Assembly (NCBI GenBank): GCA_000697665.1
Contig: KL197717.1
Coordinates: 476,761-540,760 of the forward strand
Direction of reading: 5' to 3'
Source of the DNA: Jaapia argillacea MUCL 33604
Lineage: Eukaryota > Basidiomycota > Agaricomycetes > Jaapiales > Jaapiaceae
DNA: 64,000 nucleotides
Shown here: positions 1 through 64,000 of the stretch, in pieces
Layout of the letters: each line of letters begins with the position of its first letter
How positions within the stretch are numbered: the stretch's first letter is position 1
Notes under the pieces: model-generated
The model's database searches: none
The model's input: only the letters and a program-made list of their open reading frames with translations
Told to the model about the DNA's origin: nothing
Program-made: the position numbers and the translations under genes

Positions 1-1802
1 GTGAGCTTGCGGCTGACGTCCCAGGGAATGTTTCGGCCGCTCGTCCTGTGTCGACGCGAGATTCTGATAAGGGTGACGGTGGGCTATGTGTCCCATTGAC
101 CAATCGCTAAACCGAGATTCAGTTAATCCCGAGACTCGACAGCAGCAACCCCTTGTGGGTAATACGCACCCGACCCTCAAATGGACTGGACAACTGCACG
201 TTTTCAGAGTCCCAAGTCTTGATGGTGTCCGTCAATTCGTGATATCTCTCTTTCATACCATCATCGACATCATCGTCGTCGGCCTTATCAGCCTCCATAT
301 CCTGTAACTGCCTGATCCTTTCCTCGAGTTCTATCTGCTGAGCAAGGACTCGCTGCCCGAGCGTAGCAGCCTGCTGCAACTGTTTTTCCTTTCCATCTAG
401 GAGCGCCTGAAGCCGAAGTCTCATGTCGCCAATGGAAGGGGGGAGGTTAGTGGTACTACCTCCGTCTGTGGGATGTGCTATCTTCACCGCTCGTTGTGAT
501 TGTGTGGCCGCTGAGTTCTCTTTGACCAGCTTCTCTAGGTGATCATTTTTCTCCTTCGCCTGACGGATATCGTGTGCGCGGTCTCGTAGCTGGTCGGTCA
601 ACGCCAGAAGTTGGGCTGCTTGTGATTGCGCCTGCCGTTCAAGAGAGGCATTCTTCCCCTCGATCTCGCTCATTGCGGCTTCAAGCTTGTCCATTGATTC
701 CCGATGAGCAAGCCGACAGGATTCGAGCTCACGCGTCCGCTCGGAGCGCGCAGCTTGAAGTCGTGATTCCATCTGCACTTCCAAATGGATCTTCGCTGCT
801 TCAACGTGGCGGAACGATGATTCAACAAGGGCTGAAACTCCTTCGACATCCTTCTTCGTACGCAGTGCCGCAGCGTCTCCACGGACTCGGACCAAGCCCG
901 AAAGATGCCCCTCCTGCAGCTTCTGCGAGAATTCAACGGCATCTAAGCCCTGAACGCGACCCCCAACGACATCGGGTATTTCCAGTTGGAACTGCACCAA
1001 GTCGTTCGGAACACATCTAGCGAGATTGCTCCAAAGAGAGTAAACGAACCACCAGCAGTTGAACGTGTAGACATTGTAAAATGTCGATGAGGCGGTGATT
1101 AGTTCGAGAAGGGCGTATAAGACATGAGTGATCGAGGGCGGAGGGTTGGATTTTGAGGGTGGCGAGGACTTGGTCTGTATTTTTCACGAGATGTTCGGTG
1201 GTGCGCCAATGGTTACCGTATCCTTGCATCGATCACGATATTCTGGTGACAGCACAGATAACCACCAGGGAGCATCTCGCTCGAGACGGAGAGCTGTGCN
1301 NNNNNNNNNNNNNNNNNNNNNNNNNNNNNNNNNNNNNNNNNNNNNNNNNNNNNNNNNNNNNNNNNNNNNNNNNNNNNNNNNNNNNNNNNNNNNNNNNNNN
1401 NNNNNNNNNNNNNNNNNNNNNNNNNNNNNNNNNNNNNNNNNNNNNNNNNNNNNNNNNNNNNNNNNNNNNNNNNNNNNNNNNNNNNNNNNNNNNNNNNNNN
1501 NNNNNNNNNNNNNNNNNNNNNNNNNNNNNNNNNNNNNNNNNNNNNNNNNNNNNNNNNNNNNNNNNNNNNNNNNNNNNNNNNNNNNNNNNNNNNNNNNNNN
1601 TCTCCAGCACGATGATCAAATACTCGTGGGCTACGTTGCCCGGTGTCTTCCCCCATCTCATCTCCAGGATGGATAAGTGACCGACACCATCGTTCAACGC
1701 CACTTGAGAATTGGCCCACGAAATGTACTTTTCGACAGATATTTGGCCCCGGATATTAAATGTACGAGCGGATGGAAGGTCCGATATACTGGCGACACTC
1801 AT
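1..1802 (-). pseudogene. Copy A of the CWWF/coiled-coil family, fused to a NUM1 5' duplicate; broken and cut by the window start
   Basis: Start codon at 1802 by alignment with copy B (ATGAGTGTCGCC context). The N-terminal domain is followed by coiled coil and then by a segment matching the first exons of the NUM1-like gene at 19642: exon 1 match to about 170, a conserved GT...TAG intron (about 107-169), then exon 2 from 106 off the window edge. Compared with copy B, one base is missing near 1204 and one is added near 1111; translation from the start meets an in-frame stop soon after the first change. The changes lie close to the N run, so they could be consensus errors. The family has no name I recognise. 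The order is H-containing strand, then the NCWWF motif (hidden here between the two shifts), then helix. Called a pseudogene on the sequence as given. Confidence 0.72.
1300..1600. other. Assembly gap (301 Ns)
   Basis: All bases are N. In copy B the two flanks of this gap (ending gagctgtgc and starting ctccagcac) are contiguous at 7820-7835. The gap therefore probably hides little or no family sequence, unless an insertion sits there. Its length looks nominal. Confidence 0.95.
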
Positions 1803-2200
1803 TGATGATATACTAGGACTGAGGTGGACTTCGTATGTAGGTAAGCATGGATTGAAAAGCAGTGGGGGCTTACAAGCCTGGCAAGATCCGAGGGATCGCG
1901 AGGCGGTTGGAACTTCAGTTCGAGTTAGCAAGTGATTGGAATGACCACCAGAAAGATGGTAGGGAAATTGGGAATGTCGGTCTGAGTAAGAGGATGGTAG
2001 CGCTCGTAACGACACTATCTCTGATCAGAGGGCAGGGTTGCCAATGGACAGGACAGGCAGGACACCGTATAACTGGATGGAGATAGATACGTTTGGGTCA
2101 GGAGTTTCATCCACGGGTTCGATTCAGATGAATACTAATCGATCCGGCGCTAATCTTGGTCGCATACTTAGAGCCCATGTGGATATACCCACTACCGTGG
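1803..2200 (-). repeat. Conserved 5' flank of copy A
   Basis: Upstream of the copy A start codon. It shares long near-identical stretches with 8028-8410, 11195-11600, 14320-14715 and 18534-18960, including gctaatcgatccggcgctaa-like and ctatctctgatcag-like blocks. Whatever promoter the family uses should lie here. No known motif was recognised. Confidence 0.75.
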
Positions 2201-2995
2201 CCTCCATTCAGAAGCATACAGTAGTACTTTGCGTGTTCCTTTGCCCAATCTCGCTCGAGTGGATTTATGGAGTGTGTATGTCTTGGGTGAGTTGATTGGG
2301 ACCCATTTCGGATAAGACCATATGCAACGGGGCGCCGTGACGTGATGGAAGTAGTACCAAAACTTGAAGTTTTTGAAGGTAGGCCCTCGTCCGTCGAACC
2401 CCTCCGATAGCACACGAAACGGAGAAGGAATCCTCACCGTATCGCGTTTTGGTTAGCGCTAAAGCCGTCGAGTTCAGTGGTTTGTCCGAAGAGCCCGGAA
2501 AATGTCATGCCTTCCCTATTTTCCTCAAATTGCCAACCTGGTTCTGACGTGGGCAAGTCTCAGTGTCTGGTATGATTCACTCCCAGGCGTTCCATCTGAA
2601 GCCTTCTCGTTCCCAGATGGATCATTACTCATATATGTTGCTTTCTTCACCATCAGCGCGATCTGGTCGTTCTTCCGGCCGAGTATCTTCCCTAACCTTG
2701 ATATCCTCCGTCTTGGGCAGACGAAACCACCACCAACCTTGAAACCCACTTCTTCTGAGTAGTACGAATGACAGCTCTGAATCGCCGTTCGATCGGATTG
2801 GTTGGGTGTTTCTTCTATGGTCGGCATCTAGAAATGGATGCATACCCCGCCCGGTTTAGGGCTACAAACGAGGACACGGTAGTTGACGTTGGGATTGAGG
2901 GATGGCACAAGAATCGTATCGTCGAGATAGCAGATAGTGATCAAAACTGAAGAGACTTGGCCAAATTATTCCTGAAGACCCTAATCAACACGATA
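2201..2995. other. Gene-free stretch between copy A flank and the MFS gene
   Basis: Open frames of 60-100 codons occur on both strands, but none resembles a known protein or shows a convincing exon chain. It may hold 3' UTR of the MFS gene. Confidence 0.5.
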
Positions 2996-4555
2996 TTAAC
3001 CATTTGGCACGATGGTCCATACCGCAACCATGATTGCCATCATAACCACAGCCCTATGTCGTATAATCAGTGATGCTCAACCAGATAACGGGCGACTCAC
3101 AGTGGTTGAAGAGACCCTATACCATACTTTGCGGCTGCGGCAGGGACTCGACTCCAGTCAGATTTGACTATAGAGTGCCCAGCTCCTTACCCAAGATTCC
3201 CGTGGTGAACGGGAAGAGTGCGGATCCCGCCTGACCAAATCCTACTATCCATCCCATAGAGCTCGTGAGAAGCCACGCTGGGAGAATCTTAGTAGCATGG
3301 TTAGCTAAGATGGGATACATAGGTCCCAGCAAGAGGCCAACAGAGGATATGGCTACAGCATTTTGAATCTGGTCTGGTACCAACCAGACGGTAATTTTGA
3401 GACTGTGATCAGGGATTAGACGACGGGGATATCGAGAATTAGGATGGACATAAGTACGCCATAGCCACGATGGCATAAAAAAAGTGTTCTCCAACCTGGG
3501 TGCGAAGGGTCAGTGGGTCCAGGGGTGGCGAAGACTTAGAGGTTGGCTTACGTTGCGGTTAAGCCATATCAGCGCGATCCACCTAACTGTCATGCCCAGT
3601 CACAAGATGAGCAAAGCGAGGAAGGCGACATGGACTACATAGTGACCTACCTCCGAAAACCCAGATGATACATACCCAGATGACGGCCCGCCATGCCGCT
3701 CCCGCTCGATGAAAGTCACGATCCAGCCAAGCAGAATATACCTGAGATTGTGGTGAATCGGCTGGGATAGAACGGCACGAACCTCCTATTGTCACCTGGA
3801 GTAGTAGCGAAGTGAGAATGACATTGAGTTGAGCCTCAAGGACCTGCGTACCTCAACCCCAACGTAAATCAGCGCGAAGGACACCAAGAGGTGTAGGGCT
3901 TTTTGTCCCATCAACAGGCGGTACTTGCTTCCTCCCCCAGTCCCGACCTCCCCTGGACGGTGGCCAACTTTAGCCATTACCTCTGTCAAGACGTTAATTT
4001 GAATCTCCAGAGAAAAGATGGGCAAAACTTACCATCTTGCGTCCTGAAACGGAAGACGGCTGTGAGAAACGCAGTATCGGAGATCGCTATGCCGACTGAG
4101 TGAGAAAGTGGAACAACCAATGCCAGGTAAGTATCAGCAAAGTGGGTGGTGACTAGAGGGGTGGTAAACGCGCCGAGCCTTTACGAACTTCAGCGGAGAG
4201 TGATCGAAGGACGAGAGAATGGAAATTACCATAACAGGCATGCAAGATGCACATTTTGGTGGAAGCATGTTCTTTGAGACTGGCGACGAACCCGCAGGCT
4301 TGGGCATTCTAGAGGATGAAGGTATGACACGCCGAACATGCTTTCAACAATCTTATTTGGTCAGAACGCACCTGCAAAGAAATACCGAGGCCTGCAATTC
4401 CACAGTCGACAACCATTAACGGGAACGGACCAGCGGGGGCTAGCATGGCATGTGCGACGATTTGACAGAGTGATACTGTTGTAATTGTTCAGATATAGCA
4501 CAAGTCAGAAGGCCAAATTCTCATTACCGAGCACCAAGACCTGTCGCAGCGACAT
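2996..4555 (-). CDS. Major facilitator superfamily transporter, fucose-permease-like fungal type, N-terminally truncated
   Basis: About eight short exons read on the minus strand give a chain typical of fungal sugar-type MFS proteins: ...QIVAHAMLAPAGPFPL..., NAQACGFVASLKEHASTK, LIYVGVEVTIGG, GWIVTFIERERHGGPSSG, WIALIWLNRN, KITVWLVPDQIQNAVAIS, GLLLGPMYPILANH, GWIVGFGQAGSALFPF and AAKYGIGSLQPL before the stop at 2996. Family members import small solutes across the plasma membrane with 10-12 TM helices. The first usable ATG (4555) falls at what is normally the TM2/TM3 loop, so TM1-2 are missing. One 13-bp exon (near 3790) does not join the next exon in phase with a canonical AG. The reading is therefore a real family member that is probably not functional, or has an exon I missed. 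Confidence 0.75.
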
Positions 4556-5653
4556 TTAAGAATGAATCCGCACAATATAACAGCAAAAGTGCTGACCTTG
4601 TGGAAGAGGAGTTTTACGAGTAAAGGGAGGTACGCATGACAGTTTGTTCTGTTCTGTGATGGTTTGGGCGGATGTTGGGATGATAGAGCTCGGACCCGTT
4701 AGGGCGAGCCCAGAAGGCGAGGAGAAAGACGATGAGACGGGGAGGATTAGGCCGTACATTGGGGATGTTGGTGAGAGATGGGATGGGGAGGAGGAAGGGA
4801 GGTTTGTATTGAGTGTTGGAGGGGCGTTGGAGAGGTGAGGGCGTTTGGGGTTTGGATTTATGGATGATGTGAGGGGTCGTCTGGGTGGAGATGGGGTTGC
4901 CTTTGGGGGTGAGGAGGATGTGGATGCTGTGGAAGGGGGCACGACAAGTTTGATTTTCTTCACAGTCGCAGAGTCTATTTGAGCATCATTACACATCGTT
5001 AGAGAGAGGACGGATCTGATGTTGGGTGGGATGAGAAAAAGGCTCACCTCGTTCCTTAGTACGATCGTGCTGTGACGGTCGAGGACCCTTGAGTTTGTTC
5101 AGTTCGTCTTTGAGAGCGGATAGTTGGTTCAACTGGACGACCTGGGTTTCAAGAGTCTCCTTGATGCTGTCTCGCTCTTCTTTGAGTACGGCATACTTGT
5201 GTTGCCAATCCTCAATTGTATCCTTGTCTGCTGTCAGGACATCAGAAGGGATGCCTTCAAGTGCCTTCGGACAGACGGTTGTAGAGCTGGTCGAGGCCAA
5301 GCTGATTCCTGATGTAGGGGAGACGGCGAACTAAACACGTTTGTGCACGGGGAAAAGGCAGGTCAGACATCCTCTCTCGCCTTTGTCAATTCCGAAACAA
5401 CCTGATCAAACTCTTCCCGTTTCTTACTCAACTTCTCCTCACGTTCCTGCACCTGCTTCTTCAAGGTTGTCTGCAAGAACTCTGACCCGTTCCGAAATGC
5501 TGCAAATCGACGATCGAGCTCTGCAAAGTCGCGTCGAGCCTTGGTTACTACTTTTGGCTTTTCGTGCTCGATGAGGCAGACGAGGATGTCGGTGCTTTGT
5601 TGGATTGCTGAGGATTTCGTTGGCGCGGATGGGGGAGTGGGTTTGGTTGACAT
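4556..5653 (-). CDS. Coiled-coil then proline/serine-rich protein of unknown function
   Basis: Start ATG at 5653 (MSTKPTPPSAPTKSS). Three exons are supported: about 5653-5366 (charged helix with KKQVQEREEKLSKKREEF), about 5317-5050 (second helix, VLKEERDSIKETLETQV, ending TKER at a GTGAGC donor), and about 4983-4556 (S/P/T-rich tail with SSSPPKATPSPPRRP). The splice between exons 1 and 2 uses a weak GTCTGA donor. The stop TAA at 4556-4558 directly abuts the first ATG of the truncated MFS frame, which is odd for two independent fungal genes and suggests a past deletion joining them. A piece of exon 1 is duplicated at 8449-8541 and 11113-11195. I do not recognise the protein. Confidence 0.55.
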
Positions 5654-6276
5654 GATGGCTATGTCTCAGATAACTTTGGCATGGTTTCGAAGAGTATATT
5701 AGGTTGGTTGAAGTTGAAGGAAAAGCGCGACGTCAAAAGTTGACTACGGCGTTTGCCGACGAACCTGTTCCTTCGTCCCATTATCTACTGTCGTTGAGAG
5801 TTCGAAATCCACAAAACGACAGTTCAACTGCTTCAAGAAGTGGGGCAACCACAGTGCAAAGGTTCGGTAACAGCCCAAACCACCAACCTACTAGCGAAGC
5901 CTCGTATTTTTTTGGTGAAATATACATTTATCACCGACCGTGTATGGCTACACCAACAACAAGTATGTCCCCAGGAGTTATTGTCGGTGGTCTGAAGTGA
6001 CGATCGCTAGGGTGCTGTAGGTATAGGGATAGTAAGTCCTGAGTAACACAATCCCTAGAAGCCAAACCAAGAACCTGTACCTGGTAGATTTCTCGATGTT
6101 AGATGTTTGTAAATATTCACCCGCCAGTCGTTGGCACGTCGCTTGCGTATCGAGTTCAGAGTTCTTGGGGACGGTTCCACTTCTCCTCGCTGAATTTGTC
6201 TGAGGAAAGTTGAGAACGCAGTACTTATATATATATCGGATATCATGGATAACGACGTACTGGTGTTCTTGTGTCC
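5654..6276. other. Spacer between the coiled-coil gene and copy B, with decayed NUM1 exon 4 sequence at its right side
   Basis: The left part should hold the promoter of the 5653 gene. The right part, read on the minus strand from about 6200 to 6080, still resembles the start of NUM1 exon 4 (acaaattcagcgaggagaa against acaaattcaaggaggagaa), so the NUM1 duplicate in copy B runs past the present stop. Confidence 0.6.
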
Positions 6277-8027
6277 TCAGGGAGATTCCCGCGCTTTCGA
6301 TCGTCTCTCGAAGTCCTCCTTTTCCTTTTTTATGTCTTTGATGACCTTGTCGTGTTCACCGAGCATGCTCTGTAGACGGCGAACCTCCGTCAACAACCCT
6401 CTCCCAATCTCGAATGCCAACTCTATAGGGATCTTGGGGTCTCCAGTGACTGACAGCACAAGGTCAATATTTACGCACCAATGTCGTCCTGGCGATCACC
6501 ATGCTTGGCCCGTGGTGATCTTGCGGCCGACGTCCCAGTGGATGTTTCGGCCGCTCGTTCTGTGTCGACGCGACCAGGGCCAAGAGGCTCCGATAAGGGT
6601 GCCGGTGGGGTATGTGTCCCATTGACCAATCGCTAAACTGACATTCAGTCGATCCCGAGACTGGACGGCAGCAACACCTCTTGGGTAGTACGCACCTGAC
6701 CCCCAAAAGCACTAGACAACTGCACGTTTTCAGAGTTCCAAGTCCTGATGGTGTCCATCAATTCGCGATATATCTCTTTCATATCCGCATCGATATCATC
6801 GTCATCGGCTTTATTAACCTCCATATCCTGTAACTGCCTGATCCTTTCTTCGAGTTCCATCTGCTGAGCAAGGACTCGCTGCCCGAGCGTAGCAGCCTGT
6901 TGCAACTGTTTTCCCTTTCTGTCCAGGAGGGCCTGAAGCTGAAGTCTCATGTCGCCAATGGAAGGGGGGAGGTTAGTGGCACTACCTCCGTCTGGGGGAT
7001 GTGCTATGTTCAACACTCGTTGTGATTGTGTGGCCGACAAGTTCTCTTTGACCAGCTTCTCTAGGTGATCATTTTTCTCCTTCGCCCGACGGATATCGTG
7101 TGCGCGGTCTCGTAGCTGGTCGGTCAACGCCAGAAGTTGGGCTGCTTGTGATTCTGCCTGCCGTTCAAGAGAGTCATTCTTCTCCTCGATCTCGCTCATT
7201 GCGGCTTCAAGCTTGTCCACTGATTCCCGATGAGCAAGCTGACAGGATTCGAGCTGACGCGTCCACTCTGAGCACGCAGCTTGAAGTCGTGATTCCATCT
7301 GCACTTCCAAGTGGATCTTCGCTGCTTCAACGTGGCGAAACGATGATTCAACAAGGGCTGAAACTCCTTCAACATCCTTCTTCGTACGCAGTGCCGCAGC
7401 GTCTCCACGGACTCGGACCAAGCCCGAAAGATGCCCCTCCTGCAGCTTCTGCGAGAATTCAACGGCATCTAAGCCCTGAACGCGACCCCCAACGACATCG
7501 GGTATTTCCAGTTGGAACTGCACCAAGTCGTTCGGAACACATCTAGCGAGATTGTTCCAAAGCGAGTAAACGAACCACCAGCAGTTGAACGTGTAGACAT
7601 TGTAAAATGTCGATGAGGCGGTGATTAGTTCGAGAAGGGCGATAAGACATGAGTGATCGAGGGTGGAGGGTTGGATTTTGAGGGTGGCGAGGACTTGGTC
7701 TGTATTTTTCACGAGATGTTCGGTGGTGCCGCCAATGGTTACCGTATCCTTGCATCGATCACGATATTCTGGTGACAGCACAGATAACCACCAGGGAGCA
7801 TCTCGCTCGAGACGGAGAGCTGTGCCCTCCAGCACGATGATCAAATACTCGTGGGCTATGTTGCCCGGTGTCTTCCCCCATCTCATCTCCAGGATGGATA
7901 AGTGACCGACACCCTCGGTCAACGCCACCGGAGAATTGGCCCACGAAATGTACTTTTCGACAGATAATTGGCCCCGAACATTGAATGTGCGAGCGGAAGG
8001 AAGGTCTGATATACTGGCGACACTCAT
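6277..8027 (-). CDS. Copy B: CWWF-domain/coiled-coil protein fused to the N-terminal part of a NUM1-like protein
   Basis: Start ATG at 8027. Exon 1 is 8027-6696; exon 2 6632-6479 and exon 3 6422-6277 keep the splice sites and phases of NUM1 introns 1 and 2, giving 543 residues. Residues 1-165 form the family domain: H59 in AHEYLIIVLEG and C149 in FNCWWFVYSLW. This His-then-Cys order about 90 residues apart, with Cys at a helix start, recalls permuted papain-like folds (LRAT/HRASLS), an inference only. Residues about 180-340 are coiled coil. From about residue 345 (IAHPPDGGSATNL) it matches the very start of the NUM1-like protein (MAHFSDGGGAAANL). Exon 3 loses frame relative to NUM1 near its end, giving the tail RRSKARESP. 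It is the only uninterrupted fused copy. Function unknown. Confidence 0.72.
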
Positions 8028-8410
8028 TGATGATATACTGAGGTGGACTTGGTATGTAGGTAAGCATGGATTGAAAAGCAGTAGGGGCTTACAAGTCAGA
8101 GTGATCAGGAGGTGGTTGGAACTTCAGTTCGAGTTGGCAAGTGATTGGAATAACCACCAGAAAGATGGTAGGGAATTTGGGATGTCGGTCTGAGTAAGAG
8201 GAGAGTAGCGCTCGTAACGAGACTATCTCTGATCAGGGGGGCAGTTAGGTTGACAATGGACAGGATACTGTATAATTGGATGGAGATACTGTAGATGGTA
8301 GCGGTCGTGCTCCCAACGTTGCCTCAGAGTTTGATCCACGGGTCGATTCAGATGAACACTAATCGATCCGGCGCTAATCTTGGTCGCATGCTTGAAGCAC
8401 ATTAATACAC
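8028..8410 (-). repeat. Conserved 5' flank of copy B
   Basis: Matches the flanks of copies A, C and D and the orphan flank E. It begins directly upstream of the start codon with gaggtggacttggtatg and ends near gcgctaatcttggtcgcat. Confidence 0.75.
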
Positions 8411-8448
8411 ATCACCGTTGCCTCCATTCCGGTCAGACGCATACACTG

Positions 8449-8541
8449 GTTTGTCAATTCCGAAACAACCTGATCAAACTCTTCCCGTTTCTTGCTCAAC
8501 TTCTCCTCACGTTCCTGTGCCGCTTCTTCGAGGTTGTTTGT
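8449..8541 (-). pseudogene. Left half of a duplicated exon fragment from the 5653 coiled-coil gene
   Basis: Near-identical to 5390-5482, encoding KLSKKREEFDQVV. The match stops at the TIR element at 8544 and resumes at 11113. The source gene has no insertion here. Confidence 0.85.
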
Positions 8542-8543
8542 AA

Positions 8544-11112
8544 CATCAGGAGAAACCTCCCACCCTAACCTAAAGTAATTGAGTTCCATTAGTCCTAAAT
8601 GCCCGCTAAAGGAGTTCTTGCAACTAATTCTAACTAATCGAAACTTTCAGAGGCTGAGTTCAACTAAGGTGACTAGCTACGGATAGATACATCTAGAAAG
8701 GGTGCATGTCTGAGCCAATACTGTAGATATCCATCCGAAATCATCTGGCTGTTGATATCGGTAGTCTGTATGAAGTCATAATAGTGTCGGTATGACGGAC
8801 GGCCGATTACACAGAGGATGCCAGTGAAGCACCAGCGAATGACGGTGACAGTCTAATATACAGCGAGTCTTTAATATCGCCCAACCGCCGCTGTCGAGAC
8901 TGCCAGGGCACCAGATAGGGTTAAACCTGAGAGACAAGATAGAAAATTGACATGAGAACGCAAGGATACCGAGAAGTCGACGAGGGGCGACGACGTACCA
9001 GCAGACACCAATAGCACTATCGAACCACCAGCGCAGCAGAAGCGAACGCTTCTGGACCTATCTTGGATTTCTGGGTACGCTTTTAGACCTCCGACTGGAG
9101 CTTGAGTTCCACGGCGTGGTTGGCCATCATCACCAGGCGGGCGTAGCGACCGCCGGTGATCTGGATCTCTTGACCATTGGGTGGTGTGGGAGGCGATGCC
9201 GAAACGGCGGGGGACGTCATTGAGAAGTTGGTGATCGGGTATCGAGGGTGAGCGGGGGCGTAAAGTCATTTTTGGGGTGACGAGGGTCGTAGGCTATCTT
9301 GACGGGAACGGGGGGAGGTGGTAACGGGTTCTGGAGGGGCTTGGGTGGTGATTTCTGAGCGCTTATGGGGATGACTGGTACTAAAATGGTGTTCGATTCG
9401 AATGGCCGAGTGGGCTGTTCAGAAGGACGAGGGAGTAGATGTATGTCGGGTAGGGACCAGGACTGACGAAATCTTTCTTCATCTTCCCCTCGAACTCTGC
9501 CAACATCGCCGGTTCCATATCCAACTCCCACTCTAAATAACTACACATACCCCACTCCATCTGATTCATCTCCCTCAACCGATACAGATTCTGCCCGATG
9601 ATAGTCCACGACTTATCCGAATAGGTGTCGTCGCAGATGACTTTTGAACGCAGTAATTATGTAGATGATGGTCCCCGAACGGCGGGGAATTGAACTTTTA
9701 GGCGCTGTAAAAGACATAGCGCGGCGAAAGTTACCAAGTGTGTAGTCGAGTGGGCAAGGGGAGAGGAGAGCATCGGGGCTGTAATGTAGAGGGCGGTGGC
9801 GGCGGCAGCGGCAGATCGGGATACGTAGACAAATGTGTTACGAGAAGAATTCAGCAGGGGTTGGATCCCGGGAAAGCCCCAGGGAGTGCGCATATCGAAC
9901 CTGAAGCATCCAGCGTTACGGACTCATAGTCGAGCGAGCATGCAAATTCGCCAAGTCCTGAGAATGAAGCGGAGCTTGAATTGGGTTGGTTGAATGTCGG
10001 GAGCTTTTGCCAGCTCATCTCTCGCCATGTCTTCTCTCGCCGTATCGTTATCAACGACGATGCCATGTCTCCTCTCTTCTCATCGACGACGACACTACTG
10101 CCGATTCCCTTACCTCGACGTCGGGACCATTAAACCTCCTCACTAATGTCCCCCCGGTTGCAAGCCTGTGCGATGTAACACTACGCAGTTGAGTTCTTAG
10201 TTTGACTGTCTACCCGCCCCATCTCCTCGCGTATTTGGGTAACATTGATCACAGCAGGTGGCTGGCAGGATATCTCCAGTCCGAGCGGCAGCTCGCGCCC
10301 CATCCTTTCGTTTCCCTGTGCGCTGCGGTACGTGAATTTTCTCGTGTCAGTACCTTACATCTCCTCTAGCTGTGCCCTTCCCCTTGCCGTACATGCAAGG
10401 TCACCACGATTCATGGGTGATGCTTACCATGGGATTTAGCTTGTATCTGGTACGTTGACCCCGCCCCCAGTTTCTGAGACTCATAACATGGTGCTCATTG
10501 TCATCAGAGCCTACCCCTATTATTGTCATCCCTTTGATCCCAACCGCTGAGTCAACGCGGCAACCATACCTGGTAAGTGTTGGCCTTGTTTGCCACAGTG
10601 TCCATGCTAATTTTCATGCCGTTGTAGGCGCTTCTAATCCCAAGTCGAATTAGTCTCATAGCCGATATGTGTACGTTTCTCTATGTCATTTCGTATAATT
10701 CCATTGACTGATACTCCATTCTATCACGCAGTGCTGCCATACCCATGCCGCCTCTGCCATGTTGTTTGGTCTGGAATATTTTGACTTGTGGTTCGAGTTG
10801 TGTTGGGTTGTCGTTGAGGTTTGGTGACTCCAATAACATACTCTGTAGTGCCCTATGTATTAGCTATACTTAACAATGAGAATTACTTTGATTCCTCCCG
10901 CGTGCTTGGCATGGATTATTGCGTGGTTACCTGCAAGAAACGGAGAATAATTGTCCGCTCATGGGTGCCTAAGCCAACTAAGCCAGCTAATTGGGGACGA
11001 TTAGGAGGGAACTTATCTAATTAGCACTAATCAACTTATCAGGCTAATCGGGGCTTATTGGAGCTATTTAGATATAATTAGGTCTAATTAGGGCGGGAGG
11101 TTTTTCCCGATG
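8544..11112. mobile_element. Non-autonomous TIR element, 2.57 kb, carrying host-derived fragments
   Basis: The ends are inverted repeats: CATCAGGAGAAACCTCCC on the left and, reverse-complemented, CATCGGGAAAAACCTCCC on the right, both continuing into (A/G)CCCTAA. Sub-terminal regions are rich in AATTAG/CTAATT words. Insertion is proven by comparison with 5460-5500, where the interrupted exon is continuous. The flanks suggest a target duplication of about 2 bp (AA), not certain. No transposase is visible. The inside holds a cyclin-like fragment (9155-9895) and an exon-like chain (10370-10795). The superfamily cannot be named from these ends alone. Confidence 0.75.
9155..9895 (-). pseudogene. 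PCL-type cyclin fragment inside the TIR element
   Basis: Read on the minus strand: FVYVSRSAAAAATALYI, LLQRLKVQFPAVRGPSST, SKVICDDTYSDKSWTIIGQN, LYRLREMNQMEWGMCSYLEW, FEGKMKKDFVSPGPYPTYI, then a P-rich tail. This is the order seen in fungal Pcl1/2-like cyclins (Pho85 partners) between the middle of the cyclin box and the C-terminus. The family residues that normally link the second and third pieces (HRLFISAFMLA-like) are absent, an in-frame stop lies there, and the C-terminal tail changes frame near 9217. The N-terminal part of the cyclin box is missing. It is a captured, decayed fragment rather than a working gene. Confidence 0.72.
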
Positions 11113-11195
11113 AAGAACTCTGACCCGTTCCAAAATGCTGCAAATCGACGACCGAGCTCTGCAAAGTCACGTCGAGCCTCAGCTGCGACTTTTGA
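11113..11195 (-). pseudogene. Right half of the duplicated exon fragment from the 5653 coiled-coil gene
   Basis: Matches 5483-5565 (encoding RRDFAELDRRFAAFRNGSEF) with a few changes. It then switches abruptly into orphan flank E at about 11195. Confidence 0.85.
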
Positions 11196-11600
11196 GAGGT
11201 GGGCTTGGTATGTGGGTAAGCATGGATTGACAGAGAAGCAATGGGCCCGGTTTACAAGTCTGGCAAGATCCGAGCGAGGTGGTTGGAACTTGAGTTCGAG
11301 TTGACAAGTGATCGGAGTGGCCACCAGAAAGATGATAGGGAAATCGGGAATGTCGGTCTGAGTGAGAGGAGGGTAGTGCCCGTAACGACACTATCTCTGA
11401 TCAGAGGGCAGTTAGGTTGACAATGGACAGGATACCGTATGATTGGATGGAGATACTGTGGATAGTAGAGTGTGTGTTTTGGGGTCGTGCGCCAAAAGTT
11501 GCCTCAGAGTTTGTTCCACAGGTCGATCTGGCAGAATCAATCCGGCGCTAATCTTCGATGCATACTTAGAGCACATACATTACAGTTGCCTCCATTCCAG
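11195..11600 (-). repeat. Orphan family flank E, no coding copy attached
   Basis: Aligns over its length with the 5' flanks of copies A-D (gaggtgggcttggtatg, ctatctctgatcag, aatccggcgctaatctt). The start codon and body of the gene it once served are absent: its gene-proximal end runs into the 5653-gene fragment. It marks a lost fifth copy. Confidence 0.75.
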
Positions 11601-11700
11601 TCAGATGGGGACGTTTCGACGGCTCGTTCTGTGTCCCATTGACCAATCGCTTTCCCGAGATTCAGCAGACTCCTGTTGGACTCCTGGACGACAGTTATCC
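11600..11700 (-). pseudogene. Remnant of NUM1 exon 2/intron 1 downstream of copy C
   Basis: The plus-strand words acgtttcgacggctcgttct and tgtcccattgaccaatcgct match the NUM1 exon 2 duplicate in copies A (about 35-107) and B (6541-6633), with a deletion between them. Copy C therefore once carried the same NUM1 tail. Confidence 0.65.
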
Positions 11701-11959
11701 TACTGGTGGTGGGATTTTTTTCCTGCCCTGGTTTTAGCCACAGCACCTGCTCGTCCTCTGGAGGAGCCAGGAATGTAGATTGTATACCACTGATGGTGGT
11801 GTCGGAATCGTCTACGTTACATGCTGCCCCACGCTTCAACATTCCCCGTGAGAGAGGGATATATACTAGTAGTACATCGTCTACGATTATCGTACACACA
11901 TGTACCTGTGGAAACCAGTGTTTCGAACATCGGGACCATACTGGAATATACCTACCTAC

Positions 11960-14319
11960 CTAACCAATCTTATATTCATACCTTAATGGACTGGAGACTT
12001 GGACCTGCGGCTTGTATGTTCTCCCTGTCCTGGGCCAGACATAATCTCCCCTGAGCCAGACATTGACTTCCTCAGGCCAGACATCGTCTTCATCATCATA
12101 TTGCTTTCTCTTTGACTCCCTTTGCCACCAAAGATAGCCTTGTTCCAGGTGTACCTTCACTAAGGGAAAGGGGCGACCAGTTCTAGTTGACTTTGTCGCC
12201 GGCCAATCAAGGGCAGCATTCTTTTCCTCTCTCTCCTTTTGCTGAAGTTTGCCTTCTTCCAGTTCCTCCTTCTCCCAATGTCCACAGTCTCCACTGGCTT
12301 GTAGCTGGTTCATTAACTCCATTATCTGCCGCTGAAGGACAGCAATTGTTCTCTCTAATTCCTCCTTCACCCTACGTCCATTCTCCTCACAGTTTTGCAG
12401 CTTTGTCAACTCCATTGTCTGCCGTTGCAGGGCATTATTCTTCCCCTCTATCTCCTGTTGTCGAAGTTTGCCTCTTTCCAGATTCTTCTTCATCTGGTGT
12501 CCATCATCTCCACAGACTTCCAGCTGGCTCGTTAACTCCATCATCTGCCGTTGAAGAGCAGCAATCATTCCCTCTAACTCCTTTTCGCGAAGCTTGCCTT
12601 GTTCCAGTTTCTCCTTCATCTGGTGTCTATCATCTTCACTGTCTTGTAGCTTCGTCGTCACCCGGCGTTCATAATTTAAACTGGCTTGCAGCCAGCTCGC
12701 TAACCCCATCTTCTGCCGTTGAAGGGCAGCATTCTTTTCCTCTATCTCCTGTCTCTGAAGCTCGCCCTCGTCCAGCTTCTGCTTCATCTGACGTCCATCT
12801 TCTTCACTGCCTTGCAGCTTGGTCGTCAACTCCATTGTCTGCCGTTGAAGGGCAGCATTCTTTTCCTCTATCTCCCGTCGCCAAAGCTCGCCCTCATCCA
12901 GCTTCTGCTTCATCTGATGTCCATCTACTTCACTGTCTTGCAGCTTGCTCGTCAACTCTGCTATCTGCCATTGAAGGGCAGCATTCTTTCCCTTGATCTC
13001 GCTCAGGGCTGTTTGAAGCGTGGCGTCTGATTCCCGATGAGCAAACTGACAGGAGTCGAGCTCACGCGTCCGCACTTCTAAATCGACCTTTGCTGCTGCA
13101 ACATGGCGGAATGATGATTCAACGAGAGCTGAAACTCCTTCAACATCCTTCTTCGTATGCAGTGCCACAGGGTCTCCGCGGACCTGGACTAAAGCAGCCA
13201 GGTGCCCTTCCTGCAGCTTCTGCAAGAATTCAATGGCATCCAAGTCCTGAGCGCGACCTGGAACTGATGAAGATCTAATGAAGCGACTGGTTAGAAGCGC
13301 ACAGGCGGTGAACTCAACGTCTGTACAAAGAGATAAATCCTCAGACAAGGCTTGTAAGACTTGATCTATTAGAAAGCTAAATACCTGTACAAAGAGATAA
13401 ACTACAAGACAGGTTAGTCCAGGAAGTACATAGGATCATACAAGAGACTTACTCCTCAGACAAGGCTTGTAAGACTTGATCTGAGGAGCTGAGGACGCAA
13501 CCCACACAGTTTATATAGACTACAGAGAATAGCATGACATCATAGAAAGAAATGCATAGAAAAGGGTAGAAACTGTGATCGCACAATACTGAGCAAGGAT
13601 GATGCAAGGATGGGCAAAGGATTGCTCTATCTACTGACTAACTATCTTACTCAGCTACCTACCAGATGACATCACGCTGACTGAGACTGTGTAAGTCGCA
13701 TTCTAGCAAGTTCCGTCAAGGACAAGCAGCGCGCCTGTGACTGTGACATCACATGATGGTGACATCACACTGCTTCAACAGGAACAACCTCGGGTATTTC
13801 GACCTTGAACTGCAGCAAGTCGTTCGGAACACATCTGGCGAGATTGCTCCAAAGAGAATAAATGAACCACCAGCAATTGAACATATAGACATTGTAAAAT
13901 GTCGACGAGGCGGTGATTAGTTCGAGGAGGGCGATCAACCATGAGTGATGGAGGGTAAAGAGTGGGATTTTGAGCGTGGCAAGGACTTAGTCTTTATATT
14001 TCACGAGATGTTCGGTGGTGCCGCCAATGGTTACCGTATCCTTGCATTGATCGCGAACTTCTGGTGACACCACAGACCTCCATGAGGGAGCATCTCGCTC
14101 GAGACGGAGAGTTGTGCCCTCCAGCACGAGGATCAAATACTCATGTGCTACTCTGCCCGGTGTCTTCCCCCACCTCATCTCCAGGATGGATAAGTGACCG
14201 ACACCATCGTTCAGCGCCTCTGGAGAATTGGCCCACAAGATGTACTTGTCGACAGGTATTTGGCCGCGAATTTTGGATGTGCGAGCGGAAGGAAGGTCTG
14301 CGATACAGGCGACACTCAT
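11960..14319 (-). pseudogene. Copy C of the CWWF/coiled-coil family, interrupted, with an expanded coiled coil
   Basis: Start ATG at 14319. The N-terminal domain is recognisable (AHEYLILVLEG, then FNCWWFIYSLW). A stop codon stands where copies B and D have Gln (KYKD-stop against KNTDQ, about 13990), and a solo LTR (13265-13780) sits after the domain. Beyond it the frame stays open to 11960 and encodes about 7 tandem units of roughly 42 residues built on EIEEKNAALQRQTMEL and QMKQKLDEGELQ. Copy D has only three 21-residue units and copy B a single one. The C-terminus (WPEEVNVWLRGDYVWPRTGR) is unlike the other copies. The whole gene is broken, but its 3' half is a 462-codon open frame starting within the LTR. 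Confidence 0.75.
13265..13780 (-). mobile_element. Solo LTR (fossil of an LTR retrotransposon), 516 bp
   Basis: Flanked by a 5-bp direct repeat GGAAC (13260-13264 and 13781-13785). Read on the minus strand it starts TGTTGAAGCAGTGTG and ends TCA. Comparison with copies B and D shows the host sequence continuous at this point, so the insertion is clear. A TATA-like CTATATAAAC lies near 13510 on the minus strand. No internal region remains, consistent with LTR-LTR recombination. The Copia or Gypsy family cannot be decided from the LTR alone. It is younger than copy C; no age can be given without a second LTR. Confidence 0.85.
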
Positions 14320-14715
14320 TAATGGTATACTGAAGACTGACGTGGACTTGGCAAGTAAGAATGGATCGAGAAGAAACGGAAGCTTACAATGATCTAAAGA
14401 TCGGAATGCGAAACGGTTGGTACTTCGATCCTAGTAAGCTCGAGTTGGCAAGCGATTGGAATGACCACCGAAAGATAACAGAGATTGGGAACGGTCGTAA
14501 GGTTTGACAAGGACAGATGCTGGTAGGATGTACACCGTATAATTAGGTGGAGTAGAACATACGGTTTGGAGCCGTGCTTCAAACACTGCCTCGAGTACTA
14601 ATCGATCCGGTGCTAACCAAGACCGCATGATTTGGTCGTATGTTTGGTGCTCATGTGCAACGCTCACGTGCAGTGCATTAGTTCCTTGCATGGTGATCAC
14701 AGTCATCATTGCGAG
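14320..14715 (-). repeat. Conserved 5' flank of copy C
   Basis: Aligns with the other family flanks (taatcgatccggtgctaa, catgatttggtcgtatg) and stops where the inverted-repeat element begins. Confidence 0.7.
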
Positions 14716-14720
14716 CCAGC

Positions 14721-17051
14721 TACGGTAGGTGGGCCATGGGACGGCCGAGGTTCAAATTCGTTTCAGGTCGAGCATTCCAAGTTCGACCCTGGCTGGGAAC
14801 CTAACCAGGATGAATATTTATTTCTCGTGCTGGCATTTGATGGGTCAACCAGGGGCTGGGGGCTTAGATCTCGACTTCGAGAGGTTGGTTGTATTGTAGC
14901 CAGTTGATGTATCATAAAATGCCACAAAAATCACAAAAAAGCGATTTTTATCATGTCATTCATCAAGCAGGGATGGGGTGGAGCTGTTTATTGAGACTCT
15001 GGCTACAGTACAGTTGCTGGTGGTAATTGAGAAAGAGAAGAGGAGAGATAGGGCCGGGAAGGAGAGGATATGGAGGCTGGGAAGGGGCAGGAGGGGCAGT
15101 AGGGGCAGTAGGGAGGAAATGGAGGAGGTGGAGAGGGGAGGTGGAGAGGAGAGGAGGAATGGGAGGAGGAGAATAAGAGGAGGAGAATGAGAGGAGTGGA
15201 GAGGGGGGTAAGAAGAGGAGGAAGGAGGAGAGGTAGGGACAAATAGGAAATGGGGAGAGTAGGAGGGAAGGAAAAGCATTGGTGAGGAGGGGGATTAGGG
15301 AAGAGGAGTGGAGTAACGGGGTGTTAAATGGGAATGAATGGTCAAAGGGAAGGGGGAGAGAAAACAAGGCAGAAGGGTATAGAAGGGGTGGGGGGATGAG
15401 GTGTTGGATTTCGGAAAGGGGCAGGGAGGGAGATGTGGAGGTGAACATACCTCGTCAAAATATTTACAGCATTCCTCTCACTTCAAGGATCACATAAAAC
15501 AAGCTGATATCTCCGAAAAGATTGCGAGCGCGGTGATCAACAACTGAGGGGGCAGCGTGACAGGAGTTGAGAAGGTCAAGGTCGATTGACATGCTAACAG
15601 AGGGATAGTGGTCGAATAATGCATAGAACCACCCGATGAGGGAGATTCTATCTCTACCTGACGGGGAGTAGGCAGACATTGGAGGGTGGGCAGTCTCGAC
15701 GGCGAGGGCTCGGCAGCGCGGAACAGTCACCAGTATAACAACTCCGGATCGTGGATGGAGGTTCGCGTCATCTCACGGAAGATAGGGAGAGTAGCATTGA
15801 TATTGTGTGGCGGGGAGGTCGTCGTTGTCGTCGTCATCGTTGTCGTTGTCATTGTTGTCGTCGTCATCGTTGTCGTTGTCGTCGCCGATGCAAGCTGTTC
15901 AGCGTAGTCGATGCCTTCCGAGTCAGTACGGCAAAGAAGGCACTCCAAATAAGGAAGTTGTCACCGAGATGTCAATCGTCACGGTTCTTCTCGTTCGACA
16001 ACGGCAACGACGACAACCACATGTGCAGCAATAGGTGCCAACGCCACTCTCGTCGTTTCTCGTCGACCACAGTGATCACTGCATCGCACGCTCCGACCAT
16101 CCCTTTCAACTACCGCGAAGACATCTAACCACCTGCCGCCGACACCGCGCCATTCGCCAACCAATCGTCGTGAAGTCCCTCAGGCCAGGCTAACAGATCC
16201 GCCACCCATATTGGTCCCTCCGGCACGGTCGCCTGGACGCAACACACTACGCCGTCTCGCTGTCTAGTCCGTCGCACACGACCCGAATTCCCGCTGCAAC
16301 GAATGGAGCATTTCCAGTGCCTCGAGAATAAGCTTGATGGGTGGAGGTAGATGAATCGATTATGGTGTGTTTAGAGAATTTGAATGTAAGTTCATCTCTA
16401 CATCCCCCTCTCTCTTTCTCCAACTCCCCTCCAACCCCATACTCCCATGTTTTCTCTCCCCATTTTCTTTGCCCTTTCATTCTCCTCTCTGCTCCCATTC
16501 ATTCACATTTACCACCCCATTACTCCACTCCTCTTCCCTAATCCCCCTCCTCACCAACCCTTTTCCCTCCCTCCTACTCTCCCCATTTCCTATTCGTCCC
16601 TACCCTCTTCCCTCTCCTCCTTCCTCCTCCCCCCCCTCTCCACTCCCCTCATTCTCCTCCTCCCCTTTCCACCTCCTCCATTTCCTCCCTCCTCCCCTTC
16701 CCAACCTCCGTATCCTCTCCTTCCTGGCCCTATCTCCACTCTTCTGTTTCTCAATTACTATTAGTAACAATACTGTAGCCAGAGTCTCAATAATCAACTC
16801 CATCCATCCCTTGCTTGATGAATGACATGATAGAAATCGCTTTTTTGTGATTTTTGTGACATTTCGTGATACATCGACTGGCTATAATACAACTAACGTC
16901 TCGAAGTCGAAAGCTAAGCCCCCAGCCTCTGGTTGACTCAGAAAATGCCACACGAAAATGAATATTCATCCGGGTTAGGTTCCAAGCAGGGGTCGACCGT
17001 GGAATGCTCGACCTGAAACGAATTTGAATCAAGGCCATCCCGCCTACAGTA
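14721..17051. mobile_element. Long-inverted-repeat element, 2.3 kb, with purine-rich arms of about 0.7 kb
   Basis: The left arm, 14721 to about 15452, is the inverse of the right arm, about 16386 to 17051. Shared outer words are TACGGTAGGTGGG/TACTGTAGGCGGG, ttcaaattcgtttcaggtcg, gctgggggcttag and cacaaaaatcacaaaaaagc. Within the arms about 400 bp is nearly pure purine on the plus strand at left (15020-15440) and pyrimidine at right (16390-16740). The centre is 15453-16385 and holds a microsatellite and unassigned frames. It sits between flank C and copy D, and no transposase is visible. It looks like a foldback or MULE-type non-autonomous DNA element. A target duplication could not be fixed. 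Confidence 0.75.
15822..15893 (+). repeat. GTC/GTT trinucleotide microsatellite
   Basis: About 24 units of gtcgtt/gtcatc-type triplets in the centre of the inverted-repeat element; they would read as poly-Val/Ser/Thr in different frames. Confidence 0.9.
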
Positions 17052-17186
17052 CCGTACCAACTATTGCATGATACACATTCTCAATTCGACAGTATTTGAT
17101 AGGGTGTGATACAAACATGCGAAACAATTCGCCCGTATTAGGTGTACTTTCCGCTGGCTTGAGTGACGATGCTAAGGTCTGAATTC

Positions 17187-18533
17187 TCAAGGTGTTCCGG
17201 GAGTCAGGAACCTGTCGAAACGCTGATGCACTTCCCTAGGAGTGATTTTGGGGAGCGGGATGGTAGGTAATGGAAGGGCAGTGGGGGGGCAGTTAGCGGT
17301 GCTGCGGCCGTTCGACGAACGTGCCCTGCGTCGTGGTGGTGCAACTGCTAAGCTCCCTTGAACCATCTCCTCCGAGCGATCATTTCGCTTCGTCCAGGAT
17401 GTATCGCGTGCACGGCCTAGTAGCTGGTTGGTCAACGCCTGAATATTGGCTGCTTGTGATTCCACCTTCTTTCTCAGGGTGGCATTATTTTCCTCTATCT
17501 CCCGTCGTCGAAGTTCGCCTTCTTCGACCTGCTGTTTAAGGGCGGCATTCTCTCCCTCTATCTCTCGTCGCCGAAGTTCGCCTTCTTCCGCCTGCTGTTT
17601 AAGAGCGGCATTCTTTCCCTCTATCTCCCGTCGACGAAGTTCGCCTTCTTCCAACTTCTCCTTCATCCGGCGTCCATCAGCTCTACTCTCTCGTAGCTGG
17701 CTCGTGGCTGCTTGAAGCTTGCTATCTGAATCCCAACAAGCTATCCGGCAGGAGTCGAGCTGATGCATCCACTCTAAGCGCATAGGCCGAAGTCGTGATT
17801 CTATCTGCATGTCCAAAGGGATCCTCGCTTCTGCAAAGTAGCGGAACGATAATTCAACAAGAGCTGAAACTCCTTCAACATCCCTCTTCGTACGAAACGC
17901 CGCAGGGTCTCCACGAACTCGGACCAACGCAGACAGATGCCCTTCCTGCAGCTTCTGCGAAAATTCAATGGCATCCAAGCCTTGAGCGCGACCCGGAACA
18001 ATATCGGGTGTTTCAACTTGGAACTGAACCAAGCCGTTCGGAACACATCTGGCGAGATTGCTCCAAAGAGAATAAACGAACCACCAGCAGTTGAATGTGT
18101 AGACGTTGTAAAATGTCGATGAGGCGGTGATTAGTTCGAGGAGGGCAATAAACCATGAGTGATGGAGGAAGGAGGGTTGGATTTTAAGTGTGGCGAGGAC
18201 TTGGTCTGTATTTTTCACGAGATGTTCGGCGGCGCTGCCAATGGTTACCGTATCCTTGCATTGATCGCGAATGTCTGGTGACACCACAGACTTCCATGAG
18301 GGAGCATCTCGTTCTAGACGGAGCGCTGTGCCCTCCAGCACGAGGATCAGATACTCGTGTGCTACTCTGCCCGGTGTTTTCCCCCATATCATCTCCAGGA
18401 TGGATAAGTGACCGACACCCTCGTTTAGCGCCCCCGGAGAATTGGCCCACGAAATGTACTTGTCGACAGATATTTGGCCGCGAACTTTGGATGCGCGAGC
18501 GGAAGGAAGGTCTGATATATTGGCGGCGCTCAT
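17187..18533 (-). CDS. Copy D: intact CWWF-domain/coiled-coil protein without a NUM1 tail
   Basis: Start ATG at 18533 (MSAANISDLPSARASK), chosen by alignment with B and C although the frame stays open further upstream. One exon, 448 residues. H59 in AHEYLILVLEG and C149 in FNCWWFVYSLW are conserved. Three perfect-phase 21-residue units (EEGELRRREIEGKNAALKQQ) lie about residues 280-345 within a longer coiled coil. The C-terminal 90 residues are basic then proline-rich (PTALPLPTIPLPK) and replace the NUM1-derived part seen in A and B. It lies head-to-head with the native NUM1-like gene with 1.1 kb between starts. The family is unnamed to me. A cysteine-hydrolase or transferase role is possible from the His/Cys pair but not shown. 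Confidence 0.75.
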   Translation of the reverse strand: MSAANISDLPSARASKVRGQISVDKYISWANSPGALNEGVGHLSILEMIWGKTPGRVAHEYLILVLEGTALRLERDAPSWKSVVSPDIRDQCKDTVTIGSAAEHLVKNTDQVLATLKIQPSFLHHSWFIALLELITASSTFYNVYTFNCWWFVYSLWSNLARCVPNGLVQFQVETPDIVPGRAQGLDAIEFSQKLQEGHLSALVRVRGDPAAFRTKRDVEGVSALVELSFRYFAEARIPLDMQIESRLRPMRLEWMHQLDSCRIACWDSDSKLQAATSQLRESRADGRRMKEKLEEGELRRREIEGKNAALKQQAEEGELRRREIEGENAALKQQVEEGELRRREIEENNATLRKKVESQAANIQALTNQLLGRARDTSWTKRNDRSEEMVQGSLAVAPPRRRARSSNGRSTANCPPTALPLPTIPLPKITPREVHQRFDRFLTPGTP

Positions 18534-18960
18534 TGATGGTATACTGAGGACTGAGGTGAACTTGGTATGTCGGTAAGAATGGATTGAAAAGCAGTGGGGG
18601 CTTACAGGTCTGGCAAGATCTGAATGCGAGGTGGTTGGTCCTTCAGTTCGAGTTGACAAGTGATTGGAAGGGCTACCAGAAAGATGGCAGGGAAATTGGG
18701 AATATCGGTCCGAGTAAGAGAAAGGTAGCACGAGTAACGACACTATCTCTGACCAGGGGGCAGTTAGGTTGACAATGGGACAGGATACTGACTGGCAGGA
18801 CACCGTATAATTGGATGGGTAGAACATGTGTTGGGGTCGTGCTTCAAACGTTGCCTCAGAGTTTGATCAGCGAGTCGAACCAGATGAATGCTAATCGATC
18901 CGGCGCTAATCGACACCGCATGATTTGGTCGCATACTTGGACCCCATGTGTAAGGTGAAG
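18534..18960 (-). repeat. Conserved 5' flank of copy D
   Basis: Matches flanks A, B, C and E. It is probably part of the divergent promoter region shared with the NUM1-like gene. Confidence 0.75.
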
Positions 18961-19641
18961 ATCCTTGCATCATCACTGCGAGCCCAGGACAGAATTAACA
19001 CAAGCCAAATCGGATACTGAGTGGGGACACCATTCTATTCAACTCGGAAATACACTGGGACCCAGGGAACATACCATAGAACAACTGCAGTACCAACTCG
19101 TCCCAACTCAGCACCATGTCTCGTTCCCATCCCAGAAATCACGCACTGCCGCAGAAGGGGTGGTCTGCAAAACCTGAGCTTTGATTTGGGGAATGACTTC
19201 ATCATTGTTGCCAGGTCCTAGCCACAGACGTGAGGATTCAGAAACATCTTGGATCAAGCCATTTGAGTGAGTATTCGTAGAGACAAAAATGTTCCAACGA
19301 ACAACCAGCAAAGGAGACGAAAAGTTAGGTGACCCCATGTGACAGGTGTTTTGCAAACAGGAATAAAGAAAGTGACCTCCCAGACACCAGCCGACGTAAC
19401 TCCCGGGTCGGTGCATGTGTGCATCTTTTCCTCGAACCCAGACGAATGGCTGGCTGAGGACAGAATTAATTAATTGTGGGCAGACGGAGAGAGCAGAGTT
19501 CCGCCAACGGAAGCGAAAGCGAAGCGAGAGCCACAAAGACAACACATGCAAATAGGGCCACACGCGGTTCGCGTTGTTGGAGCATACGGTTGTCGCATTC
19601 AACCTGCACGCCGTTCGCCGTAGCCTGCGCCCTGCGCGACC
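18961..19641. other. Upstream region of the NUM1-like gene
   Basis: No plausible exon. A minus-strand open frame (19108-19650) is antisense noise. The 5' end of NUM1 and its promoter should lie here; an A/T block (gaattaattaatt near 19465) is the only landmark. Confidence 0.6.
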
Positions 19642-22600
19642 ATGGCCCATTTCTCAGACGGCGGCGGCGCCGCCGCTAATCTCTTTTCTTCAACTGGCGA
19701 CATGAGACTCCAACTTCAGACCCTCCTAGACCGAAAGGAAAAACAGCTGCAGCAGGCTGGCACGCTCGGGCAGCGAGTCCTTGCACAGCAGATGGAACTC
19801 GAAGAAAGGGTCAGGCAGTTACAGGACATGGAGGCTGATAAGACCGATGACGACGATATCGATGCGGATATGAGAGAGAGATATCGCGAATTGGCGGATA
19901 CTATCAGGACTTGGGACTCTGAAAACGTGCAGTTGTCTAGTGCTTTTGGGGGTCAGGTGAGTACTATCCACGAGGTGCTGCCGTTGTCTTCTCTGGATTG
20001 ACTGAATATCGGTTTAGCGTTTGGTTAATGGAACACATACCCCACCATCACCGTTATTGGAGCCGCTCGACCTTGGTCGCGTCGACACGGAACGTGTTGC
20101 AAACACATCGACTGGGACGTCAGCCGCGCAGTCACGACGAGCCAGGAATGCTGCTCATCGGCAGGACGACGTTGGTGCGTAACGTTGATCTTTGGGTTGT
20201 CAGCCAGGCGAGACCCTAATACCCCCCATAGAGTTTGCGTTCGAGATTGGGAGCGGACTGTTGACGGAGGTTCGACGTCTGCAAAGTTTACTCGGTGAAC
20301 GCGACAAGGCCATCCAAGACATGAAGGAGGAAAAGGATGACCTGGAGAAGACGGTTGAAAGTTTGAGGACCGCCCTGAGGACTCAAGAACAGAGTGCTGG
20401 TATGTCTTCATCCATATGCTCTGATACTCCCTTCTCAGCTTGCTACAGACAAATTCAAGGAGGAGAACTGGAACCTTGAAGTAACTCTCCAAGAGCTCCG
20501 AACCCAACTCACCGATACCCAAGCGACCAGCCAACGACTTGAAGGTGAACACAAGCGCCTAACAAAGCAACTCAACGTCTCCCGCGAACAAGTCGACCAG
20601 CACAAGAACGAATCCGAACGGCTCAAAGTCCAGTACGACGAGCTCAAAGCCAAACACGAAACCGACGTCGCCCACGCTCGGAAACATGCTGCGAGTTTAC
20701 AACGAGATAAGGCTGATTTACAGTCGAGTATCGATTCGCTAAAAGCTGAAGTGGCCAAGGCGGGAAGAAGGCTACCACGTTTTGGTTCCCCTCTAACGCC
20801 GAATGGTGACCATAACAAGTCTCAGATGGTTACACCCGATATGCGCGACGACGACGACGTCTTTGGTACCACTGGAGGTGCATCTACTCGGGGGAGGAAG
20901 TTCGACAATGGCGCATTGTTCCCTCCAGATGGCTTTGATCCTGACTCTTCACCCGAGCCTTCCCCTTCGAAACCTTTCATCGCTCCCAATCACCCGAGCA
21001 ACGAGATTGAAACGTTGCAACGACAACTCGCCCATGCGCAGAGACAGATCGGAACTCTTAAGGGCACGTTACAGAGGGAGAAGGAGACTAGGATGGAGTA
21101 TCGACGGAAATTGGATGCTTCGCCTGGTGGGATGCCTTTGGGACCCGAAGAAGAGGAGGAGATGGAGGAGGATATGGATGATGTGGAAGAGATGGGTGTG
21201 TTACCGAAGCCCAAAACGAAAGTCACTCCATTCCGAGCGACGAGAGGGAGAGGACGTGGGAGGGGTAGAGGAGGGCTCACACTTGCGCAAAGACTTGGTA
21301 TGGCGGCGAATAGTCCGGCGTCAGAGTATAATGATGATGAAGATCTCGCTGAAGTCACCGTTACACCACCACCACCTCTCCCTGCACTCTCTACCAGCCT
21401 CCAGGATATCATGTTTGATGAAGCGGAGGAAGATCAGGACGAAGAAGTTCAGCAGCGGTCAATTGGAGAACAGTCACCTACCCCTTCGAATCGCGTTAGC
21501 GTGGATGGGATGGACCCGGCCTTTGCGAATGTCCTCAAGCGTACTTCGTCGACAAGTTCCATTCCACCCCAATTCAGCCCACTTCGTCAAAGTGTTGTTG
21601 CTCGCGGCGCTCGTGGTGGTGGAACCGTTGGTCGTCGGAATAGAGGAGGTGCTGCGTTCCAAGAAGTCAGGCCTCCGTCGTTGGTCGGTCAACCAGAGGC
21701 TTTGGCTGATGAGATGGGATTGGGATCGTTTGCCGCCGAGTCTGATGTGACCTATAGGCAATCGGTGACTACGGTTGAGTTTGGTGTGCAGACTGATGTG
21801 GTTGAGGAGCCTGTTGTTGTGCTCACACCTCCTCCTGTCGCCCCTGAACCTGTTGTGGAACTGGTACCCCCTCCACCACCCCCGCCACCTGCTCCTATCA
21901 TGGCAGAAGTTGCCATCCAGGTCGACCCTGAACCTGTTCCCGAACCAGAACCTGTTGTTGTCGCACCCCCTCCTCCACCTCCGATCGAAACGCATGAGAT
22001 GAATATCCAGACTGACGAGGAGCCTGTTGTCCTGCGAGTCGAGATGGGAATGCAGCATGACGCTTTCGTGCCCCCACCAGTTGCTCAGGCTTCTGCTCAA
22101 GTCCAGACTGATATTGCTCTGACTCTGGATGTTGATACCCAAACGCCACCTCCTTCATCGCCTACCCGATCCGATGCTCATATGCAAACCGATGTTCCCC
22201 CCACTCTATTGGGCGAAAGTCGTCGTGCGACTGTCACACAAGCCGATTTCTCGAAATTCTCTTTGGTTGGTGATTCGACGATTACTGGTCGACCGAGCTC
22301 TGGTATCATGCTCGAAGAGGACGAGGATGACATTGACGATGGTGCGACGGAGACTGGAGCTGAGGATGATTATCATGATGCTCGCCAGAGTATCGCTTTG
22401 ACGACGCCGACGAATGATAGTGACTTCCACTCGATGTACACCGTCACGGATCAGGATTTCTCTGACGACGACGACGAGAGCATCAAAGCTTCTAGGATAT
22501 CAAGTCGACTTGGTGCTGCTACACCTTCTTCGTTCCAGGATTCTTCTGTTCCACCTACTCCTATTGTTGAGTATGACGAGAAGTCGGTTTCTGTAGAGCC

Positions 22601-24720
22601 TCCTCCACCTGAGCCGGAGGCACCCAAGCCCGAGTTGAAGGAGATTTCCATTCAGACGGATGAATGGTCCCCACCGCCTCCCCCCACGCCACCTGTCATC
22701 CCTGCACCTGTCCCCATTCCGATCGCAGTTCCGCCAAGTCCCTTCAAAGCAGTTGCGAATTCACCCCAGCAGTTCCATTTCATCTCTCCGCCTTCTTCTG
22801 CTGGGCCTGCCTCCCCGTCGATACCCATCGTACCGGCGTCTGCGATACGAGATCTCAATATCACTCGTCCTCGTACTTCCCAGTCGGATCGCAGACGTTC
22901 CATCGAGTCGGCGCTTTCGTCTATGATGGATGATAGTACCCCACGTTCACGTGTACCGTCAGCTGTTGCTTCGCCTGCGGTAGACAAGACTCGACCGCCC
23001 ATGATGGCTCTCCCACCACCCCCTCGAGCTCCCCCGCCCCCCGGCAGTATGGCACCTCCACCATTTATCCCCGAAAGGAGGATGCTGACTACTTCAACTG
23101 GTTCCCAAGAAATTCCCCCGCCCCGACCGACTTCGCCTCCACCCCCAGAACTCATCCAACGCGCAACAACACCGACATTCGGTTCTGCCTTGGCAGTGCC
23201 TGGTCGAGGGTTGGGACCCCGACAACATGGATCCAGTTTACCACCCTCTGCTCAGCAAGCCTTGGGACCTCGACCGTCCACCAACAGTTTCCGTTCTGCT
23301 GCCAATGCTGCTACCCATGCTCATCACGGTATGGCGAGTCCCGCCGCCCTGGTCGCTTTTGGTCGCAGAGAGTTATCCTCGACGTCTCTCAACTCTGAGC
23401 GTAGTGGTGGTTCTCAGCGTTCTTCCATGTCTTCAGACCACTTTATGGAACGATCACAGCATGGACATGGTGCTCCACCTACCACACCGGGACGAGCTGC
23501 TGATACGTCCATGCAGACCAATGGTGGTGGTTCTACGGATCCTGCTGTCATTCACTCCATCACACAGACCATGATCGGGGAGTTCCTGTACAAGTATCAG
23601 AGACGGGCGATTGGGAAGGGGTACGGGGAGAGACGACATCGGAGATTCTTCTGGGTTCACCCCTATACCAAAACTCTCTATTGGAGCTCTGCCGATCCAG
23701 GATCATCAAATGTTGCAGAGTCGAGTGCAAAGAGTGGTAAGTGTGGTCTTGCGTGAAGTTGTTTTCTGCGCTCAACATCTGCCACAGCATATATCGAGGG
23801 CGTTAGGTCAATACTGGACCCCAATCCCATGCCCCCAGGGTTGTACCAGTATAGCGTCGTGGTGTCAACGCCAAATCGCGAAATGAAGTTCACCGCCCCA
23901 ACCAAGGAGCGCCACGATATCTGGTTAAATGTAGGTACTTTGGAATTTTCGACTAGTTGTTTGTCGTTAACAAGCTTTGTTACAGGCTCTGAAGTACCTC
24001 CTTTCTCGTCCAAACGCCATGGCTGTCGCGTCACCTGGAAATGCCACCGTTGGACCATCAGCTCCCCTCAGCCCCATGTCAGTAGAAGCTGACCTCCCAG
24101 AAGGCGAAAACGGCAATCCTCTTATGGCGAGTCCTCAGAGTTTTCGGAGTGCCCGGAGTGGTCATACTGAAGCCAGCGCGGACTCATGGAACCATACACC
24201 TCGTGGACGCAGAAGTCAATCCCAACTCTCCGCCCGTGGTTCTGTTGGTAAACGTGCAGGGACACCCGCGGCAGAGTATCTCCGGTGGGCGGGATCATCT
24301 GAGGAACCGCTGAGTCCCACGAAGTCATTTGAACACATTCCAGGACAAGATGACGAGGGTCTTGATTTTGAACTTCACGACGAGACAATGTCTGATGGAG
24401 GTTTCGAAGGTTTAGAGAACGTGAGAGCCTGTTGCGAGGGTCGACACACCGTTGGTCGAGCTGGGGGCCGAGGACACCATCATCATCACCACCATCACCA
24501 CAGCCACCCACCCACCAACCACCATCTGGACGTCAACCCTTCTGATCTCGCCCGTCCGATATCCCCATCCGCTTGGTCCTTCCGCTCAAGAGAAAGTTCA
24601 CGGTCCCGTGACGGCAAAGGTTTCTTCTCTTGGGGAAGGGAGGAGGGCAAGCGCAGATTCGGTTCTCGACGATCGACGAAGACTGTACCCACTACAAGTA
24701 CCGCAACACACAACCAGTAA
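19642..24720 (+). CDS. NUM1: Num1/ApsA/Mcp5-type cortical dynein anchor with C-terminal PH domain
   Basis: Six exons: 19642-19956, 20018-20174, 20232-20399, 20449-23736, 23788-23930 and 23986-24720, all GT-AG with phases that agree; 1601 residues. The N-terminal about 300 residues are coiled coil. The middle is disordered, acidic and proline-rich with repeated QTD-type motifs (21786-23522). The C-terminal PH domain starts at IGEFLYKYQRRAIGKGYG, continues through RRFFWVHPYTKTLYWS and ends at KERHDIWLNALKYL, matching the Num1/Mcp5 PH subfamily, which binds phosphoinositides at the plasma membrane. Known homologues tether dynein and mitochondria to the cortex and position nuclei. After PH comes a tail with nine consecutive His and RS-rich stretches. 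Its 5' exons are duplicated in copies A and B. Confidence 0.9.
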
Positions 24721-24976
24721 TCCTATGATCGTATCTCGTTTGCTTATTTTTTTTTTGGCTCTTATCTCATTATATTGCGCACATGCATCTACACACTCCT
24801 TGATAATTCGTTTCCGTGAATTTTATTTGATCCACTCTTTGGTTGCTCTGTATCCTGGGTTTTGTGCGATTAACAGCAGAATATATCCATTCCTTCACTC
24901 TGATGAACATGATGGGGATGGTGCTACCAGGGAGAGCCTCGTAAGCTGGCCTGACCAGACAAGGAACCACCGCTGG

Positions 24977-27900
24977 TCAACTGAAATGAATTGTTAATTT
25001 AGTCGGAAATTGAGTCAGGTGGGATGAACTTACGGCGACGTTGATCTGTTTGTGGATAACACAAAGATCTATGCAAGCTGGTGAGTGAGACGGAGAGAAC
25101 GGACAAGCAATAAGACACTGACAGTCAACATAAGACATCGCTGCATTGTTTTGGTCCTCTACAAGCATGTCGCTGATTTCTATTTCGGCGCCGTCAATGT
25201 TCTGACGAGCAATAAGGAGTTTGGGGTTCCGTCCCCTTCGCGCTTCCCAGTGCGCGACGATGTTCCGAACTTGAGTCGAGAGTCGAGACTCCAAGTGAGG
25301 AAGAGCCATCTAGACGAATGGGTGAGAAAGATGGTTGAAACATAACGGGGAAACTGACGAGATGAGAGTTCAATTGCATCAAGTCGTCTACACCGAATAG
25401 ATCTAGTAGCAATTGGGGAGAAACACTTCCGCCCACCCAAAGGGCCATAAATTCTTCATTATCTGTGCAATGCGGTCAGCCTCCATAGTCATAGAATCCG
25501 CACGAGCAATCCATACCAATCAGATACATTCCATGAGCTTCCATATACAGATGACTATCCCTCATCAGAGAAGGCCATTCAATCTGCCCTGTGCTGGGAT
25601 CCGGTAGAGCTATCTTGTCGTCCAAGTCGTGGAGAGCCAACATGCGTGGGTACAGATGATGCATAGTGCTTCTAACACCCATGGACAATATTCGATGTGC
25701 ATGGTAATTTCGAACATCCGACGTAACATTTCGACCTCGATTGGAGTCAGAGCGCAGGTTCGAGCACGGGAGTTTCAGAGGTAGTTCACCTTTGAGAGAT
25801 TTGGTCTTCTGTATCACCAAAGCGTACACAGGAAGAGTTTTGAACGATTCAGGGAGAATCAACTGGACGAGGCCTGGAATCAGGAGTTGAAAGCGGACAC
25901 AGCATGCAACAACTCACTTGAGAAGGTGAAGTCGCTGCAGCACAATTTCTCCGATATCCCAAAAGAATCGCAGCACATTGCTCTGTCAGATCTTCCCGTA
26001 TATGAACCAATTTCTGTGAGGTCAACTTCGAAACGGCTACGCAGCGGTCAACCTACGGCGCCTGGAGACAAACAAACAAAGCTACCTTGTTTTATCAGGT
26101 GACAGACAACAGTATCCATCTCAGCGAATTTGAAAACATTTCCTGCCAGAGTGACGACTTGTAAAGCCAGATTGCATATTCGAACTCTTCGTTGTCCGGA
26201 GGCTGCAGTGTAAAGCACAGCGCATTGTAAAAATGCATAATCTCGGTCACTCAGAGTCTTGGTGTGTTCGAGAGACATAGATATAGCCTTGTCAGCATCC
26301 ATAGTCCCGAACTCCAGGTCTGTCGGGGAACGTTGGTAGAAGTTGCCGAAGTGAGATTTGATTCGAATACCTGACAAGAATGGCTATACAATTAGTGTTT
26401 AACAGCCATAGTAGACACAGAGTACAGACCATTGGAGCATCGGACTCGTAGCATGCAGTTATACACGGTCGTCCGGGTGACCAATCGCCGAAGTTGAGAG
26501 ATCAAGACGACCGAGTCGCGATCAGGATCGAATCTTGGATGAAAGAAGAGTTCCCCTCCCGTGATGGAAGAGACAGCTCCTGTAACATTCGAAGGTTCCA
26601 CGAGGTAAGGTCAAAACGAATAGGGAAACTGACGCACCGATCGAGGCAACGTCGATAAACTTGCTCATGCCGAGGAACATGTCAACCCCAACTCCCTCAT
26701 CAGCACATTGCTCCCCGATATCTGTCCATTCCACGCCCCGAGGTGCGAACAGTGTCTTCTCCTTATCGGTGTCGAACAAAGTTGACTCGTCAACTCGTGG
26801 TTGTAAAGCGCCAGGACCGATTGTCGGTAAGGTGCTTTGGAATATTACCACTTTGCCGCCGCGACCAGCCTTCATATAATATGGATAGAGTCATCTCAAC
26901 GAATTCGCTTCGAAAAGTAACCGCGACTCACCAGAAGCGATAGACAACCACGGATGGCAGAGCCAAGAGCAGCCTCTCGTATGGTAGTGTCAAGATGACG
27001 GCGAGGCAAGGCGTCGAGTAGAGTCTCAAATATTGAGCTGGATTTCAATCGTCAAAGTCAGTGTAACAGCGTGGTCAAACGATGAGCTGGACCAACGGAG
27101 CGAGAGTTGGAGATGCAAACAACCCTTCTTGCAGTGGGCAAAACACATCGTCAAGGTCAGAGACAACCAACATCTCGGCCTGTTCAAGTTGAGTCTGAGT
27201 CAAATGCAAGGTTGCCTATTGAGTGGCAGCTGCATCAATACAGTATCTCACGTACTGCAAGATTATAGAAGTGCAAGGTGCGATCGAAGGATAAGATGGC
27301 AACGCTGCTGTCCATAGGGAAGCAAGAGTTGCCACCTCCGGTCGGATTGATGCCAAGCAATTGACGTAGAGCCGCGCATGCACTGGCTAGAAATCCAGAC
27401 TGAACTGATTCCGTAGAAACATCAAAGGCAAAGACATAGTGCAAGGGCTGAGGCCTTCTAGTACCAGATGAGGGCGGGGGTTCAGGTGAGAAATACGGAG
27501 GAGATATTCTATGAGGTGGATGAGGTGCCCAATATTCTTCTGATACGGCAAAGTCAACGGTACCCTTGTTCAACTCGGGTCTTTGAAGATGATCGAGTCG
27601 CATCAAGTTGGCATCCAGATTGCAAAAGTAGTCCGTGTGGACTTATGGGCGAAGTAAGTCGGGGAGCATGAATCGAGACACAATTACAGACCTTCAGTTT
27701 CATGTGAACATAGGTTACACCTCCACCTCGATCCTCCAGCAACCCACCGGCACCACGGATTGATGTATCCTCTACATCGAGTACATCGGGCAGGGCCAGA
27801 GTTCCCCGTCTCCACCAAGGGTACAGGCTCCTCCCTGGGATCAACATCCGCAAATGGCTGTATCACAGCTGCCAGGGGGATTTCACATTCCGCTGCAAGT

Positions 27901-28300
27901 TGAGATGTGCTGGGCATATTCCACGTAGACACGCGAACGAATTTCGGAGACGAGTTCCCTGGGTCCAGATATCAATCCAAGGTATCACGGAGGTTAAGAA
28001 GCTTAAACACCTTGATCAATGGTGACATAGTCTGAAGTCGATAATGGAACATGACTCCCAGGCAGTGTCATGTAGGCTTGGCCATTCCATTTCTCCTGGT
28101 CAGCCTCGATGGCCTCAATGGGGGAAGGGACTTGAGATGCATCAACGGCAGCTCTTAGACCTTGGAAGTTTGCCGTCAGGACATGTAGGAAGATTCAAAG
28201 TACATTTGCCGACCATGGAAAGGCTGGCCTGCGCTATGTGGAGGCTGCGGAATATGAGGACGATGAGGGTGCATCGAAGAAGCTGTTTATAAAGTCCGAC
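24977..28300 (-). CDS. SFB3: COPII coat subunit of the Sec24 family, Sfb3/Lst1-like
   Basis: Read on the minus strand: [13 protein letters not shown], zinc finger with [14 protein letters not shown]...RWRCNLC (27684-27932), the trunk [18 protein letters not shown] and [14 protein letters not shown] (27235-27606), [18 protein letters not shown] (26522-26875), beta-sandwich and helical parts (26048-26377, 25476-25862), the gelsolin-like end ([20 protein letters not shown]), and finally [22 protein letters not shown] and [11 protein letters not shown], with a stop at 24977 or slightly upstream by splicing. Sec24-type proteins select cargo in ER-derived COPII vesicles. [13 protein letters not shown] fits the Sfb3 branch better than Sec24 proper. 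The 5' end is unresolved: upstream of [13 protein letters not shown] (about 28150) the frame changes and I could not place the first exon. Confidence 0.85.
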
Positions 28301-28490
28301 CGTGCCCTACCAGCATCCGCCACCATCATTAAGTGAGGGTCCACAGTCTAACACTCAGTACCCCGTTCTTGCGACATCCGGCGAGCCACGAGAAACGTGT
28401 GCTGACATGCTTTCGCTCATGATCATTCGTTGAGACAACGAATTCTATTGTGGATGTGGATGGTGAATACTGGGTGCTACGCTCCTGCTG

Positions 28491-29006
28491 TTGAATTCTC
28501 CCATCTCGACGCCCCCGGACATTGAAAACATTTCAGACAATTTCTTGCTTGAAGCGTATGGAAATGTTCCCTGCTCCGATACCCTGTACGCCCTTGTAGA
28601 TGTCCTTTCACTAGCGTGTGGCGGGAGGGTTGATTCTAGTCGTGCTGCCCCAGTCGCCAACCCAATTTCAAGTTGTTCGATTGGAAGACGCCACCGTATC
28701 AGTTTCAGCTTGATGGAGGAGGATCCCAGAGGCATCACTTCATACCACTCGCAGTTTGGAGGTCGTTACGTTGCGAATGGCGTCTGCCTTTTGAACATGC
28801 GGACAAAAGAACAGATTCCAACACAGGCCGTGGATTTCGACAACCAAGTCCTTATAGTATGCCATTATAGTGTATTGATACATTCCAGCAAAAGGTCATT
28901 AGAAATACTTGATACACTAGCCGACGGGTCCGCACGACTTCCCCAGCACAGATTACCATCAGAACAAGACATGAGGAATAAAAAAAGCAGGTATACAGTG
29001 GTATGA
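28491..29006 (+). CDS. Open frame of 171 codons, doubtful
   Basis: Starts MNSPISTPPDIEN and ends KKSRYTVV. It resembles nothing I know, and competing frames of similar quality exist (for example WKTPPYQFQLDGG near 28680). Listed only because 28,300-29,030 otherwise contains no gene. It may include the missing 5' exons of the Sec24-type gene on the other strand. Confidence 0.15.
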   Translation: MNSPISTPPDIENISDNFLLEAYGNVPCSDTLYALVDVLSLACGGRVDSSRAAPVANPISSCSIGRRHRISFSLMEEDPRGITSYHSQFGGRYVANGVCLLNMRTKEQIPTQAVDFDNQVLIVCHYSVLIHSSKRSLEILDTLADGSARLPQHRLPSEQDMRNKKSRYTVV

Positions 29007-29033
29007 TACTTGTGAACCATAACGACGCAGTGG

Positions 29034-29658
29034 CTACCATGATGATTCGGATGATCGTCTAGATGATTCGCCGCCTCGAACAATGCGATAAGGATGAATG
29101 CGTGCACCCTTGGCGAGCTGGCGAGAAGGATGTCGGATATGCTGGAGAGCGGGACCAAGGAGCAATAATGCCTGGCCATTCTGTACACTCTCCATGGGGG
29201 AAACGAGGGCGGATGCCGGGGGGATGAATGGTGTAGAAGGGGGTGGGACGAGAACGACGGCATCCGCTGATTCCAACGAGGATGGAACAAGACGGAGCTT
29301 CGGTTTTGGGGTCGTGCGACCAGATCGGGTAGGAGGTGGCGAAGGGGATGAAGGGTTGCGGAAGGACGTGAAGTCGCAAGGGGGAGGAGAGGCAGAAGTG
29401 CGTGATGAGGTCGTGGATGAAACAGATATTTGGCGGTGACGTGGTTGGAAGGAACGTCTAGGCATGCGTAGCGAGGTCTGAAAAATATGTCAGATTGAGG
29501 AATATGTTAGGAAAAGGTAGGACGCTGACCTGATGATCGTTAAATTCGTCGAGGTCGTAAAGACTCATATTAGATTTGCCAGGGATGGGCAGATCGAGCG
29601 TATGCAGGGGAGGGAGAGTGGGGCGTTCGGATACAAAGTCGGTGGAGAATTGTGCCAT
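29034..29658 (-). CDS. Small serine/proline-rich basidiomycete protein of unknown function
   Basis: Start MAQFSTDFVSERP at 29658. Exon 1 is 29658-29530 (43 codons exactly), intron with GTCAGC donor and TTTTTCAG acceptor, exon 2 29477-29034; 190 residues. Disordered S/P/R-rich middle, then a compact hydrophobic-basic block QALLLLGPALQHIRH and AKGARIHPYRIVRGG near the C-terminus. I have the impression that this end is conserved in other agaricomycete proteins but cannot name the family. No TM segment or signal peptide. Confidence 0.6.
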
Positions 29659-30213
29659 TGATACAAGTGCGGTGATTGGCGAGAATGGGTGTAGGATGGA
29701 GAGCAAGGTTTCAAGCGCAAAGTTTAGGATGATCAAGAGGTTTCCACCAGGGTTACCAAGGCCTGCCTTGTATTTGAAGGATGAGATGAAAGGGTATAAG
29801 GGAACGAAGTTATGGAGATGGAGGGGATGGGTGGAGAGACTCGGGGATTGGCGAGGACTGCTTTATACACCCATACAAGGAGAAAGGGGGAGTAGACGCT
29901 CATTGTGAGGTATTGCCGATTTTTCATTGTACGAGATCTTGTTCCTTCGGTTACAGATGCTGACTATGAGAAATGTCCCAGAACAACAGTGCCAGCACAG
30001 TGGAGATTCGACCGTCGCGACCCATTGTCGTCCACACAAAGGAGTGAAGGTTTCCACGAGCGGACTTTCAAAACGTGCAGAAAGTTGTCTCACGCCACCT
30101 TGGGGCAAAGCTTCCGCTCATCCATTCATCCTGCTTGAAGCTTCCCTCGAAAAACAATCAAGTATCGGATTTTTTTTCTGTGTCGGTCGGGGTGAGTACA
30201 TTGTGCTTCGAGC

Positions 30214-31158
30214 ATGGCAGATGCAGCTGCGAAGAAGATCGAAATTGTAAGCGAGTTTGTTTTGTTCAACAATGTGTAATATCTGCTGAATGGCCTGCAG
30301 CTACCAGGCCAAGAAGCAGATCTCTCTGCTGCAACATACAGGATATACGGCGAATCTCATACAATCGGCAATGCCTTGAGATGGATGATCATGAAGAAGT
30401 GCGGGTTGTCCTGCCAACTCCTTTCCATGAACCTGACTCATTGTTCATCGCTTCAGTCCGAAGGTGGAATTTTGCGGATACAGGCAAGTGAACTCCCATT
30501 ATGATTCGTCTCCGTTTTCTGTTCTTGTATTGTGATCACGAGGTCAAGAGGATTTGGCTGATGCGTGCATCCTTGTGGATCGTATGGTCGTGCGGGCCCG
30601 TGTGAAGTTGGGGAGTGACGACTCAGCGGAGCCTGGTTTCCACTTCGTTCCATTGTGCTTCCTTTGTCTGTCGGCGCGTCCCGCGTTGAATCGACACCTG
30701 CTTTCTCGGTGCATGATGTGTCTTCGGAGGGGCTGGTATATTTGATTTCATCTAACGGGTTGGAGATCTCCAGGCTTTCGTTCCATTATCATCCGACATG
30801 CTCACTGTGATTACATCGAGGGTAACCCCCGCCACAATGGAGAGGCGCGAAATTACATATTCGCTGACCTTGAAATTCTCCTTCTCCTTTCTTTCGTCCC
30901 GAGTCTTATCTGACCGAATATGTTCAGTGTCCCCCATCCCTCAGAGAATCACATCCATCTACGGATCCAGATGTACGGTACGTCATCTTTTGATGTATCA
31001 CTCGGACGCCTCTCATTGGTCTCTCAGATAACTTATCCTCACTGGACGCGCTACTTGCTGCTCTTGACAATCTGGACGATCTCTGCAAGACCATCGATGA
31101 CGCCTATACACTCAGCTTGAGGCGAGACAAGTATGAAGTTTGGGAGGAAAAGAGCTGA
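30214..31158 (+). CDS. RPC19: RNA polymerases I and III common subunit AC19
   Basis: Five exons: 30214-30246, 30301-30398, 30457-30483, 30928-30977 and 31028-31158, in phase, 112 residues. Diagnostic sequence: LPGQEADLSAATYRIYGE, HTIGNALRWMIMK, NPKVEFCGYSVPHPSENH, HLRIQMY and LDALLAALDNLDDLCKTI. AC19 pairs with AC40 in the alpha-like heterodimer that nucleates Pol I and Pol III assembly. Length is close to the yeast (142) and human (133) proteins without their extensions. Intron 3 is unusual: 444 bp and apparently GC-AG (tacag/gcaagt). All other introns here are about 50-60 bp. Confidence 0.9.
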
Positions 31159-31522
31159 TTTGGTACTGTGGATCATATCCTGGATGTACGCGACTTCATT
31201 ATCCTGGTCTCCTATATCTAACCTTGCATTTGTCAGGCGCTTTGACTTGACGCTGGTACTTAAAGAATTTGAGCCACGAGCGGTTCCTCGTACATCACTC
31301 CGTCACGACTTTCGGAAAATCGTGTTCGAACAGCGCGTGTTGCACTCTAGAACTGTGCCCATTTCCCCTCGATATCGAATTGGAGAGCTGGCACCAGTCC
31401 TTCATCAATCTCGGTCCCGATGGATGAGCATGGAAGTCTTTCTATCACCTCATCGATTGTGATGTCCCATTTTTAACCCACGGACAATCGTGCGACTCTG
31501 TTCAATGATATAAAATACATTG
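31159..31522. other. Intergenic between convergent RPC19 and the DUF2855 gene
   Basis: A 109-codon frame on the plus strand (31133-31462) has no family resemblance and overlaps the AC19 stop. Nothing else seen. Confidence 0.6.
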
Positions 31523-33047
31523 TTACAACTTGGCTGCGATTTTCTGGTTATCCCAAAGACTCCAGATAAGACCCTTCTCTGGTCCCAAACCCCCCTTCGC
31601 AATGTCGACATAACTCTTCTTCACGTTCTCCGCCCCATAGACCCTTTCAAGCTGGACCCAACTTGGACAATCCTTCATCAACTCTTTCCAAGCCTTTCCT
31701 TGCATACTGGTAATCTCCCCGATCGACAATTGATGTTTTCGTATCGCGAGCCACTCAGGCATGAAAAAGTGCTCCACTTCATTCGGGTTATTGGTTTTCG
31801 CGTTTGTGGAATCCAGCGAAGTATTGGTCGTCCAGTCACTCGAAGAAGCCGAGGGTGAGGAAGGGGACAAGTTGGTCATACCGAGGGCAATACTGGCTGC
31901 GAGTGGGGAGTCGTATGGGATCGATGCGAAGCGAGCGAATACTCGTTCATTGAAAGATTCGTTACCCGCAACGTCCACATATATCCAAGTCTCCTTCTCG
32001 CCCTGGAGGGAGATAGATGACTCGAAAGAATCATACTTCTCCACCTCGTCGTACAGACCGAGGCGTTGAGTGAAAGCCACATTCTTGGCGGAAGTCACTC
32101 CAACGACTCTCATACCAGGAATGGCTCTTTTGCGGATGAGATACGCGAGACAAAAGGCGGTTTTGGACGATGCGGAGGATATGAGGATTCGGCGAGCTGC
32201 TCCGCGATATGAAGATGAATTCAACCAATCTTCGCACCAGAAGGAGGTCCAGAAGAGGGGTCGATAGAGCATTGTAAAGTCCTCTACGACTGGAGATGGG
32301 TCATACTGAGGGTCACTCTCGCATCGTGTGATTTGGTTATATGGCCTTCGATCTATGGAAGTCGCGTTAGACTTGAGTGGAGCAGGATTGAGGGTAGACT
32401 CACCGGCGGGAAGATGAGGTCTTGGGACAAAGAAGGAATATTTATTCACGTCCGAAGGGGACACTGGAAGAAGGAGATAACGAGTGGGGGCGAGATATCC
32501 GTAGACTCGTTCACCAGGTTTGATACGTGGATGTGTGGATGCTTCGACGGTACCAAATCCCCAAACTGGGATGAGACCGTGGGTGGCAGTTGACACACCC
32601 TCTCCTTTCGGAGCGGGGTGGAAATCAAAATAACTGGATGAAGATAGTCAATGTCATGCATATGTATACACCTCGGCTCGCGTTCTCAAGGTCCGAAGTC
32701 GAAATGGTGTGCAAATCATGTCGCGCGGCCCATCCCAAAGATAAAAGCACAACGGTTGGGGATGGGTATAATCAGGAACGGTGCCGAGATATGGGCCATT
32801 GTCCATGCTCCACGCGACCTCGCCGGCAACAGACGACCTCTTTGAAAACAACTCACCGAAAATGAGGAGCCTCTCCTAGGGCTTGGTACGTGATATTGTT
32901 GGCAGAGAATCCAAACCGGTCAACACGAATGAGAACATGGTTCTCTGGAAGAGTTTTCAGAGTCCGGCTATGGACTATCACAGGAACATGAGGATTCTGG
33001 CCAGACGAGGGACGAGGAACGCAGAGAGTGAGATTTTCGGCGGTCAT
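31523..33047 (-). CDS. DUF2855 family protein
   Basis: Three exons: 33047-32857, 32633-32404 and 32352-31523; 416 residues. Hallmarks: RVDRFGFSANNITYQALGEA, YFDFHPAPKGEG, HGLIPVWGFGTVEAS, GERVYGYLAPTRYL and the SSASSKTAFCLAYLIRKR segment typical of the family. DUF2855 proteins look like distant quinone-oxidoreductase (MDR) relatives with a GroES-like N-terminus; substrate and pathway are unknown. All introns are GT-AG. It runs convergently with RPC19, 365 bp apart. Confidence 0.87.
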
Positions 33048-34778
33048 TGTTGGAAGGAGTTGCAAGTGGGTTGGTTCGCGGTGGTATGAGGACAATCTCT
33101 GGAGAATACGGCAGCTGCGAGGATCGTTGTCCCATGATTCTGCATCGGCGCTTTGTAGCCCCGAAGTGGTAGTTGGGGACAAAGATAGTGTGACTGAATC
33201 CGGTCACCCGGTCACGCTCATTTTGGAGCGAACTTGTTTCGTTGGCTCGGCACAATGCACATAGCTTCATTGTTTCGCAAAAAAAATTGGTGCCCTAACG
33301 TGAACTCCACTGCTGGCACCTGCAGGATAACCGAAACACTTGAAAATCCTATGAAAAAAGGTACTAGTAGAGGAGTGAACCCATGAGCGTTGTGGACTTC
33401 TTGTTTTCGACGATCGGAGGAATGCACTCCAGGTGGTCATAGTAGGACCACCCATTCAACTTACGATGGTCAGTTTAGTTGTACCGATACTTCGACCCCG
33501 ACGAGTCGTGTCAGGAAGTGAGGGATGGAGTCAGAGGGCCCCAGAGGACGCAACTGAAGTGGGGGACAGGCCCGGGGTTTAAAAAGCACCCGAGAGGGCA
33601 ATGGCGACGATAGTGAGAGAAAAGAGTAGCATATTTGACACACAACGCACGAGCGCCATCGGGGGTTTGCGTGGCCACCTGTGATCAGGCCAAAATCGGA
33701 GACGAACACTCGGCTTCGGGACCGGACCATGGGGACTTGGAGAAGGACCGGGAAGGTGGATTGTGGTCAAAGGCCTTCTCAGAAGGACACGTATGACAGA
33801 TGGGATAGGTGAGAGCGAGAACGAAAGGTATCAGCGACGATTCGGTGTCGAAATTGAATGAGGGAATACAAATATGGGCTGAATATAGTGAGAGGAACCA
33901 CCCTGATGTTGGGTTGTCCAGAACTGCGTTGTGTCCAGGAATCAGCCAGCACACACGAGACCAACGGGCTCAAGGATACTCACCCTTCTCGTGATGTATG
34001 TTCACGATTTCTTCTGGTCTATACTTGTTTCCATATAAAAAGTCTGAGGTAGTGGGACCACTGGCAGGTGGTTTCTGTCAAGAAATTCGCCGATAATTCA
34101 ACCCAAATGGTCATTCTCGGATCGGGTGGCGGTTGATTTTCGCAGGGGGCCATTGACAAGGAAGAAGGCAAAAGCCTTGTGGAACAGGCACAAGAATCAT
34201 GGACAGATAGCGAGTCAAGGTGCGCTAAGTGGAAGATAGCACTGAAGGATTAAGCAAGTGCGCACAAGACGAGTGGTTGTGAGCGCCGTAGTACTGTACC
34301 AGTACTCTAGCAACGGATTTGGAGGAACTTTGAATAAAAGTGAATCCGATGAAGGTACTAAGCAGGTAGTACAGCACAGCATTCTCGGGCATTCTCACAG
34401 CGGTTGTTGGCATGGCAATTGTCACGCGGACCGCGTCCCGCACGCTCACCCGAAAACCATGTCGAGTCGCTCTGTGCTTGTTTATCTCTTCATATGCCTC
34501 GTGAAGGGTCGTTCAAGCACCACGCCGAGATGGAGCTGTTTCCGTTCTTCTCGGCCCAATTCCCAGGAATTCCATTGAATTTCCGCCAAACGAACATGTG
34601 CTGTGTCTCCCGGCCTTCTATCTGTTGATCATGAGGAGATATTCTTCAACGTGCATGTGGTACTGCTCAAGGTCATTCTGACATTCCTCTAGATCTGTGA
34701 CCATGTATAAAGAGAGGGAACGACCCATTTGGTGACGGTAGAGACCTAGCTCGGAATCCCGACCCCTTCTCAGTCGGA
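33048..34778. other. 1.7-kb stretch with no recognised gene
   Basis: The DUF2855 promoter lies at the left and the lysozyme promoter at the right. A run of minus-strand frames between 33954 and 33470 (for example DFGLITGGHANPRW, ending near SVQLN) could be exons of a small gene, but I could not join them or match them to a family. Confidence 0.45.
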
Positions 34779-35810
34779 ATGAAGTTCATACTCTCTATCA
34801 CCGCTCTTGGCGCTGCTCTGTCCGCTAGATTCGCGTCTGCCAGTCCGGTTGAGCTCGCGAAACGCGCTCAACCCCAGGGCATTGATGTCTCTAGCTACCA
34901 ACCCTCCGTTGACTGGACCACAGTGAAGGCGAACGGCGTTCAGTTCGCGTATATCAAAGCCACTGAAGGGACAAGTTAGTGTATCTATTTCCCCCTGAAA
35001 CTCTGACACTGATGGAATCCTTCCACAAGCTTACACCAACCCTGATTTTTCGAGTCAATATATCGGTGCAACCGACGCCGGCCTCATCCGAGGAGGTTAC
35101 CATTTCGCGCGACCGGATGTTTCGTCTGGTGCTACACAGGCCACCTACTTCCTTGCTAATGGGGGTAGGGTATCACTTCCCTATTTCTCAGATTACGTTT
35201 GTTAATTTGAGTGGCTGATACAGGTGGTTGGTCCGCGGATGGCATCACTCTCCCAGGTGCACTGGATATCGAATGTGAGTTCCTTTTCAATGCGCGGAAA
35301 TGGTCCTTACAGTCATACAGACAACCCGTATGGCGCAGAGTGCTATGGCCTCAGCACTTCAGCAATGGTGTCGTGGGTTTCTGACTTTTCCAATACCTAC
35401 TATACCAAGACCGGCCGGTACGTCATTTCCTTTCTGCCAAACCGCCTATAGACCGTTGATTCTCGACTTGATTTCCCCAGTTACCCGGGTGGGTCAGTTC
35501 AGCTTGATCTTCCTTCATTCTAATGTAGTGCCCCAACCAGTGATATACACTACAACCGATTGGTGGACTACTTGCACTGGTAACAGTGCAGCCTTTGGAT
35601 CCACCAACCCTTTATGGATAGCACAATACTCGTCTACTCTTGGAACCCTTCCCGCTGGATGGCCGTAAGTTGTTGAGATTTTGCAGAATGTGAAGCCTAT
35701 GTCGACTCATTATCTCCAGCTACGAGACTTTCTGGCAGTACGCTGATTCCGGCACCAATCCCGGTGACCAAGACCTATTCAATGGTGATACTGCAGGACT
35801 CCAGAGGTGA
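34779..35810 (+). CDS. Secreted GH25 lysozyme (Chalaropsis-type muramidase)
   Basis: Seven exons: 34779-34974, 35030-35164, 35224-35274, 35321-35417, 35481-35488, 35541-35664 and 35720-35810; 233 residues. Signal peptide MKFILSITALGAALSARFAS, then a short propeptide ending LAKR, a likely Kex2 site. Catalytic-region motifs: GIDVSSYQPSVDW at the mature N-terminus, FAYIKATEGT, GGYHFARPD, ALDIEYNPYGAECYGL (the D-x-E pair), PVIYTTTDWW, WIAQYSS and ETFWQYADSG. GH25 enzymes cleave the beta-1,4 bond in bacterial peptidoglycan; in fungi they are used against bacteria. Exon 5 is only 8 bp but is needed to give RYPVIYTTTDWW. Confidence 0.92.
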
Positions 35811-36110
35811 GATTCATCTTATTCCAAGCGAAACGTCCTGACCGGGCAATCTCAGGATGGCGACGGGCTCCTAGACTGGTAGTGGTGAATAGTGACAGGC
35901 CTTTTTTACTCGCAGTCCACATTATTTATCGCAATAAATTTATGACGGTCCCTGCCCTATATGTGTTGACGGATGAGTCAACACAGATTGAATCACACAC
36001 CAATTTACGAATAAGGAGAGCCCAAACACATCTCGCGATGCTATACAAATATTACGCCGATGGTGTTTCCATCAGACGCTGTAGGGTGTTAAGTACAAGA
36101 TGACGTCCGT

Positions 36111-37710
36111 TCAAAGATGAACGGCTATATAGGAAAGGCTGGAGGGGGGGATTGTCTTCAACTGTCGCATCCAATTTCTACTTCCTGTATGGCTTCCTCG
36201 GATCCCCGCGCAACCGCATCGACACACTTCTTGGATGGCTGCCTCAGCACCATCTTGGAAGCCCGTTCCCACTTCAAGTTCTGGGAGAGCATCATACAAG
36301 TTTCCGGCCGGTGCTGGAGAAACTGGAGGGATACGTCGTAGAACACGTGAATGATCCAGTGTGGTTTGATCTTTATCTCCTCCGAGGCCAACGCGAATGA
36401 CGATGAGGGTGGGTGCGATTACCTGTGGCGAAATATGCGATCATTGTATGAACGATGATATCTATAAGGTGATACGTACCGCCAAAGATGCCGCGATGTC
36501 CGCTACCGGCGCGCTGAGATCCCATGTTGACGGAGAGAACAGGAAAACGGCAGAAACGATCAGAGTGACGGAGAATACGAGACCAGATTCAAGGCTGTAC
36601 GATGATTATAGACGTGAAGCTTTGATAGTGGAGCTTCTTACATCATTCGTATAATTCTATGGTATCTCCTCGTGGCCCTTGAGCCCAAAGTGTCTTGTAT
36701 GCCACGAGTTATCCACCAGATGCGAGACACTTGAGACGGAATTTGAGCGAACACAACGCTTCGAAGTACCCGCTTCGAACATACCGATCAGCACAGTGGT
36801 CAACACGGTCGTGACTGCCGACAATATGTTGACGAGAGCGAGAAGCTTTTGGGCCAAAATGTTAAGGGCGATAGATCGCGACACCGGCCCGGAAGCGCTG
36901 GCGGCTATTTCGAGGATAACCTCGCTATACCAGAGCCCAACAACTGGTGAGAGATGACTTATCAGGATTCTGCGTGTGTAGCGAGGAGACTGGAAATACT
37001 TGTGGTACCGATCAATGAAAGCACGGGAAGTGCAATGATCCAGATATTCTTCTCCCATAATTGATAGGAGCGATAAATCTGCAATGGATATAAATACAAC
37101 CCCTTGGAATGTGGGCAGGTACTCACCATTATGATGTCAGAAACCAGCCTGAACGGATCGTGTCGATTAATATGGCGTGGAGAGAGACCTGAGAAGGTGG
37201 CTCACTGAGTTAGAGCGGCGAAGACGCTACTCGCCGCGCTTGCCTGGTCAGATAGAACGAGTTCATGCCCAGCTTGACTCTGCTGGAATGTTCCATAACA
37301 ACGAACGCAAGTAGTCCCAGTGCAAGAGATGCGCGCTATGTTATCTACATCAACCAAAGTCGACACGAATGTGAGGGCCTGTTGAGCCATGCCGAATGCA
37401 AACAACAAAGTGACCGCGATGAGAAGGTGTTTGTGTGGTTTGATGTGAATGCACACGTAAGCAGATCCGAGGAATAAAGCGAACGAAACTCCTTCAATTG
37501 TCGTGAGATATGCCCGAGGAGAGTGGAAACAACACACGAACCTAGGAGAAGCGCTGTGACCTACACCGCAGGGTTTATTCGCGGTAATGGCGGGTGTGAA
37601 GAAAGACTCACCCAGATAGATGTGAAAGCTGACTGTCCTATCTATGGTTACGTCGGTATGGAATCGGAAATAAAGGGCCAACTCACGCGAAAGGATGCCT
37701 CGCCACACAT
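36111..37710 (-). CDS. Seven-TM fungal membrane protein, paralogue of the gene at 60890
   Basis: Start ATGTGTGGCGAGGC at 37710 (MCGEASFR), supported by the matching start MCGERYFR of the paralogue. Small exons follow: SAFTSIW, a TM exon, then FLGSAYVCIHIKPHKHLLIAV (split over TM), IYRSYQLWEKNIWIIALPVL, LWYSEVILEIAA...LSAVTTVLTTVLI, SGLVFSVTLIVSAVFLF, and the last exon VIAPTLIVIRVGLGG with an acidic tail to the stop at 36111. This TM order, with IYR after TM4 and IAPTLIxxRVGLG after TM7, is characteristic of a large agaricomycete-expanded family of unknown function, receptor-like by topology only. A few intermediate splice sites are uncertain. Confidence 0.75.
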
Positions 37711-38540
37711 GGTTAAATTGACAGACGAGGACGGATGGCAGTAGTTGCTAAGTGGCCGAGGGACGAGAAAGAAACCTCGCAGTCGCTCTTAAATAAATGA
37801 AGGACTGAAACATGGGCGTCAAGATTGAACAGCCATCTTGGGGGCCGGTTTCATCCTCCATAGAGCGGCACACCTTACAACATAGATTTATGCCAGGACT
37901 GGTGGAGCTGTGTGGAGCTGTTGTCGGTTTAGTTTGATAGTGCTGAGCTTTTGGCGCTGATAAGGTAGTCCAGCGGCTCAAACCAAGTGCCAGCGCCAAG
38001 CACCTAACGGCATATCTGGAGACAGCTGGCGATCCTGGTGCGAGTAGCGGTATGCTTCTGGTGATCCGGATTGACGCCCGGGACACTCAGGTCTCGAAGA
38101 TGAGTTACGTCCAACCGCATTCGACATTACCACATTCCCAAGCAAATGACCGAGGGGTAGTCAAATATCCCCTCGTCTTCCTCGTTTGGTGGCCGATAAA
38201 ACTGTCAGACAAGATGGTGTCGATGCGTCTGTAGCGAGACGTACCGATTATATGGGATTGGAGGACGAAAATAGTATGGGACTAACAGCTGCCCATCAAA
38301 CTGAGCAGCTGATGCACATGGGGCGTTTAATATGCTCTCACGTCGAACCGTAAGTATCACATCATTTGCCAGAAGATGCGGGCCTCGTAACTTGAGATTG
38401 CAGAGGATTGTGTTCAATGAACTGTGACGTCATTGACCCGTCACGTATAACCTATGTGACTGCATGTGACAAGCATTCCAAAACCCCTCTCTCTCGAGTC
38501 GCCCCGCGCAACCGTTCGTCAACGCCCTGTCTTAGCCGGT
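37711..38540. other. Intergenic between the divergent seven-TM gene and YVH1
   Basis: A 112-codon minus frame (37748-38086) has no recognisable content. Both promoters should be here. Confidence 0.6.
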
Positions 38541-40798
38541 ATGGATGAAATAATCCCTGGATTATGGGTCGGGGATATGCGCAGTGCCCTCGATGTCGAA
38601 AATCTCAGGGCGAACAATATCCGCAGCATCGTTTCGGCGATGAGGGGCAGGATCTCGATCAACCCAGTGAGTTCATCGTAGCTGATTGCAGAAAACTGTA
38701 AATCTCTCAACTTGAACCTTTCAGACTTTCCTACGATACCAAATCAACTTGGATGATGATGAAGCGACTGATATCCTCGTGCATCTGGTTCCTGCAATAT
38801 CGTTCATCCAAACCGAACGGGACAAGGGGAGAGGGGTCTTGATCCACTGCCAAGCCGGAATCAGTACGTTCTGTTCCACACGACATGCATTCTCATAAGA
38901 TACCAAGGGTCTTCGCTCAGGTCGGAGCGCTACGATTGCGGCAGCGTATTTGATGTACGCTAAAAACTTGGATGCCACAGCTGCGTTGGACATCATCAGG
39001 AAGGCTCGGCCTCATGCACAGTGAGTATATGCGAACACCTCCCATATATCCCCCTCCTAATTCTAATCTAAATCAGGCCGAATGATGGATTCATCATGCA
39101 ACTCGAGATCTTTTACGAGACCTCGTTTAAAGTGTCACGGCGAGACAAGGAAACACGCATGTTCTATCTGGAACGAGCGGTTGCTGAAATGATGAGTGAG
39201 CGAAAAGAACTCTATATCGTGACAATGCACTGTTAACCATCAGATCTCAAGATGGCGATGGCGAAATCGACACGGAAATGTTTGCCAAATACCCTCGTAC
39301 ACCATCAGATTCCGTTCCCCCAACTCCTGGAGGTTTGCATCGTCGAATACGTTGTAAAATGTGCAGGTTGGTCTTTTTTGACCCTATCCAATGTCTTTCA
39401 GCTTCTTACCACGACTGCTAGAACGGAATTGGCCAGAAGAGAACACATGATGGATCATGGTCAGATCGGACCTCCAACTCCAGCTTTTGCAATCGGCCTG
39501 TCCCCTGCTGTTTCTCGCAGGCCATCGTCTACCGCAGACCAACATCCACTGCACCGACGCTTGTCAGGCAACGATCACGTACCCTCTCGTCGACAATCGG
39601 GTACCCAGCCTCGATCTAGACTTGGGTCAGGCAGTGATCTCCCTCCCCCTCGGAGACAAGGTAGTCTCGCGAATGAACGCTTGGGTCGTGTCTCCGACCA
39701 ATTTTCCGCGACTGCAGCCGAAGACAACTCCGTATTCGAAGACGATAGTGCTGACGAGGAGGTCACCCAGCCAACTTCTTCGGATGGTACCATCACCCAA
39801 CCTCGTTCCAGAACAGGTTCGGCGAACGGTTTTCATCCCAATCGATTATCACAGCTTGATGGCCCACCCATGGCTCGAGGTCTTTCCGATTCACTGGCAA
39901 TGTCCACTATCGACGATCATCCATCACCTAAAGCTGTCGAAACCGTCTCAGTTGTGGAAGGCGCACCCCCTACCCCTCCCCGCTCCAGACTTGGGTCAGG
40001 AAGTGGTTCTCGCACCAGACCATCTTTCGCAGGACAGACCGGAGTGGCTTTGGGTCGGAGCATCTCACATTCCCTGGAAGTGTCGGAAATGGAGAGTGCT
40101 TTGGATGACGAAACCGATGCGCCCCCCATCACTTCAACCCTTCCAACGATGTCGAGACGGTCTAGTGCCCCTCGCCAACCCTCTTTACCTTTCATTTCGG
40201 AGACTGGGCCACTCTCAATCCAAAGTAGTGTCTCTGAGAATCATTCCCAAGAACCCGACGCGACCCAACAACCATCTAGTTCCGATACCTCCTTGCCAAG
40301 GACGTCGCGTCCTTCTTTGGGCGGCCAGTTCTCCCATCCATCCGACCTCGCCGCTCAGCTATTCGCCAATCCCAAATTGGCCGCGCTTAGATCTCCTATG
40401 GCTATGACCCCCATGACCCAAACACCGTCAGTAAAACCTACGCAACCAATCCCAGCACCAATTCTGATAAACGCGAAATGCTCTGGTTATTTTCTGGAAC
40501 CGGTAAGTCGTTTGCGACGGGATGGATATGTGTGAAACTGAAATCGAAATCCCGTCATGTTAGATGAAATGGATGGAACACTTTTTGGAGCAAGGTCAAC
40601 TCGCAGGTAAGATTGTGTGTCCAAACAAGAAATGTGGCGCAAAATTAGGGAATTATGATTGGGCTGGTGTTTGTTGTAGTTGTAAGGAGTGGGTAACGCC
40701 GGTACGTCGTCCACTGAGAACTGCTAATGCAGGGACACTGAAGACCTTTGTTCTAGGGCTTTTGTATCCATCGATCCAAAGTGGACGAAATCGTTTGA
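38541..40798 (+). CDS. YVH1: Dual-specificity protein phosphatase Yvh1 with C-terminal zinc-binding domain
   Basis: Eight exons: 38541-38666, 38725-38863, 38921-39020, 39077-39195, 39252-39366, 39422-40502, 40564-40701 and 40757-40798; 619 residues, all phases consistent. N-terminal DUSP domain with MDEIIPGLWVGD and the P-loop HCQAGISRSAT (catalytic Cys and Arg). Then RIRCKMCRTELARREHM, a disordered S/T/P-rich linker of about 330 residues, and the zinc module CSGYFLEPMKWM, CPNKKCGAKLGNYDW, CSCKEWVTPGFCIHRSKVD. Yvh1 releases Mrt4 during 60S ribosome maturation through the zinc domain; the phosphatase activity is dispensable for that in yeast. The linker is much longer than in yeast Yvh1 (364 residues in total). 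Confidence 0.93.
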
Positions 40799-41003
40799 GA
40801 ACATTGATTCTGTTTGCATAACTCATTTGTAGCTATTGAGACAATCATCCATACACGCGTGTATCCAATATTACACTTATTCATTATTCCCTCGTCTGAA
40901 GCAGATGACGAATTCTCAAATGACAAGCTCAGCCGACATGATGAGGGATACCGAAATCTACCATTGGTTTCATAATATAAAATTACAATAAGTGATGTTG
41001 CCT

Positions 41004-41085
41004 TCAGGTCTGCTTGGGGTTTTGTACCCAGTACGACCCGTTCGGCCACTCATACTCGGCGATACTCGACTTGTGCATCTCGATA

Positions 41086-41121
<36 letters not shown>

Positions 41122-42989
41122 GAAGGGTTAGACGGGTTTGGGATACATTAGAGGGGAAACATACCTGTAACCCTCGGCTGCGATCGATGGGACATTGTAG
41201 CGGCCTTGCTTATTGATGGAGCAAGGGTACAGGAAGTGCTCATGCAAGTGATCCACGAATTCGAGGACGTTGTACTCCATTGTACCGGAGATGGCAATGT
41301 AGTCGATCAAGCTGAAAATTGATGGGTTCAGCACTTGAATTTAAATCCCGCGCTCACGATAAACCCACCTTAGATGGATCACATATTCGCACAACCCAAC
41401 ACCACCAGCGTGAGGGCAAACGGGTACACCGAATCTAGAACTATCGTTAGCGCGAAGTAGATCGATGAATAAGACAAGTACCCACTTGGCTGCCATCAAC
41501 AACACACTCAATACTTCACTAACACCCGCCAAGCGGCAAGAGTCAATCTGGCAGACATCGATGGCCTCAGCTTGTAGCAATTGCTTGAAGACCATGCGGT
41601 TGTGTGCATGTTCTCCAGTTGCCACACCGATTCCGTAAGGTTTCAAACCCTTGCGGATTGCTGCATGGCCGAGAATGTCATCTGGTGCAGTAGGCTCTTC
41701 AATGAACCTGTCCGGATACAGTTCAGAGAAGATCGCACAGATGCATTATAGTCTACACTTACCAAGGCTTGATCGGTTCCAAGTACTTCACGTACTCGAT
41801 AGCCTGGGGAACATCCCAGACCTGGTTGGCGTCGATCATCAGCACACATCCGGTAGGACCGGCATTTTTTCCCTTCAAATCAGGTCCGTTGGGGTCGCGA
41901 GGTTTAATACCAGGAGGAAGGTATTGAGGATCATCGATGATGGATCGAATGATCTTACCACGACGCAAGTCATTCTCGCGGTCGGCTCCCACTTTCATCT
42001 TGAAGTGGTTGAAGCCCTGTTCGACGGCTTCACGGGTAAGACGCGCAACCTTTTCGTCGCTGTAACCTAATAAAAACTTGTCAGCGAGATCCATAAGAAA
42101 CGGGATCTAGGTTCGTACCTAACCAGCCAGCGGAAGTTACATAGGCAGGGTACCCAACTTCGCGGACTTTTGCCTCCCGTTCTTTCTTGGTGGCTTCCTT
42201 GGCCTTGAGCATGGCCAGTGCCTCCTCTTTTGTGATGGCATCCGAGATATATCGGAAGGCGGCGGACCTGACAATCTCTTCCTACATAAATTGCCCCGAA
42301 CCAGGTCAAATTACGTATTGAATAAGAGGAAGAGAAAATGTCGCACAGGAGACATGTCCACAACCAACTTCCACAACGGCTTATTCCTTGAACGCGCATA
42401 CATATCCCATACTGCGTTGTTAACGGCACCGGTGGCGATATGGATGACACCCTTCTCGGGACCAATCCTGCGGGACAATCAGCAGTTCATTAACTGCATC
42501 CATACGAGTGGGAGTAATCTCACCATCGCAGCTGAGGATCTGCAACCAAATACTCCCATGTCTTTCCCATGTCGGCGAAAAGCTCCTCGGTACCCTTTCC
42601 GATAAGGCGGTCGGCGACTTGTTTGATAGCATCGCAAACCTACTTGATCGTAAGTTTCTCGATGGCGGACGGGACTCAACGACATCACTCACGATGTCGT
42701 TTCCTCGACCTATAGTGAAGGTCATACCGTGGCCAACAAGGTCTGAGGAGGTGTACAGGGACACATAGGCAGAAGAATAGTCGCAATCGGTGTTCCTGGA
42801 TCATATGTTGGTTCGACGCGATAGCTCAGAAATGAAGGAGTTGGGCGTACATGGCATCCGTCCCATCACCGGTTAAACCAGTTGGAAACCGAACATCTAG
42901 GTTGAGAAGGGAAATGAGGGGGAGCCAGTACCAATGCATACCGAAAGTGACATACCATGGATCTCGTACCGGATGATCTTGGCTGCCAT
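41004..42989 (-). CDS. L-fuconate dehydratase, enolase superfamily (ENOSF1-like)
   Basis: Start [18 protein letters not shown] at 42989, stop at 41004; about seven exons. Order: capping domain ([33 protein letters not shown]), [33 protein letters not shown], catalytic KxK in [11 protein letters not shown], metal ligands in [20 protein letters not shown] and [12 protein letters not shown], the His-containing [14 protein letters not shown], and the tail [16 protein letters not shown]. The enzyme dehydrates L-fuconate to 2-keto-3-deoxy-L-fuconate in fucose degradation; ENOSF1 relatives are cytosolic. The last intron contains a 34-nt poly-G/C run next to its acceptor and no clean AG is visible there. 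Confidence 0.9.
41087..41120. repeat. Homopolymer, 34 G on the plus strand
   Basis: Uninterrupted G run in the last intron of the fuconate dehydratase gene, immediately upstream (minus strand) of the final exon. Confidence 0.95.
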
Positions 42990-43282
42990 ATCGTCGACAA
43001 AGTTATGAAGAGGCGACTGGAGGGAAAGAACAGTAGTTGGAACACATAATCTGGTGAGCCATGGCTCTTATATGATGGTCATCACAGTTAAAGGGAGCTA
43101 TATTGGGCGGACCGTGAATTACCGTTTCATACCTCCGGACCGTAAAACCCCTCTGTTTTTGCCACCATCAAGGAAGAGCTCTCAAGGGCGGGCCCTCAGC
43201 GGAACTACGTCGTCGTCGATTGGATATCTTGTCATTATACAACCCAACGGTGTTTTTCATTCTTTTCTCTCGTTTATTCCTC

Positions 43283-43831
43283 TCACTCCCTTCCATCGTA
43301 TGCCGGCTTGGTTCTGAACGTGAACGTCCATTTGTCCTCAGCCATGGTCACAGGATCCTCACCCCACGCTAACTTGATGCTTTTTCCGGCCTTCCACTCT
43401 CTTGTTTCTACCAAAGTTTGGTCAACAAGGCAAGTCGAACCGGCTCCGCGCTTCCCGCTCACCCGCATATAGTGTGTAATCAGGCGCATCAAACTCCACT
43501 TTCACGGGGGTATGAAGAGGCGCCCGGATGTGCGCACCCACGATAATAAGGATAAGATCCTGGTAAGTAAAATCAGTGAGAGGACGTTCCTCCGTTAGTG
43601 GGTGCCACTCGCCGTAACTTCCTCTTGTGCATCATAATAGGTGGCCAACGTGTGCACTGAAGGATTGCTACACCTTTGTTTATCGGAAGCCGACCTTCTC
43701 AATCTAGCAACGTCTTACCCGTTGGACGTGACAATGTGGACTTGCACCACAAACGCTTTCTCTAGCCCTGTGTCGGAAGGGGGAAACATGAGTATCTTGA
43801 CCTCATCTAATTTGAACAGGAATGGGAGCAT
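43283..43831 (-). CDS. Small protein of unknown function, one junction unresolved
   Basis: Start MLPFLFKLDEVKILMF at 43831. An intron with GTAAGA donor and TTCAG acceptor precedes VHTLATYYDAQE. After this the frame must shift by one to reach SYGEWHPLTEERPLTD and YQDLILIIVGAHIRAPLHTP. An intron (GTGAGC...GTAG) then leads to TREWKAGKSIKLAWGEDP and FTFRTKPAYDGRE, stop 43283. The unresolved step is a frameshift, a sequence error or a splice I cannot see. Mostly beta-strand-like, no TM. Not recognised. It is co-directional with the fuconate dehydratase gene, 294 bp upstream of its start. Confidence 0.4.
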
Positions 43832-44050
43832 GATGAGGGCAGAACGAGAGAATCAAGGCTTGTCGCCATATTTATGGTCCAAGAGACAACTTTCTTAGTG
43901 GCATTCGATCATAGTCGAAAACCTGTCAATCATCATACACTTCTATGATATTATTTGCATGCAGCATCTCCTTCTTTGACACGAAGTGAGTTCGCAGTCA
44001 GATGGAACGCAAAAGATGTTATTACAGGTTTCTACAGAACATTACCATCA

Positions 44051-45710
44051 TCAATCTTCGTCCTGACTGAATTCGCCGTGATACATTTCCCCGATATCCA
44101 CCCCATCCATGAGCCATGCCTCATCGTCACCCTCGAAATCACCTCGATCCCTGAAACACACTTTGCGCTCTGCCCACCCTCGACATGTCGCGCCTTCGCT
44201 ACTCCGCTCAATGGTATAGAATCTACCATTCTGGCCCACAATACGAAGTGTAGGAACGTTAATAGCGAGATCCTCGATGCTAAGGATGTCCCCATATACA
44301 TTCTGATAATAGAAGAATCGGAGGTGTGACATGCGATTGATTTTCTCCAACTGTCGCCAAGGGTTAATTGAGAGCACTTCACACCTTGAAACAATGAACG
44401 TACCAATACAACAATCGACTCTGTATCCTCCGCATTGCTCATCAGATACAGGCTAGTCAGTGTATCAGGAAGGAAAGACACAGCGGCCATTGGGGCTGAG
44501 TCCATAATGGCCACCTCCAGCGAAGATAGTCCCAGGACTTCCAAGCAGGTCAACGGCGAGCCAGAAAAACAAATGGGTAATAATCGAGCCCATTCAATGG
44601 CCACGCCAATGTCCAGACGTCGCAGCCGTACTCTCGGGAGAACAAATTGTGATAGTGCTTGAAATTGCGATTCCGTCAGCGACTCGTCGGAGCATCTGTG
44701 TATCTTGAAAGAGTCTAGGATAGGAAGGTCGCCGGAACTTCGTGCAAGGACGGGGAAGATTGGACTATCGGGTCGGAATCCGAGGTGAAGACTGAGCGAG
44801 AGCAGGCGGGTGGTGTGACGGAACACGAAGTCCAAACCTTCCGCATAGTCAACTTGCCAGAGACTGAGATGTGTCAATTCACTGAGTGATCGGATTGGCA
44901 TTGCAAGGGCAGCTGATCCGGATATCGTCAAGTGACTCAGCGACCCATGGTTCGCGTTGAGAGTCTCGATAATTGCGGGAAAACAACTTGTTGGGAGCTC
45001 CGGTCCAAGAATTATTCGGGTTAGGGAGTCTTCTAGGTCGCTGGTGAGGATCAACGATCGGAGCTGTGTGAACCGAGGCAAAATGGTGTTGATAACATCA
45101 GCGTACATAGATGCCCTTTTGCCGCATACTTATGATTTAGAATGAGGGATAGAACAAATGTGATGAGCGGAATACTTACGGTGGCAATCGTAGCTCTCCA
45201 AGCGTAGAGCATCGCTCGGCAAGCATGTCGAGAACCTGAGGGGGGACATCGTGGTGCAAGCCAACCCAATGAAATGATTGGAGTCGTGGCAGCGCCTCCA
45301 ACGCTTTGATCAAAAAGTCTGATGAGGGTACATTTCAGGAACTGTCACGAAGCGAAGGAGGGAAATCACATACATTGTTCAAAGAAAAGTTGACTTCGCC
45401 CATAGGCATAGACCGCTATCTTTCGAACCACGGCTGCGAACTCTGCATTGGAAGCGATGTACTGAAGCAAACCAAGTGCCCTGGCATTCTCTGCCGCCTC
45501 TGCTTTCTGCGCTCCATCGTCCATACACCAGCTCACGGTGTGGCTATTGAACCAGTAACCAAAATGAATCCTGACCGTGGAGAAGAGCGACTTGATTGCA
45601 GTGCTGTGGAAGAACTGGGAGACGAACATGCATTCTCGTTGCTGTGTCCTGGGGAGAAATTCGATGATATCTCGCCAGATTTCACGGGGAAGATGTGGGA
45701 GTAATGCCAT
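44051..45710 (-). CDS. F-box protein with leucine-rich C-terminal region
   Basis: Start MALLPHLPREIWRDIIEFL at 45710. The F-box covers residues 5-45 (RTQQRECMFVSQFFHSTAIK). Exon 2 contains LIKALEALPRLQSFHWVGL and VLDMLAERCSTLGELRLP; the long exon 3 has LRR-like strands (LRSLILTSDLED, LSHLTISGSAAL, LTHLSLWQV, LTSLYLMSNAED); a 53-bp intron then leads to MSHLRFFYYQNVYGD and the stop at 44051. F-box proteins bring substrates to SCF ubiquitin ligases via Skp1. The target is unknown; such genes are heavily expanded in agaricomycetes. Confidence 0.78.
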
Positions 45711-45864
45711 CTCACTTGCGGTGGGGGTCGTGGTGGCTTTCGATGAAGTCACAACGGAGTCTGAACCGCGCCTTCGTCCAAACCCTCCTTCTGAACCTTC
45801 AGCTTGACATTATCAGCTATATTTCTCTGTTCGTCCTTGCTGCTGCAACTCCTCGTCAACTCGG

Positions 45865-47209
45865 ATGCCGGATACCGAGATAGAAATTGACCCCTACGAA
45901 CTGGTAGGTGTAGCATCTGAGGCAACCGAAGCAGAAATCAGGAAAGCCTATCGACAAAGGTCCCTCAAAGTCCATCCTGACAGGGTGAGTATTTCAGCTG
46001 ACTTCTCCACGGTATGCCACTCAAGTCATTCTGTTATCTAGAATCCCAATTTACCAGATGCAGGCGAGTTGTCCCCCCAATGTTCTGCCCCAAACCCGAG
46101 CTGACCAGCCATGTTGACAGCTCGGAAATTCCATGAACTCACACAAGCCTATGAACTCCTGTTGGATCCCTTACGACGCATGGCGGTTGATGCTAAAATT
46201 CGACTGAAAGAAGCGCGGAAGCAAAGATATGCAGCATACGATAACAAGCGAAAGACAATGGTGGAGGAGCTCGAGCAAAGGGAAAGGGCATTCAAGAAAA
46301 CCCGAATGGAGAAAGAGAAGGAAGAGATGGCGAGATGGCAGGAGAATGAGAAGATTATGGACGAGGGAAGAAAGCTGCGAGAGGAGCGGGAGAAGGAGAC
46401 TCTGAGGAAGGAAAGTGAAAGGGAGAAAGCTGAGACAGCTGCAGAGGAGGCAGAAACCGATGCCCCGCCAGACCTAGGTGCGAGTTCATTATTGCAGGAT
46501 CCTGTGAGTTCACTACTGAAAGTCGTAATAGGGGATTGGGATACAACAATCAAGCTCAAGTTCTTGCTGTCCTCGCGTCCTGATCTATCAGCACCGGACG
46601 TTCTTGCCAAACTCCTCTCGCCATTCGGTCCAATAGACGCATCTTCCATTGTTATTTCCAAGAAACCGCCGAAAAAAGCGCCACACAAGCCACCCAAGTT
46701 CGCCACTGCTCTTGTACCTTTCAAGCAAATCGGAGATGCATTTGCCGCTGTGAGTGCAAGCGGACGTGAAGAGCGAGGTCTCAAGGATGTTGAAATTGGT
46801 TGGGCCGAAGGCAAGGAGCCTGCAATCTTGGGTTGGCTCAAGAAACAGGGTAAACTGGGTGGTGTGTCATTGACCAGACCACAGCCGACGCCCACACCCG
46901 TATCCTCCTCTCCTGGAGTAGCCGCTTCCGCGCAAACGGCGACGAAACCACAATTGAGACCTGCAGCCAACCCGTCCTCTTCATTCTCATCTTTCCCTGA
47001 GACTTTTGTAAGTTTCAACCCACCACCTATGATCCTTGCGGCTGAGATTGCTTCACTTCTAGCCAACCACATCGACGACATCACAACAATCTGCCAAAGC
47101 GCCCTCTCTCCCCGGTCTTGATTTCGAGTCGCTTACACTACTTCGAATGAGACAGGCAGAACGAGAGCGATTGGAGCGGGAGATTCGAGAACAGGAGGAG
47201 AATGAGTGA
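45865..47209 (+). CDS. CWF23: J-domain plus RRM protein, DNAJC17/Cwf23-type spliceosomal factor
   Basis: Four exons: 45865-45984, 46042-46063, 46121-47007 and 47063-47209; 391 residues. J domain at residues 8-65: DPYELVGVASEATEAEIRKA, HPDR (the HPD motif) and RKFHELTQAYELLLDPLRR. Then a charged helix (KKTRMEKEKEEMARWQEN), an RRM-like domain at about 170-255 (IKLKFLLSS, LLSPFGPIDASSIVIS, KFATALVPFKQIGDAFAAV), and the C-terminal helix FESLTLLRMRQAERERLE. This matches DNAJC17 and yeast Cwc23/S. pombe Cwf23, which support spliceosome disassembly or activation. Intron 2 appears to be GC-AG (gatgcag/gcgagt). The gene starts 154 bp from the F-box gene on the other strand. Confidence 0.87.
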
Positions 47210-47414
47210 TCTTGGATTGTCAGTAATTACCTTTCTTATTCCATGATGCACATGTTAAATCCCCGATATCCAGCAACACGGCTGTGAATCGAACTGAGTT
47301 TTGTGCGTGTTGCTCCCCCATTACTTACCGGTCCGGACACTCGGGCCGAGATCCCGGGAGTTTGTTAACCTTCGCACTCCTGTTGATCGGTTGGGTGTCG
47401 TGCTTCGCTTGTCG

Positions 47415-48176
47415 ATGGAACCGTCGATCTCGAAACGTCTGTACATTCGCTGGGTCCGTTTGCATTTTGTATCATATCCTCTCCACCTCACATTGCCCTA
47501 GTTCCCAAATCCTGCCGGAGAACCAACATCCACTCTCGTTCTAACTTCCCCCTCTAAACGATTCGTCGACCTCCGGTTCTTCCTTCCGTCAGATTCGAAT
47601 GCTTCAAGGATCTTGAGCCAGCTGGAGTGGGGCTTCGCAGGCACATCTCATGTGACGCCTACCCATGGGGAATGGACTCACGACATTGATTCCCGACCTG
47701 ATAACGACGATCACCGCAACGATAAAGATGAAGGGGATATGTTCCCAGATCCCAATGGTGATCAGAATGTGTCTGTAGAAAGGGGAAGGATGTGGAATGC
47801 AGAGCGGGGAGCGGTTGGAGAGTATGAGGAGGGTTGGCTTGAGGTCGCTGTTCAAGGCAGGGGACGATGTGTTGTTTTGGAGATTGGGAAAGGGGATCAA
47901 TCTGCCGGCGTTGGAGATTCTCGGGCAACTGGAATGATCGTGCGGGTCGGACAGTACTGCCAAGGAATTGTCAAGATCGGAGAACAGACCCTTGTTGAGC
48001 GGTGGGAATGTGTCGAAGGAGAGCTGGGGGGAAACTGGAAGTTGACCGGGAAGGGTAGCGTTGGATCCGAAGGCGCGCTGCATTTACCTTGCGGGGCTGC
48101 TTGTGACCTCGAAGGGGACATACGACAGGGCGATGTCCTCCACGACGGGTGGGTTGTTACCGAGATTTATGCATGA
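47415..48176 (+). CDS. HRI1: HRI1 family protein
   Basis: Two exons: 47415-47453 (MEPSISKRLYIRW) and 47502-48176, split by a 48-bp intron with a GTCCGT donor; 237 residues, close to the 244 of yeast Hri1. Corresponding blocks: STLVLTSPSKRFVDLRFFLP, QLEWGFAGTSHV, GDMFPDPNGDQ, YEEGWLEVAVQGRGRCVVLE, GMIVRVGQYCQGIV and the end GDVLHDGWVVTEIYA. Two related beta-barrel halves are known for this family. Yeast Hri1 interacts with Hrr25 and Sec72, but the function is not settled. Confidence 0.85.
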
Positions 48177-48913
48177 TGCAGCTGCGAAGCGTGCCAAGTG
48201 TACTGTTAGCAAAAAGACCTTTCGGTGCTGGTGGGCAATCCTCTCTCCCTAACCCCTCAGTGCTGAAGTCGCGGAGCGGTATATTGTACATACAATCTCA
48301 GGCTTCCTCTTGATATCACCGCCATCGACACAAATGTCGCACCGCTTCAGAACTGTCGTCGTGCGGTTAATTTATCCAGCAATTCATCGACCGACTCGGA
48401 GGGTGTCCCTCTCCCCCTCAAGGTGCGCATCCCCAAATAGCGGGAGGGGTCCGATGCGGGGGCTTGAATGTCGTCGCTCCCTTCTCGCTTCTCGTCCGAA
48501 TCGGGATGTGGGCCGTTTTCAAATGTTTTGTAAATCAGGGAAGGCTCAGAACCGGAAATGTTTTCTGAGCGTCTTCTCCATCAAACCCTACTGGACAATT
48601 TCCAAACGGTGGGGGATCTTGAGTGATCAACGAACTGTCATCCAGGCCAAGGTCCGGGAACATCGACTGAACATCGCCTCCGAGCTGAACAGAATTCACA
48701 CCAGAAAAGACGAGGGCCACAACAACACTTCGTTATTTACATTAGGATATACGAGACACCTATGGTATAATGCGAGACAATGACAATCTTTAGAAATACA
48801 AGAGTGACCAGGGGGGACTCGGTCGCAAAGCCCCGTTCCACAGCTCAAACCACCCTCCCACTTTTGGCTATTGACCCTTCCCACCAGTTTCAGCACAGAT
48901 AGATGCGAACCAT
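48177..48913. other. Intergenic between convergent HRI1 and the acetate transporter gene
   Basis: A 157-codon plus frame (48310-48783) has biased composition and no family match. Probably UTRs. Confidence 0.6.
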
Positions 48914-50006
48914 CTATTCGTCGCGCTTGGGGAACTCGAAGAGGGGCAACGTGAACCAATCGTCGTCGGTCAACATGGTGGCGAGAGCAGCATAGTAGGC
49001 AATCAATGCGACGATAACGCCGATGACACCTCCTGCCTTGAGAACGTGGGCGTTGCCAGTGAACTGGGCTGCAGATACGGGTGTCAGCTGAACGTCAGGA
49101 GGGAAATATCAGAAGACTCACCGGCAGCAAGGCAAGCGAAGGTGACAACAAGACTGCTAAAGAGGAAAACAAAGATTCCGTTCTTCCTCGCGCATGCAAT
49201 CCTACGGAGCAAAAGACGAATTAGTACATACAATGATGAAATTTCAGATAGCCAGTAATCCGGGAATAGATGGATATGGTGATGAACAAACACTCACAAG
49301 AAGACGAAGGTAACGATTGTCCATGCAGTCAAGTAGAGACCCAAAGCATTGTGGAGTTCCTGGGCAGATGTGTAACCAGTGAGGATACCAGACCCAGGGA
49401 TGAGGATGGTCGCATAAGACATCCAGAAGCCACCATAGGACGAGAATGCTAAAAATAGGAAGACGGTTAGGCACCATGAATGATCGACAAAGATAACATT
49501 TGAAATAAAGTATCAAGCAAAGAACCCGACGCCCATCTGTGAAATGATTTGCATGATGATGCGGGGTATATGGCACGTTGACCAATATGGTGTGACAAAT
49601 GGCGGGAAGGCATGAATATGGACGATCATGAAACGGAGCTTACCAGTAGCACCGAAGGTGTTGCCGACAGCGAACTCCCACATGCCAGCGAGCAATTGGG
49701 CAAGTCCTCCAACGAAGACAGCCAAACCAACAACAACGTTGGGTGTGGTGACGCTGCGAGCACTGGCGTTGATAAGCGAGAGCACTAGGGTAGTAGTGGC
49801 GAAGGACATCAAGCCACTAAAGGACGCGTTTGTGAGTACAAATCGGAGGGGATGAGGAGGTCGACGTACAGAGCACCGGGGTTACCAAACTTCCTCATGG
49901 GAACACCACGAAGACCGAAACTGGGTTGGGCAACGGGGTCAACCGCGCTGTTGTGGAGGTGGGAGAGGTGCTCGACGCGGCCATTTGCTTTCTCGATGTC
50001 AGACAT
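48914..50006 (-). CDS. GPR1/FUN34/YaaH (AceTr) family plasma-membrane transporter
   Basis: Five exons: 50006-49870, 49816-49644, 49448-49298, 49201-49122 and 49068-48914; 231 residues. N-terminal cytosolic [16 protein letters not shown], signature [19 protein letters not shown] (family consensus NPAPLGL), then [55 protein letters not shown], and two more TM helices before the acidic tail [18 protein letters not shown]. Family members (Ato1-3, AcpA) export ammonium or import acetate/succinate by proton-coupled transport. Six TM helices expected. Substrate is inferred from the family. Confidence 0.93.
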
Positions 50007-50726
50007 AGTGAATTAAAGTGGGTGGTGGGGGGACGAAAAAGCAAACTGAAGCCAACTGGAGCGAGAACGAGCTGTGGATTGAACCTGGGGAATGAGGGGT
50101 GGGGAAGAAAACAACCAAGCTTTTATACCTCCCCGCATGATATGTCGAATCTCCGCCTGATTTACGCAGAACGACACACAAATTCGTGGAGATCGTTTGC
50201 AAATCTCAGGCCAGGCACGAAGCGCCTTGAAATGCAATTCGAGATTCCATCAAATCATCGGTGCCTGCATTCTTGGCAGGTATTTTCAACTTTTGCGGGG
50301 ATGGGGATGAATCCAGATGCAGGGAGGCGAAGAACCAGGCGCTTGGCAGAATGTGAAACGGACATCCGCCAACGCAGCGTCAAATCCGCGCCATTCCTTG
50401 GGGTTATCGACCGTGCTCGTGTCCGAATTCATTGTGGAATGACAGAAAATGACACGCGGGTGACCCGTGGGGTGACAGAATTCGAAATGCAAAAATTTCC
50501 AACAACAACGAAGAGGACCAGGAGGTTTCGTTGTTGAAGAGAATCGCGGGGTAACGGGGTCGTGCAATTAGTCTTTTTACCGTATTTGGACGATCGACGG
50601 CTTAATAAGGAAAGAGGCGCTTCGGACCATTAGACACCGCCCTCCGGTTGAACGTATGCGTTCCAACGACGATGGTCTGGAGGGCTTGGATTAGGTACTC
50701 GACAACTGGCTTAGCGTGAGCACCTC
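50007..50726. other. Upstream region of the acetate-type transporter
   Basis: No gene recognised; a 203-codon plus frame (49926-50537) overlaps the transporter antisense and looks spurious. Confidence 0.6.
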
Positions 50727-51297
50727 ATTACAGTGTCTTCGGAAAACCTTGACATTGCGTGCTTTTGTTTTCTGAAAAATAAAATTCATAAAGGGCCACT
50801 GCTCAACTCAATTGCCCGATTTCAGGCTAACATGGCATTGCCGGCGTCAGAGAAGTTGATGTGGCTGAAGTCCTGCCCAGTGGCCATGGACGGCCATGGA
50901 CCAACTTGGTCTTTGTGGGACTGTAGTGTGCAGACGAAAGGCCCTTTGCAAAACGGCGCAAAACGTGTATAATCCTTGTGTAAAATTACACGTCATTGAT
51001 CTAGGATAGAAACCAGAGCTACTATAATTTTTTGAGAGGCTATAAGTGCAGCAATAGTCAACCGTGGATAGTTTACTGTTTACTGGGAACCCAGCCACAG
51101 GTCCTGCGGACGTCCACAACGTCTCTTCGCTTACTCGCCTTCTCGTAACCGTTGCTGCCAGCGGATGTCAGCTCTGACAGCGGCAATACCTCGCTAGCGT
51201 GGAATTGGGCAGTCGAGTTGACCAGCGGCCCTTTATGAATTTTCTTTTTCAGAAAACGAAAACGCGCAATGTCAAGGTTTTCCGAAGACGCTGTAAT
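50727..51297. mobile_element. MITE-like inverted-repeat element, 571 bp
   Basis: Terminal inverted repeats of about 125 bp: the left arm starts attacagtgtcttcggaaaa, and the right arm reverse-complemented starts attacagcgtcttcggaaaa. Both continue through ccttgacattgcg and attcataaagggcc to gtcagag. The about 320-bp centre has no coding potential. A target duplication could not be fixed. The arms are about 85-90% alike by eye. Confidence 0.8.
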
Positions 51298-52292
51298 ACT
51301 GTCCAATTTGTTGAAGATTGGCACCCTGGCAAAACTCCGCAAATTTTATCGAGGGTCGGGGAGGGCCTCTTCAGGGAGCTAACCATTCGTTTCTTTGTTT
51401 TGCCCCTCAAGTGGCATCATTTTCGACTGGTCTTTCACCCCAAGGGATCTCTCAGCCTTCCGACTCCTCCCATTCCGCCTCTCAAGCATTCCGCTTCCAT
51501 GACGTTGAGTCCGGGGTCAACATTCCCCGCGCTATCAAGGTTGCGGTGTCACTACTCGGACCCTCTCAGCCCATACGCACGCAAGAGCTCATCGTCAGTC
51601 CAAATCAAGCAACTTTACTGATAGATCGTCCACATACTGCTGCGAAAGGAAAAACAAATGTTTCGGACTCTTCGGAGGGGCTTTTCTCGTCATAGGGTAG
51701 ACAGTGTTGCCGACGCGACTGTCAATCTCATGCCAGTCCGTGAAGCGAAACCAATCTCCGGACTCCGCGACCTCCTCTCCAGACCTCGCACCAGTGGGTC
51801 TACTTTTGAGGTCGGACGGGCATGCCTGTGGGGTGAAATGGGAGGACACACTACTTTCTACCTGGTACCTACTGACGAGCTGTGCGACTCTATTTAGCAG
51901 CTATGTCTTAGTCGCCTGAAAAGATGCGCCGTTTTTTGCGTTCCGGCACTACTGATATGAAAGCGCCTTCCAATGTTTCGGATCTCCTGGGTTCCGCCCA
52001 GTATGTGACGATGACCTCCTCCACACATCCACCTTACTCGCCCAGTCAATTCAGGATCCCCTGCTGGTATCGCCACCTTGTCAGACCGTTCGACGTCTCA
52101 GGAATATCACCGTTGTACTCTCACCAACATGCCATCCGGTTTCGATCATACAGGGCTTCGCAGTTATCATGGATACATACTTCGTACATGGATAACACTA
52201 ATGATACAATGAATTTAGAACGGGGACTATATCTCTGGTATCGTGAATGCGATGAAGCACTAGCAGGATGGTACGGCAACTTCGGGCGACAG
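51298..52292. other. Unassigned stretch between the MITE and the second F-box gene
   Basis: Plus frames 51318-51695 and 51658-51897 might be exons of a small gene (VNIPRAIKVAVSLLGPSQ, MFRTLRRGFSRHRVDS) but match no family. Nothing else seen. Confidence 0.4.
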
Positions 52293-53840
52293 TCAAAGAA
52301 TAGCGACCTTCTCAACAAGGCCACTCAACACATCCACAACATCGGGATCCAGTGAAAAACACTGCGCCAATTTCAGGAATCGAATATCCGCCACGTCTGG
52401 CTCTACCATCCCATTCCTGGCTGTCACAACCTTTAGAATTTCATGACCCGAGATATCTCTGCAACTCTGTAGACACAGCGCCTGCAATCTTGGCAATATC
52501 CAATCGTCTCCCGGAGAAGCCAATAAATTGAATAATTTGGCTCCCAAAGTTCCGCTGGGAGGGCATGAAATCCCCAAAGCAATCAGCCGGGGGAGTTGAT
52601 GGAGAGCCCGGATGAATGGAACGAGGTGTACGCCATCGAGGTTGCATCCTCTGAGATCGAGGTAGCGTAGGGACGGGAAGCGGTCCTCGGTAAGCTTCGA
52701 TAGCCAGTTCAGATTGTCGTCATTGGGACAATCCATCTGCACGGACAGGCGCTGAAGGGCGGGAAGCGAAACGGAATCCAGGAAGACGGCGAGGTTGATG
52801 GTGTCCAGGAAATGAAAGGATAAATTGCGGAGGGCGGGGAGTGGTGCGAGGGAGGGGGTAGTTCGGAAAAGGTCCGTCCCGTCTAGAATGAATGCCGCCG
52901 ACTGAAACCGAAGTTCCCGCAGTGTCGGTGTTGTCTCGACTATTTCTAAAAGATCCTTCATCGATATTCCGATACGTGACGACGACGACGAAGTCGTATA
53001 ACGCTGGTCGCGAATGAGATGAAGGGTTTCCAACGCCGGCAACTCCGTCCGAATGGATATCAGCGGGGTGTATTCGAGGACGATCGTCTTCAACCGGGGG
53101 CATGGCTGCGATAGGACGGTATGTGGGGTTTGATCCTCCGAGTCGCAAGGGTCCACTCGGAGATACAGCGACTCAAGATTGGGACCTAATTCTCTTGCAT
53201 TCATGCGTATGATGGCCATCCAATCCCAATCCTGAACCGAGACTCGGAAAAAGAAGCATCGAGAGAGATGCGGAGAGAGGTCGGCCATGATGGAGCTTAG
53301 CTCGGTGGCCAAGTCGAGATATCGACAGTCGAGGTCAACGAACAACTTGCAAGCCTGCGAACGCTCCAAGTATAGCTTCATCTTCTGTTGAAAAGCCGCG
53401 CTTCGACTATACCCCCAATTGTAATCGAGTTTGATGTACGACCAAAGGGATGGAGTCTCCAACGCGATGTTTCTCCAGTGACGAGATACGAGCGAAATGC
53501 TGTGTAGCAAAGGTATGCTGTCGTGAACCCCGAGCTCAAACATTCTGGAGAGGATTTCGGGCGGTACCCCAGCAATGAGAGCCCGACGGGCGAGAATGTC
53601 ATTCCTTTTGACTTTCAACTGAGCCAGTTCCTCTTCTATCTCGGCTACCCGCTTGTCTATTTCCTCGATTTCTGGAGGAGCGCTCCTAGGATCACTGCGC
53701 AGCGGTCAACTCGACTCCGTTTTGTCAAAGGAAGCGACGTACGTTTCATTTGGATTCGTCCCATCCTCTGTGACGACTCTCATGCCCTGAACATCATCCC
53801 AAGTGGCCAAGTCCTCGAACGCAAGCGCACGATCCACCAT
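52293..53840 (-). CDS. F-box/LRR-like protein, second gene
   Basis: Exon 1 53840-53743, intron with GTACGT donor, exon 2 53694-52293; 499 residues. After a short N-terminus comes a coiled-coil helix PEIEEIDKRVAEIEEELAQL, then the F-box GVPPEILSRMFELGVHDSIP, LVSRHWRNIALETPSLWSYI. The rest is LRR-like (LKTIVLEYTPLISIRTELPA, ALETLHLIRDQ, LRYLDLRGCNLDGVHLVPF, LQALCLQSCRDI). The helix-then-F-box layout (LxxRRxLxxxxPPEIL) is the common agaricomycete F-box type. Presumed SCF adaptor. Unrelated in detail to the F-box gene at 44051. Confidence 0.85.
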
Positions 53841-54230
53841 GGCGGTTGAAACAGCATGAACGTCGAAGGCAATGCTTGGTGCCACGAAACCCCTACGGAA
53901 TCACGAGTAAACATCAATAATTACTGCATGTAAGTATATCCAAGTAAATAATGTGCCTTATCTGCCACGCGTCATTTAACCAAGGTCGGACCGGTTTTCG
54001 GATATGGCTTGCGAACATCGCATCAATCCAACAAGTCCAACCTCCACCGTCGTTCGCTGCCTTTTGTTGGACTACGGTTCCTATTTCTGATAACCAAACT
54101 TACCACATCTGGCCGGTTATTGTGCACCATGGACCCGAGGAGAAGCCTTGTCCTTGCATGATGTTGACAATGAGATGATTCTCCGCCCCCCTTCTCCTCA
54201 TACCGTCAACACGGATATTCGGTCACCACC

Positions 54231-56694
54231 ATGGGTACCTGGTCCATTGCCCTCGCAGGTTTACTCCTTCTCCTGGCAAAAATCGGCGTGGATAAGGTCC
54301 TCTCGATTCGAAAGGCATTTAGGAATGCTGGGTATGTTATCATGTTGCGGAAAAACTCTTTTGCACCAATCCTTTCAACGAGAGATACATGTTTGGTTGA
54401 TTTTGGTTCTTTATCACAGAGATTGTCCGGGTCGTCATGTCTTGTGGCTTGATCCTTTCCGGAACCTCGCCATAGTCCTTGCTCAAACATACCCCCGGCC
54501 TGGGTCTTTCGCTAACTGGGGCGTGAAATTTGCTCGTAAGAATTCCCCCTCTTCTTCGTGGTATGCTTCTGAACGTGGTTTTTGGATTCATCTCTATTCG
54601 ACCAGCGTATGCACAGACTGGTAGCACTTGTATTGCTTCAGTCCTTTTTCTTTCTTCAAGGCTGTACTTTTGGATCTCCGACGCAGATGCTATCAAAACG
54701 GTTACATCTGATCGCCTGACTTTTCAGAAAGACATACCAGCGGTAACACTTACTCCCTTTCGACTTGTTGAACGTTTCGACTCAAATATTGCCTACGATA
54801 GTACGAGATTCTAAATATTTACGGAGAGAACCTCGTTAGCACAGAGCACGCGGACTGGAAGAGACATCGAGGGGTCTCGAAAGCTGCTTTCAGCGAGGTG
54901 CCTTCTAATTTCTCCAAGTTGGTGATTCAATAATTCTCAATCGAATTGCCTTACTCTACTTAGGCGAACAATGCGCTGGTGTGGACAGAAACTCTCCGTG
55001 TTCTTACAGAATGGTTCGGAACGCTCGACGAATCTCTTTCCAAGACCCCCAACAAGGATGGCCTTACAATCAAAGTCGTAGATCATATGGTTCAAGTACT
55101 ACACGCTCGTTTCCATCATGCTCTCGCCAACAGCTAACTCCCGAGCTTTTGACGCCAGGCCACTCTCCTCGTAATCTCCACCGCAGGATTCGGAAGACGA
55201 GTCTCCTGGACGGAAGATTCCTCAACCCAACCTCCACAAGGCCACACCCTCACCTTCCGTAGCTCATTGACTTCCACCCTTCACAATCTCTTCTTCAAAA
55301 TCCTGACACCGGATTGGCTCTGTGACCTTTCGTCTTCCATCTACATTCCTTACTTGTCTCGCCGATTGGCGGAAACGAAAGAAGCTTTCAGTGGCTTGAG
55401 ATTGTATATTCATGAGATTATATCAGTGGCTAGGGTTGGTGTGCTGGATGGGAAGGGTGTGGCTGGTGATGGTGGTGGTGGTGCCGCTTTGTTGCGGAAC
55501 TTGGTGGAAGCGAACATGACCCAGGATGGAGAATTCAGGCAGTTGACGGATGATGAACTATTGTCGAACATCTTTGTTAGTGAACTCTCACCCTCGTCGA
55601 CGACTCTCTGTACCCCCGCCTCAACCTGACCTACTTCATTTGTTAGGTCTTCCTGTTAGCCGGACACGGTGAGACCCCCGATGGATCACTTCATAGTAGA
55701 TGACTTGACCACCCTACGGATCTATCACAGAAACGTCTGCCCATGCTCTGAGTTTTGCCATCGTTTTGCTGGCGCTATACCCCGAGGCCCAACAGAAGAT
55801 ATACGAAGAAGCCATACAAGTCTGGCCGGAAGGCACGGATCCATTACAAACCTCTGTACATCCTCCTCTCCCTCCCTCCCTCCTCCCCCTCTCCTAACTT
55901 TCTCTTTCTCTTTCGGCATCTACAGACCTATAAAGACGACCACCCTCGTCTCGTACGTCCACTTGCTCCCACCCCAATTCATCCAACACTTTCCCCCAAA
56001 ACTGAATTCATCGTGTCATAGGAATACACATTGGCCGTGTTCCACGAAACTCTCCGAATGTTCCCCTCAGTAATTCGTCTCGCCAAACCCGTATTCGCCG
56101 ATTCTGCTGTAACTGTAAACCGATTCAACCCCGCCGATGATTATTGTCAAGAGGGCAAGGTTGAAAAAGTGAGCGTGGCGATCCCCAAGGGAAGTGTGGT
56201 TATTATTGATGTGTGGGCGTTGCATATGAATCGTGAGTTTTTTCCGTTGTTTCATCATTGTAAATCGTTGAATAAGACGTACTGCTTTTAGCTTTACATC
56301 GGGGGCCGGATGTTGAGGAATTTAAGCCTGAGAGGTTTATTGATACTGAGACGTATCGTTGGCCTCGTGATGCCTGTGAGTCTCTTGCTTTCAAAACGTC
56401 CTAAACAAACCCGTCCATCACTACCCCCTATATTCTCCGCGTACCTTCACTTATCCCAACCTACCAGTCCTAGCATTCTCAGCCGGCGCCCGAGGCTGCA
56501 TCGGCAAACGGTTCTCTCTCACCGAGAGTATATGCATCCTGGCAAATCTAGTCCGAAGATACGAGATATTAGTTCCTGAAGATCTTTTAGAGAAAGGATT
56601 GGAGGAACGGAAGAGGGTCTTGCTAAGCTGGGTGGTGGGGGTTACTACTACGCCTACGAATGCGAGGGTGAGGGTGAGGAGGAGGGATCAGTAG
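54231..56694 (+). CDS. Cytochrome P450 monooxygenase
   Basis: Start MGTWSIALAGLLLLLAKIG at 54231, a membrane anchor, stop at 56694; about ten exons. Landmarks in order: GSTCIASVLFLSSRLYFWIS (A-helix/beta-1 region), WKRHRGVSKAAFSE (C-helix WxxxR), ATLLVISTAGFG, ELLSNIFVFLLAGHETSAHA (I-helix oxygen-binding motif, formed by splicing), VFHETLRMFP (ExxR), SVVIIDVWALHMN, FKPERFIDTETYRWPRDA (PERF) and FSAGARGCIGKRF (heme-binding FxxGxRxCxG with the axial Cys). All invariant P450 residues are present. ER-anchored, needs CPR. CYP family and substrate cannot be told from the sequence alone; no biosynthetic partners lie next to it. Confidence 0.88.
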
Positions 56695-57006
56695 AGAAAT
56701 GGTTGGTTGGTTCTCGCGTTCTTCAAACTCACCACGAACTGTCGATATCACGACATATCACGTCGATTTCCCTGATGTTTTCCCATAGGTCTTATCTGGG
56801 TCCTTCTGAACGAGGCCGATGTACGCGTCGTTTAGGCAGAACCGAAAGCCCCTCAACTTTCATTGCACAGGCTAGAACAGCGGTATGAATCATTAATGCA
56901 GGCCAGCTAGGTATACACATGAGCTAGATGAGAAACGAATGGAAACTTCTATCGATACAGTATACTCAAAAACGGATCATGAGTGAAGTGTCCCAATCAC
57001 CCCGAA

Positions 57007-58077
57007 TTACACGCTCTCCCTCTTCACCTGCTCGGTAGCCATCTTTTCAGGATCCGACGTCTGTCGAATGTGCAAGGTCATAACATTATGAACACTCTCC
57101 AGATGCCAATCCCTTTCCTCCCTCCTCAATTCTCCCTTGACCCAATGAACAGTCCAGGCCGCGAAGATGATAGCCCATAACCAAGGTAACCCATATGCAC
57201 ATCCATACCCAATATCATCCGTTGTCGTCCAAGCCACAGCGATCAAAGCGGCCGCTACGATCGTACCACTTGCACCCCAAGCGATAGACGTGACTCGCAG
57301 AATTCGTCTCATGACAGCGGAATGTTCGTAACGAATTCGCCAGGCTTGACGGAATTCGATGCAACCTCCACCGTCAACTGCCACGACGTCTTCGACTAGA
57401 GTGTAAGTCGCTGGTGGGAGACCTTCGTATGCGGGGAGGGAGGATACACGGAAGGGGACGCGAATACGGTGGGGGAAGAGGCCGGAGATGAGCATGGGGA
57501 AACAGAGGGTTATCATGAATAAAGGTATTGCCATGTCTACTATCTTGACGGATGCGGGGTTCCTGTTGGAGGATCCGCCTTAGAAAGAGAAAAAGAGTGG
57601 GGCAGACAAGAACTTACAATGATGAACCGACGATTAGGGGGGCGAAGAAGGCCGTTTCTGCGAGATGGATCATGATTCTGTGGGATGGATTATGTGAGTT
57701 GGGATAGTCGATAGACTTTTTTCTGGGACGCACGTAAAGGCATCTACACCCCACCGTCCTGCACCGATAGGTCTCCGTTGGTGATGTCCATCAGAGATCC
57801 ACAGCCGGTACATTCTCATAGCCAACTTATACCCCGTGTATGTGCCAATAATACTCGTGATGATAGCGAGGTTCTTGGTATTTGATAGGTGAGCTCCCCA
57901 TCGTATCGAGAAGAATAAGATGAGAGGGAGGACGCCAGCCTCTAAGAAGAGTAAGGTGAAGAATAGGATGATTTTCCGTTCTCGGGTCGTTGTCCTGATG
58001 GAATAGTGGATTGGAGGGGGTTTAGTGAAAGTGCCAGCGTTGCCCGCCAACGTCGAGGTGTCAGATGCAGACATCAT
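57007..58077 (-). CDS. Fungal multi-pass membrane protein of unknown function
   Basis: Start at 58077 or 58074 (MMSASDTSTLAG; two adjacent ATGs). Exon 1 runs to about 57735 with TM segments IILFFTLLFLEAGVLPLILF and LAIITSIIGTYTGYKLAM. Exon 2 is MIHLAETAFFAPLIVGSS; exon 3 (about 57550-57007) has MAIPLFMITLCFPMLISGLF, a loop TYTLVEDVVAVDGGG, TM IVAAALIAVAWTT, TM GLPWLWAIIFAAWTVHWV, and a cytosolic end. About six TM helices. The DVVAVDGG-x-FRQAWRIRY loop looks conserved in fungal homologues I have seen, but I know no name or function. Confidence 0.7.
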
Positions 58078-58952
58078 GAACGAACGAGTCGTGAATCGTT
58101 AGTTGTGGTTCGTAAAGGATATGGGGTAAGGAAAGGATCGAGCGAAAACGACACGGCACCCGATCATTTTTTAGGCAAAGGGCTAGGTTTCGTGATGGTG
58201 ACGTCCGTTTGATATTGGAGCGGCCAGGGAGCATGGAGAATGGAGGAATCGCTGGGCTCGTCCAAGGCTCGTCAGTAGATGCGCTGCCGTGACATCACCT
58301 GCGCCAATTGTGGGGCCTGGAAATTGCCGAGACATACGGGGAAACACGAATATGTTTGAACATGGGCGTCCTCAACGGAAAGAGATTAGAAGATAGCAGA
58401 TGTTCTCATCCAACGACGGGTTTCGTATATCGAAAGGAAGATGGATAAATTGGTTCTCCGAGGCCATGATCGAACGTGGCATGCATTGCGAGATAAAAAA
58501 TGGAAAGGTTCGAGGTCAGAACACGCCGAGTGACCCAAATGTCGCCAAGAGTAGCCCAGGAATTCTATCAGGTCAGAACGATGAGCTGTCCTCTAAAGGT
58601 TGGTAAGTACTGGATTCAGGATACCACTGGGCGGAGGGATCACGACTGGCGGTCCTTAGGTTCACAGGGACTCGAGATCTCGCCTAGGAACTCATGCGGG
58701 ATTCAACACCGTCAAAGGGTATGTGGACCAAGATGGTCGATAGCAGCAGTTTTCCAGGGCACAAATTTGTGGGAGGAGGAGAACCAAAGGAGAACCAGAA
58801 GGTCTGAAGATCAGTGTTATCAGATAGGAGGTTGAGTGTGGGAACTCTCGCCAAACAGGGAGTGGCTGCGAGTTCGATTCCCACTGCTGCCATTCCTTCA
58901 TCACCTCGTCGGGGTACTTTCTGACTTCACTTTCTGATTCATCCGCCTCACC
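58078..58952. other. Intergenic with a tRNA-like 3' end
   Basis: No protein gene. At about 58840-58892 the plus strand carries gagttcgattccc, a B-box-like word, followed by actgctgcca. No complete cloverleaf could be built. Confidence 0.4.
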
Positions 58953-60027
58953 ATGCAAGCATATCTCGCTGCAAAGTACATGTCCGGCCCAAAGGCAGAC
59001 GCCATTCTCTCCCGCACCGCTCCCAAGAAAAAGAAACGAAAAACTGCGACCGCTGACTCAAATGTCGCTTCCTCATCCATGATTCGTGATGACGACGTCT
59101 TGGGTTGGGACGGTCGGCAAGAACCTGAAGAGGATGATGATGACCCAGATGCCCGAGCTGTCGTTGACTCTGATCGGTCGTTCAAGAAGAGACGAATGGA
59201 GGCTTCCAGTTGGACTACTGTGCGAGAAGGCGCTGGTGGGAATAAGGTCGAAGACGATGTAGAAGAAACTCCGGCAGATGAACAACCCCAAGTTGTCGGG
59301 GTCGAGTCGCAACCAGAGAATCCGTTCGTCGGGGGTCTCCTCTCGGCCTCTCAGCTCCGTCAAAACCTTCCCCGCCTGAAGGGTATCAAGGAAGTCAAAC
59401 CCTCCTCACCAGAACCTGCACCCGAGGCACAAGAAACAATTTATCGAGATGCCTCTGGCCGTGCAATCGACACCAAAGCCGAACGCGCCGAAGCTGCTCG
59501 TAAGAAACGTGAGCGCGAGGAACGTGAGGCTGCGAAGATGGAGTGGGGTAAGGGATTAGTACAAAGAGGCGATCAGGAGAAAATGAAGGGAGAGTTGGAG
59601 AAGATGAAAGGGAGGGATTTGGCTAGGTATGCCGATGATAAGGAGTTGAATGATAGGTTGAAGGGGGAGGATAGGTGGAATGACCCCGCTGCTGCGTTCA
59701 TGACTGTGAGTGTACTTCATTATTTTCGGGCGGTAAGCAAGGTGCTCATTGGCTTGGTTTTGATCCATAGAAAAAGAGGACCAAGGGACCAAGGAAGCCT
59801 GAATATTCAGGTCCTCCACCACCTCCAAACCGATTCGGTATCAAGCCAGGGTATAGGTGGGATGGTGTCGGTGCGTCTCCCTCCCCTCAATGTATTTTGG
59901 AACGTGCTCACTGAGTCTCCTCATCATAGATCGAAGTAATGGCTTCGAGAAGAAACTCTTCCAACACCACAACGAGAAGAGACGGAAAGGCCTGGAGAGC
60001 TATCAATGGAGCGTGGACGATATGTGA
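58953..60027 (+). CDS. BUD13: Pre-mRNA-splicing factor Bud13/Cwc26
   Basis: Three exons: 58953-59705, 59771-59870 and 59930-60027; 316 residues. N-terminal [15 protein letters not shown] with the basic KKKKRK stretch, acidic middle, then the conserved Bud13 domain: [15 protein letters not shown], helix [40 protein letters not shown], and the diagnostic end [33 protein letters not shown] and SYQWSVDDM. Bud13 is a RES-complex subunit with Snu17/Ist3 and Pml1, acting in pre-mRNA retention and B-complex activation in the nucleus. Length agrees with yeast (266) and other fungi. Confidence 0.95.
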
Positions 60028-60889
60028 CCTTGAGGCGGACACACTGTGGTTTCATCGGATTGTACATTCATTCATCTACCGCGCTTGGCGGCTCCAGGTG
60101 TGTACTTGTGGTGAAGTCATGGCTGTTATCTCTGAGCTTTTCTGATGTTATATCAGAGGATGGTTGGCGAGCGTTTATACCCGCGCGTTTCTATCTTCCT
60201 CGAGGCCAACTACGAATAGATTTCTATGGATGCCCGGAATCCTTGAACTAAGGTTCATGTCTCCACTAGCTATCTGCAGCACTCATATCATGGCGGGCTC
60301 CTATTCCCACGACACTCCTCCATGCACCGCATATAGCCACTCTGACGATCAGCTTATCATGTGTGTGTCTAATCTGTGTATCAGATTAAGTTTTTTTCAG
60401 ATACGCAATCGATGTACAGGGTGGAGCATCGTTCAACGCACTCCTTCGGACTCGAAGTTCCTTCACGCTATCCTTTCGGTGATGTTCTCATTCCTGTGGT
60501 CACAATGGGTGCGTCATCACCATCCGGAGAAGGGGATGCCCACGAGATGGTTGGATTCGAGTTCCTTGCTCTGAAGCTTGTCGAAATTAGACGAGCTGGA
60601 TTCTACCGTGTGGAACTGGACGAGGTATCTATCCCAATCAACTTCTGCCATGTCCATCGAGTTTCAAGCCTCCGGAGACGCCGTTTCTCAGGATATCCAA
60701 TATTGGCCCGCACTCCTCCCTTGGTGCCAGTTCAACTGTCCCGGAGTTATGGTGGAACATCTTTTCACTGAGAATCAGGGTCAATTCGACCATGTCGGAA
60801 CGTTGCTCTCTCCATAAGAACGAACTTGAACTGGTCTCACCTTCAGTGTGAATCTGCACCTTTCTCTTCTACAATCGGCGAGCTCTGGT
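60028..60889. other. Intergenic between BUD13 and the seven-TM gene
   Basis: A 131-codon plus frame (60376-60771, containing VPSRYPFGDVLIPVVTMG) has no recognised relatives. Promoter of the 60890 gene expected on the right. Confidence 0.5.
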
Positions 60890-62444
60890 ATGTGTGGCGA
60901 GCGGTATTTTCGTGTGAGTGCTTAGCATCGACATTCCTCCACGAAAGTAACCATGCAGCACAGTTCAACTTTGCTGCTCTATGGGTAAATCACCGCTCAT
61001 ATGTCTGACGGTCTGTACTCAACCAAATAACCATTGGTCAAGGTCTCAGCCATCCTATGCGGTTCGTCGACTGTCCTATTTTCTCTCACTTTCCATTGTG
61101 ACATGAGTTTCTAGGGATTTCAGTTCCTTTGTTCCTCGGATCGGCTTATGTATGCACCAAAATCCGCCCAAACAAGTTAATCTTTATCGCTGTGATCCTG
61201 TTATTTGGGTCCGGCACTATTCAAGCTATCCTCCTGTTCATCGAGATTTTGGTTGCTCACGACGCCATTTGTGGGAGCGATTGCACTGGCGTCGTTTGCA
61301 TTTCTTGTTATCAAGCAACTCAGCAAGTACTTCGGCAAACCATTGTAAGCGACAGGATCAGTGCTGTAGGCAGTTTATTCGGGGCATTCGCACAGTGGGT
61401 CTGAATCTAATCTATTCGCATCACGCATCAACCGTCTTGGTTAGACTCGCTTCAGACGGGATTATGGCAAGTCCGGTTTCCGTCCAACAATCCTGTCACT
61501 CATCCATCACAGATTTATCGCGTCTATATTTTATGGCAGAAGAGAATTTGGGCTATAGTTATTCCCAGTCTTTCGCTGATTGGTGCAACAGGTGGGCCCT
61601 GGCTGTCTACTTTGAATGTTCCTTAACACCCCTTTCACTCTTCCCAAGTTGCTGGCCTTTGGTATAGTGATGTCGCCATTCAGCTTGCCATGCTTCTTGG
61701 TGAAGGCCCTCTCAATGCCGCAAATTGGCAGAAGTTTGTCGCGCTAAATGTCTTAAATGCAAAGCTTGACGGTATCATAAACGCACTAACGACGGCCACG
61801 ACGGTCCTGACCACTCTACTGATCGGTAAGTTTAGGTCCAGTCTTTAAACATCATCATACCGTCTTCAATATGTCTCCAGTCTCCCGTATCTGGTGGATG
61901 ACTCGCGATATAGGGAACGCTTTGGGTTCGAGAACTACCCAGAAGTATCATCGAACCATGAGGATGATGTACGAATCTATTTTATATCACAACTCCGGTC
62001 CTCTAATCATCCCACAGCGTCGAATCAGGCCTTGTATACTCCATATCGTTGACCGTCGCTGCCGTGTTCCAATTCTATCCACCACTGGAGTTGACCAGCG
62101 CACCAATAGTTGACATCGCGGCTGGGTTGTCGGTAAATTGCATCTTATTACTCTCCATAGCACACATAACCATCGAGTTCCTCATGCAGGTTATAGCTCC
62201 AATGCTCATTGTCATTCGTGTGGGCCTTGGAGAACGTCGAGAGCAAACCGACATACACCTGACCGTCCCTCAGGCTCGTCCTCCGGTCCCTCCGGCCCAT
62301 TATTTTACACCTCAACCAGAACAGAGGCTGAGTTTGATGGAAGTGACGACTGCTGCGGAAATTGGCCAGGATACCGCCATTGGGTGGACTATTCAGGAAG
62401 TCCCTCTCGAGGAAAGTGTGCGGGAGGTCGCCGCTCCCTCGTAG
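60890..62444 (+). CDS. Seven-TM fungal membrane protein, paralogue of the gene at 36111
   Basis: Start ATGTGTGGCGAGCG at 60890 (MCGERYFR), first exon 24 bp, second 60964-60984 (FNFAALW), third from 61042 (VSAILCGSSTVLFSLT), then FLGSAYVCTKIRPNKLIFIA, an extracellular loop with four Cys (DAICGSDCTGVVCISC), the IYR/LWQK-type exon, GLWYSDVAIQLAMLLGEG, NALTTATTVLTTLLIG, SPVSRIWWMTRDIGNAL, SGLVYSISLTVAAVFQFY, and the last exon with IAPMLIVIRVGLGERR and a P-rich tail to 62444. Exon order and splice positions mirror the 36111 gene 24 kb away on the other strand, so they descend from one gene. Function unknown. Confidence 0.78.
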
Positions 62445-62729
62445 CACGTGGAAGTTATCCGTCCGGATATGTTTCCCTGAACTCGGAACCAGGAAGAAGG
62501 GGATAATGGTGTGCGTAGATGGTTGAGCTATTGTGTTACTTGGACACTGCGAACAGGCTTTAAATCCGACTGGAATCTCCAGCCTCGCAAATGATTGCAA
62601 GAAATAATTCCTTCCAGGGTACTAGGGGCTCTTAGCCGAGTACAACAACGAGGGAACCACGGACATCTATCACCACCAAGGCGAGGACGGAGACCAATCT
62701 TCTACTCGAAGCTGTCCACCTCAGCTATT

Positions 62730-63932
62730 TCATCTCCTCCCCTTCTCTCCAAGCCCACCCATCTTACACAGCTCACTCTGTTCAAGTGCGACGTGTTCGC
62801 TCGTATCTTGTTCGATTCCTAGATCTTCTGCGATTTCAGAGGCGTCTTGTCGGGGTACCGCATCCATTGCTAAGTTCCAAAAGCTGTACGGGTTTGATGA
62901 TGATTTTTTTGAGAGAGGGGTTTTGAGGGAAAGTTGGTTAGCACGTTTCGCAAACAGTCCGGTGGGTAGCCAGTTTGACAGCAAGGGAGGGCACGTCAGA
63001 CGCAAGGAGAGAAAGTATCACGTGAACGGGACTCCAGAAGGGTCATCAAGCAAGGTGAACGAGAAGCATAGATGGGAAAGACCAGGGAATTTCTCGAGAT
63101 ACCGCGCCGGGGGGACTCTCCTGCAAGTTCGGAAAGTAAGTAGCATATACGCACGTCATGAAAACTTTCTTCCTCCTCATCCATTCATTCCTCCATTTAT
63201 TCCACTGTATGCCGAGCATTTCAAGTTCAGAGGCGGAGATGAGGGGCGTTCCTGATCGGAGCGGTTCGAGATGTTTGCGGGCGGTTGAGATCTGGGGGGA
63301 GTAGGGAATGGTGGGTAAGTGATGGGAGGACGGGCGAGAAAGGATGGAAAAGGTAGAATCAATGTACGCGCGTGAGTAAGGATCTTACCGCTAGTTGAAG
63401 TTCTGCGACTTGAGAAGCGATCTCGTCGTCTGTGGGTGTGCTTTTGAGCTTGTTCAGTTCTACAGGGAATGTCTGTATGTTGAGTAGCATTGATTGAGGA
63501 GACGACGAACCAGTCGATGCAGCTTTTACTTCAGCAACCAAGAGCTTGTTCGCTTCGTCAATATCCTTGTATTCTGACTCAAGAGCAGCGAGCTTTTCAG
63601 GTGGCATGTCTTCAAGGTTGGCTTGGTTTACTACGAAGAAAGCAGTCTTTCCTGTGTGGATGAGAAAGATGTAGTCAGGACATGAGTATATGGGCGCCCA
63701 TATCATTGCGACTCTGATGGCATATATGCGTATGAAATGAGATCAGAACGCGTCAATGGCGTCCTGAAAAGGGATCGCAATACTCGAGGGAACGGGGAGG
63801 GAGCGAACCATAGGATTTCTGAACAATTTCTCCCTTTTCGGCTAGTGACAGCAGGATTTTCTGAGTCGCGGTCTTGGGAACGGCGCCTTTGAGGTTGGCT
63901 GAAACATCCACAGCTCCGTACGGTCGATTCAT
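62730..63932 (-). CDS. HOP2: Homologous-pairing protein 2 (Hop2/Meu13/TBPIP), 5' end outside the window
   Basis: The first visible exon starts at 63932 right after a TTCAG acceptor (MNRPYGAVDVSANLKGAVPK), so upstream coding exon(s) lie beyond the window. It continues KTATQKILLSLAEKGEIVQK (winged-helix DNA-binding domain), an intron, GKTAFFVVNQANLEDMPPEK, coiled coil LAALESEYKDIDEANKLLVA, LNKLKSTPTDDEIASQVAEL, later exons with LRSGTPLISASELEMLGIQW-like sequence, and the C-terminal FWNLAMDAVPRQDASEIAED, LGIEQDTSEHVALEQ; stop 62730. Hop2 partners Mnd1 and stimulates Dmc1/Rad51 strand exchange in meiosis. Convergent with the seven-TM gene, about 285 bp apart. Confidence 0.88.
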
Positions 63933-64000
63933 CTGAATTCATGGAACGGAAAATTAGAGCCTTCCATATGTCAGATTGTTTCGGCTCGTTCGACCTTCTT

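Follow-up and report, generated by a model that had tools for sequence, protein, structure and literature searches.

The 5′ part of a NUM1-type gene is joined in frame to a CWWF/coiled-coil gene in the basidiomycete Jaapia argillacea MUCL 33604, giving a chimaeric open reading frame of 543 codons. The window analysed here comprises 64,000 nucleotides of contig KL197717.1 (positions 476,761 to 540,760; coordinates below are those of the window). Four recognisable CWWF/coiled-coil copies (A, B, C and D), all on the minus strand, were detected by blastn to the left of a NUM1-type gene, and the array proposed in a previous sequence-only reading was thereby recovered. The locus clearly exemplifies a chimaeric frame derived from the gene of an organelle tether, whose introns and splice sites came with it; the same array displays decay by frameshift, truncation and insertion. 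The array probably goes back to one old fusion, which would have arisen by partial duplication of NUM1, been amplified in tandem and is now decaying.

The native gene (19642–24720, plus strand) consists of exons at 19642–19956, 20018–20174, 20232–20399 and 20449 to approximately 23736, followed, within the PH region, by two introns that are short. Spliced with one choice for the last two introns, whose exact sites are not unique, it has 1601 codons. Its earlier designation as a NUM1-type gene was confirmed by the Mcp5-type PH domain (Mcp5_PH, PF12814) which Pfam detected in the C-terminal part (E = 1.8e-47, 160.9 bits, cut-off 25). At the N-terminus the Pfam coiled-coil matches were all below their curated cut-offs, and a sequence search of the PDB gave no credible match (best E = 0.027, a coiled-coil fusion). 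The part encoded by exon 1 is helical in the model of the homologous tail of copy B.

The chimaeric reading of copy B (6277–8027, minus strand) is made up of exon 1 (8027–6696), intron 1 (6695–6633), exon 2 (6632–6479), intron 2 (6478–6423) and exon 3 to the stop codon at 6279–6277. Spliced with the two NUM1-type introns the frame is uninterrupted over 543 codons, as opposed to 460 unspliced, and both its length and its coordinates reproduced the earlier reading exactly. The splice sites had been said to be kept; the GT...AG ends of introns 1 and 2 are indeed present in B and the boundary 6696/6632 agrees. The CWWF domain (codons 1–200) and the coiled coil belonging to this gene (to codon 340) occupy 7008–8027 (minus strand), and the match to NUM1 begins directly after them at codon 341. 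Two recognisable parents are thus found in one open frame. The placing of the join at the NUM1 start codon held as well, as B matches NUM1 from codon 1, and ATA replaces ATG in both A and B. Since A and B have this same join, the fusion appears to be older than the split between them.

The NUM1-derived tail of B (6116–7007, minus strand) runs from NUM1 codon 1 into exon 4. In blastn, 6116–7011 aligned with 20549–19638 (77.9%, 740 bits, E = 0.0), and the homology extends past intron 2, through exon 3 and into exon 4 (to 20549). Compared with NUM1, exon 3 of B lacks 1 nt, which causes the frame to stop soon after, within the exon-3 part of the tail, and leaves B without a PH domain. The CTAAT preceding the NUM1 acceptor, assumed here to be the branch site, is lost from intron 2 of B. 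Modelled from three sequences, the B tail was predicted to form helices (mean pLDDT 65.8 over 151 residues, block pLDDT 57–75), with the fusion point as a loose linker ahead of them.

Three copies had been thought to carry NUM1 sequence from exon 1 to intron 2, which stands for B only. Copy A (1–1802, minus strand) has the CWWF domain, the coiled coil and a NUM1-derived tail, and is cut in exon 2 by the edge of the window. Its tail (1–481, minus strand) comprises exon 1 to position 170, intron 1 (169–107) and a part of exon 2 that carries a 12-nt in-frame deletion; 9–438 aligned with 20127–19688 of NUM1 (81.4%, E = 3e-121, blastn). Copy C (11960–14319, minus strand) is broken by a nonsense codon after codon 110 and by a 516-bp insert, and its coiled-coil repeats are expanded. 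The insert (13265–13780, no strand assigned) has TG...CA ends and GGAAC on both sides, a structure that suggests a solo LTR.

The tail remnant previously noted at C is real, with the limitation that it amounts to only about 60 bp (11607–11665, minus strand), containing the last part of intron 1 and fragments of exon 2. It was detected by blastn through a 36-bp match to A (92%, E = 2e-9) and an overlapping 27-bp match to B (89%, E = 2e-4). Next to it lies what is left of a fifth CWWF copy, an upstream region that lacks a gene body (11196–11605, minus strand), with 79% identity to 8040–8437 and, over 11196–11553, 78% to 18553–18911. The remnant (11607) abuts this upstream region (11605), as expected for a tandem of fused units. 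Copy D (17187–18533, minus strand) is an open frame of 448 codons.

The history of the array may be depicted as follows: A partial duplication of NUM1, from the start codon into exon 4, would have become fused, in frame, to a CWWF/coiled-coil gene at its 3′ end. Promoter, CWWF gene and NUM1 tail would then have been amplified together, head-to-tail, to at least five units. Decay would now be in progress, with C and the fifth copy broken, D truncated just past the join and B retaining an open frame that ends early within the NUM1 part. If translated, B would have, from the N-terminus, a domain with no known fold, then a coiled coil and then the NUM1-derived tail, helical and lacking the PH domain.

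One alternative is a later capture, with D as the original form without a tail and the NUM1 piece gained by the lineage of A, B and C after D had split off. This is close to what the sequence-only reading had proposed, with a capture in three copies and D lacking the tail; the head-to-head orientation of D and NUM1 was confirmed, but the absence of a tail is not clear, since approximately 50 nt past the join align with A and B when anchored. With the alignment anchored at the ATA codon, an anchor picked after the alignment had been seen, none of 2000 shuffles was as good as the match between D and B over 45 or 60 nt. Anchoring with nine more bases gave p = 0.001 (45 nt) and p = 0.0005 (60 nt), and longer windows of 75 and 100 nt were weaker (p = 0.0015 to 0.01). 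The anchored comparison of D with A over 60 nt was likewise unmatched in 2000 shuffles, and that of D with NUM1 gave 0.005. By unanchored local alignment, however, the end of D was not significantly similar to B (score 30; mean 24.6 and maximum 40 in 300 shuffles) or to NUM1 (score 24 against a mean of 24.6). The blastn alignment of D ends before the join, and no recognisable NUM1 sequence was found by it in D, as a later capture would have it.

The order of divergence bears on the same question. Scaled as neutral, the divergence between NUM1 and B (1.17, 187 codons) exceeded that between B and D (0.76, 339 codons), and 3 of 100 bootstraps failed to keep this order. The short non-coding stretches agree with this order (NUM1–B intron 1 0.24 and intron 2 0.39; B–D promoter 0.18). 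For the coiled coil alone the B–D divergence was 0.94, near the NUM1–B value, which speaks for the later capture. Furthermore, the identity between A and B is a mosaic, with 97–100% beside the gap in A and 85–93% in the tail, and gene conversion may therefore distort the order. The anchored match past the join and the greater NUM1–B divergence together favour, moderately and by two modest tests, that D probably lost a tail rather than never having had one. A capture after the split of D is accordingly rather unlikely, and one fusion before that split, with loss in D, is to be preferred.

A single fusion followed by decay may be compared with a second alternative, by which B would be a functional chimaera, its NUM1 coiled coil having been recruited to target the CWWF protein to mitochondria or cortical NUM1 clusters. 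The open frame of B, its retained splice-site letters and the predicted long helices behind a loose linker would fit such a use. The gaps in the exons point the same way: among A, B and NUM1 they measure 3 or 12 nt up to the frameshift, after which not all are multiples of three, and this keeping of the frame speaks slightly for earlier constraint on the tail. The coiled coil of yeast Num1 is reported to be both necessary and sufficient for mitochondrial localisation (PMC12033498), and fission yeast Mcp5 is described as tethering mitochondria via its coiled coil (PMC6829665). The review cited for yeast Num1 (PMC12033498) also notes, however, that binding of mitochondria is hard to predict for individual homologues and that the mechanism of lipid binding is unknown. 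The loss of CTAAT before the acceptor of intron 2, with its assumed role as branch site, and the missing PH domain argue against a functional chimaera; without that domain, binding by B would be limited, at best, to mitochondria or NUM1 itself.

Selection on the tail was estimated with a codon model allowing for transition bias, fitted to three branches (A, B and NUM1) over exons 1 and 2 (139 codons). On the A and B branches omega was 0.99, with the same likelihood as neutrality and a range of about 0.5–2; of those tested, values up to 0.4 and from 3 upwards were excluded. The branch joining A and B to NUM1 gave an omega of 0.26, a value that mixes the native gene and the stem. The raw pairwise Ka/Ks against NUM1 for exon 1 (A 0.30, B 0.26) includes the branch of the native gene, and as evidence of constraint on the tail it was therefore set aside in favour of the three-branch fit. 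Between A and B, Ka/Ks by the Nei-Gojobori method without transition bias was 0.54 (0.23–1.22) in exon 1 and 1.10 in exon 2. Polarised changes in exon 1 numbered 18 specific to A (11 replacement, 7 silent) and 9 specific to B (6 replacement, 3 silent). The earlier reading had named neutral substitution in the NUM1-derived part of B as refuting its idea, and this applies in part: the A and B branches jointly fit neutrality, and the changes in B are too few for a test of B alone. Hypermutation of duplicates was also considered and discarded, as C>T and G>A changes at CpG made up 4 of 13 among those specific to A and 2 of 7 among those specific to B, which is no strong bias.

The NUM1-derived tail gives no clear sign of maintenance by selection, and the estimates lean against its use; it would seem not to be needed. 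Recruitment of the tail for targeting is consequently unlikely. A bolder form of it would make B a working protein whose CWWF domain, a fungal domain as yet without a name and perhaps a cysteine enzyme of the permuted papain-like kind, is brought to NUM1 clusters or mitochondria by a NUM1 coiled coil without a PH anchor, there competing with or modifying the native anchor. We regard this as very improbable. If true, the moving of mitochondrial targeting onto a new protein would matter.

The CWWF part of the array differs from the tail in this respect. For codons 1–200, B against D gave an omega of 0.46 (lnL −1091.8 against −1096.2 for neutrality, 2ΔlnL = 8.7), and a 120-codon stretch in A, B and D gave 0.41 (lnL −679.0 against −683.2). 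Omega was 0.79 for codons 1–110 in B, C and D, 0.75 for B and D over all 339 codons and 1.17 for their coiled coil (codons 200–340). Such uneven constraint on the front domain weighs against the preferred reading; by these values it would seem to be concentrated in the latter half of the CWWF domain, which holds NCWWF.

Copy A contains a run of Ns (1300–1601), and B has no extra sequence at that place. Over one stretch of 114 bp adjoining the gap A does not differ from B, and three single-base indels between the two copies lie less than 200 nt from the Ns (indels were listed for B positions 6600–8028 only). The left flank, almost the same as B but with single-base indels, points to a possible fault of assembly at the gap, although gene conversion would account for the flank just as well. 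That the whole array is an artefact of collapsed or misjoined repeats, for which the Ns, the flanking identity and these indels could be cited, is very improbable, as B has no gap, the copies differ by roughly 3–25% outside the gap flank and their tails by 18–30% from NUM1, and inserts and repeat numbers are unlike.

Some further elements were observed in the window. An insert of approximately 2.57 kb (about 8543–11113) with inverted ends CATC[AG]GGA[AG]AAACCTCCC looks like a DNA transposon and separates 8450–8543 from 11113–11194, the two parts of a fragment of the gene at about 4950–5654. Between C and D lies a pyrimidine-rich fold-back element (14738–17041) with inverted arms of 79% identity over 613 columns (blastn). 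The frames 36657–37747 and 61102–61845 are similar (44–61% protein identity), opposite in orientation and by appearance encode membrane proteins; blastn also detected inverted repeats at 36363–36737/62249–61873 and at 50727–50852/51297–51172 (126 bp, 86% identical). Within the window no Rfam family reached its gathering threshold and no tRNA was found by ARAGORN in its bacterial setting.

For the CWWF domain, none of the family libraries searched gave a match. Sequence searches of the PDB gave no credible relative (best E = 1.9 for the domain, 0.92 for its profile and 0.29 for the motif stretch), and the domain of D gave 15 pattern matches each in viral and prokaryotic contigs, of which 0 were confirmed. 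An AlphaFold2 model built from six pieces of the window was unusable (mean pLDDT 36.4), the alignment offered no conserved stretch fit for searching and a literature search for NCWWF gave no match. The order of a conserved upstream His (AHEYL) and the motif NC..F (NCWWF) presumably recalls the circularly permuted papain-like enzymes (LRAT PF04970, C97/PPPDE PF05903 and C92 PF05708). LRAT, C97 and C92 are grouped among the permuted papain-like families (PMC10318531). The CWWF domain differs from them in that Pfam listed no family for it up to E = 5, including LRAT, C97 and C92, in a search whose HMMER filters drop most weak matches, and in the lack of a credible PDB sequence relative.

With the Num1/Mcp5 cortical anchors the gene at 19642–24720 shares the C-terminal Mcp5-type PH domain, whereas B holds approximately the first three exons' worth of that gene behind another domain and no PH domain. 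A CWWF–NUM1 fusion was not found among the titles and abstract openings listed for Num1, ApsA/Num1 and fungal chimaeric genes. Chimaeric genes can arise by partial duplication of a neighbouring gene. The array resembles such genes in that part of a nearby gene, with its introns, is joined in frame and amplified in tandem, and it differs from them in having broken copies and an acquired part that appears to evolve neutrally.
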